DNA of 64,000 bases from Brachionus manjavacas (lineage: Eukaryota; Rotifera; Eurotatoria; Ploima; Brachionidae), in the NCBI GenBank assembly GCA_019054805.1, contig JAHQIY010000010.1, positions 3,517,501-3,581,500 of the forward strand, written 5' to 3'. Positions 1 to 64,000 of this stretch are shown here, piece after piece. Each line of letters starts with the position of its first letter. Position 1 is the first letter of the stretch. Under the pieces are notes generated by a model, which saw only the letters and a list, made by a program, of their open reading frames with translations, made no database searches and was not told the origin of the DNA. The translations under genes and the position numbers were made by a program.

Positions 1-172
1 AAGAAAAAAGGAAAATTATCCTGTTATTTTTTATACCAATAAAAAAATGGGAATATATGCATTTTTTTAAGAAAAATAAAGTGAGAAATTTTAAGGCAAT
101 TATTATTTATTTAATTTATAAAAAAAATAGTAATTTAATAAAAATTAAATTTATCAAAAAAATTAACTATTC

Positions 173-829
173 CTAAAAGTTAGCATTACATGAATATCTT
201 TCCAAAAAATCCAAGTCTTTTTTTTGATTTTCCTCAGTTCTTATTTTACTGATCAAACTTGCTTTTGCTAATTCTCGGTCCATTTTTGATACCCGTTGTT
301 TAATAGTGCCATTTTTCGCCCACAACCTCTTTGCTTCATTCTTGATATCCGAATCTGTTAAAGCTTCTATTCTCTCAGCAATTGCTCTTTTAACACGTTC
401 TTGCTCATCTCATTTGGCTTTTCTCATTCTTTCTTCACTATTTATAAGCGTCTCAATTATTACTCTATCGCTAACTCCATTATTAACTAAATTCGTCTCA
501 AAATCTCTATAGCATTGCGTAACTGACTTATCATTTTTCTCATAAACTATTTTTTTTAAATCTTGAGTTGCTTTTGCTACTAAAACGTGTGAATCTGTTA
601 AAGGGTCGTGATAATGTTGTCCTCTCAATTTCAATACTTGGTCTCCTTTTAAAGTCAAACTTGCATAGCATTTTTATTTTGAACACACGTATCTTGTTGA
701 ATTTTTATTGTCATCTTTCCACCTATATCGATACCCATTTACGATCGCTATTGGGTGCGATTTGTTTTGCTGGGTGATACCATAATTGCATGACAAGAAT
801 TCAACAGTATTTTTGTTGGATTCAGACAT
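173..829 (-). pseudogene. FLYWCH zinc-finger protein with two in-frame stops
   Basis: Reading the minus strand from the ATG at 829, one frame runs 218 codons to a TAG at 175-173 without any frameshift, but is cut by TAA at 676-674 (codon 52) and TGA at 412-410 (codon 140). Residues about 10-75 look like a FLYWCH zinc finger: a G-Y-R-Y-R-W stretch, then spaced Cys residues (C-S-[stop]-K-C) and a C-terminal H-x-H pair (Q-H-Y-H-D). FLYWCH fingers bind DNA and are common in MULE-related transposase genes and their domesticated relatives. The rest is highly charged, rich in Lys/Glu/Arg, and probably helical or coiled coil. A LINE 3' end sits directly upstream. It is either a young pseudogene or a frame with sequencing errors. 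FLYWCH call fairly sure, function unknown. Confidence 0.65.
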
Positions 830-860
830 TATTCAATTTAAAATTATTTTTTTAATAAAT

Positions 861-1545
861 TATTTATTTTATTTATTTGTTTTTTGTACCGAGCAAAAGC
901 TCCTTCAAATAAAAAAAAAAAATCAAAATAAAATAAAGTTAAATAAGATAGAATAAAAATTTAAAAAAATAAAATGGTTTAAAATAGAGGAAAATTAATG
1001 AAATTGAACTAGAGAGTTAAAGGATACATATTTTTAAAAAATTGATTGTTCAGGGAAAAAAGAAGAAATTGTAAGGTAGCAATTACACAATGGAGTTGGG
1101 TATTCAATAAATCTTGATTCGAAACCTTCTTTGTATTCCTCCACCAGTCTAACAACCAATGGAATAGAATGACTCAGTCCTGTCCAAACATATCTCTCAC
1201 TCAACTCGCAAAGCCGATTTGAGACTGTTAGTAATTTAAGTTTATTAAAAGCCTCGTGATGCACCATGTTGGAGGGAGTATCATATTTTAACGTAAGGAT
1301 AGATCTCACTGATGTATTCTGAATTGGTAGTAGTTTTTGATATTATTTTCTGAAAATGAATTCAAGCAAGGAAAAAAATATCATAAATTGATCCAACTAA
1401 AGATAATTATATTTTACCTTTTATTGCAGCGTTCTTTAATTTTGTCTACCAGTATATTAAAGTTTAGAATCAAATTTAATAGTTGGTGTATTTATTTATC
1501 TTATTTTCTAGGTTCCCCTTTTTGGTTTAGATGGAAAATGTGACT
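861..1545 (-). mobile_element. 5'-truncated LINE, 3' end (reverse transcriptase C-terminus plus tail)
   Basis: Minus strand. The frame ending at 1034 carries the post-RT segment typical of non-LTR retrotransposons (Q-N-T-S-V-R-S-I-L then L-K-Y-D-T-P). Upstream to about 1545 the homology continues (G-S-I-Y-D, P-C-L-N) but is frameshifted and degenerate. Downstream is an A/T-rich 3' UTR with a GAGC-AAAA-GCTC hairpin at 891-902 and an AAATAAATA-type tail to about 861. The close relative at 44.1-44.28 kb shares long identical stretches. A 5'-truncated copy produced by target-primed reverse transcription explains it. Confidence 0.8.
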
Positions 1546-1565
1546 AGATCATCTGAAAAAAGCAT

Positions 1566-1665
1566 TGATTGTGCCGAGCTAAAGCTCTATCAGATTGAAA
1601 AAAATAAAATCAAAAGTAAAAATAAAAGAAAAGAAAAATAAGTTAAAATTCTCACTAAAATGGAT
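1566..1665 (-). mobile_element. LINE 3' tail fragment
   Basis: A second copy of the LINE 3' terminal sequence, with the hairpin GAGC-TAAA-GCTC at 1576-1587 and the A-rich stretch that follows it in other copies. Same strand as the neighbouring LINE. Only the tail is preserved. Confidence 0.6.
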
Positions 1666-1989
1666 AAAATAAAGACTAATTTGGGGTTTAAGTTACATAA
1701 ATTTAGATTTTAAAAATTTTTGTGACTGAAACAAGCCTTTCTTCGACAAACAAATTTTGTCCAAAAGTAAACTTTTTGGGTTGAATTTTTTTTAAAAGAA
1801 GCAACACAGTTTGATCTATAAATTTTATTGTTTTATTAATTTAGAAAATAATTTATTAAATTTTATGTTGAAATTTTTTTAAATTTTTCATAATAAAATT
1901 TATTTAAAATTTTGGAAAAGAAGCCAATTTAAAATTTTTCTTACCTAAATTCTTATTTTTTGGCCCTATGCATTTAAGAACAATTTTAC

Positions 1990-2110
1990 CAATAATTACG
2001 TATTTTAATGTAAGCTTACGTAGTTTTACGTAAAATTACAACTTCTTACCGAAAAATTTTTACGTAAGATTACGTGAGCTGACCGAAAATTGCGTAAAAT
2101 TTATTTCATT
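1990..2110. repeat. Cluster of TTACGTAA-type motifs
   Basis: About ten TACGTA/TTACGT motifs in both orientations lie within 120 bases. The same motif fills the long terminal inverted repeats of the Tc1/mariner element at 51.8-52.9 kb, so this may be a solo end of a related element. The surrounding 1666-2330 interval is otherwise AT-rich with no gene seen. Confidence 0.4.
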
Positions 2111-2330
2111 ATTTTAGCTTATTTCACTTGATCTAGCCTGGTACAGAAAACAAATAAATAAATTAATAATTTGTGATCATTTACTTTAAATTTAGACTTT
2201 AATAAAAAAAATTCTAAAATAATCTTTTTATTTAATCTAAAATCAAGTTAAAAAAAATATTAAGCAAAAATAATTTTTAATAAATTGTTTAATTGCCAAG
2301 TTATCAATCCAATTCGGAATACTGAACCAA

Positions 2331-3383
2331 ATGTTCGATAATATACACGAACAGCAGCTAATTGAAGACTATTTTAATTTAATTCGGTTTGTGAGCGACC
2401 CAGAGCCCAAAGATTTTGTTTTCAAGTGCTTTTCCAGTGATTCAAGCATTCACACTATTTGGCACCATACCTACATAAATTGTATCTACAGTCTCAAGGT
2501 GTTGAGTGTGTTCTCAATCCTGAGCATATTTCAGAATGAAGAAAAACCGCGCAAACTATCGGCCAACAATTACACACCACCGCCAATTCAAAAAAGCATG
2601 TCAGCATCAAGCTTGAGCAAAACAAGTTCCCTCAACCAAATAAAGTTCAGTGGTTTTTCCGAGAAAAGAAAAGTTTCTCTCACATTTTTGACCCAGTACG
2701 CCAATCTAAAGATACCGCAGGATTTTTTTGGCATACTCGAAGACATTCGGTCAGGTCTGTATCCGAGACTGTTTAGGAACAAAGAGCGCTTGACATCCAG
2801 CTCGTCCAGCTACAAACTTCGCTCTGTCTCGTCCACTTCATGTCTGGATTTTGTTATTCAGCAAAAACAGATCATTGACAGACGATCATCATTTATGACC
2901 GGATATGAGCGCAGTGGGTCGACCAACTGTCTGGATATGATTGAAAATAGCGAACAGGTGGCCAAAGAAGATCCCAGCTTGTTCAAGTACCCGATAGAGA
3001 CCCGGCGAGTGAGACAAGAAGAGTGTAACATTAAAATATTGGACTATGACTCGCAAATCCAGTTTACTGTCGACTTAGTCTTTGATGATAGACTAAGTCG
3101 AAGTTTGACATCGGTATTTCCGGTTAGCTTTTTAGATTACTTTAAGCCCGAAACCGATGCGAATCTAAGCGCGAAAATTTTCTCGCTAGGACCTAACCAA
3201 GGCGAGTTTTTGAACTTAATATGCAGCTCGACAGACAACGAATACACATTTGACTCGAAGCTGGAGAACATAAGTATACATTTAGCAAATGAGCTAATTG
3301 ATCAAGGATTAATAAATCCCAATGACCATGGTTTAATTGCAGATTTGTTTATTAGAACTATAAAAGAGTTTGTAATCCAGTGA
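2331..3383 (+). CDS. Hypothetical protein, 350 residues
   Basis: An intact uninterrupted frame from ATG to TGA, clearly less AT-rich than its surroundings, so very likely a real single-exon gene or a large terminal exon. I do not recognise the family. Residues 1-70 look globular with several aromatic residues. Residues about 80-120 and 150-215 are Ser/Thr-rich low-complexity linkers. Within the second linker a short motif occurs twice about 35 residues apart (S-S-T-S-C-L-D-F and S-G-S-T-N-C-L-D-M). The C-terminal 120 residues again look globular, with alternating hydrophobics and a final amphipathic helix. No signal peptide, membrane segment or catalytic motif is evident. An AATAAA at 3451-3456 is a plausible poly(A) signal. 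An upstream exon cannot be excluded, but the ATG follows a stretch without coding character. Confidence 0.75.
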   Translation: MFDNIHEQQLIEDYFNLIRFVSDPEPKDFVFKCFSSDSSIHTIWHHTYINCIYSLKVLSVFSILSIFQNEEKPRKLSANNYTPPPIQKSMSASSLSKTSSLNQIKFSGFSEKRKVSLTFLTQYANLKIPQDFFGILEDIRSGLYPRLFRNKERLTSSSSSYKLRSVSSTSCLDFVIQQKQIIDRRSSFMTGYERSGSTNCLDMIENSEQVAKEDPSLFKYPIETRRVRQEECNIKILDYDSQIQFTVDLVFDDRLSRSLTSVFPVSFLDYFKPETDANLSAKIFSLGPNQGEFLNLICSSTDNEYTFDSKLENISIHLANELIDQGLINPNDHGLIADLFIRTIKEFVIQ

Positions 3384-3765
3384 GTGTGATTTGAATTTGT
3401 TGTAAATAATTTAAAGCTTTTTTTTTTAAATTTATTAAGCTTTTTTATTAAATAAAAAATAATCGATTTTGGAGATATTATAAAAATTTTTAAAAATTTA
3501 TCTAGGCTTTTTTAACTTTATCTAGAAATAAATTTAAATTTAGAATTTTGAAATCTTTGATTAAATATGTTTCTTGAAAGACTTTGAATTTTAGGAGTAA
3601 AGAATAAATAATCGATAATTTAAAAAAAAAAAATCAAAAATTATTAAATTTTATTATTTCTAAAATAGTTTTTATCCTATGAGATTTTTGTATAACTTTT
3701 AGGTTCTGTTATGCAAAAACCATGGAAACCTTGCAAGTACAACTTACCAGATGTACTTGTCAATT
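3384..3765. other. AT-rich 3' flank and intergenic region
   Basis: A/T-rich sequence after the 350-residue gene. Beyond its AATAAA I see nothing coding. The last bases before about 3766 mark the left edge of the duplicated protease array. Confidence 0.5.
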
Positions 3766-4681
3766 CTACAAAACAAAACAATTGTACAAAACAATGTATA
3801 ATGTACAAAGCAATTGTACATTGTCAATCTAATATAGGATTTGTTTAGATTGTATTACTAAAAATAAACGATGAAATAAAAAAATATTTTATAATTTTTT
3901 TTTAAATATTGATCAAAAATTGGAAAAATTGGTCAACAAAAAAATGATTACAAGAAACATCATAATGTCTATCATAAATTAGCAAAGATTTATGCTTATA
4001 AAATTAAAGACTTTCTGAATTCTAATTTAATTATTATTATTATATTATTTAGTATATATATATATTTTAATTTTTATTATGATATATGTTTCTTTTAAAA
4101 ACATCCTTTATTTCATTATTAAACAAGCACCAAATTTAAGAATTTTAATTGTTTCTCTAGATAACCGCACAAAAATCACAAGAACACAAGCTTTAAATTA
4201 AGTCAAGATGTGAGCTTAGTGCCAAATGTATTTGTAAGCATTTTACATAGGCGTCTTACTACTGAGAAACGTGACAAATATATTTATTACTTATCTTTGT
4301 GCATCCTGAATAGGGAACAGCGAAGTTTTTAGTTTGAATTATAGTTTAATAAAATGATCCATTTCCATAGTATAATTAAGCGTAGACCTCAATATTGTCA
4401 AATGTGAAATGATGCGTATAAGGAACAGGAATCTCAAAAGCGATGACAAATGTCGAATTGAAAGCTAGCTCAAAAATTTCTAAAACAACGGATCAAAGTG
4501 ATCTTGGAGTAATTTTAGTGATTTACATGAAATAGACTCTAAAAATGAGTATTTCAGCTGTTAGAGTAAAGGAATTTTCATTTGACCATCCCGTGGCAAA
4601 GAATTAATCAAATAGATTAAACGCTTTTTTTGGAAAATAATTTTGATCATTAAATATTTTTAAGTTTATTTAAATTCAAAT
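3766..4681 (-). other. 3' flank of the intact protease gene, with truncated hairpin
   Basis: This is the minus-strand counterpart of the sequence after every exon 2 copy. It holds an AATAAA poly(A) signal (complement of 4665-4670). Unlike the plus-strand copies it lacks the roughly 470-base GGACCG-rich and integrase-like segment: the AT-rich flank joins directly to the hairpin region near 3830, and the 19-bp hairpin arm is cut to 7 bp. Confidence 0.7.
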
Positions 4682-7600
4682 TTAAAAATAATAAATTAAT
4701 AAAATAAAACCATTTGTCAAAAAAGAATGAATAAGAAAAGAACTGCTATTTGATTCAGAATTTGATTCAGAATTTGATGATCCAATGTTTTCTAATATCC
4801 AATTTTTATAAAAACTTGTTCTAGTATAAACACCGCCATCACCACAACCATTTCCCCAACTAGTAATTCCTGCTAAGAACCATTTATTGTTGGATTTTAC
4901 AACCAATGGACCTCCTGAATCGCCTTGACAAGTATCCTTATTCTGACCTTTTTCACCTGCACATAAAGCAATTTGTGTCTCTACTATTGAATATTTGTCC
5001 TCGCATCTTGAATTGCTTAAAACAGGCATCTCAACTTCCAAAAGAAATCTAGTAGGAGTTCCAGAAAATTGAAGACTACCCCAACCGGTGGCCCAACTGC
5101 TCTCATCAGCAAAATTTTGACTTTGATCTGGAATACAAATAGGCAAAATTTGATCAGTGTAACTCAAAGGCATCTGAGAAAATTTAAAATTTTAAACGAA
5201 TTTTCAAAGTTAATTTAAAAGAGCAACTTCTTTTAATCTTTTTTTTGGCTGTATTTTTTTCAAAAATTTTATTATAGTTTAAAAAAAATATCGTGTGATA
5301 ATAAAAATTTTAATTTTTTTTTAAATTTTTGTCTTTTAAAAAAATTATTTATTACTTGAGTAAATTTTTAATTAATAAATTTGAGCTAAAACATGATTGT
5401 AAACTGCACCGCTTTAAATTTTAAAATTGTCCTCAACCAAATAAATAGTACCGTAAACTCTTGTTTACTAACCCGGGGTACAAGTATGGTTTTAGCTATT
5501 GCCCCACCACCATAATATAAACTAGAAGCTCTGGGTTTTTCAAAAAAAGTTTAATTATAACCCCGGGATTTTAATTTAAAAAACTTTTAAATACTTGTAT
5601 GAAGTTAAGCTGAATTTCATCATAGCCCCAGTGTGTATTATAAAAATTTTTTTTATAGTCTCATGAGCTTAAAATTTTAAAAAAATTGCACACCCGTGAT
5701 CATTATTTCATCATTCTTGAACGGTATTATTTTTGCATATGCTTAAGACTTTAAAACAGATCATTTGTAAAAAGTGTGAACACACCAAAAATTAGAATAA
5801 AAAGAACTTCTTTATATTTTTTTTTATTTTTCTCTTACAAATATATATGATGCACAAGATGTAGTGATGTGGTTTTGGTTCAGGCGAAGAAATGATTATT
5901 GACGATGATGATAATGTTGATAATGATGATGATGATGATAATGACAATGATGATTATTAAGATAAAGATGAGTCGGAAATAGAAATAAATTTAAAAATTG
6001 TTTTCATTTAATTTTTCAATTTGTAAGCTCACCAAAAATTAATCAATTATTTTAGTACTTTTTTCTATTTTTTCTGTGAAGAATCGAATTTTTTCAAAAA
6101 CTATGAATTTTTCATTATGAGCCCATTTAAAAAATAAGCATTTTATATTATAAGCCCATTTAAATTATTAAATAACTTTTTTTACCCCGGGTTTCTAATT
6201 TTTTCAATCTTAAAATTCCTATACTAGAAATTTACTTTTTAAATTACAACCTTTTAAATATCTTTTAGCTTGTTCAAATTTCAAATCAACTCTAACCATT
6301 CTATTTTAAGAAATAAAAAAATTAAAGAAACTTTTTAGTTAAAAGTCAACAACGGCTCAAAGAAAAAATTCAATTTTAAATCGAAATAATATTCAAAATT
6401 TGAAATGATTATATTTTTTATAGTCTTAATCATGCAAATTGCTGTTTAAATGTTTTATATTTGAATATAATTTCTTTTTTGATTTTCGAGTAATCCAGAT
6501 ACACAGATCGTCTGGGATTTAATAATAAACAAGGGTAAAACTTGTCACATTACTTTTACCAGAGCTGGTCTCAGAAATAACTATCAAAAAAATACAAACT
6601 GAATCTGAAGATAGAAAATGAGGAATTCCCTCTAGATATACATCCATTATTTCTCGGAATTAGATTAGATCCGAAACTAAACTATATAATCACTTTGAAG
6701 ACATTGAAAAAAGCAATTGTCAAAAAAATCAATTTAATCCGAAAAAAAAAAGTTATAAATAGAGCGCTTCTTTAAAAATCAAAAAATAAGGTTTTTTTTT
6801 TTTTTTAAATAAAGGGACACTTAATCTCTTCAAGTAACAAAAATTCCTTTAAATTTCAATCATAGGGCTGAAAGAAGGCTTTAGCCAGTCTGAGGTTCCC
6901 TGGGGAAATCCCCATAATTATATTTTAAATAAAATTGATTTGAAATTTGTTAAAATTCTATCTATTTTATTAAGTTTTATTATTCGAGTCTAAAAAGAGA
7001 AATTTTTTAATAATAATAAATATTAAAAATTTTATATGTCTCCTTTTTGAATTCTCATTAGGAAGAGTGTAGACCTGCCATGTGAGTAAACCACATGACT
7101 TATTAGATTTTTAAGAATTAAATGAAATTGCGAATTTGAGATTTTAGCTTAAGAATTTTATCGTAACTTAATCACGCATGCGTTCTCTGAATGATTAATT
7201 CATTCAAACATTTTAAAGCGTTCCTTTCTTGAGCCAAACATTGTCACTATAAAAAATAGAAATTATTCACATATTTTGTGAATACTTCAATAAACAATTT
7301 TAACAACAAGGTAACTGGTTACAAGAGTTGTTGTTCATAGTGGTCTTAGAAGTCTCCCCAAGAAAACCTTCCAAATCTTAATGCAACCCCGTTAATGCAT
7401 ACTCGAAGCCTGTTCGACTCCTGCTCAAACATTCAAAAGTTTGAAGCAAATTTGAATTGGGAAAATCGAAATTTTTTGTTTGAATAATAATTTAATTATT
7501 TGCGATTTTTAATCAATTTTAACCTGATGAAAAGACTGTGTCGAATTCTACATTCTTGAAGTTATATAAACTTATTTCAATCGGTCCCTATTATTCCTAA

Positions 7601-8210
7601 GAATTTGGAGTGGACATATTTTCTTACCTGAATAAATTTCAAAATCTCAAACTGTAAAAGTTTTGAAAATAAAATTAAATTATTGACTTACACTTAAATT
7701 CATCAATGCAATATCATTAACATAATTTCCATTAATGTAATTTGGGTGAATTATTATCTTATTGATTCTTCTTTCTGTGGAATATGACTCTGGATTTTCT
7801 CTATCATGTAATCCAAACCTCAAGATAAAATTAGATTCAATATTTTTATCGTCAACACAATGTGCAGCTGTAAGAACCCACTGGGAGTTAATCAAAGATC
7901 CTCCGCAAACAAATCGCCCATTATACTCAAGAGCTGTTTGCCAGCCCCAATCTTCAGGATCTGCCACTTGACCACCAACAATTTTATTCAGATCCCTACC
8001 TCTTATTTCATCAATCCGTCTTCCACATTCAGTTGGGTTAATTTCATCTGAATTCCTGGGCATTGATTTTTTTTCATTGGCAATTTTAAAAAATGGGCGC
8101 CCTGGGTTCAACTCAGTTTTTCTCTGAAGATTAGCCAAAGAATTTACATTCTTGTTGACTAAAAATACAACAAACAGGATCTTAATAATTCTTTTTTGAA
8201 TATGTAGCAT
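4682..8210 (-). CDS. Trypsin-like serine protease, complete two-exon copy
   Basis: Exon 1 is 8210-7692 (173 codons, phase 0), with donor GTAAGT. The 2518-base intron ends in TTTTCTCAG. Exon 2 is 5173-4682. The 336-residue product has a hydrophobic N-terminal signal (about 1-24), a pro-region with Cys62, cleavage expected at Lys76|Ile77 (N-K-I-V-G-G), His117 in T-A-A-H-C, Asp166 in N-D-I-A-L and Ser259 in G-D-S-G-G-P. Asp253 at the S1 base predicts cleavage after Arg/Lys. Cys pairs expected from the family are 62-186 (keeps both chains joined), 102-118, 230-244 and 255-283; the pair equivalent to 136-201 is absent on both sides. After the domain, a Ser/Asn/Glu spacer leads to a hydrophobic end (about 319-336), suggesting membrane or GPI attachment. 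This is the only array copy with both exons intact and adjacent. Confidence 0.92.
5470..6193. repeat. Intronic element bounded by inverted AACCCGGGGTA
   Basis: AACCCGGGGTA at 5470-5480 and its exact reverse complement at 6183-6193 bracket 724 bases. A third CCCCGGG lies inside near 5564. In such AT-rich DNA an 11-bp GC-rich inverted pair stands out and could be the ends of a small MITE. I see no convincing target duplication. Counterparts are in the plus-strand introns, for example near 20188-20910 and 24893-25615. Confidence 0.4.
5901..5960. repeat. GAT/ATC microsatellite in the protease intron
   Basis: Imperfect GAT/AAT trinucleotide repeat. Copies lie near 16010, 20435, 25140 and 40140 (as ATC on the plus strand). 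It produces spurious Ser-rich short frames. Confidence 0.8.
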
Positions 8211-8240
8211 TTTGATTATAAAAAGTGTTAAATCATTGCT

Positions 8241-8248
8241 TTTTTATA
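8241..8248 (-). promoter_or_regulatory. Putative TATA box of the intact protease gene
   Basis: TATAAAAA on the minus strand, ending about 31 bases upstream of the ATG at 8210. The same box and spacing are kept before exon 1 at 13756, 31186 and 35269. It would place the transcription start only a few bases before the ATG. Position-based inference. Confidence 0.4.
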
Positions 8249-8629
8249 CAAGATAATTGATGTAATTTTTTCTGCTTCACTAAATGCATTTGAAATTAAG
8301 TTTTAATTATATGAATTAAGAATGAAATACACATAACTAAAAAAGTTTTATTTTTTGCAAAGTTGTTGTTAAAGTCACGTTTTTTTATTTTTTAAGAGAA
8401 GAAAAAATTCTATTGCATATTTGAACACAACTAACATAAATACTTTTGATTTTAAAATTTGACTTAAGTATAGTATCCTGCTTGGAAAAATAAATCCAAA
8501 CCCTGAATATCAACAAAAAATCCTTATTTGAATTATTTAAAATCTTTAAAATTAAGAGATACAATGTTAGTTCAGTGAAAGATAAAATTAAGGCAAAATC
8601 ACTATCTCAATATTTTCTGTTGGATGTCA

Positions 8630-9866
8630 TAAACCTGATATCCTTCTAGTTATTTTCCGGACTTGTTACAAACCAATAAACAGAAAGTCTGTTATGGAAA
8701 GAGACCATATTAGGAAAGAAGTACAGTCTATGCTTAAAAATGATTTAATTGAAGAATCAAGCTCACCATGGTCGGCACCAGTTGTCTCGATGCCCAAAAA
8801 AGACGGCTCAAAACGATAATACAGTAATGTAGATGACACATTACTGTATTATCTAACAAATGGTCCTTTTCAAAATGAATTGTCAAAAAAGCAATTTAAA
8901 AGAATTGAAAAAGCAGCAACTCAGTTTTTTTACGTAAGAGAAAATGATGAAATTTTTTATATGGGACGAGATAATATCTCACGCTTGGCACCGAAACCTA
9001 GTAACAGAATCGGTATTATTTTGAAAGCACATGTTTTGGGTAACTTCAAGTTCGAATCAACAACCAAACGAATTAAAGAGGAATACTTTTCGAAAAACAT
9101 GGATAAAGACATTGAAGCTTTGGTACAAAGTTGCGAAGTGTGCAAGAGAAATAATTTAGCTCCCGCAAAGGAACATCCTGTGAAAGCAATTCCCATTAAA
9201 GGTGTCTTTGATAGAATCGGAATACACTAGGTATTCGGTCTACCGGTAACAGAGAAAGGTTTCACTGGAATAATGGTCATTAACGTATGCTTAACCATGT
9301 TTCCCTTTGCCGAACCTATTAAAGGTAAATCAGCTTAAGAAATTGCTAACATTCCATGGAAATTCATATGTACATTTGGACCACCAAAGTGTTTATGTCT
9401 GATCAAGGTATAGAATTTAATAAACAAATTGTTGAAAATCTTATTATACGAGTCGGATATGAGCATGTCATTACATCCGCATATCACCCCAGCACTAATA
9501 GCTAAGTTGAGCGCTTGAACAAAGAAAAAGTAAGTTGTTTAAGAAAATATTCTGAGCAAAATTCAGGAGATTAGTCTAAATGGTTTCTATTCGTATTTCT
9601 AGCATATCGTACAAGAATACACTCAGCAACAAAGTTCTCCCCATTTGAACTAATGTTCGGTAGAGAAGTGAATGGATACAACGACTGGAGTTCCATCGAT
9701 CCCGATTTTAAACACGATGCAGTAGATAAACGTGTTAAGCAAATAAAAGATCTGATCGAGATAAATATCCGACAGCACTCCAGAACATACATAAAGCAGA
9801 ATGCTCCAAATTTAGGCTCAAAATAATAAAAATATCTACTGGCTCAAAGGTCTGGATCCGAGTTAA
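8630..9866 (+). pseudogene. Gypsy-type retrotransposon remnant (RT start fused to integrase)
   Basis: Plus strand. From about 8640 to 8814 it reads the start of a Ty3/gypsy reverse transcriptase (S-S-P-W-S-A-P-V-V then K-K-D-G-S). After a 39-base palindrome at 8815-8853 the sequence resumes beyond the RNase H region with the integrase H2C2 zinc-binding module (H...H...C-E-V-C, about 9030-9150) and the integrase core, including a D-Q-G-x-E-F region and Y-H-P-S-T-N. Several in-frame stops and shifts interrupt the core. Most of RT and RNase H is missing, so it is dead. It ends at 9866, fused to protease exon 2 sequence. The element lies directly upstream of the protease promoter, in the opposite orientation to that gene. 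Confidence 0.8.
8815..8853. repeat. Perfect 16-bp inverted repeat at the gypsy deletion junction
   Basis: Arms 8815-8830 and 8838-8853 are exact reverse complements with a 7-base spacer. They sit precisely where RT sequence jumps to post-RNase H sequence. Same structure at 13114-13152, 30543-30581 and 34625-34663. Confidence 0.85.
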
Positions 9867-9867
9867 A

Positions 9868-10157
9868 TTGCTTTATGTGCAGGTGAAAAAGGTCAGAATA
9901 AGGATACTTGTCAAGGCGATTCAGGAGGTCCATTGGTTGTAAAATCCAACAATAAATGGTTCTTAGCAGGAATTACTAGTTGGGGAAATGGTTGTGGTGA
10001 TGGCGGTGTTTATACTAGAACAAGTTTTTATAAAAATTGGATATTAGAAAACATTGGATCATCAAATTCTGAATCAAATTCTGAATCATTTAGCAGTTCT
10101 TTTCTTATTCATTCTTTTTTGACAAATGGTTTTATTTTATTAATTTATTATTTTTAA
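9868..10157 (+). pseudogene. Protease exon 2, 5'-truncated copy
   Basis: Starts abruptly inside exon 2 just before the A-L-C-A-G motif, where it is fused to gypsy sequence, and runs to the normal stop. It keeps the G-D-S-G-G-P nucleophile region and the hydrophobic tail but lacks the acceptor and the first 67 codons. It shares G-E-K-G and G-D-G-G with the intact minus copy, but its tail reads E-S-F-S, as in the copy at 21204, so it is mosaic. An AATAAA follows the stop. Confidence 0.8.
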
Positions 10158-11049
10158 ATTTGAATTTAAATAAACTTAAAAATATTTAATGATCAAAATT
10201 ATTTTCCAAAAAAGCGTTTAATCTATTTGATTAATTCTTTGCCACGGGATGGTCAAATGAAAATTCCTTTACTCTAACAGCTGAAATACTCATTTTTAGA
10301 GTCTATTTCATGTAAATCACTAAAATTACTCCAAGATCACTTTGATCCGTTGTTTTAGAAATTTTTGAGCTAGCTTTCAATTCGACATTTGTCATCGCTT
10401 TTGAGATTCCTGTTCCTTATACGCATCATTTCACATTTGACAATATTGAGGTCTACGCTTAATTATACTATGGAAATGGATCATTTTATTAAACTATAAT
10501 TCAAACTAAAAACTTCGCTGTTCCCTATTCAGGATGCACAAAGATAAGTAATAAATATATTTGTCACGTTTCTCAGTAGTAAGACGCCTATGTAAAATGC
10601 TTACAAATACATTTGGCACTAAGCTCACATCTTGACTTAATTTTAAGCTTGTGTTCTTGTGATTTTTGTGCGGTTATCTAGAGAAACAATCTTTAATTTG
10701 GTGCTTGTTTAATAATGAAATAAAGGATGTTTTTAAAAGAAACATATATCATAATAAAAATTAAAATATATATATATACTAAATAATATAATAATAATAA
10801 TTAAATTAGAATTCAGAAAGTCTTTAATTTTATAAGCATAAATCTTTGCTAATTTATGATAGACATTATGATGTTTCTTGTAATCATTTTTTTGTTGACC
10901 AATTTTTCCAATTTTTGATCAATATTTAAAAAAAAATTATAAAATAATTTTTTTATTTCATCGTTTATTTTTAGTAATACAATCTAAACAAATCCTATAT
11001 TAGATTGACTTGACATTAATTTAAAGTTTAATTATGCCTAATTTTCAGA
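10158..11049 (+). other. Duplicated 3' flank of the protease gene
   Basis: Non-coding flank found after every exon 2. It contains an AT dinucleotide stretch near 10766 and an AT-rich segment ending in the start of the GGACCG-rich repeat. No gene seen. Confidence 0.6.
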
Positions 11050-11190
11050 AACAGTGACCGTGTCCGCGTGAGCCTGGCAAACTTTAAGCGCCCGGTCAGC
11101 TTGGGGGTCTATTTCTTGGACCGCCAAATTAAACGGTCTATAATAAACGGGCGGCCCAAAAAACCGGGCAATTTTTTGGTTGGTTTTTTT
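11050..11190. repeat. GC-rich GGACCG/CGGTCC repeat family member
   Basis: A short GC-rich island (GGACCGCC, CCGGTCAGC, GGGCGGCCC) in AT-rich DNA. Copies lie near 16660-16790, 22600-22725 and 27305-27430. A diverged copy in the opposite orientation lies just beyond the array's right end at 41640-41830. Its absence from the minus unit suggests it arrived by insertion. Class unknown, perhaps one end of a DNA transposon. Confidence 0.6.
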
Positions 11191-11225
11191 ATAAAAAATT
11201 ATAAGCGCTGCTAATACTTAACTTG

Positions 11226-11482
11226 GCATAAGGGGTAGTGTACGAGAAAATCAAGAGAAACAAGCCGAAACTATGCGCTGTAGAAGTGCAAAATTTTCCT
11301 GAAGCCGAGATTGGCGATTTTGTTGCATTACTAATACCTGATGTTGATAAACTAAGAGATGTCAACTTAAAAATAAGAATTAGAACGGACAAAGTTGTTA
11401 AAAGCATTCATCAAGCAGTCAACGAGCTTTCAATTGGTGGCGGACAGGGTATGATCAAGTGTAATTGTACAAAACAATGTAC
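11226..11482 (+). pseudogene. Integrase C-terminal fragment (KRBA2-like)
   Basis: The frame contains E-I-G-D-F-V-A-L-L-I-P-D-V-D, then G-G-G-Q-G-M-I-K-C-N-C. This order (a short beta-strand module with P-x-V-D, a linker, then a G-Q-G-x-x-K-C-N-C Cys-rich tail) matches what I know of integrase-derived KRBA2-like proteins. It is cut at the Cys-rich tail by the TGTACA hairpin. This copy is in frame. The copies at 16850, 22786 and 27493 carry a two-base insertion (AAATATCTTCC versus AAATTTTCC) that shifts the frame. Confidence 0.5.
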
Positions 11483-11518
11483 AATTGCTTTGTACATTAT
11501 ACATTGTTTTGTACAATT
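11463..11518. repeat. Perfect hairpin with 19-bp TGTACA-rich arms
   Basis: Arms 11463-11481 and 11500-11518 are exact reverse complements with an 18-base loop. Identical hairpins occur at 17072-17127, 18306-18361, 23009-23064, 27717-27772, 28943-28998, 33025-33080, 37105-37160 and 38990-39045. The minus unit has only a 7-bp version near 3800-3835. Confidence 0.9.
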
Positions 11519-11559
11519 GTTTTGTTTTGTAGAATTGTCAAACTTGTTGTACAAGTGTA

Positions 11560-11660
11560 TTCCGATTCTATCAAAGACACCTTTAATGGGAATTGCTTTC
11601 GCAGGATGTTTCTTTTCGGGAGCTAAATTATTTCTCTTGCACACTTCGCAACTTTACAAA
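11560..11660 (-). pseudogene. Short gypsy integrase piece beside the hairpin
   Basis: On the minus strand this reads the junction of zinc-binding module and integrase core (C-K-R-N-N-L-A-P, then I-P-I-K-G-V-F-D-R-I-G), as at 9150-9220. It is isolated from the rest of the element and repeated after each hairpin in the array, except at 17200 and 27840, where it is cut short by a jump into the intron. Confidence 0.75.
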
Positions 11661-11675
11661 AAGAAGTAAAAAAAA

Positions 11676-11861
11676 ATGGAACTAACTTCGTACAAAGCAT
11701 CCGCTGAAAGCTCCGTAAAAAATACATTAAGAAGAAACCTGGAAATATTGTTAACAATTACTGGAAAAGTTCTCAAATGTTTTCGAAATTGTGTTCACAA
11801 TGGAAGCAATAATGCTGGAGAAGGAAGAAGTGATTACAAAATGAATGGTTCTTCCATTTGA
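11676..11861 (+). CDS. Small ORF of 61 residues, repeated in the array
   Basis: An ATG frame of 61 codons, basic and Ser/Asn-rich (M-E-L-T-S-Y-K, T-L-R-R-N-L). Further copies at 29156-29341, 33238-33423, 37318-37503 and 39203-39388 stay open, with one replacement (C to Y in V-L-K-C-F). I do not recognise it. It lies between the short gypsy piece and the gypsy 3' end and may just be retroelement sequence. Its importance is that its first 30 codons are fused in frame to protease exon 1 at 18519 and 23222. Confidence 0.3.
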   Translation: MELTSYKASAESSVKNTLRRNLEILLTITGKVLKCFRNCVHNGSNNAGEGRSDYKMNGSSI

Positions 11862-11967
11862 TTAAAAAATTATATTTTCTTGTTTTTATTTAATCGATGC
11901 TTTTATATTTTTTCAACTTCAAAAATAGCTTCCTTTCCCTCGTTAGGAGAAGGCGACTTATCTAATT

Positions 11968-13345
11968 TTAATCTCTGGAGTGAAAATGTGTCGGACAGCT
12001 TCTGCTTGAAGTCATCTTGACAATGTGATTTAAATTTTTTGTTTGACCTAGAACAGTGAACGGGCCACGATATTTTGGGTGTAATTTTCGATTCAGTCCC
12101 ATGACTCGGATCCAGACCTTTGAGCCAGTAGATATTTTTATTATTTTGAGCCTAAATTTGGAGCATTCTGCTTTATGTATGTTCTGGAGTGCTGTCGGAT
12201 ATTTATCTCGATCAGATCTTTTATTTGCTTAACACGTTTATCTACTGCATCGTGTTTAAAATCGGGATCGATGGAACTCCAGTCGTTGTATCCATTCACT
12301 TCTCTACCGAACATTAGTTCAAATGGGGAGAACTTTGTTGCTGAGTGTATTCTTGTACGATATGCTAGAAATACGAATAGAAACCATTTAGACTAATCTC
12401 CTGAATTTTGCTCAGAATATTTTCTTAAACAACTTACTTTTTCTTTGTTCAAGCGCTCAACTTAGCTATTAGTGCTGGGGTGATATGCGGATGTAATGAC
12501 ATGCTCATATCCGACTCGTAAAATAAGATTTTCAACAATTTGTTTATTAAATTCTATACCTTGATCAGACATAAACACTTTGGTGGTCCAAATGTACATA
12601 TGAATTTCCATGGAATGTTAGCAATTTCTTAAGCTGATTTACCTTTAATAGGTTCGGCAAAGGGAAACATGGTTAAGCATACGTTAATGACCATTATTCC
12701 AGTGAAACCTTTCTCTGTTACCGGTAGACCGAATACCTAGTGTATTCCGATTCTATCAAAGACACCTTTAATGGGAATTGCTTTCACAGGATGTTCCTTT
12801 GCGGGAGCTAAATTATTTCTCTTGCACACTTCGCAACTTTGTACCAAAGCTTCAATGTCTTTATCCATGTTTTTCGAAAAGTATTCCTCTTTAATTCGTT
12901 TGGTTGTTGATTCGAACTTGAAGTTACCCAAAACATGTGCTTTCAAAATAATACCGATTCTGTTACTAGGTTTCGGTGCCAAGCGTGAGATATTATCTCG
13001 TCCCATATAAAAAATTTCATCATTTTCTCTTACGTAAAAAAACTGAGTTGCTGCTTTTTCAATTCTTTTAAATTGCTTTTTTGACAATTCATTTTGAAAA
13101 GGACCATTTGTTAGATAATACAGTAATGTGTCATCTACATTACTGTATTATCGTTTTGAGCCGTCTTTTTGGGCATCGAGACAACTGGTGCCGACCATGG
13201 TGAGCTTGATTCTTCAATTAAATCATTTTTAAGCATAGACTGTACTTCTTTCCTAATATGGTCTCTTTCCATAACAGACTTTCTGTTTATTGGTGTGTAA
13301 CAAGTCCGGAAAATAACTAGAAGGATATCAGGTTTATGACATCCA
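11968..13345 (-). pseudogene. Gypsy remnant, minus-strand copy upstream of exon 1
   Basis: Near-identical inverted counterpart of 8630-9866, extending further at the 3' end: it includes the integrase C-terminal GPY/F-type module (K-Y-R-G-P-F-T-V) ending at the stop at about 11968. It has the same RT-to-integrase deletion with palindrome (13114-13152) and the same in-frame stops. It lies head-to-head with exon 1 at 13756. Confidence 0.8.
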
Positions 13346-13717
13346 ACAGAAAATATTGAGATAGTGATTTTGCCTTAATTTTATCTTTCACTGAACTAAC
13401 ATTGTATCTCTTAATTTTAAAGATTTTAAATAATTCAAATAAGGATTTTTTGTTGATATTCAGGGTTTGGATTTATTTTTCCAAGCAGGATACTATACTT
13501 AAGTCAAATTTTAAAATCAAAAGTATTTATGTTAGTTGTGTTCAAATATGCAATAGAATTTTTTCTTCTCTTAAAAAATAAAAAAACGTGACTTTAACAA
13601 CAACTTTGCAAAAAATAAAACTTTTTTAGTTATGTGTATTTCATTCTTAATTCATATAATTAAAACTTAATTTCAAATGCATTTAGTGAAGCAGAAAAAA
13701 TTACATCAATTATCTTG

Positions 13718-13725
13718 TATAAAAA
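13718..13725 (+). promoter_or_regulatory. Putative TATA box before orphan exon 1
   Basis: TATAAAAA 31-38 bases before the ATG at 13756, identical in sequence and spacing to the intact gene's promoter, so this orphan exon could still be transcribed. Inference. Confidence 0.4.
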
Positions 13726-13755
13726 AGCAATGATTTAACACTTTTTATAATCAAA

Positions 13756-14274
13756 ATGCTACATATTCAAAAAAGAATTATTAAGATCCTGTTTGTTGTA
13801 TTTTTAGTCAACAAGAATGTAAATTCTTTGGCTAATCTTCAGAGAAAAACTGAGTTGAACCCAGGGCGCCCATTTTTTAAAATTGCCAATGAAAAAAAAT
13901 CAATGCCCAGGAATTCAGATGAAATTAACCCAACTGAATGTGGAAGACGGATTGATGAAATAAGAGGTAGGGATCTGAATAAAATTGTTGGTGGTCAAGT
14001 GGCAGATCCTGAAGATTGGGGCTGGCAAACAGCTCTTGAGTATAATGGGCGATTTGTTTGCGGAGGATCTTTGATTAACTCCCAGTGGGTTCTTACAGCT
14101 GCACATTGTGTTGACGATAAAAATATTGAATCTAATTTTATCTTGAGGTTTGGATTACATGATAGAGAAAATCCAGAGTCATATTCCACAGAAAGAAGAA
14201 TCAATAAGATAATAATTCACCCAAATTACATTAATGGAAATTATGTTAATGATATTGCATTGATGAATTTAAGT
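13756..14274 (+). CDS. Protease exon 1, intact but orphaned copy
   Basis: Encodes the same 173 residues as exon 1 of the intact gene: signal peptide, pro-region Cys, N-K-I-V-G-G cleavage site, T-A-A-H-C and N-D-I-A-L. A perfect GTAAGT donor follows. The intron is broken at about 16367, where it jumps into the 3'-flank/GGACCG repeat, so its own exon 2 is gone. The nearest acceptor and exon 2 lie at 21204, about 6.9 kb away, past another splice donor at 18684. A full protease mRNA is possible in principle, but only by long-range splicing. Confidence 0.7.
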
Positions 14275-16367
14275 GTAAGTCAATAATTTAATTTTATTTT
14301 CAAAACTTTTACAGTTTGAGATTTTGAAATTTATTCAGGTAAGAAAATATGTCCACTCCAAATTCTTAGGAATAATAGGGACCGATTGAAATAAGTTTAT
14401 ATAACTTCAAGAATGTAGAATTCGACACAGTCTTTTCATCAGGTTAAAATTGATTAAAAATCGCAAATAATTAAATTATTATTCAAACAAAAAATTTCGA
14501 TTTTCCCAATTCAAATTTGCTTCAAACTTTTGAATGTTTGAGCAGGAGTCGAACAGGCTTCGAGTATGCATTAACGGGGTTGCATTAAGATTTGGAAGGT
14601 TTTCTTGGGGAGACTTCTAAGACCACTATGAACAACAACTCTTGTAACCAGTTACCTTGTTGTTAAAATTGTTTATTGAAGTATTCACAAAATATGTGAA
14701 TAATTACTATTTTTTATAGTGACAATGTTTGGCTCAAGAAAGGAACGCTTTAAAATTATTCATTCAGAGAACGCATGCGTGATTAAGTTACGATAAAATT
14801 CTTAAGCTAAAATCTCAAATTCGCAATTTCATTTAATTCTTAAAAATCTAATAAGTCATGTGGTTTACTCACATGGCAGGTCTACACTCTTCCTAATGAG
14901 AATTCAAAAAGGAGACATATAAAATTTTTAATATTTTTATTATTAAAAAATTTCTCTTTTTAGACTCGAATAATAAAACTTAATAAAATAGATAGAATTT
15001 TAACAAATTTCAAATCAATTTTATTTAAAATATAATTATGGGGATTTCCCAGGGAACCTCGGACTGGCTAAAGCCTTCTTTCAGCCCTATGATTGAAATT
15101 TAAAGGAATTTTTGTTACTTGAAGAGATTAAGTGTCCGTTTATTTAAAAAAAAAAAAAAAAACCTTATTTTTTGATTTTTAAAGAAGCGCTCTATTTATA
15201 ACTTTTTTTTTTCGGATTAAATTGATTTTTTTGACAATTGCTTTTTTTCAATGTCTTCAAAGTGATTATATAGTTTAGTTTCGGATCTAATCTAATTCCG
15301 AGAAATAATGGATGTATATCTAGAGGGAATTCCTCATTTTCTATCTTCAGATTCAGTTTGTATTTTTTTGATAGTTATTTCTGAGACCAGCTCTGGTAAA
15401 AGTAATGTGACAAGTTTTACCCTTGTTTATTATTAAATCCCAGACGATCTGTGTATCTGGATTACTCGAAAATCAAAAAAAGAAATTATATTCAAATATA
15501 AAACATTTAAACAGCAATTTGCATGATTAAGACTATAAAAAATATAATCATTTCAAATTTTGAATATTATTTCGATTTAAAATTTAGTTTTTTCTTTGAG
15601 CCGTTGTTGACTTTTAACTAAAAAGTTTCTTTAATTTTTTTATTTCTTAAAATAGAATGGTCAGAGTTGATTTGAAATTTGAACAAGCTAAAAGATATTT
15701 AAAAGGTTGTAATTTAAAAAGTAAATTTCTAGTATAGGAATTTTAAGATTGAAAAAATTAGAAACCCGGGGTAAAAAAAAAGTTATTTAATAATTTAAAT
15801 GGGCTTATAATATAAAATGCTTATTTTTTAAATGGGCTCATAATGAAAAATTCATAGTTTTTGAAAAAAATTCGATTCTTCACAGAAAAAATAGAAAAAA
15901 GTACTAAAATAATTGATTAATTTTTGGTGAGCTTACAAATTGAAAAATTAAATGAAAACAATTTTTAAATTTATTTCTATTTCCGACTCATCTTTATCTT
16001 AATAATCATCATTGTCATTATCATCATCATCATCATTATCAACATTATCATCATCGTCAATAATCATTTCTTCGCCTGAACCAAAACCACATCACTACAT
16101 CTTGTGCATCATATATATTTGTAAGAGAAAAATAAAAAAATATAAAGAAGTTCTTTTTATTCTAATTTTTGGTGTGTTCACACTTTTTACAAATGATCTG
16201 TTTTAAAGTCTTAAGCATATGCAAAAATAATACCGTTCAAGAATGATGAAATAATGATCACGGGTGTGCAATTTTTTTAAAATTTTAAGCTCATGAGACT
16301 ATAAAAAAAATTTTTATAATACACACTGGGGCTATGATGAAATTCAGCTAAACTTCATACAAGTAAA
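14275..16367 (+). other. Truncated protease intron
   Basis: Matches the complete intron up to the segment with TTCATACAAGTA, then is fused to AT-rich 3' flank. With the exon and gypsy sequence before it, it forms the right arm (about 12107-16367) of the inverted repeat whose left arm is about 5600-9866. No gene. Confidence 0.75.
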
Positions 16368-17208
16368 AATTAAAATATATATATATACTAAATAATATAA
16401 TAATAATAATTAAATTAGAATTCAGAAAGTCTTTAATTTTATAAGCATAAATCTTTGCTAATTTATGATAGACATTATGATGTTTCTTGTAATCATTTTT
16501 TTGTTGACCAATTTTTCCAATTTTTGATCAATATTTAAAAAAAATAAAAAATAATTTTTTTATTTCATCGTTTATTTTTAGTAATACAATCTAAACAAAT
16601 CCTATATTAGATTGACTTGACATTAATTTAAAGTTTAATTATGCCTAATTTTCAGAAACAGTGACCGTGTCCGCGTGAGCCTGACAAACTTTAAGCGCCC
16701 GGTCAGCTAGGGGGTCTATTCTTTGGACCGCCAAATTAAACGGTCTATAATAAACGGGCGGCCCAAAAAACCGGGCAATTTTTTGGTTGGTTTTTTTATA
16801 AAAAATTATAAGCGCTGCTAATACTTAACTTGGCATAAGGGGTAGTGTACGAGAAAATCAAGAGAAACAAGCCGAAACTATGCGCTGTAGAAGTGCAAAA
16901 TATCTTCCTGAAGCCGAGATTGGCGATTTTGTTGCATTACTAATACCTGATGTTGATAAACTAAGAGATGTCAACTTAAAAATAAGAATTAGAACGGACA
17001 AAGTTGCTAAAAGCATTCATCAAGCAGTCAACGAGCTTTCAATTGGTGGCGGACAGGGTATGATCAAGTGTAATTGTACAAAACAATGTACAATTGCTTT
17101 GTACATTATACATTGTTTTGTACAATTGTTTTGTTTTGTAGAATTTTCAAACTTGTTGTACAAGTGTATTCCGATTCTATCAAAGACACCTTTAATGGGA
17201 ATTGCTTT
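16368..17208 (+). other. Array segment: 3' flank, GGACCG repeat, integrase-like fragment, hairpin
   Basis: Same order as 10760-11570. The integrase-like frame (about 16850-17085) carries the two-base insertion. At about 17209 the sequence jumps from the gypsy piece into the 5' third of the protease intron, making a chimeric open frame at 16880-17314 that has no coding meaning. Confidence 0.7.
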
Positions 17209-18518
17209 CTTTTTAATGTTTGAGCAGGAGTCGAACAGGCTTCGAGTATGCATTAACGGGGTTGCATTAAGATTTGGAAGGTTTTTCTTGGGGAGACTTC
17301 TAAGACCACTATGAACAACAACTCTTGTAACCAGTTACCTTGTTGTTAAACTTGTTTATTGAAGTATTCACAAAATATGTGAATAATTTCTTTTTTTTAT
17401 AGTGACAATGTTTGGCTCAAGAAAGGAACGCTTTAAAATGTTTGAATGAATTAATCATTCAGAGAACGCATGCGTGATTAAGTTACGATAAAATTCTTAA
17501 GCTAAAATCTCAAATTCGCAATTTCATTTAATTCTTAAAAATCTAATAAGTCATGTGGTTTACTCACATGGCAGGTCTACACTCTTCCTAATGAGAATTC
17601 AAAAAGGAGACATATAAAATTTTTAATATTTTTATTATTAAAAAATTTCTCTTTTTAGACTCGAATAATAAAACTTAATAAAATAGATAGAATTTTAACA
17701 AATTTCAAATCAATTTTATTTAAAATATAATTATGGGGATTTCCCCAGGGAACCTCAGACTGGCTAAAGCCTTCTTTCAGCCCTATGATTGAAATTTAAA
17801 GGAATTTTTGTTACTTGAAGAGATTAAGTGTCCGTTTATTTAAAAAAAAAAAAAAAAACCTTATTTTTTGATTTTTAAAGAAGCGCTCTATTTATAACTT
17901 TTTTTTTTCGGATTAAATTGATTTTTTTGACAATTGCTTTTTTTCAATGTCTTCAAAGTGATTATATAGTTTAGTTTCGGATCTAATCTAATTCCGAGAA
18001 ATAATGGATGTATATCTAGAGGGAATTCCTCATTTTCTATCTTCAGATTCAGTTTGTATTTTTTTTGATAGTTATTTCTGAGACCAGCTCTGGTAAAAGT
18101 AATGTGACAAGTTTTACCCTTATTTATTATTAAATCCCAGACGATCTGTGTATCTGGATTACTCGAATATCAAAAAAGAAATTATATTCAAATATAAAAC
18201 ATTTAAACATCAATTTGCATGATTAAGACTATAAAAAATATAAAAAGCATTCATCAAGCAGTCAACGAGCTTTCAATTGGTGGCGGACAGGGTATGATCA
18301 AGTGTAATTGTACAAAACAATGTACAATTGCTTTGTACATTATACATTGTTTTGTACAATTGTTTTGTTTTGTAGAATTGTCAAACTTGTTGTACAAGTG
18401 TATTCCGATTCTATCAAAGACACCTTTAATGGGAATTGCTTTCGCAGGATGTTTCTTTTCGGGAGCTAAATTATTTCTCTTGCACACTTCGCAACTTTAC
18501 AAAAAGAAGTAAAAAAAA
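17209..18518 (+). other. Array segment: intron part, then hairpin block
   Basis: Intron sequence to the recurrent junction at 18242/18243, then the last part of the integrase-like fragment, the hairpin (18306-18361) and the short gypsy piece. It corresponds to 27850-29155 with a shift of about 10.64 kb, so a block larger than one unit was copied. Confidence 0.7.
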
Positions 18519-21500
18519 ATGGAACTAACTTCGTACAAAGCATCCGCTGAAAGCTCCGTAAAAAATACATTAAGAAGAAACCTGGAAATATTGTTAACAA
18601 TTACTGGAATCAATAAGATAATAATTCACCCAAATTACATTAATGGAAATTATGTTAATGATATTGCATTGATGAATTTAAGTGTAAGTCAATTATTTAA
18701 TTTTATTTTCAAAACTTTTACAGTTTGAGATTTTGAAATTTATTCAGGTAAGAAAATATGTCCACTCCAAATTCTTAGGAATAATAGGGACCGATTGAAA
18801 TAAGTTTATATAACTTCAAGAATGTAGAATTCGACACAGTCTTTTCATCAGGTTAAAATTGATTAAAAATCGCAAATAATTAAATTATTATTCAAACAAA
18901 AAATTTCGATTTTCCCAATTCAAATTTGCTTCAAACTTTTGAATGTTTGAGCAGGAGTCGAACAGGCTTCGAGTATGCATTAACGGGGTTGCATTAAGAT
19001 TTGGAAGGTTTTCTTGGGGAGACTTCTAAGACCACTATGAACAACAACTCTTGTAACCAGTTACCTTGTTGTTAAAATTGTTTATTGAAGTATTCACAAA
19101 ATATGTGAATAATTTCTATTTTTTATAGTGACAATGTTTGGCTCAAGAAAGGAACGCTTTAAAATGTTTGAATGAATTAATCATTCAGAGAACGCATGCG
19201 TGATTAAGTTACGATAAAATTCTTAAGCTAAAATCTCAAATTCGCAATTTCATTTAATTCTTAAAAATCTAATAAGTCATGTGGTTTACTCACATGGCAG
19301 GTCTACACTCTTCCTAATGAGAATTCAAAAAGGAGACATATAAAATTTTTAATATTTTTATTATTAAAAAATTTCTCTTTTTAGACTCGAATAATAAAAC
19401 TTAATAAAATAGATAGAATTTTAACAAATTTCAAATCAATTTTATTTAAAATATAATTATGGGGATTTCCCCAGGGAACCTCGGACTGGCTAAAGCCTTC
19501 TTTTAGCCCTATGATTGAAATTTAAAGGAATTTTTGTTACTTGAAGAGATTAAGTGTCCGTTTATTTAAAAAAAAAAAAAAAAAAAAACTTATTTTTTTA
19601 TTTTTAAAGAAGCGCTCTATTTATAAATTTTTTTTTTAGGATTAAATTGATTTTTTTGACAATTGCTTTTTTCAATGTCTTCAAAGTGATTATATAGTTT
19701 AGTTTCGGATCTAATCTAATTCCGAGAAATAATGGATGTATATCTAGAGGGAATTCCTCATTTTCTATCTTCAGATTCAGTTTGTATTTTTTTGATAGTT
19801 ATTTCTGAGACCAGCTCTGGTAAAAGTAATGTGACAAGTTTTACCCTTATTTATTATTAAATCCCAGACGATCTGTGTATCTGGATTACTCGAAAATCAA
19901 AAAAAGAAATTATATTCAAATATAAAACATTTAAACATCAATTTGCATGATTAAGACTATAAAAAATATAATCATTTCAAATTTTGAATATTATTTCGAT
20001 TTAAAATTGAATTTTTTCTTTGAGCCGTTGTTGACTTTTAACTAAAAAGTTTCTTTAATTTTTTTATTTCTTAAAATAGAATGGTTAGAGTTGATTTGAA
20101 ATTTGAACAAGCTAAAAGATATTTAAAAGGTTGTAATTTAAAAAGTAAATTTCTAGTATAGGAATTTTAAGATTGAAAAAATTAGAAACCCGGGGTAAAA
20201 AAAGTTATTTAATAATTTAAATGGGCTTATAATATAAAATGCTTATTTTTTAAATGGGCTCATAATGAAAAATTCATAGTTTTTGAAAAAAATTCGATTC
20301 TTCACAGAAAAAATAGAAAAAAGTACTAAAATAATTGATTAATTTTTGGTGAGCTTACAAATTAAAAAAAATTAAATGAAAACAATTTTTAAATTTATTT
20401 CTATTTCCGACTCATCTTTATCTTAATAATCATCATTGTCATTATCATCATCATCATCATTATCAACATTATCATCATCGTCAATAATCATTTCTTCGCC
20501 TGAACCAAAACCACATCACTACATCTTGTGCATCATATATATTTGTAAGAGAAAAATAAAAAAATATAAAGAAGTTCTTTTTATTCTAATTTTTGGTGTG
20601 TTCACACTTTTTACAAATGATCTGTTTTAAAGTCTTAAGCATATGCAAAAATAATACCGTTCAAGAATTATGAAATAATGATCACGGGTGTGCAATTTTT
20701 TAAAATTTTAAGCTCATGAGACTATAAAAAAATTTTTTATAATACACACTGGGGCTATGATGAAATTCAGCTTAACTTCATACAAGTATATAAAAGTTTT
20801 TAAATTAAAATCCCGGGGTTATAATTAAACTTTTTTGAAAAACCCAGAGCTTCTAGTTTATATTATGGTGGTGGGGCAATAGCTAAAACCATACTTGTAC
20901 CCCGGGTTAGTAAACAAGAGTTTACGGTACTATTTATTTGGTTGAGGACAATTTTAAAATTTAAAGCGGTGCAGTTTACAATCATGTTTTAGCTCAAATT
21001 TATTAATTAAAAATTTACTCAAGTAATAAATAATTTTTTTAAAATACAAAAATTTAAAAAAAAATTAAAATTTTTATTATCACACGATATTTTTTTTAAA
21101 CTATAATAAAATTTTTGAAAAAAATACAGTCAAAAAAAGATTAAAAGAAGTTGCTCTTTTAAATTAACTTTGAAAATTCGTTTAAAATTTTAAATTTTCT
21201 CAGATGCCTTTGAGTTACACTGATCAAATTTTGCCTATTTGTATTCCAGATCAAAGTCAAAATTTTGCTGATGAGAGCAGTTGGGCCACCGGTTGGGGTA
21301 GTCTTCAATTTTCTGGAACTCCTACTAGATTTCTTTTGGAAGTTGAGATGCCTGTTTTAAGCAATTCAAGATGCAAGGACAAATATTCAATAGTAGAGAC
21401 ACAAATTGCTTTATGTGCAGGTGAAAAAGATCAGAATAAGGATACTTGTCAAGGCGATTCAGGAGGTCCATTGGTTGTAAAATCCAACAATAAATGGTTC

Positions 21501-21695
21501 TTAGCAGGAATTACTAGTTGGGGAAATGGTTGTGGTGATGCCGGTGTTTATACTAGAACAAGTTTTTATAAAAATTGGATATTAGAAAACATTGGATCAT
21601 CAAATTCTGAATCAAATTCTGAATCATTTAGCAGTTCTTTTCTTATTCATTCTTTTTTGACAAATGGTTTTATTTTATTAATTTATTATTTTTAA
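18519..21695 (+). CDS. Chimeric protease-like gene lacking the catalytic His (copy 1)
   Basis: Model: exon A 18519-18683 (55 codons), intron 18684-21203 (GTAAGT...TCAG, 2520 bases), exon 2 21204-21695; 218 residues. Exon A is the first 30 codons of the small ORF joined in frame, at a GAA microhomology near 18606, to the last 25 codons of protease exon 1 (I-N-K-I-I-I through N-D-I-A-L-M-N-L-S). The product keeps the catalytic Asp, the S1 Asp and the Ser in G-D-S-G-G-P. It lacks the signal peptide, pro-region, activation site and catalytic His, so it should not be an active protease. Exon 2 differs from the intact gene at E231K, G249D, the residue before the S1-wall Gly (G to A) and tail N to F. 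No promoter seen. It may be an unexpressed by-product of rearrangement. Confidence 0.55.
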
Positions 21696-23221
21696 ATTTG
21701 AATTTAAATAAACTTAAAAATATTTAATGATCAAAATTATTTTCCAAAAAAAGCGTTTAATCTATTTGATTAATTCTTTGCCACGGGATGGTCAAATGAA
21801 AATTCCTTTACTCTAACAGCTGAAATACTCATTTTTAGAGTCTATTTCATGTAAATCACTAAAATTACTCCAAGATCACTTTGATCCGTTGTTTTAGAAA
21901 TTTTTGAGCTAGCTTTCAATTCGACATTTGTCATCGCTTTTGAGATTCCTGTTCCTTATACGCATCATTTCACATTTGACAATATTGAGGTCTACGCTTA
22001 ATTATACTATGGAAATGGATCATTTTATTAAACTATAATTCAAACTAAAAACTTCGCTGTTCCCTATTCAGGATGCACAAAGATAAGTAATAAATATATT
22101 TGTCACGTTTCTCAGTAGTAAGACGCCTATGTAAAATGCTTACAAATACATTTGGCACTAAGCTCACATCTTGACTTAATTTAAAGCTTGTGTTCTTGTG
22201 ATTTTTGTGCGGTTATCTAGAGAAACAATTAAAATTCTTAAATTTGGTGCTTGTTTAATAATGAAATAAAGGATGTTTTTAAAAGAAACATATATCATAA
22301 TAAAAATTAAAATATATATATATACTAAATAATATAATAATAATAATTAAATTAGAATTCAGAAAGTCTTTAATTTTATAAGCATAAATCTTTGCTAATT
22401 TATGATAGACATTATGATGTTTCTTGTAATCATTTTTTTGTTGACCAATTTTTCCAATTTTTGATCAATATTTAAAAAAATTATAAAATAATTTTTTTAT
22501 TTCATCGTTTATTTTTAGTAATACAATCTAAACAAATCCTATATTAGATTGACTTGACATTAATTTAAAGTTTAATTATGCCTAATTTTCAGAAACAGTG
22601 ACCGTGTCCGCGTGAGCCTGACAAACTTTAAGCGCCCGGTCAGCTAGGGGGTCTATTCTTTGGACCGCCAAATTAAACGGTCTATAATAAACGGGCGGCC
22701 CAAAAAACCGGGCAATTTTTTGGTTGGTTTTTTTATAAAAAATTATAAGCGCTGCTAATACTTAACTTGGCATAAGGGGTAGTGTACGAGAAAATCAAGA
22801 GAAACAAGCCGAAACTATGCGCTGTAGAAGTGCAAAATATCTTCCTGAAGCCGAGATTGGCGATTTTGTTGCATTACTAATACCTGATGTTGATAAACTA
22901 AGAGATGTCAACTTAAAAATAAGAATTAGAACGGACAAAGTTGCTAAAAGCATTCATCAAGCAGTCAACGAGCTTTCAATTGGTGGCGGACAGGGTATGA
23001 TCAAGTGTAATTGTACAAAACAATGTACAATTGCTTTGTACATTATACATTGTTTTGTACAATTGTTTTGTTTTGTAGAATTTTCAAACTTGTTGTACAA
23101 GTGTATTCCGATTCTATCAAAGACACCTTTAATGGGAATTGCTTTCGCAGGATGTTCCTTTTCGGGAGCTAAATTATTTCTCTTGCACACTTCGCAACTT
23201 TACAAAAAGAAGTAAAAAAAA
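21696..23221 (+). other. Array segment between chimeric copies
   Basis: AATAAA just after the stop, then the 3' flank, GGACCG repeat (about 22600-22725), frameshifted integrase-like fragment (about 22786-23020), hairpin (23009-23064) and short gypsy piece. No independent gene seen. Confidence 0.7.
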
Positions 23222-26200
23222 ATGGAACTAACTTCGTACAAAGCATCCGCTGAAAGCTCCGTAAAAAATACATTAAGAAGAAACCTGGAAATATTGTTAA
23301 CAATTACTGGAATCAATAAGATAATAATTCACCCAAATTACATTAATGGAAATTATGATAATGATATTGCATTGATGAATTTAAGTGTAAGTCAATAATT
23401 TAATTTTATTTTCAAAACTTTTACAGTTTGAGATTTTGAAATTTATTCAGGTAAGAAAATATGTCCACTCCAAATTCTTAGGAATAATAGGGACCGATTG
23501 AAATAAGTTTATATAACTTCAAGAATGTAGAATTCGACACAGTCTTTTCATCAGGTTAAAATTGATTAAAAATCGCAAATAATTAAATTATTATTCAAAC
23601 AAAAAATTTCGATTTTCCCAATTCAAATTTGCTTCAAACTTTTGAATGTTTGAGCAGGAGTCGAACAGGCTTCGAGTATGCATTAACGGGGTTGCATTAA
23701 GATTTGGAAGGTTTTCTTGGGGAGACTTCTAAGACCACTATGAACAACAACTCTTGTAACCAGTTACCTTGTTGTTAAAATTGTTTATTGAAGTATTCAC
23801 AAAATATGTGAATAATTTCTATTTTTTATAGTGACAATGTTTGGCTCAAGAAAGGAACGCTTTAAAATGTTTGAATGAATTAATCATTCAGAGAACGCAT
23901 GCGTGATTAAGTTACGATAAAATTCTTAAGCTAAAATCTCAAATTCGCAATTTCATTTAATTCTTAAAAATCTAATAAGTCATGTGGTTTACTCACATGG
24001 CAGGTCTACACTCTTCCTAATGAGAATTCAAAAAGGAGACATATAAAATTTTTAATATTTTTATTATTAAAAAATTTCTCTTTTTAGACTCGAATAATAA
24101 AACTTAATAAAATAGATAGAATTTTAACAAATTTCAAATCAATTTTATTTAAAATATAATTATGGGGATTTCCCCAGGGAACCTCGGACTGGCTAAAGCC
24201 TTCTTTTAGCCCTATGATTGAAATTTAAAGGAATTTTTGTTACTTGAAGAGATTAAGTGTCCGTTTATTTAAAAAAAAAAAAAAAAAACCTTATTTTTTG
24301 ATTTTTAAAGAAGCGCTCTATTTATAACTTTTTTTTTTCGGATTAAATTGATTTTTTTGACAATTGCTTTTTTTCAATGTCTTCAAAGTGATTATATAGT
24401 TTAGTTTCGGATCTAATCTAATTCCGAGAAATAATGGATGTATATCTAGAGGGAATTCCTCATTTTCTATCTTCAGATTCAGTTTGTATTTTTTTTTGAT
24501 AGTTATTTCTGAGACCAGCTCTGGTAAAAGTAATGTGACAAGTTTTACCCTTATTTATTATTAAATCCCAGACGATCTGTGTATCTGGATTACTCGAAAA
24601 TCAAAAAAAGAAATTATATTCAAATATAAAACATTTAAACATCAATTTGCATGATTAAGACTATAAAAAATATAATCATTTCAAATTTTGAATATTATTT
24701 CGATTTAAAATTGAATTTTTTCTTTGAGCCGTTGTTGACTTTTAACTAAAAAGTTTCTTTAATTTTTTATTTCTTAAAATAGAATGGTTAGAGTTGATTT
24801 GAAATTTGAACAAGCTAAAAGATATTTAAAAGGTTGTAATTTAAAAAGTAAATTTCTAGTATAGGAATTTTAAGATTGAAAAAATTAGAAACCCGGGGTA
24901 AAAAAAAAGTTATTTAATAATTTAAATGGGCTTATAATATAAAATGCTTATTTTTTAAATGGGCTCATAATGAAAAATTCATAGTTTTTGAAAAAAATTC
25001 GATTCTTCACAGAAAAAATAGAAAAAGTACTAAAATAATTGATTAATTTTTGGTGAGCTTACAAATTAAAAAAAATTAAATGAAAACAATTTTTAAATTT
25101 ATTTCTATTTCCGACTCATCTTTATCTTAATAATCATCATTGTCATTATCATCATCATCATCATTATCAACATTATCATCATCGTCAATAATCATTTCTT
25201 CGCCTGAACCAAAACCACATCACTACATCTTGTGCATCATATATATTTGTAAGAGAAAAATAAAAAAATATAAAGAAGTTCTTTTTATTCTAATTTTTGG
25301 TGTGTTCACACTTTTTACAAATGATCTGTTTTAAAGTCTTAAGCATATGCAAAAATAATACCGTTCAAGAATGATGAAATAATGATCACGGGTGTGCAAT
25401 TTTTTTAAAATTTTAAGCTCATGAGACTATAAAAAAATTTTTTATAATACACACTGGGGCTATGATGAAATTCAGCTTAACTTCATACAAGTATTTAAAA
25501 GTTTTTTAAATTAAAATCCCGGGGTTATAATTAAACTTTTTTTGAAAAACCCAGAGCTTCTAGTTTATATTATGGTGGTGGGGCAATAGCTAAAACCATA
25601 CTTGTACCCCGGGTTAGTAAACAAGAGTTTACGGTACTATTTATTTGGTTGAGGACAATTTTAAAATTTAAAGCGGTGCAGTTTACAATCATGTTTTAGC
25701 TCAAATTTATTAATTAAAAATTTACTCAAGTAATAAATAATTTTTTTAAAAGACAAAAATTTAAAAAAAAATTAAAATTTTTATTATCACACGATATTTT
25801 TTTTAAACTATAATAAAATTTTTGAAAAAAATACAGTCAAAAAAAGATTAAAAGAAGTTGCTCTTTTAAATTAACTTTGAAAATTCGTTTAAAATTTTAA
25901 ATTTTCTCAGATGCCTTTGAGTTACACTGATCAAATTTTGCCTATTTGTATTCCAGATCAAAGTCAAAATTTTGCTGATGAGAGCAGTTGGGCCACCGGT
26001 TGGGGTAGTCTTCAATTTTCTGGAACTCCTACTAGATTTCTTTTGGAAGTTGAGATGCCTGTTTTAAGCAATTCAAGATGCAAGGACAAATATTCAATAG
26101 TAGAGACACAAATTGCTTTATGTGCAGGTGAAAAAGATCAGAATAAGGATACTTGTCAAGGCGATTCAGGAGGTCCATTGGTTGTAAAATCCAACAATAA

Positions 26201-26402
26201 ATGGTTCTTAGCAGGAATTACTAGTTGGGGAAATGGTTGTGGTGATGCCGGTGTTTATACTAGAACAAGTTTTTATAAAAATTGGATATTAGAAAACATT
26301 GGATCATCAAATTCTGAATCAAATTCTGAATCAAATAGCAGTTCTTTTCTTATTCATTCTTTTTTGACAAATGGTTTTATTTTATTAATTTATTATTTTT
26401 AA
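23222..26402 (+). CDS. Chimeric protease-like gene lacking the catalytic His (copy 2)
   Basis: Exon A 23222-23386, intron 23387-25910, exon 2 25911-26402: same architecture and same fusion point as copy 1, 4.7 kb downstream. It differs in reading Y-D-N-D-I-A-L instead of Y-V-N-D-I-A-L before the catalytic Asp, and in having Asn, not Phe, in the tail spacer. The AATAAA after the stop has become AAAGAA, so this copy has lost the poly(A) signal of the others. Donor and acceptor remain consensus. Expression is unproven. Confidence 0.55.
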
Positions 26403-27849
26403 ATTTGAATTTAAAGAAACTTAAAAATATTTAATGATCAAAATTATTTTCCAAAAAAAGCGTTTAATCTATTTGATTAATTCTTTGCCACGGGATGGTC
26501 AAATGAAAATTCCTTTACTCTAACAGCTGAAATACTCATTTTTAGAGTCTATTTCATGTAAATCACTAAAATTACTCCAAGATCACTTTGATCCGTTGTT
26601 TTAGAAATTTTTGAGCTAGCTTTCAATTCGACATTTGTCATCGCTTTTGAGATTCCTGTTCCTTATACGCATCATTTCACATTTGACAATATTGAGGTCT
26701 ACGCTTAATTATACTATGGAAATGGATCATTTTATTAAACTATAATTCAAACTAAAAACTTCGCTGTTCCCTATTCAGGATGCACAAAGATAAGTAATAA
26801 ATATATTTGTCACGTTTCTCAGTAGTAAGACGCCTATGTAAAATGCTTACAAATACATTTGGCACTAAGCTCACATCTTGACTTAATTTAAAGCTTGTGT
26901 TCTTGTGATTTTTGTGCGGTTATCTAGAGAAACAATTAAAATTCTTAAATTTGGTGCTTGTTTAATAATGAAATAAAGGATGTTTTTAAAAGAAACATAT
27001 ATCATAATAAAAATTAAAATATATATATATACTAAATAATATAATAATAATAATTAAATTAGAATTCAGAAAGTCTTTAATTTTATAAGCATAAATCTTT
27101 GCTAATTTATGATAGACATTATGATGTTTCTTGTAATCATTTTTTTGTTGACCAATTTTTCCAATTTTTGATCAATATTTAAAAAAAATTATAAAATAAT
27201 TTTTTTATTTCATCGTTTATTTTTAGTAATACAATCTAAACAAATCCTATATTAGATTGACTTGACATTAATTTAAAGTTTAATTATGCCTAATTTTCAG
27301 AAACAGTGACCGTGTCCGCGTGAGCCTGACAAACTTTAAGCGCCCGGTCAGCTAGGGGGTCTATTCTTTGGACCGCCAAATTAAACGGTCTATAATAAAC
27401 GGGCGGCCCAAAAAACCGGGCAATTTTTTGGTTGGTTTTTTTATAAAAAATTATAAGCGCTGCTAATACTTAACTTGGCATAAGGGGTAGTGTACGAGAA
27501 AATCAAGAGAAACAAGCCGAAACTATGCGCTGTAGAAGTGCAAAATATCTTCCTGAAGCCGAGATTGGCGATTTTGTTGCATTACTAATACCTGATGTTG
27601 ATAAACTAAGAGATGTCAACTTAAAAATAAGAATTAGAACGGACAAAGTTGCTAAAAGCATTCATCAAGCAGTCAACGAGCTTTCAATTGGTGGCGGACA
27701 GGGTATGATCAAGTGTAATTGTACAAAACAATGTACAATTGCTTTGTACATTATACATTGTTTTGTACAATTGTTTTGTTTTGTAGAATTTTCAAACTTG
27801 TTGTACAAGTGTATTCCGATTCTATCAAAGACACCTTTAATGGGAATTG
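26403..27849 (+). other. Array segment: 3' flank, GGACCG repeat, integrase-like fragment, hairpin
   Basis: Repeats the order seen at 10158-11570 and 16368-17208, with the two-base insertion in the integrase-like frame. It ends in the same jump into the intron as at 17209. Confidence 0.7.
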
Positions 27850-29155
27850 CTTTCTTTTTAATGTTTGAGCAGGAGTCGAACAGGCTTCGAGTATGCATTA
27901 ACGGGGTTGCATTAAGATTTGGAAGGTTTTTCTTGGGGAGACTTCTAAGACCACTATGAACAACAACTCTTGTAACCAGTTACCTTGTTGTTAAACTTGT
28001 TTATTGAAGTATTCACAAAATATGTGAATAATTTCTTTTTTATAGTGACAATGTTTGGCTCAAGAAAGGAACGCTTTAAAATGTTTGAATGAATTAATCA
28101 TTCAGAGAACGCATGCGTGATTAAGTTACGATAAAATTCTTAAGCTAAAATCTCAAATTCGCAATTTCATTTAATTCTTAAAAATCTAATAAGTCATGTG
28201 GTTTACTCACATGGCAGGTCTACACTCTTCCTAATGAGAATTCAAAAAGGAGACATATAAAATTTTTAATATTTTTATTATTAAAAAATTTCTCTTTTTA
28301 GACTCGAATAATAAAACTTAATAAAATAGATAGAATTTTAACAAATTTCAAATCAATTTTATTTAAAATATAATTATGGGGATTTCCCCAGGGAACCTCA
28401 GACTGGCTAAAGCCTTCTTTCAGCCCTATGATTGAAATTTAAAGGAATTTTTGTTACTTGAAGAGATTAAGTGTCCGTTTATTTAAAAAAAAAAAAACCT
28501 TATTTTTTGATTTTTAAAGAATCGCTCTATTTATAACTTTTTTTTTTCGGATTAAATTGATTTTTTTGACAATTGCTTTTTTCAATGTCTTCAAAGTGAT
28601 TATATAGTTTAGTTTCGGATCTAATCTAATTCCGAGAAATAATGGATGTATATCTAGAGGGAATTCCTCATTTTCTATCTTCAGATTCAGTTTGTATTTT
28701 TTTGATAGTTATTTCTGAGACCAGCTCTGGTAAAAGTAATGTGACAAGTTTTACCCTTATTTATTATTAAATCCCAGACGATCTGTGTATCTGGATTACT
28801 CGAATATCAAAAAAGAAATTATATTCAAATATAAAACATTTAAACATCAATTTGCATGATTAAGACTATAAAAAATATAAAAAGCATTCATCAAGCAGTC
28901 AACGAGCTTTCAATTGGTGGCGGACAGGGTATGATCAAGTGTAATTGTACAAAACAATGTACAATTGCTTTGTACATTATACATTGTTTTGTACAATTGT
29001 TTTGTTTTGTAGAATTTTCAAACTTGTTGTACAAGTGTATTCCGATTCTATCAAAGACACCTTTAATGGGAATTGCTTTCGCAGGATGTTTCTTTTCGGG
29101 AGCTAAATTATTTCTCTTGCACACTTCGCAACTTTACAAAAAGAAGTAAAAAAAA
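27850..29155 (+). other. Array segment: intron part, then hairpin block
   Basis: Copy of 17209-18518. The recurrent intron/integrase junction is at 28879/28880 and the hairpin at 28943-28998. Confidence 0.7.
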
Positions 29156-29341
29156 ATGGAACTAACTTCGTACAAAGCATCCGCTGAAAGCTCCGTAAAA
29201 AATACATTAAGAAGAAACCTGGAAATATTGTTAACAATTACTGGAAAAGTTCTCAAATATTTTCGAAATTGTGTTCACAATGGAAGCAATAATGCTGGAG
29301 AAGGAAGAAGTGATTACAAAATGAATGGTTCTTCCATTTGA
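29156..29341 (+). CDS. Small ORF, 61 residues (copy)
   Basis: Same frame as at 11676 with one Cys-to-Tyr change. Unrecognised, possibly non-coding retroelement sequence. Confidence 0.25.
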   Translation: MELTSYKASAESSVKNTLRRNLEILLTITGKVLKYFRNCVHNGSNNAGEGRSDYKMNGSSI

Positions 29342-29447
29342 TTAAAAAATTATATTTTCTTGTTTTTATTTAATCGATGCTTTAATATTTTTTCAACTTC
29401 AAAAATAGCTTCCTTTCCCTCGTTAGGAGAAGGCTACTTATCTAATT

Positions 29448-30775
29448 TTAATCTCTGGAGTGAAAATGTGTCGGACAGCTTCTGCTTGAAGACATCTTGA
29501 CAATGTGATTTAAATTTTTTGTTTGACCTAGAACAGTGAACGGGCCACGATATTTTGGGTGTAATTTTCGATTCAGTCCCATGACTCGGATCCAGACCTT
29601 TGAGCCAGTAGATATTTTTATTATTTTGAGCCTAAATTTGGAGCATTCTGCTTTATGTATGTTCTGGAGTGCTGTCGGATATTTATCTCGATCAGATCTT
29701 TTATTTGCTTAACACGTTTATCTACTGCATCGTGTTTAAAATCGGGATCGATGGAACTCCAGTCGTTGTATCCATTCACTTCTCTACCGAACATTAGTTC
29801 AAATGGGGAGAACTTTGTTGCTGAGTGTATTCTTGTACGATATGCTAGAAATACGAATGGAAACCATTTAGACTAATCTCCTGAATTTTGCTCAGAATAT
29901 TTTCTTAAACAACTTACTTTTTCTTTGTTCAAGCGCTCAACTTAGCTATTAGTGCTGGGGTGATATGCGGATGTAATGACATGCTCATATCCGACTCGTA
30001 TAATAAGATTTTCAACAATTTGTTTATTAAATTCTATACCTTGATCAGACATAAACACTTTGGTGGTCCAAATGTACATATGAATTTCCATGGAATGTTA
30101 GCAATTTCTTAAGCTGATTTACCTTTAATAGGTTCGGCAAAGGGAAACATGGTTAAGCATACGTTAATGACCATTATTCCAGTGAAGCCTTTCTCTGTTA
30201 CCGGTAGACCGAATATTGTAGACCGCAGGATGTTCCTTTGCGGGAGCTAAATTATTTCTCTTACACACTTCGCAACTTTGTACCAAAGCTTCAATGTCTT
30301 TTTTCGAAAAGTATTCCTCTTTAATTCGTTTGGTTGTTGATTCGAACTTGAAGTTACCCAAAACATGTGCTATCAAAATAATACCGATTCTGTTACTAGG
30401 TTTCGGTGCCAAGCGTGAGATATTATCTCGTCCCATATAAAAAATTTCATCATTTTCTCTTACGTAAAAAAACTGAGTTGCTGCTTTTTCAATTCTTTTA
30501 AATTGCTTTTTGACAATTCATTTTGAAAAGGACCATTTGTTAGATAATACAGTAATGTGTCATCTACATTACTGTATTATCGTTTTGAGCCGTCTTTTTT
30601 GGGCATCGAGACAACTGGTGCCGACCATGGTGAGCTTGATTCTTCAATTAAATCATTTTTAAGCATAGACTGTACTTCTTTCCTAATATGGTCTCTTTCC
30701 ATAACAGACTTTCTGTTTATTGGTTTGTAACAAGTCCGGAAAATAACTAGAAGGATATCAGGTTTATGACATCCA
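29448..30775 (-). pseudogene. Gypsy remnant (copy with extra internal deletion)
   Basis: As at 11968-13345, but a further stretch of about 50 bases between the zinc-binding module and the integrase core is missing, joining the two near 30218, and a short run (N-M-D-K) is absent from the zinc-binding module. The palindrome is at 30543-30581. Head-to-head with the frameshifted exon 1 at 31186. Confidence 0.75.
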
Positions 30776-31185
30776 ACAGAAAATATTGAGATAGTGATTT
30801 TGCCTTAATTTTATCTTTCACTGAACTAACATTGTATCTCTTAATTTTAAAGATTTTAAATAATTCAAATAAGGATTTTTTGTTGATATTCAGGGTTTGC
30901 ATTTATTTTTCGAAGCAGGATACTATACTTAAGTCAAATTTTAAAATCAAAAGTATTTATGTTAGTTGTGTTCAAATATGCAATAGAATTTTTCTTCTCT
31001 TAAAAAATAAAAAAACGTGACTTTAACAACAACTTTGCAAAAAATAAAACTTTTTTAGTTATGTGTATTTCATTCTTAATTCATATAATTAAAACTTAAT
31101 TTCAAATGCATTTAGTGAAGCAGAAAAAAATTACATCAATTATCTTGTATAAAAAAGCAATGATTTAACACTTTTTATAATCAAA

Positions 31186-31702
31186 ATGCTACATATTCAA
31201 AAAAGAATTATTAAGATCCTGTTTGTTGTATTTTTAGTCAACAAGAATGTAAATTCTTTGGCTAATCTTCAGAGAAAAACTGAGTTGAACCCAGGGCGCC
31301 CATTTTTTAAAATTGCCAATGAAAAAATCAATGCCCAGGAATTCAGATGAAATTAACCCAACTGAATGTGGAAGACGGATTGATGAAATAAGAGGTAGGG
31401 ATCTGAATAAAATTGTTGGTGGTCAAGTGGCAGATCCTGAAGATTGGGGCTGGCAAACAGCTCTTGAGTATAATGGGCGATTTGTTTGCGGAGGATCTTT
31501 GATTAACTCCCAGTGGGTTCTTACAGCTGCACATTGTGTTGACGATAAAAATATTGAATCTAATTTTATCTTGAGGTTTGGATTACATGATAGAGAAAAT
31601 CCAGAGTCATATTCCACAGAAAGAAGAATCAATAAGATAATAATTCACCCAAATTACATTAATGGAAATTATGATAATGATATTGCATTGATGAATTTAA
31701 GT
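31186..31702 (+). pseudogene. Protease exon 1, frameshifted and without splice donor
   Basis: ATG at 31186. Two As are lost from the A-run at about 31322, shifting the frame inside the pro-region. A downstream ATG at 31313 would re-enter the protease frame but lacks the signal peptide. The donor GTGTAAGT has become GTGAGGT, so the frame reads on into the intron. Otherwise it carries the N-K-I-V-G-G site, catalytic His and Asp, and the Y-D-N-D variant. Confidence 0.75.
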
Positions 31703-33237
31703 GAGGTCAATAATTTAATTTTATTTTCAAAACTTTTACAGTTTGAGATTTTGAAATTTATTCAGGTAAGAAAATATGTCCACTCCAAATTCTTAGGAAT
31801 AATAGGGACCGATTGAAATAAGTTTATATAACTTCAAGAATGTAGAATTCGACACAGTCTTTTCATCAGGTTAAAATTGATTAAAAATCGCAAATAATTA
31901 AATTATTATTCAAACAAAAAATTTCGATTTTCCCAATTCAAATTTGCTTCAAACTTTTGAATGTTTGAGCAGGAGTCGAACAGGCTTCGAGTATGCATTA
32001 ACGGGGTTGCATTAAGATTTGGAAGGTTTTTCTTGGGGAGACTTCTAAGACCACTATGAACAACAACTCTTGTAACCAGTTACCTTGTTGTTAAACTTGT
32101 TTATTGAAGTATTCACAAAATATGTGAATAATTTCTATTTTTTATAGTGACAATGTTTGGCTCAAGAAAGGAACGCTTTAAAATGTTTGAATGAATTAAT
32201 CATTCAGAGAACGCATGCGTGATTAAGTTACGATAAAATTCTTAAGCTAAAATCTCAAATTCGCAATTTCATTTAATTCTTAAAAATCTAATAAGTCATG
32301 TGGTTTACTCACATGGCAGGTCTACACTCTTCCTAATGAGAATTCAAAAAGGAGACATATAAAATTTTTAATATTTTTATTATTAAAAAATTTCTCTTTT
32401 TAGACTCGAATAATAAAACTTAATAAAATAGATAGAATTTTAACAAATTTCAAATCAATTTTATTTAAAATATAATTATGGGGATTTCCCAGGGAACCTC
32501 AGACTGGCTAAAGCCTTCTTTCAGCCCTATGATTGAAATTTAAAGGAATTTTTGTTACTTGAAGAGATTAAGTGTCCGTTTATTTAAAAAAAAAGCGAAG
32601 CGCTCTATTTATAACTTTTTTTTTTCGGATTAAATTGATTTTTTTGACAATTGCTTTTTTTCAATGTCTTCAAAGTGATTATATAGTTTAGTTTCGGATC
32701 TAATCTAATTCCGAGAAATAATGGATGTATATCTAGAGGGAATTCCTCATTTTCTATCTTCAGATTCAGTTTGTATTTTTTTTTGATAGTTATTTCTGAG
32801 ACCAGCTCTGGTAAAAGTAATGTGACAAGTTTTACCCTTATTTATTATTAAATCCCAGACGATCTGTGTATCTGGATTACTCGAATATCAAAAAAAGAAA
32901 TTATATTCAAATATAAAACATTTAAACATCAATTTGCATGATTAAGACTATAAAAAATATAAAAAGCATTCATCAAGCAGTCAACGAGCTTTCAATTGGT
33001 GGCGGACAGGGTATGATCAAGTGTAATTGTACAAAACAATGTACAATTGCTTTGTACATTATACATTGTTTTGTACAATTGTTTTGTTTTGTAGAATTTT
33101 CAAACTTGTTGTACAAGTGTATTCCGATTCTATCAAAGACACCTTTAATGGGAATTGCTTTCGCAGGATGTTTCTTTTCGGGAGCTAAATTATTTCTCTT
33201 GCACACTTCGCAACTTTACAAAAAGAAGTAAAAAAAA
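31703..33237 (+). other. Array segment: deleted intron, then hairpin block
   Basis: Intron part with a short deletion near 32590 (A-run joined to GCGAAGCGCTC), the recurrent junction at 32961/32962, the hairpin (33025-33080) and the short gypsy piece. It closes a 4.08-kb unit. Confidence 0.7.
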
Positions 33238-33423
33238 ATGGAACTAACTTCGTACAAAGCATCCGCTGAAAGCTCCGTAAAAAATACATTAAGAAGAAAC
33301 CTGGAAATATTGTTAACAATTACTGGAAAAGTTCTCAAATATTTTCGAAATTGTGTTCACAATGGAAGCAATAATGCTGGAGAAGGAAGAAGTGATTACA
33401 AAATGAATGGTTCTTCCATTTGA
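33238..33423 (+). CDS. Small ORF, 61 residues (copy)
   Basis: Identical in translation to the copy at 29156. Confidence 0.25.
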   Translation: MELTSYKASAESSVKNTLRRNLEILLTITGKVLKYFRNCVHNGSNNAGEGRSDYKMNGSSI

Positions 33424-33529
33424 TTAAAAAATTATATTTTCTTGTTTTTATTTAATCGATGCTTTAATATTTTTTCAACTTCAAAAATAGCTTCCTTTCC
33501 CTCGTTAGGAGAAGGCTACTTATCTAATT

Positions 33530-34855
33530 TTAATCTCTGGAGTGAAAATGTGTCGGACAGCTTCTGCTTGAAGACATCTTGACAATGTGATTTAAATTTT
33601 TTGTTTGACCTAGAACAGTGAACGGGCCACGATATTTTGGGTGTAATTTTCGATTCAGTCCCATGACTCGGATCCAGACCTTTGAGCCAGTAGATATTTT
33701 TATTATTTTGAGCCTAAATTTGGAGCATTCTGCTTTATGTATGTTCTGGAGTGCTGTCGGATATTTATCTCGATCAGATCTTTTATTTGCTTAACACGTT
33801 TATCTACTGCATCGTGTTTAAAATCGGGATCGATGGAACTCCAGTCGTTGTATCCATTCACTTCTCTACCGAACATTAGTTCAAATGGGGAGAACTTTGT
33901 TGCTGAGTGTATTCTTGTACGATATGCTAGAAATACGAATGGAAACCATTTAGACTAATCTCCTGAATTTTGCTCAGAATATTTTCTTAAACAACTTACT
34001 TTTTCTTTGTTCAAGCGCTCAACTTAGCTATTAGTGCTGGGGTGATATGCGGATGTAATGACATGCTCATATCCGACTCGTATAATAAGATTTTCAACAA
34101 TTTGTTTATTAAATTCTATACCTTGATCAGACATAAACACTTTGGTGGTCCAAATGTACATATGAATTTCCATGGAATGTTAGCAATTTCTTAAGCTGAT
34201 TTACCTTTAATAGGTTCGGCAAAGGGAAACATGGTTAAGCATACGTTAATGACCATTATTCCAGTGAAGCCTTTCTCTGTTACCGGTAGACCGAATATTG
34301 TAGACCGCAGGATGTTCCTTTGCGGGAGCTAAATTATTTCTCTTACACACTTCGCAACTTTGTACCAAAGCTTCAATGTCTTTTTTCGAAAAGTATTCCT
34401 CTTTAATTCGTTTGGTTGTTGATTCGAACTTGAAGTTACCCAAAACATGTGCTATCAAAATAATACCGATTCTGTTACTAGGTTTCGGTGCCAAGCGTGA
34501 GATATTATCTCGTCCCATATAAAAAATTTCATCATTTTCTCTTACGTAAAAAAACTGAGTTGCTGCTTTTTCAATTCTTTTAAATTGCTTTTTTGACAAT
34601 TCATTTTGAAAAGGACCATTTGTTAGATAATACAGTAATGTGTCATCTACATTACTGTATTATCGTTTTGAGCCGTCTTTTTGGGCATCGAGACAACTGG
34701 TGCCGACCATGGTGAGCTTGATTCTTCAATTAAATCATTTTTAAGCATAGACTGTACTTCTTTCCTAATATGGTCTCTTTCCATAACAGACTTTCTGTTT
34801 ATTGGTTTGTAACAAGTCCGGAAAATAACTAGAAGGATATCAGGTTTATGACATC
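33530..34855 (-). pseudogene. Gypsy remnant (copy)
   Basis: Same internal deletions as the copy at 29448-30775; palindrome at 34625-34663. It belongs to the second 4.08-kb unit. Confidence 0.75.
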
Positions 34856-35268
34856 CAACAGAAAATATTGAGATAGTGATTTTGCCTTAATTTTATCTTT
34901 CACTGAACTAACATTGTATCTCTTAATTTTAAAGATTTTAAATAATTCAAATAAGGATTTTTTGTTGATATTCAGGGTTTGCATTTATTTTTCGAAGCAG
35001 GATACTATACTTAAGTCAAATTTTAAAATCAAAAGTATTTATGTTAGTTGTGTTCAAATATGCAATAGAATTTTTTCTTCTCTTAAAAAATAAAAAAACG
35101 TGACTTTAACAACAACTTTGCAAAAAATAAAACTTTTTTAGTTATGTGTATTTCATTCTTAATTCATATAATTAAAACTTAATTTCAAATGCATTTAGTG
35201 AAGCAGAAAAAAATTACATCAATTATCTTGTATAAAAAAGCAATGATTTAACACTTTTTATAATCAAA

Positions 35269-35787
35269 ATGCTACATATTCAAAAAAGAATTATTAAGAT
35301 CCTGTTTGTTGTATTTTTAGTCAACAAGAATGTAAATTCTTTGGCTAATCTTCAGAGAAAAACTGAGTTGAACCCAGGGCGCCCATTTTTTAAAATTGCC
35401 AATGAAAAAAAATCAATGCCCAGGAATTCAGATGAAATTAACCCAACTGAATGTGGAAGACGGATTGATGAAATAAGAGGTAGGGATCTGAATAAAATTG
35501 TTGGTGGTCAAGTGGCAGATCCTGAAGATTGGGGCTGGCAAACAGCTCTTGAGTATAATGGGCGATTTGTTTGCGGAGGATCTTTGATTAACTCCCAGTG
35601 GGTTCTTACAGCTGCACATTGTGTTGACGATAAAAATATTGAATCTAATTTTATCTTGAGGTTTGGATTACATGATAGAGAAAATCCAGAGTCATATTCC
35701 ACAGAAAGAAGAATCAATAAGATAATAATTCACCCAAATTACATTAATGGAAATTATGATAATGATATTGCATTGATGAATTTAAGT
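35269..35787 (+). pseudogene. Protease exon 1, coding intact but splice donor lost
   Basis: All 173 codons are intact, with the Y-D-N-D variant, but the donor reads GTGAGGTC instead of GTGTAAGTC. The frame then runs 37 codons into intron sequence, so an unspliced product would be a 210-residue protein ending after the catalytic Asp, with no Ser. A cryptic GTGAGG donor two bases upstream would give the wrong phase for exon 2. Confidence 0.75.
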
Positions 35788-37317
35788 GAGGTCAATAATT
35801 TAATTTTATTTTCAAAACTTTTACAGTTTGAGATTTTGAAATTTATTCAGGTAAGAAAATATGTCCACTCCAAATTCTTAGGAATAATAGGGACCGATTG
35901 AAATAAGTTTATATAACTTCAAGAATGTAGAATTCGACACAGTCTTTTCATCAGGTTAAAATTGATTAAAAATCGCAAATAATTAAATTATTATTCAAAC
36001 AAAAAATTTCGATTTTCCCAATTCAAATTTGCTTCAAACTTTTGAATGTTTGAGCAGGAGTCGAACAGGCTTCGAGTATGCATTAACGGGGTTGCATTAA
36101 GATTTGGAAGGTTTTTCTTGGGGAGACTTCTAAGACCACTATGAACAACAACTCTTGTAACCAGTTACCTTGTTGTTAAACTTGTTTATTGAAGTATTCA
36201 CAAAATATGTGAATAATTTCTATTTTTTATAGTGACAATGTTTGGCTCAAGAAAGGAACGCTTTAAAATGTTTGAATGAATTAATCATTCAGAGAACGCA
36301 TGCGTGATTAAGTTACGATAAAATTCTTAAGCTAAAATCTCAAATTCGCAATTTCATTTAATTCTTAAAAATCTAATAAGTCATGTGGTTTACTCACATG
36401 GCAGGTCTACACTCTTCCTAATGAGAATTCAAAAGGAGACATATAAAATTTTTAATATTTTTATTATTAAAAAATTTCTCTTTTTAGACTCGAATAATAA
36501 AACTTAATAAAATAGATAGAATTTTAACAAATTTCAAATCAATTTTATTTAAAATATAATTATGGGGATTTCCCCAGGGAACCTCAGACTGGCTAAAGCC
36601 TTCTTTCAGCCCTATGATTGAAATTTAAAGGAATTTTTGTTACTTGAAGAGATTAAGTGTCCGTTTATTTAAAAAAAAAGCGAAGCGCTCTACCTAAAAC
36701 TTTTTTTTTTCAGATTAAATTGATTTTTTTGACAATTGCTTTTTTTCAATGTCTTCAAAGTGATTATATAGTTTAGTTTCGGATCTAATCTAATTCCGAG
36801 AAATAATGGATGTATATCTAGAGGAATTCCTCATTTTCTATCTTCAGATTCAGTTTGTATTTTTTTGATAGTTATTTCTGAGACCAGCTCTGGTAAAAGT
36901 AATGTGACAAGTTTTACCCTTATTTATTATTAAATCCCAGACGATCTGTGTATCTGGATTACTCGAATATCAAAAAGAAATTATATTCAAATATAAAACA
37001 TTTAAACATCAATTTGCATGATTAAGACTATAAAAAATATAAAAAGCATTCATCAAGCAGTCAACGAGCTTTCAATTGGTGGCGGACAGGGTATGATCAA
37101 GTGTAATTGTACAAAACAATGTACAATTGCTTTGTACATTATACATTGTTTTGTACAATTGTTTTGTTTTGTAGAATTTTCAAACTTGTTGTACAAGTGT
37201 ATTCCGATTCTATCAAAGACACCTTTAATGGGAATTGCTTTCGCAGGATGTTTCTTTTCGGGAGCTAAATTATTTCTCTTGCACACTTCGCAACTTTACA
37301 AAAAGAAGTAAAAAAAA
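35788..37317 (+). other. Array segment: deleted intron, then hairpin block
   Basis: As 31703-33237, with the same GCGAAGCGCTC deletion near 36680, junction at 37041/37042 and hairpin at 37105-37160. Confidence 0.7.
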
Positions 37318-37503
37318 ATGGAACTAACTTCGTACAAAGCATCCGCTGAAAGCTCCGTAAAAAATACATTAAGAAGAAACCTGGAAATATTGTTAACAAT
37401 TACTGGAAAAGTTCTCAAATATTTTCGAAATTGTGTTCACAATGGAAGCAATAATGCTGGAGAAGGAAGAAGTGATTACAAAATGAATGGTTCTTCCATT
37501 TGA
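37318..37503 (+). CDS. Small ORF, 61 residues (copy)
   Basis: Same translation as at 29156. Followed by about 170 bases of the gypsy 3' end, which then jumps into the intron near 37682, removing the gypsy body and exon 1. Confidence 0.25.
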   Translation: MELTSYKASAESSVKNTLRRNLEILLTITGKVLKYFRNCVHNGSNNAGEGRSDYKMNGSSI

Positions 37504-39202
37504 TTAAAAAATTATATTTTCTTGTTTTTATTTAATCGATGCTTTTATATTTTTTCAACTTCAAAAATAGCTTCCTTTCCCTCGTTAGGAGAAGGCTACT
37601 TATCTAATTTTAATCTCTGGAGTGAAAATGTGTCGGACAGCTTCTGCTTGAAGACATCTTGACAATGTGATTTAAATTTTTGATTAGATTTTGAAATTTA
37701 TTCAGGTAAGAAAATATGTCCACTCCAAATTCTTAGGAATAATAGGGACCGATTGAAATAAGTTTATATAACTTCAAGAATGTAGAATTCGACACAGTCT
37801 TTTCATCAGGTTAAAATTGATTAAAAATCGCAAATAATTAAATTATTATTCAAACAAAAAATTTCGATTTTCCCAATTCAAATTTGCTTCAAACTTTTGA
37901 ATGTTTGAGCAGGAGTCGAACAGGCTTCGAGTATGCATTAACGGGGTTGCATTAAGATTTGGAAGGTTTTTCTTGGGGAGACTTCTAAGACCACTATGAA
38001 CAACAACTCTTGTAACCAGTTACCTTGTTGTTAAACTTGTTTATTGAAGTATTCACAAAATATGTGAATAATTTCTATTTTTTATAGTGACAATGTTTGG
38101 CTCAAGAAAGGAACGCTTTAAAATGTTTGAATGAATTAATCATTCAGAGAACGCATGCGTGATTAAGTTACGATAAAATTCTTAAGCTAAAATCTCAAAT
38201 TCGCAATTTCATTTAATTCTTAAAAATCTAATAAGTCATGTGGTTTACTCACATGGCAGGTCTACACTCTTCCTAATGAGAATTCAAAAAGGAGACATAT
38301 AAAATTTTTAATATTTTTATTATTAAAAAATTTCTCTTTTTAGACTCGAATAATAAAACTTAATAAAATAGATAGAATTTTAACAAATTTCAAATCAATT
38401 TTATTTAAAATATAATTATGGGGATTTCCCCAGGGAACCTCAGACTGGCTAAAGCCTTCTTTCAGCCCTATGATTGAAATTTAAAGGAATTTTTGTTACT
38501 TGAAGAGATTAAGTGTCCGTTTATTTAAAAAAAAAAAAAAAACCTTATTTTTTGATTTTTAAAGAAGCGCTCTATTTATAACTTTTTTTTTTCGGATTAA
38601 ATTGATTTTTTTGACAATTGCTTTTTTTCAATGTCTTCAAAGTGATTATATAGTTTAGTTTCGGATCTAATCTAATTCCGAGAAATAATGGATGTATATC
38701 TAGAGGGAATTCCTCATTTTCTATCTTCAGATTCAGTTTGTATTTTTTTGATAGTTATTTCTGAGACCAGCTCTGGTAAAAGTAATGTGACAAGTTTTAC
38801 CCTTATTTATTATTAAATCCCAGACGATCTGTGTATCTGGATTACTCGAATATCAAAAAAAGAAATTATATTCAAATATAAAACATTTAAACATCAATTT
38901 GCATGATTAAGACTATAAAAAATATAAAAAGCATTCATCAAGCAGTCAACGAGCTTTCAATTGGTGGCGGACAGGGTATGATCAAGTGTAATTGTACAAA
39001 ACAATGTACAATTGCTTTGTACATTATACATTGTTTTGTACAATTGTTTTGTTTTGTAGAATTTTCAAACTTGTTGTACAAGTGTATTCCGATTCTATCA
39101 AAGACACCTTTAATGGGAATTGCTTTCGCAGGATGTTTCTTTTCGGGAGCTAAATTATTTCTCTTGCACACTTCGCAACTTTACAAAAAGAAGTAAAAAA
39201 AA
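37504..39202 (+). other. Array segment: unit with exon 1 deleted
   Basis: Gypsy 3' stub to about 37682, the first half of the intron, junction at 38926/38927, hairpin (38990-39045) and short gypsy piece. This unit is only about 1.9 kb long. Confidence 0.7.
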
Positions 39203-39388
39203 ATGGAACTAACTTCGTACAAAGCATCCGCTGAAAGCTCCGTAAAAAATACATTAAGAAGAAACCTGGAAATATTGTTAACAATTACTGGAAAAGTTCT
39301 CAAATATTTTCGAAATTGTGTTCACAATGGAAGCAATAATGCTGGAGAAGGAAGAAGTGATTACAAAATGAATGGTTCTTCCATTTGA
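39203..39388 (+). CDS. Small ORF, 61 residues (last copy)
   Basis: Same translation as at 29156. A gypsy stub follows and jumps at about 39467 into the second half of the intron, so no exon 1 precedes the last exon 2. Confidence 0.25.
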   Translation: MELTSYKASAESSVKNTLRRNLEILLTITGKVLKYFRNCVHNGSNNAGEGRSDYKMNGSSI

Positions 39389-40910
39389 TTAAAAAATTAT
39401 ATTTTCTTGTTTTTATTTAATCGATGCTTTTATATTTTTTCAACTTCAAAAATAGCTTCCTTTCCTTATTTTCTATCTTCAGATTCAGTTTGTATTTTTT
39501 TTTGATAGTTATTTCTGAGACCAGCTCTGGTAAAAGTAATGTGACAAGTTTTACCCTTGTTTATTATTAAATCCCAGACGATCTGTGTATCTGGATTACT
39601 CGAAAATCAAAAAAAGAAATTATATTCAAATATAAAACATTTAAACAGCAATTTGCATGATTAAGACTATAAAAAATATAATCATTTCAAATTTTGAATA
39701 TTATTTCGATTTAAAATTGAATTTTTCTTTGAGCCGTTGTTGACTTTTAACTAAAAAGTTTCTTTAATTTTTTTATTTCTTAAAATAGAATGGTTAGAGT
39801 TGATTTGAAATTTGAACAAGCTAAAAGATATTTAAAAGGTTGTAATTTAAAAAGTAAATTTCTAGTATAGGAATTTTAAGATTGAAAAAATTAGAAACCC
39901 GGGGTAAAAAAAGTTATTTAATAATTTAAATGGGCTTATAATATAAAATGCTTATTTTTTAAATGGGCTCATAATGAAAAATTCATAGTTTTTGAAAAAA
40001 ATTCGATTCTTCACAGAAAAAATAGAAAAAAGTACTAAAATAATTGATTAATTTTTGGTGAGCTTACAAATTGAAAAATTAAATGAAAACAATTTTTAAA
40101 TTTATTTCTATTTCCGACTCATCTTTATCTTAATAATCATCATTGTCATTATCATCATCATCATCATTATCAACATTATCATCATCGTCAATAATCATTT
40201 CTTCGCCTGAACCAAAACCACATCACTACATCTTGTGCATCATATATATTTGTAAGAGAAAAATAAAAAAAAATATAAAGAAGTTCTTTTTATTCTAATT
40301 TTTGGTGTGTTCACACTTTTTACAAATGATCTGTTTTAAAGTCTTAAGCATATGCAAAAATAATACCGTTCAAGAATGATGAAATAATGATCACGGGTGT
40401 GCAATTTTTTAAAATTTTAAGCTCATGAGACTATAAAAAAATTTTTATAATACACACTGGGGCTATGATGAAATTCAGCTTAACTTCATACATGTATTTA
40501 AAAGTTTTTTAAATTAAAATCCCGGGGTTATAATTAAACTTTTTTGAAAAACCCAGAGCTTCTAGTTTATATTATGGTGGTGGGGCAATAGCTAAAACCA
40601 TACTTGTACCCCGGGTTAGTAAACAAGAGTTTACGGTACTATTTATTTGGTTGAGGACAATTTTAAAATTTAAAGCGGTGCAGTTTACAATCATGTTTTA
40701 GCTCAAATTTATTAATTAAAAATTTACTCAAGTAATAAATAATTTTTAATAGACATAAACTTTAAAAAAAATTAAAATTTTTATTATCACACGATATTTT
40801 TTTAAACTATAAAAAAATTTTTGAAAAAAATACAGCCAAAAAAAAGATTAAAAGAAGTTGCTCTTTTAAATTAACTTTGAAAATTCGTTTAAAATTTTAA
40901 ATTTTCTCAG

Positions 40911-41402
40911 ATGCCTTTGAGTTACACTGATCAAATTTTGCCTATTTGTATTCCAGATCAAAGTCAAAATTTTGCTGATGAGAGCAGTTGGGCCACCGGT
41001 TGGGGTAGTCTTCAATTTTCTGGAACTCCTACTAGATTTCTTTTGGAAGTTGAGATGCCTGTTTTAAGCAATTCAAGATGCGAGGACAAATATTCAATAG
41101 TAGAGACACAAATTGCTTTATGTGCAGGTGAAAAAGATCAGAATAAGGATACTTGTCAAGGCGATTCAGGAGGTCCATTGGTTGTAAAATCCAACAATAA
41201 ATGGTTCTTAGCAGGAATTACTAGTTGGGGAAATGGTTGTGGTGATGCCGGTGTTTATACTAGAACAAGTTTTTATAAAAATTGGATATTAGAAAACATT
41301 GGATCATCAAATTCTGAATCAAATTCTGAATCAAATAGCAGTTCTTTTCTTATTCATTCTTTTTTGACAAATGGTTTTATTTTATTAATTTATTATTTTT
41401 AA
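40911..41402 (+). CDS. Protease exon 2, intact but orphaned copy
   Basis: Complete exon 2 with TTTTCTCAG acceptor, 163 codons, the S1 Asp, G-D-S-G-G-P and hydrophobic tail. It is a mosaic: E at position 231 like the minus-strand gene, but D at 249 and A before the S1-wall Gly like the plus copies. No donor-competent exon 1 lies within 17 kb on this strand. The complete second half of the intron (39467-40910) precedes it. AATAAA follows the stop. The array ends about 80 bases later. Confidence 0.8.
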   Translation: MPLSYTDQILPICIPDQSQNFADESSWATGWGSLQFSGTPTRFLLEVEMPVLSNSRCEDKYSIVETQIALCAGEKDQNKDTCQGDSGGPLVVKSNNKWFLAGITSWGNGCGDAGVYTRTSFYKNWILENIGSSNSESNSESNSSSFLIHSFLTNGFILLIYYF

Positions 41403-41639
41403 ATTTGAATTTAAATAAACTTTAAAATATTTAATGATCAAAATTATTTTCCAAAAAAAGCGTTTAATCTATTTGATTAAATCTTTGGCGGTAAGCCACT
41501 TAAATTGAAATTTTTATGAAAAAATTTTTTTAATTTTTTTAAGAAAAAATGATTAAAATGATCAAAAAAAACTAATAAAAAATTTCTTTATTTATTTTAA
41601 AAAATATTTTTAGATTTTTTTTTAATTTTTCAAAATTTT

Positions 41640-41830
41640 ACAAAAATTTAGTGACCCCCTCCAAAAAGTTGGCCGGTTTTTTGGACCGCCCGTTTTTATA
41701 TACCGTTTAATTTGGCAATCCAAAAAATAGACCGCCTAGCTGACCGGCCAAGTGACCGCTAAATCCGTCCGTGTATTGGACCGGTCTGTCTTTGCCGTAT
41801 CCAACACTAGTAAAAAGGGAGCATTTTTCT
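41640..41830. repeat. Diverged GGACCG-family repeat at the array's right edge
   Basis: Reverse-orientation, diverged relative of the repeat at 11050-11190, sharing GGACCGCCCG, ACCGTTTAATTTGG and TAGCTGACCGG. It lies about 150 bases outside the array. The stretch 41486-41639 is AT-rich and empty. Confidence 0.6.
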
Positions 41831-41949
41831 TGAAATATTATGTGAATTTTTAGCGACCCTTTTTGTTTCTAGGAAACGATCAAAAAGCAGAAATATTCAC
41901 ATCAATTAGTAACATTTTAATCGATGAACCCATTATGAATATAAATCAA

Positions 41950-42650
41950 GTAACGTGGTATTGATATTGGTTGGATAATAAAAAAGTCAATTGGTAGACA
42001 TCGAATCATTTTTGTAGGCGAAAGAATTTTAATTTTAAAAGTAATGAACTGCTTTTAAAGGCGTATACTTGACAAGTTAAAACAATACAAGTGAAGCGCG
42101 TATAATTAAAGAGTACGAATTTCAACAATTAACGAACGTATTAAATAGTTTAAAACAGGCATATAGAATTGTATTGCTAGGTGACTTGAATTGTGACACA
42201 CATTGTCTAAATGAAAGCAATAAGCTAATGAAAGCATGGTTAAAGGATAACAAACTTGTATGCCAAGATATTGCTCAAGCTAATAAGATAGACTTCACCT
42301 ACTTAAAACATGAAAAGTGTAGCTGGATTGCTCACATTGTAATACAAGACTCAGAGTCCAGACTGGTTAAAAATGTGGAAATAATTGCGTCCAAATAGTG
42401 TGGAATTGTGATGACCATTCACCACTAAGTGGTTAGGTATTTTTGGACATTAACATGGAAATGCATATGGAACCTAAAAAAAGCATACCAAGTCTAACGG
42501 AGAGAATAATATGGAATGAGAGAACAAATAAAATATACGCTGATAAACTTGGAGCATTATTAAATAGTATTAGTGACACACTTCCTGACTATCAGCTAAA
42601 AGGATATGAGAGTCTTAGAAAAAGTTTTTGTGTTTACTCAAACCTTTGAA
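41950..42650 (+). mobile_element. LINE endonuclease fragment
   Basis: The frame around 42100-42398 contains V-L-L-G-D-L-N-C-D, D-F-T-Y and S-W-I-A-H-I, the order of motifs in the AP-endonuclease domain of non-LTR retrotransposons (usual forms G-D-F-N and S-W-I-D-H; the second has Asp replaced by Ala). Frameshifts separate it from the following segment (42443-42649), which looks like the linker before the RT. A dead fragment. Confidence 0.65.
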
Positions 42651-43154
42651 AAAGGTTCAAAATGGAGATGCTTTTTTGTTCTTTTCCCCAATCAAACCAA
42701 GTAAATAAATTATCAAAAAACAAAAATTCTTACCAAAATAATTTCTAATTGATTAAGGCCACTGGAAATCAGATGCGTATGGGTGGAGGCATAATGGGAA
42801 ACATTTGCTAATGAATGGCATGCGTTTAGAAGTTTATTTTAAAGTAGATCTGGATGAAAAAAAGTATAGAGAAGTATTTACTAAATCTGTTTATCTTTTA
42901 CCGAATTCAAAATGTCCGGAAATCATTCATTATTAAGGGGACCCGGGGTTTTTAAACCATTTGCTCATGGAAATTAAAAGAACAAAAATTCAATTTTTGA
43001 ACCAGTCAAGCCGTCTCAACTGGAGTAAATCAAGGAATCAGTACGTATTGAAAATCCACATATAATTTATAAAAAAAAAAGAAGAAATTTTAAGAAATTT
43101 AAAACAGGTTCAAAATATGAAGCATAAAGTTAATACTAATGATAGAATTTTTTT

Positions 43155-43860
43155 TTTATGTGTAGCTGGTCGAGCCAAAGCTCCTTCAGCAAAGTTAAAA
43201 AGTTTTAAATTATATTACAAAATATTAAAAAAAAAAGGTTTAAGAATAAGATAGTATCGTTAAAAATTTAAAATAAGTTCAAAAATTAGATAAAACAGGA
43301 GTTTGAATAAGTGTATATAGTTGATCAATTAAAAGATAATAACCGCACAATGGAGTAGGATTTGTTATATCTATAGAATCAAAGTTGAGTTTAAACTCGT
43401 TCAAAAGTCGACAGGTTAGGGGAACTTGCTTCTGCAGACTTCTTCTAATATAATTCTCGCCTAAATCAAACAAACGGTTATCGACCCTGTGCAACTTCAA
43501 ATCTTTAAGGGTACAGTTGAATAACCTTTCGCAGGGGGTGTTATATTTAAGTTTAAGGATACTACGTAATGCAGAGTTTTGGATAACTTGGAGTTTCTTT
43601 AAATTACTTTCGCTATATACATTTAAACAAGGAAAGGAATAGTCAATAACTGAACCTATAAGGGATTTGTAAATTGAGCTTAGAGTGATTTTACTCGGAC
43701 CCGATTTTTTATTTGAGAGAATTTTAATGATGTTTAGCCGGGACTGACATTTCTGTTTAATTTCGCTAACCTGATTAATGAAGTTTAATCTTTCGTCAAA
43801 TGTTACACCTAGGAATATAATGGATTTTGAGAAGGGAAGATTTTGTTAAAGAATTTAAGC
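43155..43860 (-). mobile_element. LINE 3' end, copy A
   Basis: Minus strand. An open stretch from about 43850 to 43279 contains F-L-G-V-T-F-D-E-R-L-N-F, S-I-Y-K-S-L-I, I-D-Y-S-F-P and V-I-Q-N-S-A-L-R-S-I-L, the standard end of a non-LTR reverse transcriptase and following region. The hairpin GAGC-CAAA-GCTC at 43172-43183 marks the 3' UTR. 5'-truncated. Confidence 0.85.
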
Positions 43861-43924
43861 TTGAGTTTAAGTAATGTGCTGCTTTTTGAAAATATATACA
43901 AGAGTATAGAATTTTTATTTATTT

Positions 43925-44280
43925 TTTTTTGTATTTTATTTTTTTCTGTAACGAGCTAGGGCTCCTTCAGAATAAATTAAAAAAATCAAAATAAAAAATA
44001 AAATTAAAGTTAATAAAATGAGATAAAAAAAATCAAAATAAAGTAAATAACCTAAAAAAAAAATAAAAATAAAATTAAAGTTTAGAAGACATAGATTGTT
44101 ACATGTGGCAAATGTTTACATAGTTCAGGTATCAGGAAAAAAGGAGGAAATAGTAAGGTAGCAATTACACAATGGAGTTGGATATTCAATAAATCTTGAT
44201 TCGAAACCTTCTTTGTATTCCTCCACCAGTCTAACAACCAATGGAATAGAATGACTCAGTCCTGTCCCAACATATATCTA
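43925..44280 (-). mobile_element. LINE 3' end, copy B
   Basis: Hairpin GAGC-TAGG-GCTC at 43953-43964 and an A-rich 3' UTR, then a short coding remnant (about 44150-44270) nearly identical to 1075-1195. Strongly 5'-truncated. Confidence 0.75.
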
Positions 44281-44411
44281 GAATTTTATTTTATTTATTT
44301 ATTTGTTAACTGTACCGAGCCAAAGCTCCTTCAGAAAAAAAATAAAAAATAAAAAATTAAGTTAAGTAAAATTAAAAATTAAAAAAGTTAAGTAAAATAA
44401 AATCGAATAAA
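44281..44411 (-). mobile_element. LINE 3' tail, copy C
   Basis: Hairpin GAGC-CAAA-GCTC at 44317-44328, TTTATTTATTTATTTG-type tail on one side and A-rich 3' UTR on the other. Only about 130 bases long. Third member of a stack of same-orientation insertions. Confidence 0.7.
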
Positions 44412-44577
44412 ATCTGATGAGCTTTTAAATGTGCATATTTTGCATCAACAAATTAAGTTCATTCATTCAATCAGTACAGTGCCTGATTTATTTATAATTG
44501 CTTTTGATCATATACTTTTAGAAGAATGCAATAATATGATTAAGTGTGCTAAGAAAAAATTTTTATTCTCTTATGAC

Positions 44578-45896
44578 CAGAGTCCACCAAAATATGAGCA
44601 TATTTTGATGTTTATAGCATGTTTTATGCTTTTTAGCATATATAGCATATTAGCATATTTCGAGCATATTTGAGCTTTTTCTAAAGACAGATTATTTTTT
44701 TTATTATTTTTGTTTTGATGCAAATAAAACTGACTTTTATCATTAGTTTTCTAATAATTGTCGAAATTCAAATTTGATTCATTTCATTAATTAGAAAAAA
44801 ATAAAAAATTAGTCAAATTTAAATGTCAATTACACCTCAAAAAAGGCTATTAGAATATCCAAGTAGTGGCTTAAAAGTTAATGCCTCAAACAAATTACAT
44901 TGCTCCCCTTGCAATAAAACTATCGATCACTTAAAAAAATCGAGTATTAAGCAACATATTGAAACCGACAAAATCAGCAAAATTCAAAGCGCTAAAAAAC
45001 AATTTGCTCTTTGGATTTTAATAATGAAGATTCAAGAGATAATTTCCATCAAGACCTTTTGATTTGGTTAACATCTTCAAATATTTAATTAGAAAAATTA
45101 AACAAAAAAAATTTTACTGGTTTTTTAAATCAATATTTGAGAACCGAGTTCAGGATACCGTCAACTCCAACAGCAAGAAGATTTTTACCATCCGTTTATA
45201 AAATTAAATTCGAGGAATTAATTGATTTTTTTTCAAATAGGAAAATTGCCGTTATGGTTGATCAAACTACCGATTGTAAGCAAAGATTCGTTTTACAAAT
45301 TTTATTTATCAAGTTAAACCTGAACGATGATTCCTCCCCGAAGTTAATCAATACTTTATTTCTTGATCAAGTAAATTATGAGCAAGTTGGATCCTGCAAA
45401 CTCCTTCTACTTCGAAATATAAGTTTCTTTTGAATGATTTAAGGCACAACATGAGTCAAGAAACAATAAAGATTGTCAATTTTTTTTATCATAATTTTAA
45501 TGAATATGAATTTTTTTTTGAAAGTAATGATGAGTATTTTGAACAAGATATAACCTTGTTAGAAAATTAAATGATTCTATTTTTATTTTAATTATTTTAA
45601 TATGTTTTTTCCGATAAAAGACCTTTTTTATTTATTAAAACTTGTTTTATTTTCAATATTTCGCATTTAATATGGGCAAAAAGAGAGTTTTTATAATTTT
45701 GTAATAATATATTGTCTAAAATAAATAAAAAAACATTAAAAATACAATTTTACCTAATATGGCTAAAAATTAATTAATTAATTAATTTTCAAATTTACCT
45801 AAATTTGAAAGCATATTTAGCATTTTTTTAGCATATTTCTTAGAGCATTTTTAAAGCATATTTTGAACATCAAAAAGAATATTTTGGCGGTCCCTG
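44578..45896 (+). mobile_element. hAT transposon, internally deleted, with 8-bp target duplication
   Basis: Flanked by exact 8-bp duplications CTTATGAC (44570-44577 and 45897-45904). Ends are imperfect inverted repeats: CAGAGTCCACCAAAATAT on the left, CAGGGACCGCCAAAATAT read inward from the right, followed by AGCATATT-rich subterminal repeats on both sides (44590-44675, 45805-45870). Inside, 44823-45062 encodes a BED-like zinc-finger region (C-S-P-C...H) and 45137-45433 the start of the hAT catalytic domain (V-M-V-D-Q-T-T-D). After about 45430 only a C-terminal scrap remains. At 1319 bases it is a non-autonomous deletion derivative. Confidence 0.85.
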
Positions 45897-46469
45897 CTTA
45901 TGACACACTTTTTAGTTAAGTTTATTTTTATCTTTCAATATTATTGTGTCGGCACGTTCTACTCGAAGAAGAACCAACGATTCAAATTATGTATTTAGTT
46001 CACGATAGAAAACTAGAATCTGAACATTCAAAGTTTTTTGAGCAAGTTGTCATTTTGATTCCAGAAATTAAATCCAAAGGTGTTGTAATTACTGATGGTG
46101 AAAGAGCTATAAGAAACTCAGTTTTCACTCACATTCAACAGCATCCTTTACTGTGCTGGAATCAACTTTTAAAATCAAGTGAAAGATGGGTACGCTCACA
46201 CAAGGGAAAAAACATGGACAAAAAATTTTTTGCGCCATTTTTAAAAACTTTTTTAAAATCAGAAACAAAGTCGGAATTCGAATTAAAATTGAAAGAATTT
46301 GAAAATAAATGGGACAATTCTTATTTAACATATTTCAATGAAGAAATTAAGCAAAATATTGATTGTTTAGGGCGGTGGGTACTTGAGCCATTAGGACTAT
46401 ATTGCCCATATTCTGGAATAACTATTTACTCATCTGAAGGTTTTAATAACTTAATTTAAACATTTTCGT

Positions 46470-46625
46470 TTACAATTAGATTGTGATAGCTTAGATTTTA
46501 GACCAAATGTAACTGTGGAATCTATATTCTATGCTGATGATATAGTGTTGATTGCAAATAGTATTGATGAGCTTAACTTGCTACTTAATATCACTGAGAC
46601 ATATCGAAAAGAATATGAAATTTAA
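46470..46625 (+). mobile_element. LINE reverse transcriptase fragment (YADD)
   Basis: A short frame contains F-Y-A-D-D-I-V-L-I-A, the catalytic motif of non-LTR reverse transcriptases, directly after the MULE-like piece. Confidence 0.75.
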
Positions 46626-46699
46626 TTTTTTTTTTCTATATGTATTTTATTAGAAAAATTTTATTATTACTTTTGTACAATTTTAAATATACTAGTAAT

Positions 46700-47815
46700 T
46701 TCAATAAGAGTACTGGAGTTCCAAAATTTTCGCTCCAACTCCCAAAATCGCCCTAGTTGCGGCTTTCCTATTTAAATAAATAAATCAAGTTCCTTTACAA
46801 TCTGCTAAAAAAACGCTAAAGAATGAGTTTAGAAAGATTCAGATACAAAATCTTTACCTGAATGAATTGAAAGATTCTTTTCTTTCTGAAATAAAAATAA
46901 ATTTTGGAACTTCACTAAAAGAAAATCGAAATATAAAAAAGACATATTAATTCCAACAGATAAGCTACTAACTCACTTAAGAGAAATATTTAAAGAAAAT
47001 AAAACAGACCTTTCCCCAGAAAGCTAAATATCAAATAAAAGAAGTATATAACAGATTTTCCTCCTATTCTACTTTATCAAATCTTCCATATTTCAGCTTG
47101 TTGCAAATAACTGAAACAATTTCTCAATTGAAAAACTCAATAGTACCTGGCTACGACTCACTCAACTATTCCCTTATCAATTGGTTACCTTTAATGGCTT
47201 CAATAATCTCCTTCTTGAATTTTTTAATCAAATTTTAACATTTAATTAAATTCCAAATCATCTTAAAACATCGTAAAAATTACCCATATTCTTAAAGATG
47301 ACTCAAAATTAAAATGTTAGACCCATATCAATCTCGAATTGTTTAGCTCCAATTTTCGAAAGGTTAATCTTAATAAACTCTCCTGTCTTATATAAAACTA
47401 GTAATAATCAATTTGGCCTTAACAAGAAAACTCCATGTAACTATGCTAACTTTGTTGTACAAGAAACTATTCTTAATTATGCTAATTGAGGTTCAGGATA
47501 TAGTATAGTATTAGACGCTCCGAAAGCTTTTGAAAAAGTTAGGAGAGGTGGGCTATTCAACAAACTTTTACCTAAACTCCACATATCTTACTGGGTTCTT
47601 CTTAAAAAGTATTATGACTCGGCTCTTGCTGTAATATACCTATCAGCGGTATCTCTGAGCCATTTAGAGTGGAGTCTGGTGTCAAGCAAGGTGGAGTCCT
47701 GTCCCCGTTTCTATTACCTCATAGAAAAATGTTTACAGAAATAAATTGGTGCTCAATATATAAATCTAAATGTCTCAATAATAGTTTATGCTAATAAGTC
47801 CTAATGATTCACATT
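46700..47815 (+). mobile_element. Degenerate LINE fragments
   Basis: An AAATAAATAAAT tail near 46775 marks one LINE 3' end. From about 46930 to 47700 frames broken by many stops and shifts read RT landmarks: R-P-I-S-I-S-N, N-Q-F-G-L-N-K, F-E-K-V-R-R-G-G-L and G-V-K-Q-G-G-V-L-S-P. Old and dead. Confidence 0.7.
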
Positions 47816-48566
47816 TTTATCGTTAAAAACAATTTTATTAGATAAAGAATCTTAATATATAAATGACTTTTTCAATATAAAAATACTTTATTTTTTAGTC
47901 CAAAAAAAATTGAATATCTAAAAATAACTTCAAAGTAATTGGCAACTGTTTCTTTCTTTTGGGTCTTTATCTTTATGTAGCAATTTCTTGAGGATCTTGA
48001 GTGTCCATTAATTCTTTCAATGAAACTTTTATCAGATTCTCTTTCCAAATCGAGCATTTTGGAATTTCCTGAAAAATTATTTTATAATATTGGATCTAAT
48101 TCTTTTTTTTACATGAAAGATTTTTTCAAATCAAAAAAATTGTTTATTTAAAGTTTTTTTTTTTAAGCATTTAGTATTTTTTTAAAATAAATTTTTTTAA
48201 ATAATAAGAAAAGAAATTTTAGTTACAAAAACCATTTCTATCTCTTTTTTGGCTTTAAATTCAATTGAACAATATCTTGTCAAAAACAATAAGTTAAAAT
48301 TAAGAATTAGGTGAAATTTTTGTCGAAAAAATATTATATTTTTGTAAATAATTTCTATCATAATAATAGATAAAAAATTAACCATTGTAGATAAAAGTTT
48401 TTAGGAGGAGATATTTTTTTTTTAATGTAGAAAATCCAACAAAATAACTTTTGCGTCATAATTTTGTTTCATAATTCTAATTTTGTTTTTTTAAGTTATT
48501 TTAAACTTTACTATTAAACGTTCAAATAAATTTATTTTATTAAATTTTTTTTTACAATCGGTGTGT
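47816..48566. other. AT-rich spacer, no gene recognised
   Basis: Contains a 61-codon minus-strand frame (48057-47872) that is charged but resembles nothing I know, and otherwise homopolymer-rich DNA. Confidence 0.4.
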
Positions 48567-48574
48567 ATTTTTAG

Positions 48575-49098
48575 CAGAATTGGGAAACTGATACCGAATA
48601 ACTGATCAGTCTCAGTTAATTTCAGTTATCAGTTAAACTGAGACCGACCGATAACGTATTTTGAATTAACTGAGACTGACTGAAAACTGTTTTACTATTT
48701 ATTTGAATTTTTGAAAATTTTTTTTTCGGTTTTAATTTAGTTTTACACTTATATATTTTTTTGACTAGTTAGTAATGCTTTGCAATAAATAAAAAGCTAA
48801 TATATACATTATCTAAACCTTTTTTATTTTCTTTTATTTGAAATAAAGTTCATTTTAAAAATGTCAGAGATAAGGTCAGATTCAAATATGTCAAAATATA
48901 TGTAAATATCCGTTTTAAATGTTAATTAGACTTTAATTTTTATAAACTGTTTAATAAATAAACTAATTGTATCATTTTTCTAATTAACTGATTTTTAACT
49001 GATAACTGATACCCATTAACTGAGTCTGATACTGAACTGATGCTCGAAAAACTGATACTGACTGAAAACTGATTTTTTTATAACTGATCCCAACTCTG
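48575..49098. mobile_element. hAT-type MITE (524 bp) with 8-bp target duplication
   Basis: Exact 8-bp duplications ATTTTTAG at 48567-48574 and 49099-49106. Ends are inverted: CAGAATTGGGA on the left and CAGAGTTGGGA read inward from the right. The interior carries many AACTGA/ACTGA motifs near both ends and no coding potential. The 8-bp duplication and CAG-type ends place it in the hAT superfamily. Confidence 0.85.
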
Positions 49099-49423
49099 AT
49101 TTTTAGTTTCACTAATTCCATTTTTAAAAATTGAATTCAAAGAAAACTCAAATCTAAAAGCTAAATCTAAATAAACTTTGACTAATTAAAAATTCTAAAG
49201 TTAAATATTTCCCCATTTCTACAATCCAAAAAATTTTTATACTCAAAATTTCTTACAAATTGCTGACTTAAATTTAAATATTTGAATGAAAAAATCGGAT
49301 AACCAAATAAAAAAATTTGCAAACAAAACCTGTCAATCCAAACCCGAATAAACAACAAACATAAAATATAAATACAAAAATAAAATAAAAGACAAATCTA
49401 TTTTGCAAGCAAATATCTTGAAA

Positions 49424-52400
49424 ATGAACACCACTGGGCCTGTGAATGTGAATGAAGCAAGCATTAACCAAACCGGTCTCGAGACCGTCACAAACCAAGC
49501 TTATGCAGCAAACAGTTTACCTCAAAAACTTCCCTATACCCAATACCTTAATAATTTGAATAGATTTTATCAAGTTAAATTTTCTTATTTAAATTTGATA
49601 ATTGCTTTAGTAACAATTGCGTCTATATCTATTTTTTTGCTTTCTATTGTAATTGTTCTGTCTCTTCTGCCAATATTCACCAATCCTTCGCCAACGGTCA
49701 ATCCAGTACCAAGTAAAAAAAATTCAAATTTTTTCATTTAATTCAAAAAGTTTCCTAGGTCCTTTATTTGCTGGGATCGTGACACCTGTCAAAAGAATTG
49801 CTAATTTTGATAACTTTCTTAGCAGTGTCTCTTCGTTTGGCTTGACCATATGTAACACCGAAAGACCAAATAACTTTACAATCATATACGCCGATGACTT
49901 ACAATATGTTGATCACTTTAATTTGACCACTTTGGCAACTCTTTCAAAAAACGCCAATCTTTCATACTGGAAATCATCGGGCATATTGGCTCAATCTTCT
50001 TTAATAGCACGAAGAGCATACACCGCAATGTCAATCACAAAATCAGGCCAAGTTATTCTAGGATCAGACAATGGTACTTTGACAATTTTAGACTCGAACC
50101 AAAAGTTGGTCAAAAACTTGGTTACCAGCAGTACCATTGTCGATATGACTATTTTATCCAATGACGATCTCGTCACTGCGGATGCTTCTAAACATGTCAA
50201 GATTTACAAGTCAGGGAACTATAGCATTGTCAAAAATATCGACCTTTCGGCCCATCGAGGCCAAATCATATCGAGCCAAACACATGTATCAAGTGACATA
50301 TTTTTTGTAATGCATTATAATTAATTCATGATGAAATTGTAAAGCTACTAAAACTTTACTTTTAAGAATTCATCAAATAAATGAGGGGACAATAAAAAAG
50401 AGTGAGAACAAGAAACATAAAATGAGACTAAATTCGGTATTATGGATTTTGGAACAAAAATTTGTTGTGCAAGATGCATCAGTTATTGCAAACCTTGAAC
50501 CACACAAATAAGGTCTCTGCAAATACTCTGCAAGTATGCAAAGCGCTAAGTGTATTAGAAAATCATTAACACTAGAAGCACCGAAATTTTTTATACTTAA
50601 AAGTATCGGCGATGTCATTTTGACACATCTTCAATGCTTTCTATTGAATTGCTAGTTATTTTATTTAAATTTTTAAAATAGATTTTAAATTTAAATTTTT
50701 ACAGTACGCTTCGAAAATAAGTTGACAGTGTTCAGAGCACTGCTTAAGCAGCTTTAGAGCATCGCTTAAGCATTTGCTCTAGTCTGCTCTAGCAGCTCTA
50801 GAGCATGCTCTAGAACATTAATTTTTCTTTTGCGCATGCGCAAGCGTTTTTAATAAATTATTACAAAAATTAACTTTATTAATTAAGTTCTATAGGACAT
50901 CTCGTATTGTCATATGATAAAAAATTGATACAATTAGTGGAAACAACATGATATAACATGATATCATGATATAACTTGAACATGCTCTAGGACATTTTGA
51001 AAAGTTGGTTGAAAAGAAAATAAGTCGAAAACATGAAACACAATATTTACTGGCGCTAGACTAAGAAATTGAAATAGATAAAAGTAAACTGTCGAATAAA
51101 AAATGATTTGTGAAATAAATGTTTAAAAAGTCACATCAAAAATAAAATTGAAAATAAAAATGAATTGACAATTAAAAGGGGAAATTGAAGTTTCAAATCA
51201 AATTTTAAAAGATCAAAATGATCATTTAAAATTTTAAAACTTAATTAATTTTTTTATATGATTTTGATATTTTTTAAGAAATAAATTCTAGACATTACTT
51301 GACATGTCTAATAATGGTTCATTATCAAATTAACATCAAAATAAACGATATCTAATTTATTTAACAAAAACAATCAACAATTTAAATAATTCAGGTTAAG
51401 TTAATTCAAAAATTCAAATTTACTGTTATTTTTCCAATTAAATAAATTAAAATTTTTAAAACAGTAATTTTTTTGTTTTTAAAAGTAAGTTTTCATTAAA
51501 ATCAATTAAAATATTTGAATTTATTAAAGTTCGATCAAAAGGGACATTTTAAAATTTAAAAAATGAAAATAAGCTTGACATGACATGTCAAGTAATTGCT
51601 TTGGAAAAAATTTATTTCTTTTCTATTATAAATAAAAAATATTTCAATTTTGATTTTGATCTTTTGATCTTGATCTCCAACTTCAATTTGCCATTAAAAG
51701 ATGAATCGTCATATTAATTATAATAAGACAATTGAAAAAAAAAATTATCCGCTACAGGGGCTCAAACAGTTTTTTAGTTGTCAAAAGTATGCTTCGGCTC
51801 GATGAGAATATCTTTTGCAAACATAAACAAAAGATATACTGTGGTGATTTGACACGTGGATTTTGACGTAAAATTACGTTAAATATCGAAAAATTAAAAT
51901 TGTAAAATTTGGTAATTTTACAAAAATTTACTTAACTTTTCGTAATTTTACGTAAATTTACGCTAAAAAGGGTAAAAACTAAAAGGCCAAAAATTCGCCG
52001 TTTTTTGGTATATTTTTAATAATTTTGCTCAAATTCAACAAAATATAAGTTTCAAACTCGAGAAAAAAATTACGATATTTTACGTAAAATTTCGTAAAAA
52101 GTTTAAAATTAAAATAGATATTAAGTAGAGATTTTATTTTTTAAATGTTAAGAATGTAAGAATATATTTTAATGATTCGACCATTCTCCATTCTTTTCAA
52201 TTATAATCGGTATCACCTTATATTAAATTTATGTAATTAAACTCGAATTTAAAAATGTTTGTACACTAAATAATACCTTTTTAATATGGTTTATATCATG
52301 GATACACTTCTCTGCAGTTAATTTGTTTTGAAACTTAAAAATTGCATCAATGACGTCTTGTTCATTTTCTGGACATTCTGAAAGAATAAACCTTTTTAAC

Positions 52401-54764
52401 TCACTCCAGACCATTTCAATTGGATTTAAGTCAGGTGAGTTTGCTAGAGATTTCATCTAAGAGGATCAACATTAAAACAATTCCAATAAGATTCCCAGCA
52501 CAAAATTACCCAATTAATGCCGTTTATTTTCAAAATTGTGTTGCATATTAACGACGTATGCTTTGGATCATTATCTTGATGTAACTTAAATTGAAAATCA
52601 TATTTTTGCAGAGCAAACGGGACAAAATATTCTGCCAATATATCCTTATAAAGAGGAGAATCCAAATTTTGTTTAAAAACCTTTTGTGCGAATTTTTGGC
52701 CTTTTAGTTTTTACCCTTTTTAGCGTAAATTTACGTAAAATTACGAAAAGTTAAGTAAATTTTTGTAAAATTACCAAATTTTACAATTGTAATTTTACGA
52801 TATTTAAAGTAAATTTACGTAAATTTACGTAAATTTTCGTAATTTTTCGTAATTTTACGTCAAAACCCACGTGTCAAATCACCACTGTATAAATCACATA
52901 CCATCTTGTAGAGCAAAAAATTCTCTACTATTTTTTCTTCTAAAAGAAATTTAGTCTCGAGATTTTTTCAAAAAAAACCGAAATTTTACCCATTTTTTGT
53001 TTTTTTTGAATCTAGTCCCAGGGGACCCCGTGACCTCAAATGAGATATACAAATTCTGAAACTAGAGAAAATTCTGAACAAATTGAAGGTTTTCTTTTTC
53101 AAAGTTTTGATTTTTAAGCCAAACAAATTAGTTGAAAAACAGGGTATTTTGTCAATTTTTGAAATCATAAATTTTTTTTAAACGTTACTTTTTGTAATTA
53201 TTCATTTAATTTTATTTTCATGTTCAAAAATAGTAAAGAAATATTTTAAAAAAATCTAAATAAAAATATAAGTTAAAAATTAATTTGATCAGTTTGAGCA
53301 TCAAAAATTAATTAAAAAATTCAAAGTGTCATCAATTGGCTCATCATATTTTTCTTTTTGTATTGGAAGTTTTGTATGAAATTTCACAATGCCTTATAAA
53401 GACAATTAGCATAATATCCAAATGCTCACATGTCACGAAAATATTGATATGTATCCTTCCTTACAACTGGTTTTGTAGACAACTTTGAGCATGTTATTTA
53501 TGCAATTGGGTCCAAGTTGTTCATCCTGGATATCAGAAATGAGAAATTAGTCGGCACAATCAGGGCTTTAGGAAATATAGTTAAGATGAAATATGCTAAA
53601 GATGGCGTTGTGGCTGTCGCAATCGATCAGGATTTGTTTTTTTATGATATATTGACTGGCTTGGCTATTGAAAAAGTGGCCATAAATCGCAACATTGAAT
53701 CATTGAACTCGAACAGCTCGCATTTATTTGTCGGTACAAGTACGGGAGAAATATCTTTACTAAGATCGCCAAGCTATGTGACAGCTAGCTTAAGGGGGAC
53801 AGATTTAATGTATATTGGAATGAATAATGGAAGTGTTTTCACCTTGAATTCAAATGGAAAAATTGAGAAATGCGTGCAACTTGAGACCAGAGTTGTGTCC
53901 ATAGCTTTGCTTTCAAATCAAAGTCTGGTCACTCTTGATTTGAACAACCACATTAAAATATGGGCTCCTAGAACATACAAACTTAATAAAATAATAACAG
54001 GTAGGAATAGAATGGAGAACATTTCACAGATTACAGCAGGCTTTGTCTTTAATTCAGAATTTATTTTTTATTCAATTGACTCAACATTGTATGTTCTAAA
54101 CTTTACAAATGAGAGCGTATCTAATTCAATAAAAACTAGTGGGAGAATAGATGCTATTCAGTATTTAGTAGACAATCATGTTGCTCTAGCTGTTAAAAAT
54201 GTTTTATTTTTTTACCAACTAAAAGATGGAATTATTAAGAAAAATGTTACTTTCAAAAGTAAAATTTTAAGGCTAAATTGCAACCATAGTGCACTAAATG
54301 TGACAACAAGTGATGGAAAAATTCACATTTTAAAATTGAATTTTTTAATAGCTCAAACAAGTACTAAACAATCCAAAATTGATGGCAAAAAACTTAAAAA
54401 ATTAGATCCAATAAAAGTTCCACAGGGCGTCATAATTCCGTTTTCGAATGGTAAAATTTTAATGGTCGAAAAGCAGACAGCAAGTATTATTTATGAAAAG
54501 TTAATTTTTGACAGTGATATGATCGCTTTTGAAATGTTAAATGAATCAATTATTTGTGCTATTTGTGAAGATGGTAAGATGGTTTTAGTTGATCCAAATA
54601 ATGGTAGGATAGTTAAAAAATTTAGATTTGACAAAAAACTACTTGATGAACAAATCGAAATGATAACAATGTTATCGAATAAGTATATTTTAGTCAAATT
54701 TGCTTTGAAAATAATTCAAATAAATATCGAGTCTAGCAAAGTAGACTTGTTTAAACTCAAATAA
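49424..54764 (+). CDS. Type II membrane beta-propeller protein (702 residues, three exons)
   Basis: Model: 49424-49712, 49759-50292, 53479-54764; the exons sum to 703 codons including stop. Intron 1 is 46 bases (GTAAAA...CCTAG, phase 1). Intron 2 is 3186 bases (GTGACA...TTTTGTAG, phase 1). Residues 1-54 precede one strong membrane helix (about 55-84). The rest is a long beta-rich domain of WD40/quinoprotein-like repeats (G-S-D-N-G-T-L-T-I-L, K-H-V-K-I-Y, G-T-S-T-G-E-I-S-L) with many N-x-S/T sites, suggesting an extracellular propeller. It aligns end to end with the gene at 59429-61257. With intron 2 spliced as given, the alignment around the junction is gap-free. AATAAA at 54816-54821. Function unknown. 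Chosen ATG: first Met of the open stretch. Alternatively the insertion broke the gene. Confidence 0.7.
50566..50640 (+). mobile_element. PiggyBac-like terminal sequence
   Basis: TTAA (50566-50569) followed by CACTAGAAGCACC, the same end as the complete element at 62473-63172. No matching right end was found, so only one terminus remains. Confidence 0.5.
50691..50860. repeat. Palindrome-rich stretch
   Basis: Begins CAGTACGCTTCGAAAA and contains repeated GAGC/GCTC motifs and self-complementary words (CTCTAGAGCATGCTCTAGA, TTGCGCATGCGCAA). It looks like one end of a Tc1-type DNA transposon or MITE; no partner end could be assigned. Confidence 0.4.
51839..52887 (-). mobile_element. Tc1/mariner element with long TTACGTAA-rich inverted repeats
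   Basis: TA dinucleotides flank 1049 bases. Terminal inverted repeats span 51839-51998 and 52688-52887: ends C(T/A)GTGGTGATTTGACACG, then dozens of bases of TTACGTAA-type sequence, ending in GGCCAAAAATTCGC. The right copy carries about 40 extra bases of the same motif. Confidence 0.8.
52229..52665 (-). pseudogene. Tc1/mariner transposase, truncated and frameshifted
   Basis: Minus strand. 52665-52453 contains H-Q-D-N-D-P-K-H-T-S (second catalytic Asp region) and 52456-52229 contains S-P-D-L-N-P-I-E-M-V-W (third acidic residue region). The two parts are in different frames with a stop between, and the N-terminal DNA-binding part and first catalytic Asp are missing, so the element cannot mobilise itself. 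Confidence 0.8.
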
Positions 54765-56200
54765 TCTCAAATTTTGCTTAATTTTTTCTTTTTTCTATTT
54801 AAAAATGACTAAGAGAATAAAATTTTTATTTCATCGAAATATCAAAAAAATTTAATTTTTTTTCAAAATTACAAAATTCTCATATATTTAAAAAAAAAAA
54901 TTAATATTTTTATCTAAAATTCAAATTAAATTAAACAACTTAGCCAAAAATTAAGTTGGTTTAGAACCTTTAAGGGACACGGCTAAACCGCTTTAGCAAT
55001 TTAATGTTCAAAGACATCAATCATAGTAAACAAATTCTGATGACAAGTTTATTCAATTAATACTAGTATAAATAAAATTGCAAATTTGAACAAATTTAGA
55101 ACATATTTAAATTCTAATTTAACTAAAATAATTTTTCATTATATTGTTTTAATTTTTTGTGTATAATTTATAAAATGTATCTACAGTTGAAATAACAGTG
55201 AAAAAGTGCAATGTTTCAAATATTTTTTTCAGTTTCAAATGTTTCAAAAATAAATCCGAAATAGTTATCCCTAATAAAGCTTTCGTATAATATATAGAAT
55301 ATATAATAAAATTACCTTCTTCGATCTGTTTTCCTTTATTCTTCCTTTCCTCTTAATTTCTGTTTGAGCAAAAGAAATTTTTTTTTCTGAATTTTGATAT
55401 TTAATTAAATAATTTTATATAATTTATTACTTTTAAAAGATAGAAAAAGTTGTTTTTTTTTTTTAAATTTTCCTTGCGTCGAAGCTGTATACCCATATCT
55501 TCTTCCAGTCAGAGACTTTTTTTATTGCGCATTTTTTCATACAAATATCTTAATAAAAGATTAAAATTTTAACTTAATAAAAATTACTTAATGATGTTAT
55601 TTTTATTAAACATTCATCTTTATTGAACTATATTTATTTATTCCAATGCAACTTGGTTATGAAGTTTTTACTCAAAATGGTTTAAAGGAAACGTGTTTAT
55701 TGCTATTTTTGTCTCATCGGCAAAAAAAAAATGTAATAATGTCGCATGATCCATATCTTTTAGCAAAATATTCTCTTTGCCATTTTATATGATTTAAAAT
55801 GGCATTTCCCTGGCTCTTCTGTGGTGTTGTAACCACAATTGCACTTGATTAGCAAGTGCAAGCCAAATTATGTGAGATAAATATTATAATTTTCTTATTA
55901 AATTTGAATACTGCTACAATTTTAAATTTCAAATTCTTACAAAGAACTATTTTGTAAATTTTTATCTCTATGTTAACTTTTTAATCTATTAAGTTTGAAT
56001 CTCTTTATCCATTATTTTTCAATAAAATTGTTCATTTGGCTGAAAACGGCCGTTTTCTCCATTTTGTTGAAAATAAAGTACTCAACCCAAAAGCAAATCA
56101 CCCTTTTTTGATCAGCTTTTCCCCTCCAAAAGATAGAATCCTACATCTTCTATATAGAATAATGATTTAATACGTTGATTTTACGTAAAATTACTTTGTC
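54765..56200. other. Intergenic AT-rich region between propeller genes
   Basis: Poly(A) signal of the propeller gene at 54816-54821. No other gene seen. A compact foldable stretch is listed separately at 55811-55865. Confidence 0.5.
55811..55865. other. Predicted three-way-junction structure
   Basis: Three perfect helices by inspection: outer TGGCT 55811-55815 with AGCCA 55861-55865; GTGGT 55821-55825 with ACCAC 55832-55836; TGCACTTG 55840-55847 with CAAGTGCA 55853-55860. No known RNA family recognised. Could be chance or a decayed tRNA-like or transposon end. Confidence 0.3.
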
Positions 56201-56208
56201 TAAAAATG

Positions 56209-56810
56209 TCAGAATTTTCGTATATTGTTACTAGGGTTTTTAAAGCACTTTTTTAACCTTTTAGCGTGGGCCAACTGTTTCTTTTGGTTAACGTCGAACC
56301 GGATCAGGTTATTATTCTCATTTACGACTTCGACAGCGGTGAAAGGCCCTTTCCACTTATGGCTCAATTTCTTTGACACACCCTTTTTTTTCGATTGTTT
56401 CAGCAAGTAGACTAGTTCTACGAGAGTGTAGCCATAAGACCTCACATTTCAGTCTGCCTAGAATTTGACTTTCCTTACCTTGACCTCTGAATTTCGGGAT
56501 AGGGTCTCATAACATCTGAGCAGACCAGCGTGGATTTTATTTGCATATATAAATTTAAATCCAGATCAGGGGCAGAGAACAACTAATCTACGACTTAAGA
56601 TGACTTCGAACGGGGTAAAGCCCGTCGTATGGTGCACAGCAGTGTTATATGCGAACGACAACTTAGGTAGGTATTGGTCGCGTTCCCTTTGTGAATTCAC
56701 AACATGACACGCCAACATTTGTTCTATAGTGCCGTTGAATCTTTAGATTTCCCCATCATATTGAGGATGGTACGCAGATACTTGTCTACTTGTCATTGTA
56801 AACAAGTAGT
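56209..56810 (-). pseudogene. Second gypsy-type integrase remnant
   Basis: Minus strand, different from the array's gypsy. Reading down from about 56810: Y-H-P-Q-Y-D-G, L-S-F-A-Y-N-T-A-V-H-H-T-T-G-F-T-P-F-E, then a GPY/F-type C-terminal module (S-H-K-W-K-G-P-F-T-A-V) in the open frame 56445-56209. Several stops interrupt the core. Truncated at 5', where it abuts LINE sequence. Confidence 0.8.
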
Positions 56811-57645
56811 GAACGAATTCAAACTGCTTGGGGTATTGATTGACAATAAATTAAATTTTAAAAAATATGTTACAAATCTCTGTTTAATTGTAAATAAGAG
56901 ACTTTTTTCTATTAGTAATCTTTTCTATCTTTGTACATCTGTTAAAATTTAGTTTTTTAAAACATTTATTTTACCACATTTTGATTATTGTTGTTCTCTT
57001 ATTAGTTATTTTTCAAAAGAATCAATACAAAAATTATCTGACTATTATTATTTTTGTTTATTTAAACTATTCAAATTTAAATTTAATTCTTTTGATTTTA
57101 ATATGGTAAATAACTTCTTAGAAAAATATGGATTATTTTCTTTTCAACATAGGTTTTTGTCAAGAATGCTCAATTTTTCATACAAGATTTTGAATTTTGA
57201 TGATGATAGAATTGATTTGAAAAACAAGTTGATTTTCAATGAAGAAAGAAAGCTAATGTATGACTTGAGAAATAAAGATCTTCTTTTTGAACCTGGGATA
57301 AAGTCAAAATATGGAACGAATACATTTGAGTATATCTACTCAAGACTGATAAACAAATTTGTAATTTTTAAAAAGGACTTAAGCTTCAACCACTTTAAAT
57401 TGTCAATTTTTAATAATATTAATTTAATTTATGCAAAAACACTTAGTTTTTTTTCAAAATTTGATTTAAAATTGAAAACATTATATTTTGAAATTTAAAC
57501 TTTTTTTTACATTTATTTTTATTTTAATTTGTAATTATTAAATTTATTTAAATAAAAGAAAAGTTTGATCAGGTCATCATTATTAGCTACCTAATAGTGT
57601 TGATGATGGGCACTAGCCTTATGATTAGACTTAATAATAATAATA
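56802..57645 (+). mobile_element. LINE 3' half-fragment
   Basis: Plus strand: L-L-G-V-L-I-D-N-K-L-N-F, then I-L-P-H-F-D-Y-C-C-S-L, the end of a non-LTR RT; one TAG at about 56951 interrupts. The frame 57103-57498 continues the C-terminal region to its stop. The 3' UTR ends in an AATAATAATAATAA run near 57640, a typical LINE tail. A different family from the minus-strand LINEs with the GAGC hairpin. Confidence 0.75.
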
Positions 57646-57956
57646 AACGTTTTACCGATTATTTTAAAACGCCAAAATTGGCAACAATAGATAAATAGTT
57701 CAGAATTTATTTTGTCATATTTTTCCGGTCTCGCTTCCTTTGTTATCCAACTATGCAGCTCTGCTAGTTTGTTGCAGAGTTTTTCAGAATCAGTATATTG
57801 GTGGTACAAAGGATGTTTCAGTTGCTACAATTTACAGGACATGTTTTGCTCCTTCAGAACCTGATTTTTGGCATTTTTTATAATTTGTATTTGTTTTTTG
57901 TAACAAAATTCACAATCTCTTATAATTGATCCCTCCGAGGAGATACGATTTAACAT
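57646..57956 (-). pseudogene. Unrecognised frame with one stop
   Basis: Minus strand from ATG at 57956. The frame stays open except for a TAG at 57827-57825 (codon 44) and runs into the LINE tail. Residues look protein-like (C-E-F-C-Y-K-K, S-E-K-L-C-N-K-L-A-E-L, S-W-I-T-K-E-A-R), with a possible Cys pair and a helical stretch. I do not recognise the family. May be part of a decayed transposon. Confidence 0.3.
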
Positions 57957-58039
57957 TTTTTTCCTTTTTTTAGCCAACAAAAACCGCCACACTCTTTTTT
58001 TTTTCTTCTAAATTACCTTAGGATGTAGAGAATTTTTTG

Positions 58040-58310
58040 CTCTTTCAGAATATATATACTTTTTTAGTATATTTAGGTTTTATCTTTGAGATTTTGAGTC
58101 CTAAAGAACTGCAACTTTTTAAGGGTCTGCTAATTTTGGAACCCTGTGTGTAAAAAATTTAAAATAAAAAAAAAATAAAAAAAAATTTTGGTGCCCCCTT
58201 CAAAAAAATTTTTTTTATGGGGTTTTTCGAGGGCGTATATTACGAATTTTGAGTCAAAAATAAAGAATTCAGGTAGCACTAAAATTTTGAATTTCTTGAA
58301 CTTTATAATA
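58040..58310. repeat. Unclassified dispersed repeat, copy 1
   Basis: Reverse complement of the sequence at 63430-63645, with shared blocks such as TATCTTTGAGATTTTGAG, GGAACCC and GGGTTTTTCGAGGGCGTA. Only moderately diverged. Class unknown. Confidence 0.65.
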
Positions 58311-59170
58311 TTATATTTTTAAAAACGGAATAAAACAAATATATATCAAGAAATCCAGCAAGGCCCCAGAAGACCGGGGTCTGCTGGAGGGGGTGTTACA
58401 GTATTTTTATATAAAAAAATTTTCTTAATATTGCATAGTAGTAACATAATTAGCTTTATCATTAGCACATCATGCTCAGTTTCATATTGATCTTCAATTT
58501 CATAATTCTTATCTTTTTTTTTCTCTTAAATTTTTTGGATCACAGATTTGTCTGGCGATCCCAAATATTTATTTGTTAGTAAAAAGTTTTGAATTGCATC
58601 CGTTTCATTTTTGATTCACTCTAATTCCTATTGTACGTGAACAAAAGAACCAGTTGTAAAACCAATTTAATTGAATTGATTTGACCTAAGTGTAAATTGA
58701 AAATCAGAGCCATGCATGGTTTTGAAAGATTACATCTTTAGGAATATTTATCGAGAAAAAATGCATTCAAAAAAAATAAAATTAAGGAATTGGATTTATA
58801 AAAAATTTGAAAATATAATAAGTAAATATTAAGACCAATTGTTCATGAAACTAAATAAATTTTGTGAACTATGAGTCATAAAATTTACCAGACCCGAAAT
58901 TTGCAGTATGCTTCATGCATAAACCGGTGAAAGATAACTAACTACATATGTTTTGAATGTAAGCAAGGATTACTTAGAAGATCGAGGTACAGAAGATGGA
59001 TGGAATACCCTAGATGTCTAGAAAGAAACCATTAAAGAAATTATTTTTATGAGAATAAAAAGAAAGAGACAATTAAAATTATGATTTTTGAAATAATTAT
59101 AAATTTATTTTAATTATATTAATTATAATTGAAATAATTATTTCAGAGATATTTTGAAGATATTTTCACC
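58311..59170. other. Intergenic region, no gene seen
   Basis: A GC-rich foldback (CCAGCA...TGCTGG around CCCC...GGGG, about 58352-58386) stands out. The rest is AT-rich with no coding signal. Confidence 0.4.
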
Positions 59171-59240
59171 CTCAGCAAGTTTTGAACCCTCGATCCTCTG
59201 ATTGCATGACTAACACGCAAACCATTCGGCCATACTAGTC
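59171..59240 (-). pseudogene. tRNA-like sequence (tRNA pseudogene or SINE head)
   Basis: Minus strand. An A-box-like TGGCCGAATGG (59232-59222) and a B-box-like GGTTCAAAAC (59188-59179) lie at tRNA spacing. Acceptor, anticodon and T stems pair poorly by inspection, so it is not a functional tRNA. Confidence 0.4.
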
Positions 59241-59428
59241 TTTAAAGCAAAGGACAAATGAAAATAGCAACATGAAAAAAAATAACAAAATATCTTGTCT
59301 TAAACTTATTGTTAAAAAACAATGAATCTTTGAGTGATTGATTTGCAATAAGTAAATAACAAAAATGAAAGAAGATAACAACTAAATAATTCAAATACTA
59401 ATAAAAGATAAAAAATTTGGAATAGATT

Positions 59429-61257
59429 CTAATTAATTGAGATCGAGTCCACTTGCCCACTCTGCAAATTAACTTGGATAACTTTACTTTTTATCTTGAG
59501 CAAAACTGAGTCATCCGAAATTTGAATAACAGCATCAATAGCTCCATTTATTTTTGTGTCTAGATTAATCTCTTTGATTTTAAGACCTGATCGAATGTCA
59601 ATTAATGCCATTCGAGCTTGGTCGGACACTGCCACCAAAGTTGTCTCATTCAACAGCTTCAATGCCAACATTGGCTCATTAAATACCAACCTTTCATACA
59701 AAATATTCTTGTTCTTAATCAAAAGTATTTTAGATGTGGGCACAGGAACCACAATTCCACCCCGCACAACAACTGGGTCCAATTTGGCTCCCAACTTTGT
59801 CCTGTTTAGCGCTTCATCCACCAACAACCGCTTTTTACCAAATACTACACTTACACTCACAATGCCCGAAGTGGTCTCAACCCTTACTGACGAACTAGTG
59901 CCATCAATGATTCGTACCACATTACCAGACACACTGTTGCTTCCTACTTGAGACCCGTCATCTAGATAATAGAAATACAATGTCCTGGTAACAGCCACTG
60001 CCGACAATCTGTCAACTATATATTTAAATGAAACTATATTTTCATTTGTTGGCAAAGTAATGGTTCGCAATATTGCGTCACTATTGAAGTTTAGAACAAA
60101 AAACTTGTTAGTTATGGTATACACTATGTATTCTTGGTTGGAAATGATGGCAGTGGATATCAAAGTAATGTCGCCTGTGTCTGTCGATCTATCTATTGTT
60201 TTGGCCAAGTCATATGTGTTTGATTTCCAGATTTTTATTTTTTTGGCCGTGTCCACAGAGACCAGGTCGAAGTTGGACAAAAATGTCATTGACTTTATTT
60301 GGACATTGGTTTCAATTGTTTTTGTGATGATGTTTTTGGAGTTCAGAATGGCTATTCGGCCAGTGTTGGTGCCAATTACGGTCTCACTGGTGGTTTCTTT
60401 GCTAGCAAAAGTAGTCACAAATTTGTTCACCCAAAGTAGTATCGAAATTTCGCCTGTCCTTGTTCCGACAAATACATGCGTTCTGTTCGAGTCCAGTGTG
60501 AGAATATCGCGATTGATGGACACTTTTTCGACCATGTAACCACTCGACAGTTCGTAGTAGTACACCATTTGGCTCACTGCGACAGACACAATTTTGTTAT
60601 TGACATACTGAATGGCTTGAATGGTTTCATAGGTTTCTATTGATTTAAAAACAGCCTCTGTGTTGTAGTTCAGAACCACAAATTTTGAATTGACTGTGTA
60701 CTTGATGTATTCTGTATTGTCGACAAACCCCGAGGTAATGTATTTAATTTGAGCAGACTCAGCCGAACGATCTATTGTTTTTATGATGGTGTAATCACTT
60801 GATCTGTAAATTTTTATTTGCTTGTCTGAGTCAACAGTGACCAGATTATTATTTTGCAATAAGGTCATGTTCACTATTTCAACTCTGGTTTCTTCCACCT
60901 TTGTCTCGGTACCTTGAGAGTTGTAGTAGACAATTTTTCCAGTCTTTGTTCCGATGATTACTTCATTTGAATTTCTGACCAGCATTGAAGTGTGGCTTCC
61001 ATGGTTGGATATAGTCACTGATCTCAATAGCTGTCCATTAGTGTTCCAGTAGTTCAAATTTCCTGTTCGTGATATAGTGACGATAGTATTTGTGTTCAAA
61101 TAGCGAACCTGGTCAACAGGCTCGGAGGTAAGAATTCTGGTCACGCGGCGATCTACTGTGTTCCAAATGGTAACGCCTGACGCAGAAGAACTCACTAATT
61201 GACTGTTAAGAGAACTTATTCTGGTCACTGGAGCTGTATCACGGGACAACACAGTTC
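59429..61257 (-). CDS. Beta-propeller protein, long 3' exon
   Basis: Minus strand exon starting after a TTTTTAAG acceptor at 61258, phase 1, the same position and phase as exon 2 of the gene at 49424. It reads without interruption for about 609 codons to the stop at 59429. The sequence is a chain of WD40/quinoprotein-like beta repeats (Q-I-K-I-Y-R, K-I-K-I-W-K, G-T-R-T-G-E-I-S). Two halves are internally duplicated: about residues 97-272 resemble 291-460. The C-terminal 130 residues match the paralogue closely. The upstream exon with start and membrane helix was not found to the right within the window, where AT-rich DNA and a LINE fragment follow, so the annotation is 5'-incomplete. It is tail-to-tail with its paralogue. 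Function unknown. Confidence 0.8.
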
Positions 61258-61649
61258 CTTAAAAATTTTTTAAATTTTCACTTGCGTTCTAAAATTATTG
61301 AAAATTTAATTGCCAAATAAGACAAAAAATTAAGGTCAAAATGGCTAGATCGAAATAGCTGAGAAACAAATTAATTAATTTCAAAATAGCTGAATTTATT
61401 TAATTACAAAAAAATCAATTATAGTCGCCTCAATCCACAAGTATTATTTCCCAACAATTACAAAATTATTAAAATTTACAGCCCACTGGACTAAATTACT
61501 TTCTAAATTTTTCTTTTTTAATTTTCTTCAAAATCATATTTTAACTTATTTTACTTTTATTTTATTTTTATGACATCTTTTTTGTAGAGGAAATCTGTTT
61601 ATTACGCTAAATAATTGATCAAGATCTTAACTTTATTAAAAAGCTTGCA
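61258..61649. other. Upstream region of the propeller exon
   Basis: AT-rich with no frame matching the paralogue's first exon. Probably intron. Confidence 0.4.
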
Positions 61650-61930
61650 TTTAATTAAAAAATTCAAGTTAATAGTTTGCTTTCCAACTATTTTAGCAAC
61701 AGATCACAAACAGTACGTCTAGGCAACGAAAATTCTAAACCTACTGCACTCAAGTTTTGGGGTGTCACAAGGCTCAGTATCGGGTCCTCTTCTTTTTCTG
61801 ACTTTTTCAAATGATTTTTCTTATTAAATTTGATATAAAAAAATTTCGCTGACAATTAGTCATTTTGATAGAGACTTGGGCATTGATTTGAAAAATTTTT
61901 CGACTTCCATTAAAATTCTTGGTAATTAGT
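61650..61930 (+). mobile_element. LINE reverse transcriptase fragment
   Basis: A frame at about 61755-61820 reads F-G-V-S-Q-G-S-V-S-G-P-L-L-F, the fingers-palm motif of non-LTR RTs (usual G-V-P-Q-G-S-I-L-G-P). Flanking pieces are frameshifted. The stretch 61931-62468 after it is AT-rich with no gene seen. Confidence 0.75.
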
Positions 61931-62472
61931 GTTTTTAAAATAGCTAAAATATATTATGACTTTTTAAATATTTAAAAAAAATGGTCTAAATTTTTCATTC
62001 TAAATCCATAGGGACTAAATTGTTGACTAATTAGAAATAGTTTTAAATGATATAAACTCTAGTTTGAATTTGAACTTTTATTATTTTACAACAATTGCTT
62101 TTATCTTCTTGGTCAGACTGATCGGATTTTGTTGATATGATCAATATTTCGATGATTTGTCAAGTTTTATGCATTTTAATCAAATTGGTAAAAATAAAAC
62201 AAAAATTTTCACTTAATTTTAATTAACAGGGAAATATTAATGATCAATATTTTAAAATTTAATTTTTTTTGTTTCTGTGATTTTTCTAATTTGATTTTTT
62301 TGCAATTTGTAATTTTTTTTTTAGTTAAATAATAAAATTCTGCACTCGCTACTTAAATAATTTTGAATTATTAAATTAATACTGAGGTCAAATTCTTTAA
62401 TTGATCTAAAAATTAAATCTATTGAATTAAAAAACTATTCAATAAACATTTTTCAACTTAATAATTCATTAA

Positions 62473-63172
62473 CACTAGAAGCACCAAAACGAGTCATTTT
62501 GACTAAAAATATGAAATTAATTGAATAAAAATAGTAAATTATTAAATTTTAGTCTTTTCTTAAAATATCCATGATCATTCACACTTTTTAAAAAAACTCT
62601 CTATTTACATTTTAAAATATTCACACACTGCTTTTTACATTTTGAACAAATTTTTTGGTTATGGTATCAAAATGATTACAATGCCAGAAGTGAACTTCCT
62701 CTTGATTTTCTTGACTCAAAAATCCTTTTACAAACGCTTTTAGGGGTACCAGATGTCAATTAGATTTTCTCCAACTTTTTTTAAATTGTAATCATGCACA
62801 ACATTTTTTTTTCTTGAGTAAAAAGTAGTCTTCTGTTTCTACATAGGCTGAATCGTGAAACGAACTAATCAATGAAACATTTATTTCATGCTTACCTTGG
62901 GGAATGTTTACTGAAACACCTGTATCATGCTCATAAACAAGACTATCAAACGAACGAGTCAAAAAGACTCGTTTTGGTGCTTTTAATAGCATATCTTGAT
63001 TTTGCACAAAGACAAAATTGTTTTTATTTGAATTTAATTAATTTAGAAAGTTATTCTTATTTTTATGCTGAAAATAAAAATAATTCTCAAATAACAAAAA
63101 TTGATTTGGATTTTAAATGATAGCGGCCAAAAATCGAAAAAGAGTCATTTTGACTCGTTGGTGCTTCTAGTG
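62473..63172 (-). mobile_element. PiggyBac-like element (700 bp) flanked by TTAA
   Basis: TTAA at 62469-62472 and 63173-63176. Ends are inverted repeats starting CACTAGAAGCACC, followed by a GAGTCA/TGACTC palindrome. TTAA duplication and C-x-C-T-A-G-type ends are the hallmark of piggyBac elements. A minus-strand frame (63007-62792) with a degenerate downstream continuation may be the C-terminal scrap of a transposase, but this is weak. Non-autonomous. Confidence 0.75.
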
Positions 63173-63429
63173 TTAAATAAATATTGTTTTATCTGTCAAA
63201 ATAACTTTCCTTATTTATTTGAAAAAAAACGCTTTTTAAATTATTGTTATAGACCCTCATATTTCCTCAGAATGATTTTTTATCTTAGAGGGAAAAAAAA
63301 GCTGATTGAAGCTTATCTTTCTTTGTTTGTAATTAAAAATGAGATTTGTATTCTAAATAGTTCAAATGTGCACAGGGCTTGTGAAGTTCGTTTCAATTCA
63401 GAAAAAGTTAAACTATTTTTTACTAAAAG

Positions 63430-63645
63430 AGATAATTTAAAGTTCACGAAATTTAAAACTTTAGTGCCATCTGAATTCTTTATTTTTGACTCAAAATTCG
63501 TAATCTACGCCCTCGAAAACCCCATAAAAAAATTTTTTTGGGGGAGGCTAGAAAAAATTTTTTACACCCAGGGTTCCAAAAATAGCAAAGCCTTTAAAAA
63601 GCTGCTGTTCTCTAAGACTCAAAATCTCAAAGATAAAACTTAAAC
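63430..63645. repeat. Unclassified dispersed repeat, copy 2
   Basis: Inverted relative to 58040-58310. The open frame over 63101-63643 crosses from the piggyBac-like end through unique DNA into this repeat and is unlikely to be a real protein. The remainder to 64000 is AT-rich without recognised features. Confidence 0.6.
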
Positions 63646-64000
63646 ATACTAAAAAATTATATATATTCTACATGCTAATGTTCTGTTCTTTTGTACTGAA
63701 CTTCACAAAACCTTTACATTATTGCTTTATTTTTCTTAAAAAATCTCTTCAAATCATGTGATTTTTAACAAATTTGTCAAATTCGAATTCTTTTATTAGA
63801 ATTTTTAGATTAAACTAAAGAATTCTATGTTTTTAGGTGCTCAACTACTGTTTTTTTTTATTTTCCTGAAAAATATGCTTTTAGGACTTGAACGTATGTT
63901 GCACCATTATTGTAACCTTCTAAACACCGCTAAAATCGTCTAATTAATGAAATTTAGGCAAAAAACAATCTTAGGTCTTATGAGCTCAATCCTAAAGAAG

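Follow-up and report, generated by a model that had tools for sequence, protein, structure and literature searches.

How did one stretch of rotifer DNA carrying a protease gene come to fill almost 38 kb, with most of its copies cut and one of them inverted? We studied a window (the whole stretch of DNA analysed, 64,000 nt) from Brachionus manjavacas, assembly GCA_019054805.1, JAHQIY010000010.1:3,517,501-3,581,500, forward strand. Exact matches were obtained for three mlh3 oligonucleotides published for B. manjavacas. Coordinates are window positions, and x denotes a position on the axis of the 7,134-bp repeat unit.

The array spans 3757-41487 (37,731 bp), of which 37,706 bp could be assigned to segments of a single 7,134-bp unit, in agreement with a preliminary description that derived about 37.7 kb from one ancestral unit. 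All eleven units (10 direct and 1 inverted) map onto one cyclic axis; copy number and unit order are those laid out in one assembly. In self-comparison, the copies are about 96-100% identical across hundreds to thousands of bases, a level that chance would not produce. With adjacent direct copies of at least 1 kb and at least 90% identity, the array is a tandem segmental duplication. Outside it, none of the genome matches listed exceeded 90% identity over more than about 400 bp, and the window gave no Rfam match at the gathering score and no tRNA. The array is composed as follows.

3757-3823, minus strand: V-repeat piece of 67 bp (x142-76), left edge of the array
3824-9863, minus strand: unit L (x6744-705), inverted; the sole unit with both trypsin exons complete
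9864, no strand: inversion joint from x705 (minus) to x5594 (plus), no microhomology, one added base
9865-11399, plus strand: unit M1 (x5594-7134); exon 2 without its 5' part
11400-17008, plus strand: unit M2 (x1-4976, 6494-7134); exon 1 alone, from 13756
17009-18243, plus strand: unit M3 (x1-200, 3129-4159); exon-free
18244-22945, plus strand: unit M4 (x2-364, 2800-7134); exon-1 tail and exon 2 (21204-21695)
22946-27653, plus strand: unit M5, laid out as M4; exon 2 at 25911-26402
27654-28880, plus strand: unit M6, laid out as M3; exon-free
28881-32962, plus strand: unit M7 (x2-1336, 1388-4159); exon 1 frameshifted, without GT donor
32963-37042, plus strand: unit M8, laid out as M7; exon 1 an open frame (from 35269), without GT donor
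37043-38927, plus strand: unit M9 (x2-640, 2921-4159); exon-free
38928-41487, plus strand: unit M10 (x2-535, 3943-5971); exon 2 alone (40911-41402), followed by the right flank

The unit spacings described before as about 4.7, 4.08 and 1.9 kb were measured as 4,703 bp (18243 to 22946), 4,082 and 4,080 bp (28880, 32962, 37042), and 1,885 bp (37042 to 38927). The 10.6-kb super-duplication was rejected: what recurs at that spacing is a repeat of about 2.25 kb (16364-18609 versus 27008-29246). The apparent unit boundary at 11400, 17009, 22946 and 27654 was also rejected as a joint, the same contiguity being found on contigs C1, C2 and C14. As the sequence on these contigs continues uninterrupted across x=1, this position is neither a repeat terminus nor a circularisation point.

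The unit combines a trypsin gene of the S1A family with an integrase scrap from a retroelement and further repeat debris, in line with the earlier description of one protease gene plus retroelement scraps. In unit L the gene and the integrase scrap are:

7692-8210, minus strand: trypsin exon 1, with an N-terminal hydrophobic stretch and activation-site, His and Asp motifs
4682-5173, minus strand: trypsin exon 2, with the GDSGG motif and a Ser/Asn-rich and hydrophobic tail
8820-9230, plus strand: retroelement scrap with an integrase zinc-binding domain (PF17921, E 2e-11), antisense to the trypsin gene

By inspection, a GTAAGT donor is predicted after exon 1 and a CAG acceptor before exon 2. Both exons match the trypsin domain PF00089 (E 1e-23 and 6.7e-30, respectively), and the closest solved relative is enteropeptidase (E 8.1e-58). 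The gene contains TAAHC, NDIAL and GDSGG, which we take to be the His, Asp and Ser catalytic motifs, and its product is a predicted protease of the S1A trypsin family. Exon-2 frames are open in all four full-length copies and in the truncated copy. The exon substitution events are all amino-acid changing (5/5), by which, we reason, constraint is not shown and neutrality is not rejected.

The retroelement sequence, presumably of the Ty3/gypsy LTR type, is a scrap and not an element. The match to the integrase core domain is weak (E 0.095), the frames are interrupted so that no intact pol was found in it, and the RT-like piece has no Pfam match. Among the matches listed, copies elsewhere in the genome are about 80-89% identical.

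The joints inside the units record a part of the history. The joint x4159>x1 occurs at five sites (18243, 28880, 32962, 37042 and 38927), and three further joints occur at two sites each (17208/27853, 18606/23309 and 30215/34297), confirming the reported recurrence at five and two places. Three columns are common to all five units that carry x4159>x1, namely x3201 (a T-run indel), x3270 and x4084. The remaining units that have the region (four or five) lack these shared states; thus, the joint has one origin. The earlier claim that deletions preceded duplication therefore stands in so far as these linked columns make the recurrent joints older than their copies; whether a deletion is involved is less certain, because x4159>x1 may be either a 2,975-bp deletion or the tandem-duplication joint of x1-4159.

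At five clean joints we found microhomologies of 1, 1, 3, 4 and 2 bp, whereas the random mean is 0.87 (P = 0.020 for a sum of at least 11, a value that depends on these five joints). Template switching leaves similar scars. Several-base fillers are restricted to joints E and F, and there is one clear templated insert, which is found in identical form at both sites of joint E:

30216-30225, plus strand: joint E filler of 10 bp, 8 bp of which also begins 12 bp upstream
34298-34307, plus strand: identical joint E filler, second site

Excess short microhomology together with a templated insertion is a scar of the Pol theta type, and these scars suggest joining of the MMEJ/Pol theta type. The B. 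manjavacas genome encodes a polymerase domain of Pol theta-like type. Family-A polymerases on contigs C21 and C45 were set aside as candidates for animal Pol theta because their domains are of bacterial type, which for C21 the best solved relatives also indicate. In a CRISPR study in B. manjavacas, repair produced deletions at 2-bp microhomology (PMC10395877).

Pairwise divergence between units, computed over all shared blocks (which differ between pairs), ranges from 0.08% to 1.6%; more than one event is therefore indicated. At the low end, M3 and M6 differ at 1 of 1,227 aligned bases, and M7 and M8 at 5 of 4,065. All four haplotypes were present at 12 of 325 informative-site pairs, so that variants are mixed between units, although several of the 12 reuse sites and some could be due to recurrent mutation. 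Private substitutions, scored in gap-free two-state columns only, are uneven: 1 in L, 7 in M1, 13 in M2, 8 in M4, 2 in M5, 1 in M6, 5 in M8, 9 in M10, and none in M3, M7 and M9. A plain array does not predict this; error-prone copying or consensus errors could be the cause.

We consider it probable that a recent direct tandem array decayed by end joining while unequal exchange multiplied the altered units, and that its first unit was inverted (probability about 0.66). Recent amplification, with joints older than the copies, is supported by the sequence comparisons. The starting point would have been a direct array of the 7.1-kb unit of trypsin gene and transposable element debris. Units would have been shortened via end joining with 1-4 bp of microhomology and an 8-bp templated insert, unequal homologous exchange would probably have duplicated the altered units, and two breaks would have inverted the first unit, the later steps presumably in this order. 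In its favour, we counted the cyclic axis, the microhomology, the joint E insert, the three shared columns, the divergence spread and the four-haplotype pairs, as well as the direct array after the flip, the Pol theta-like domain and the CRISPR deletions. The map, the linked variants at the five-copy joint, the variant mixing, the short microhomology and the templated insert are direct observations. Against it, we counted the uneven private substitutions and the position of M2 as the unit at the lowest distance from L over all shared blocks.

The last point bears on the inverted pair. The inverted arms were found as described (5592-9863 versus 12104-16365, a 4,279-bp alignment at 99.2% identity), and the layout had been likened to fold-back or template-switch amplification. 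Such an event, before or during the build-up of direct copies, could have created the pair of L and M1-M2, and the arm, 2.24-kb loop and arm fit it, as the spacer (9865-12103) runs on into the M2 arm without a break along the axis. Private substitutions (7 in M1 and 13 in M2 versus 1 in L) are what mutagenic M1-M2 synthesis might give, the L-M2 distance is the lowest over all shared blocks (12/4,453, 0.27%; L-M5, 0.33%), and L is nearer to M2 than to M5 in x2800-4159 (4 versus 6 substitutions). However, the spacer/arm joint at 9864 has, by inspection, 0 bp of inverted microhomology and one added base. Over x2800-4976, L-M2 and L-M5 tie at 8 substitutions each (with 9 and 11 indel events; L-M4, 13 and 7), and over x3943-4976, L-M10 shows fewer substitutions but more indel events than L-M2 (2 and 6 versus 4 and 4). 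In comparison with M4, M5 and M10, a single column in an A/T run separates L and M2 from all others. Thus, each palindrome arm seems at most slightly nearer to its partner than to the direct copies, and the two are not clearly sisters. The fold-back step is also not needed: flipping 3757-9863 back on the map gives one direct tandem array, in which the V piece at 3757-3823 precedes M1 much like the V pieces that start other direct units. We regard fold-back as unlikely and prefer a later inversion of an array that would have been all-direct.

A single replication catastrophe of the FoSTeS/MMBIR type would explain the microhomology, templated insert and mixed orientation together, but it is hardly credible as the origin of the whole array, given the more than tenfold spread of copy divergence, the recurring joints with their own linked variants, and the mixing of variants between units. 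It is very improbable, too, that some of the near-identical units (M7/M8, M4/M5 or M3/M6) are alleles or misjoins. The M3-M6 and M7-M8 differences are within the allelic range, but the window contains no Ns, M1, M2, M9 and M10 have their own joints, and there are fixed differences between units; such joints and differences limit false copies to a few at most.

No function has to be assumed for the whole array, in which a single unit forms a complete gene, and retention of copy number for dosage is not favoured because both exons occur only in unit L. In M2, exon 1 (from 13756) is intact and has its donor, and intact copies of exon 2 with intact acceptors follow downstream in M4 and M5; splicing to either of these could yield variant proteases from an exon-shuffled cluster, which we consider unlikely.

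The array is thus ordinary gene duplication and decay in unusually legible form: a protease gene of digestive type exists in about eleven successive copies, nearly all of which have lost pieces and one of which is inverted. It provides a base-resolved record of the making and unmaking of a tandem gene array in a monogonont rotifer, and scars suggesting microhomology end joining occur in a species where CRISPR works. Counts of trypsin-domain matches would overstate gene number here, as there is one complete gene among eleven units. In titles and abstract openings of open-licence papers on trypsin expansion and tandem duplication in Brachionus or rotifers, we found no mention of the array.

Tandem segmental duplication with unequal exchange is a general process in gene families. 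The rotifer array resembles it in its direct multi-kb copies (mostly >98% identical), variant mixing and partial genes, but differs in that almost all units are truncated at joints resolved in the sequence and one unit is inverted. A second tandem array of the same protease family in this genome (C3:519771-526882; 7 copies, 99.8-99.9% identical) has a short head-to-tail unit of about 1,016 bp, and its self-comparison revealed no deletion joints. Human fold-back inverted duplications (PMC3907307) share the arm, kb-sized spacer and inverted arm. Of 18 human joints without LINE/SINE homology, 13 had 2-8 bp and the remaining five had insertions (PMC3907307), so that known cases include joints with an insertion in place of microhomology. 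The rotifer joint has no inverted microhomology, and the two arms are not clearly each other's closest copies. The Pol theta scars of C. elegans (PMC8654963) likewise show microhomology as short as 1 bp and templated insertions made of a single stretch; the rotifer scars differ in being known from sequence alone and in having several-base fillers only at joints E and F.

The window corresponds to C10:3517501-3581500 of a genome of 114.17 Mb in 61 contigs. In this genome, a 20-nt guide target for B. manjavacas mlh3 has a single exact match; one further match was listed, with 3 mismatches, and the reversed sequence, used as a control, gave two matches within 3 mismatches. The two published mlh3 primers have exact matches flanking this site, spanning about 120 bp overall (sequences from PMC10395877), which identifies the genome as B. 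manjavacas or a very close relative. The array at 3757-41487 was mapped on a 7,134-bp unit axis composed of 11400-12103 (x 1-704), the reverse complement of 3824-9863 (x 705-6744), and 11010-11399 (x 6745-7134). Of its 37,731 bp, 37,706 bp were placed on this axis as eleven units, namely the inverted unit L (3824-9863) and the direct units M1-M10, numbered from left to right. The preliminary description of one inverted unit and of junctions recurring at five and two places was borne out, as 4159>1 (x 4159 linked to x 1) occurs five times and three other joints occur twice each.

Joints in the array (positions on the unit axis, from the axis map)
4159>1, five occurrences
200>3129, two occurrences
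364>2800, two occurrences
1336>1388 (joint E, with a 10-bp filler), two occurrences
640>2921, single occurrence
535>3943, single occurrence
4976>6494, single occurrence
6744>76, single occurrence
Inversion joint, 705(-)/5594(+)

The connection 7134>1 is native sequence, because it continues unbroken in genome matches on contigs C2, C1, and C14 (96-97% identity). C1 and C14 additionally contain a segment of about 118 bp that is missing from the array; by inspection at C1, this segment is flanked by an 8-bp repeat. Because the axis is cyclic, two readings of 4159>1 are possible: a deletion between adjacent units, or the junction left by tandem duplication of x 1-4159.

The substitution divergence between unit pairs is 0.08-1.6%. 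Three columns are common to all five carriers of the terminal joint 4159>1 and absent from the four or five other units with the region; thus, either this joint had a single origin and was copied afterwards, or it was homogenised. The earlier proposal that deletions preceded duplication is supported in this respect, but the joint may reflect duplication rather than deletion. The five carriers are now unlike in their 5' parts, indicating that later changes followed. M3/M6, M4/M5, and M7/M8 have further common variants, in agreement with their common joints. All four haplotypes were found at 12 of 325 informative-site pairs, several of which reuse the same sites; this pattern, against a simple tree, suggests the exchange of variants between units. 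Together, these patterns argue for a history of several steps, not one event. Private substitutions bunch at 36039-36826, where M8 has five of them in about 130 bp next to a deletion that it shares with M7, and at 40497-41109, where M10 has five in about 65 bp; error-prone repair or consensus error could account for these clusters.

When 3757-9863 is flipped, it reads x 705-6744, 76-142, and then 5594-7134, all direct and in units resembling the others. Inversion of this segment in an all-direct array would need two breaks and no fold-back. A sister relationship between L and M2, the other arm of the palindrome, is not clear: over x 2800-4976, L differs from M2 and M5 by 8 substitutions each (9 and 11 indel events, respectively), and over x 3943-4976, L differs from M10 by 2 substitutions and 6 indel events and from M2 by 4 and 4. 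A fold-back origin of the L/M2 arrangement is nevertheless possible, because L is closer to M2 (4) than to M5 (6) over x 2800-4159, its lowest distance over all shared blocks is that to M2 (0.27%), and private substitutions are uneven (one in L, 7 in M1, and 13 in M2).

Microhomology at the five clean joints was 1 bp (4159>1), 1 bp (200>3129), 3 bp (364>2800), 4 bp (535>3943), and 2 bp (4976>6494), against a random mean of 0.87 bp; a total of 11 bp or more has a probability of 0.020 by chance, and at least 1 bp at every one of the five has a probability of 0.030. Joints E and F, which contain fillers, were excluded from this count, as were the inversion joint, both flank joints, and 6744>76. 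Eight bp of the joint E filler are also present starting 12 bp upstream. Contig C6 encodes a Pol theta-like polymerase domain, with Pol theta chains as the first seven matches for two pieces. Uninterrupted bacterial-type family-A polymerases were also observed at C21:596503-597666 (with 5'-3' exonuclease domains) and C45:10802-11929 (with a 3'-5' exonuclease domain); judging from these genes, both contigs may be bacterial.

The unit encodes an S1A trypsin-like protein in exon 1 (x 2358-2876) and exon 2 (x 5395-5886). The 2.5-kb intron contains dispersed repeats with matches elsewhere in the genome at about 78-97%; introns of related genes seem much shorter, from match spacing only. Only L has the complete exon pair. 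Exon 1 is full-length in L, M2, M7, and M8, open in all of these except M7, and has an intact donor in L and M2. Four units (L, M4, M5, and M10) have a full-length exon 2 with an open frame, and M1 has a truncated one whose frame is still open. The region upstream of the gene contains an integrase scrap in antisense orientation, with relatives elsewhere at about 80-89% among the matches listed. Contig C46 (190,610 bp) has at least 17 such matches at 80-82%, 16 of the 17 listed being in one orientation, and a 9.9-kb stretch that is repetitive within itself by self-comparison. The window also contains two patches (51862-51998 and 52688-52860) of a palindromic 10-bp minisatellite (TTTACGTAAA type), which match each other in inverted orientation, and three open frames at 49653-50324, 53517-54764, and 59429-61252 with weak beta-propeller/WD40-like matches under family cut-offs.

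Elsewhere in the genome, C3:519771-526882 holds seven head-to-tail trypsin-like copies (unit of about 1,016 bp, 99.8-99.9% identical), adjoined by a 261-bp minisatellite. Regular spacing of repeat matches at C10:2730840-2761972 (about 7.5 kb, five times) and C9:2202326-2252031 (about 16.4 kb, four times) suggests further tandem arrays. The array locus looks ordinary in kind.
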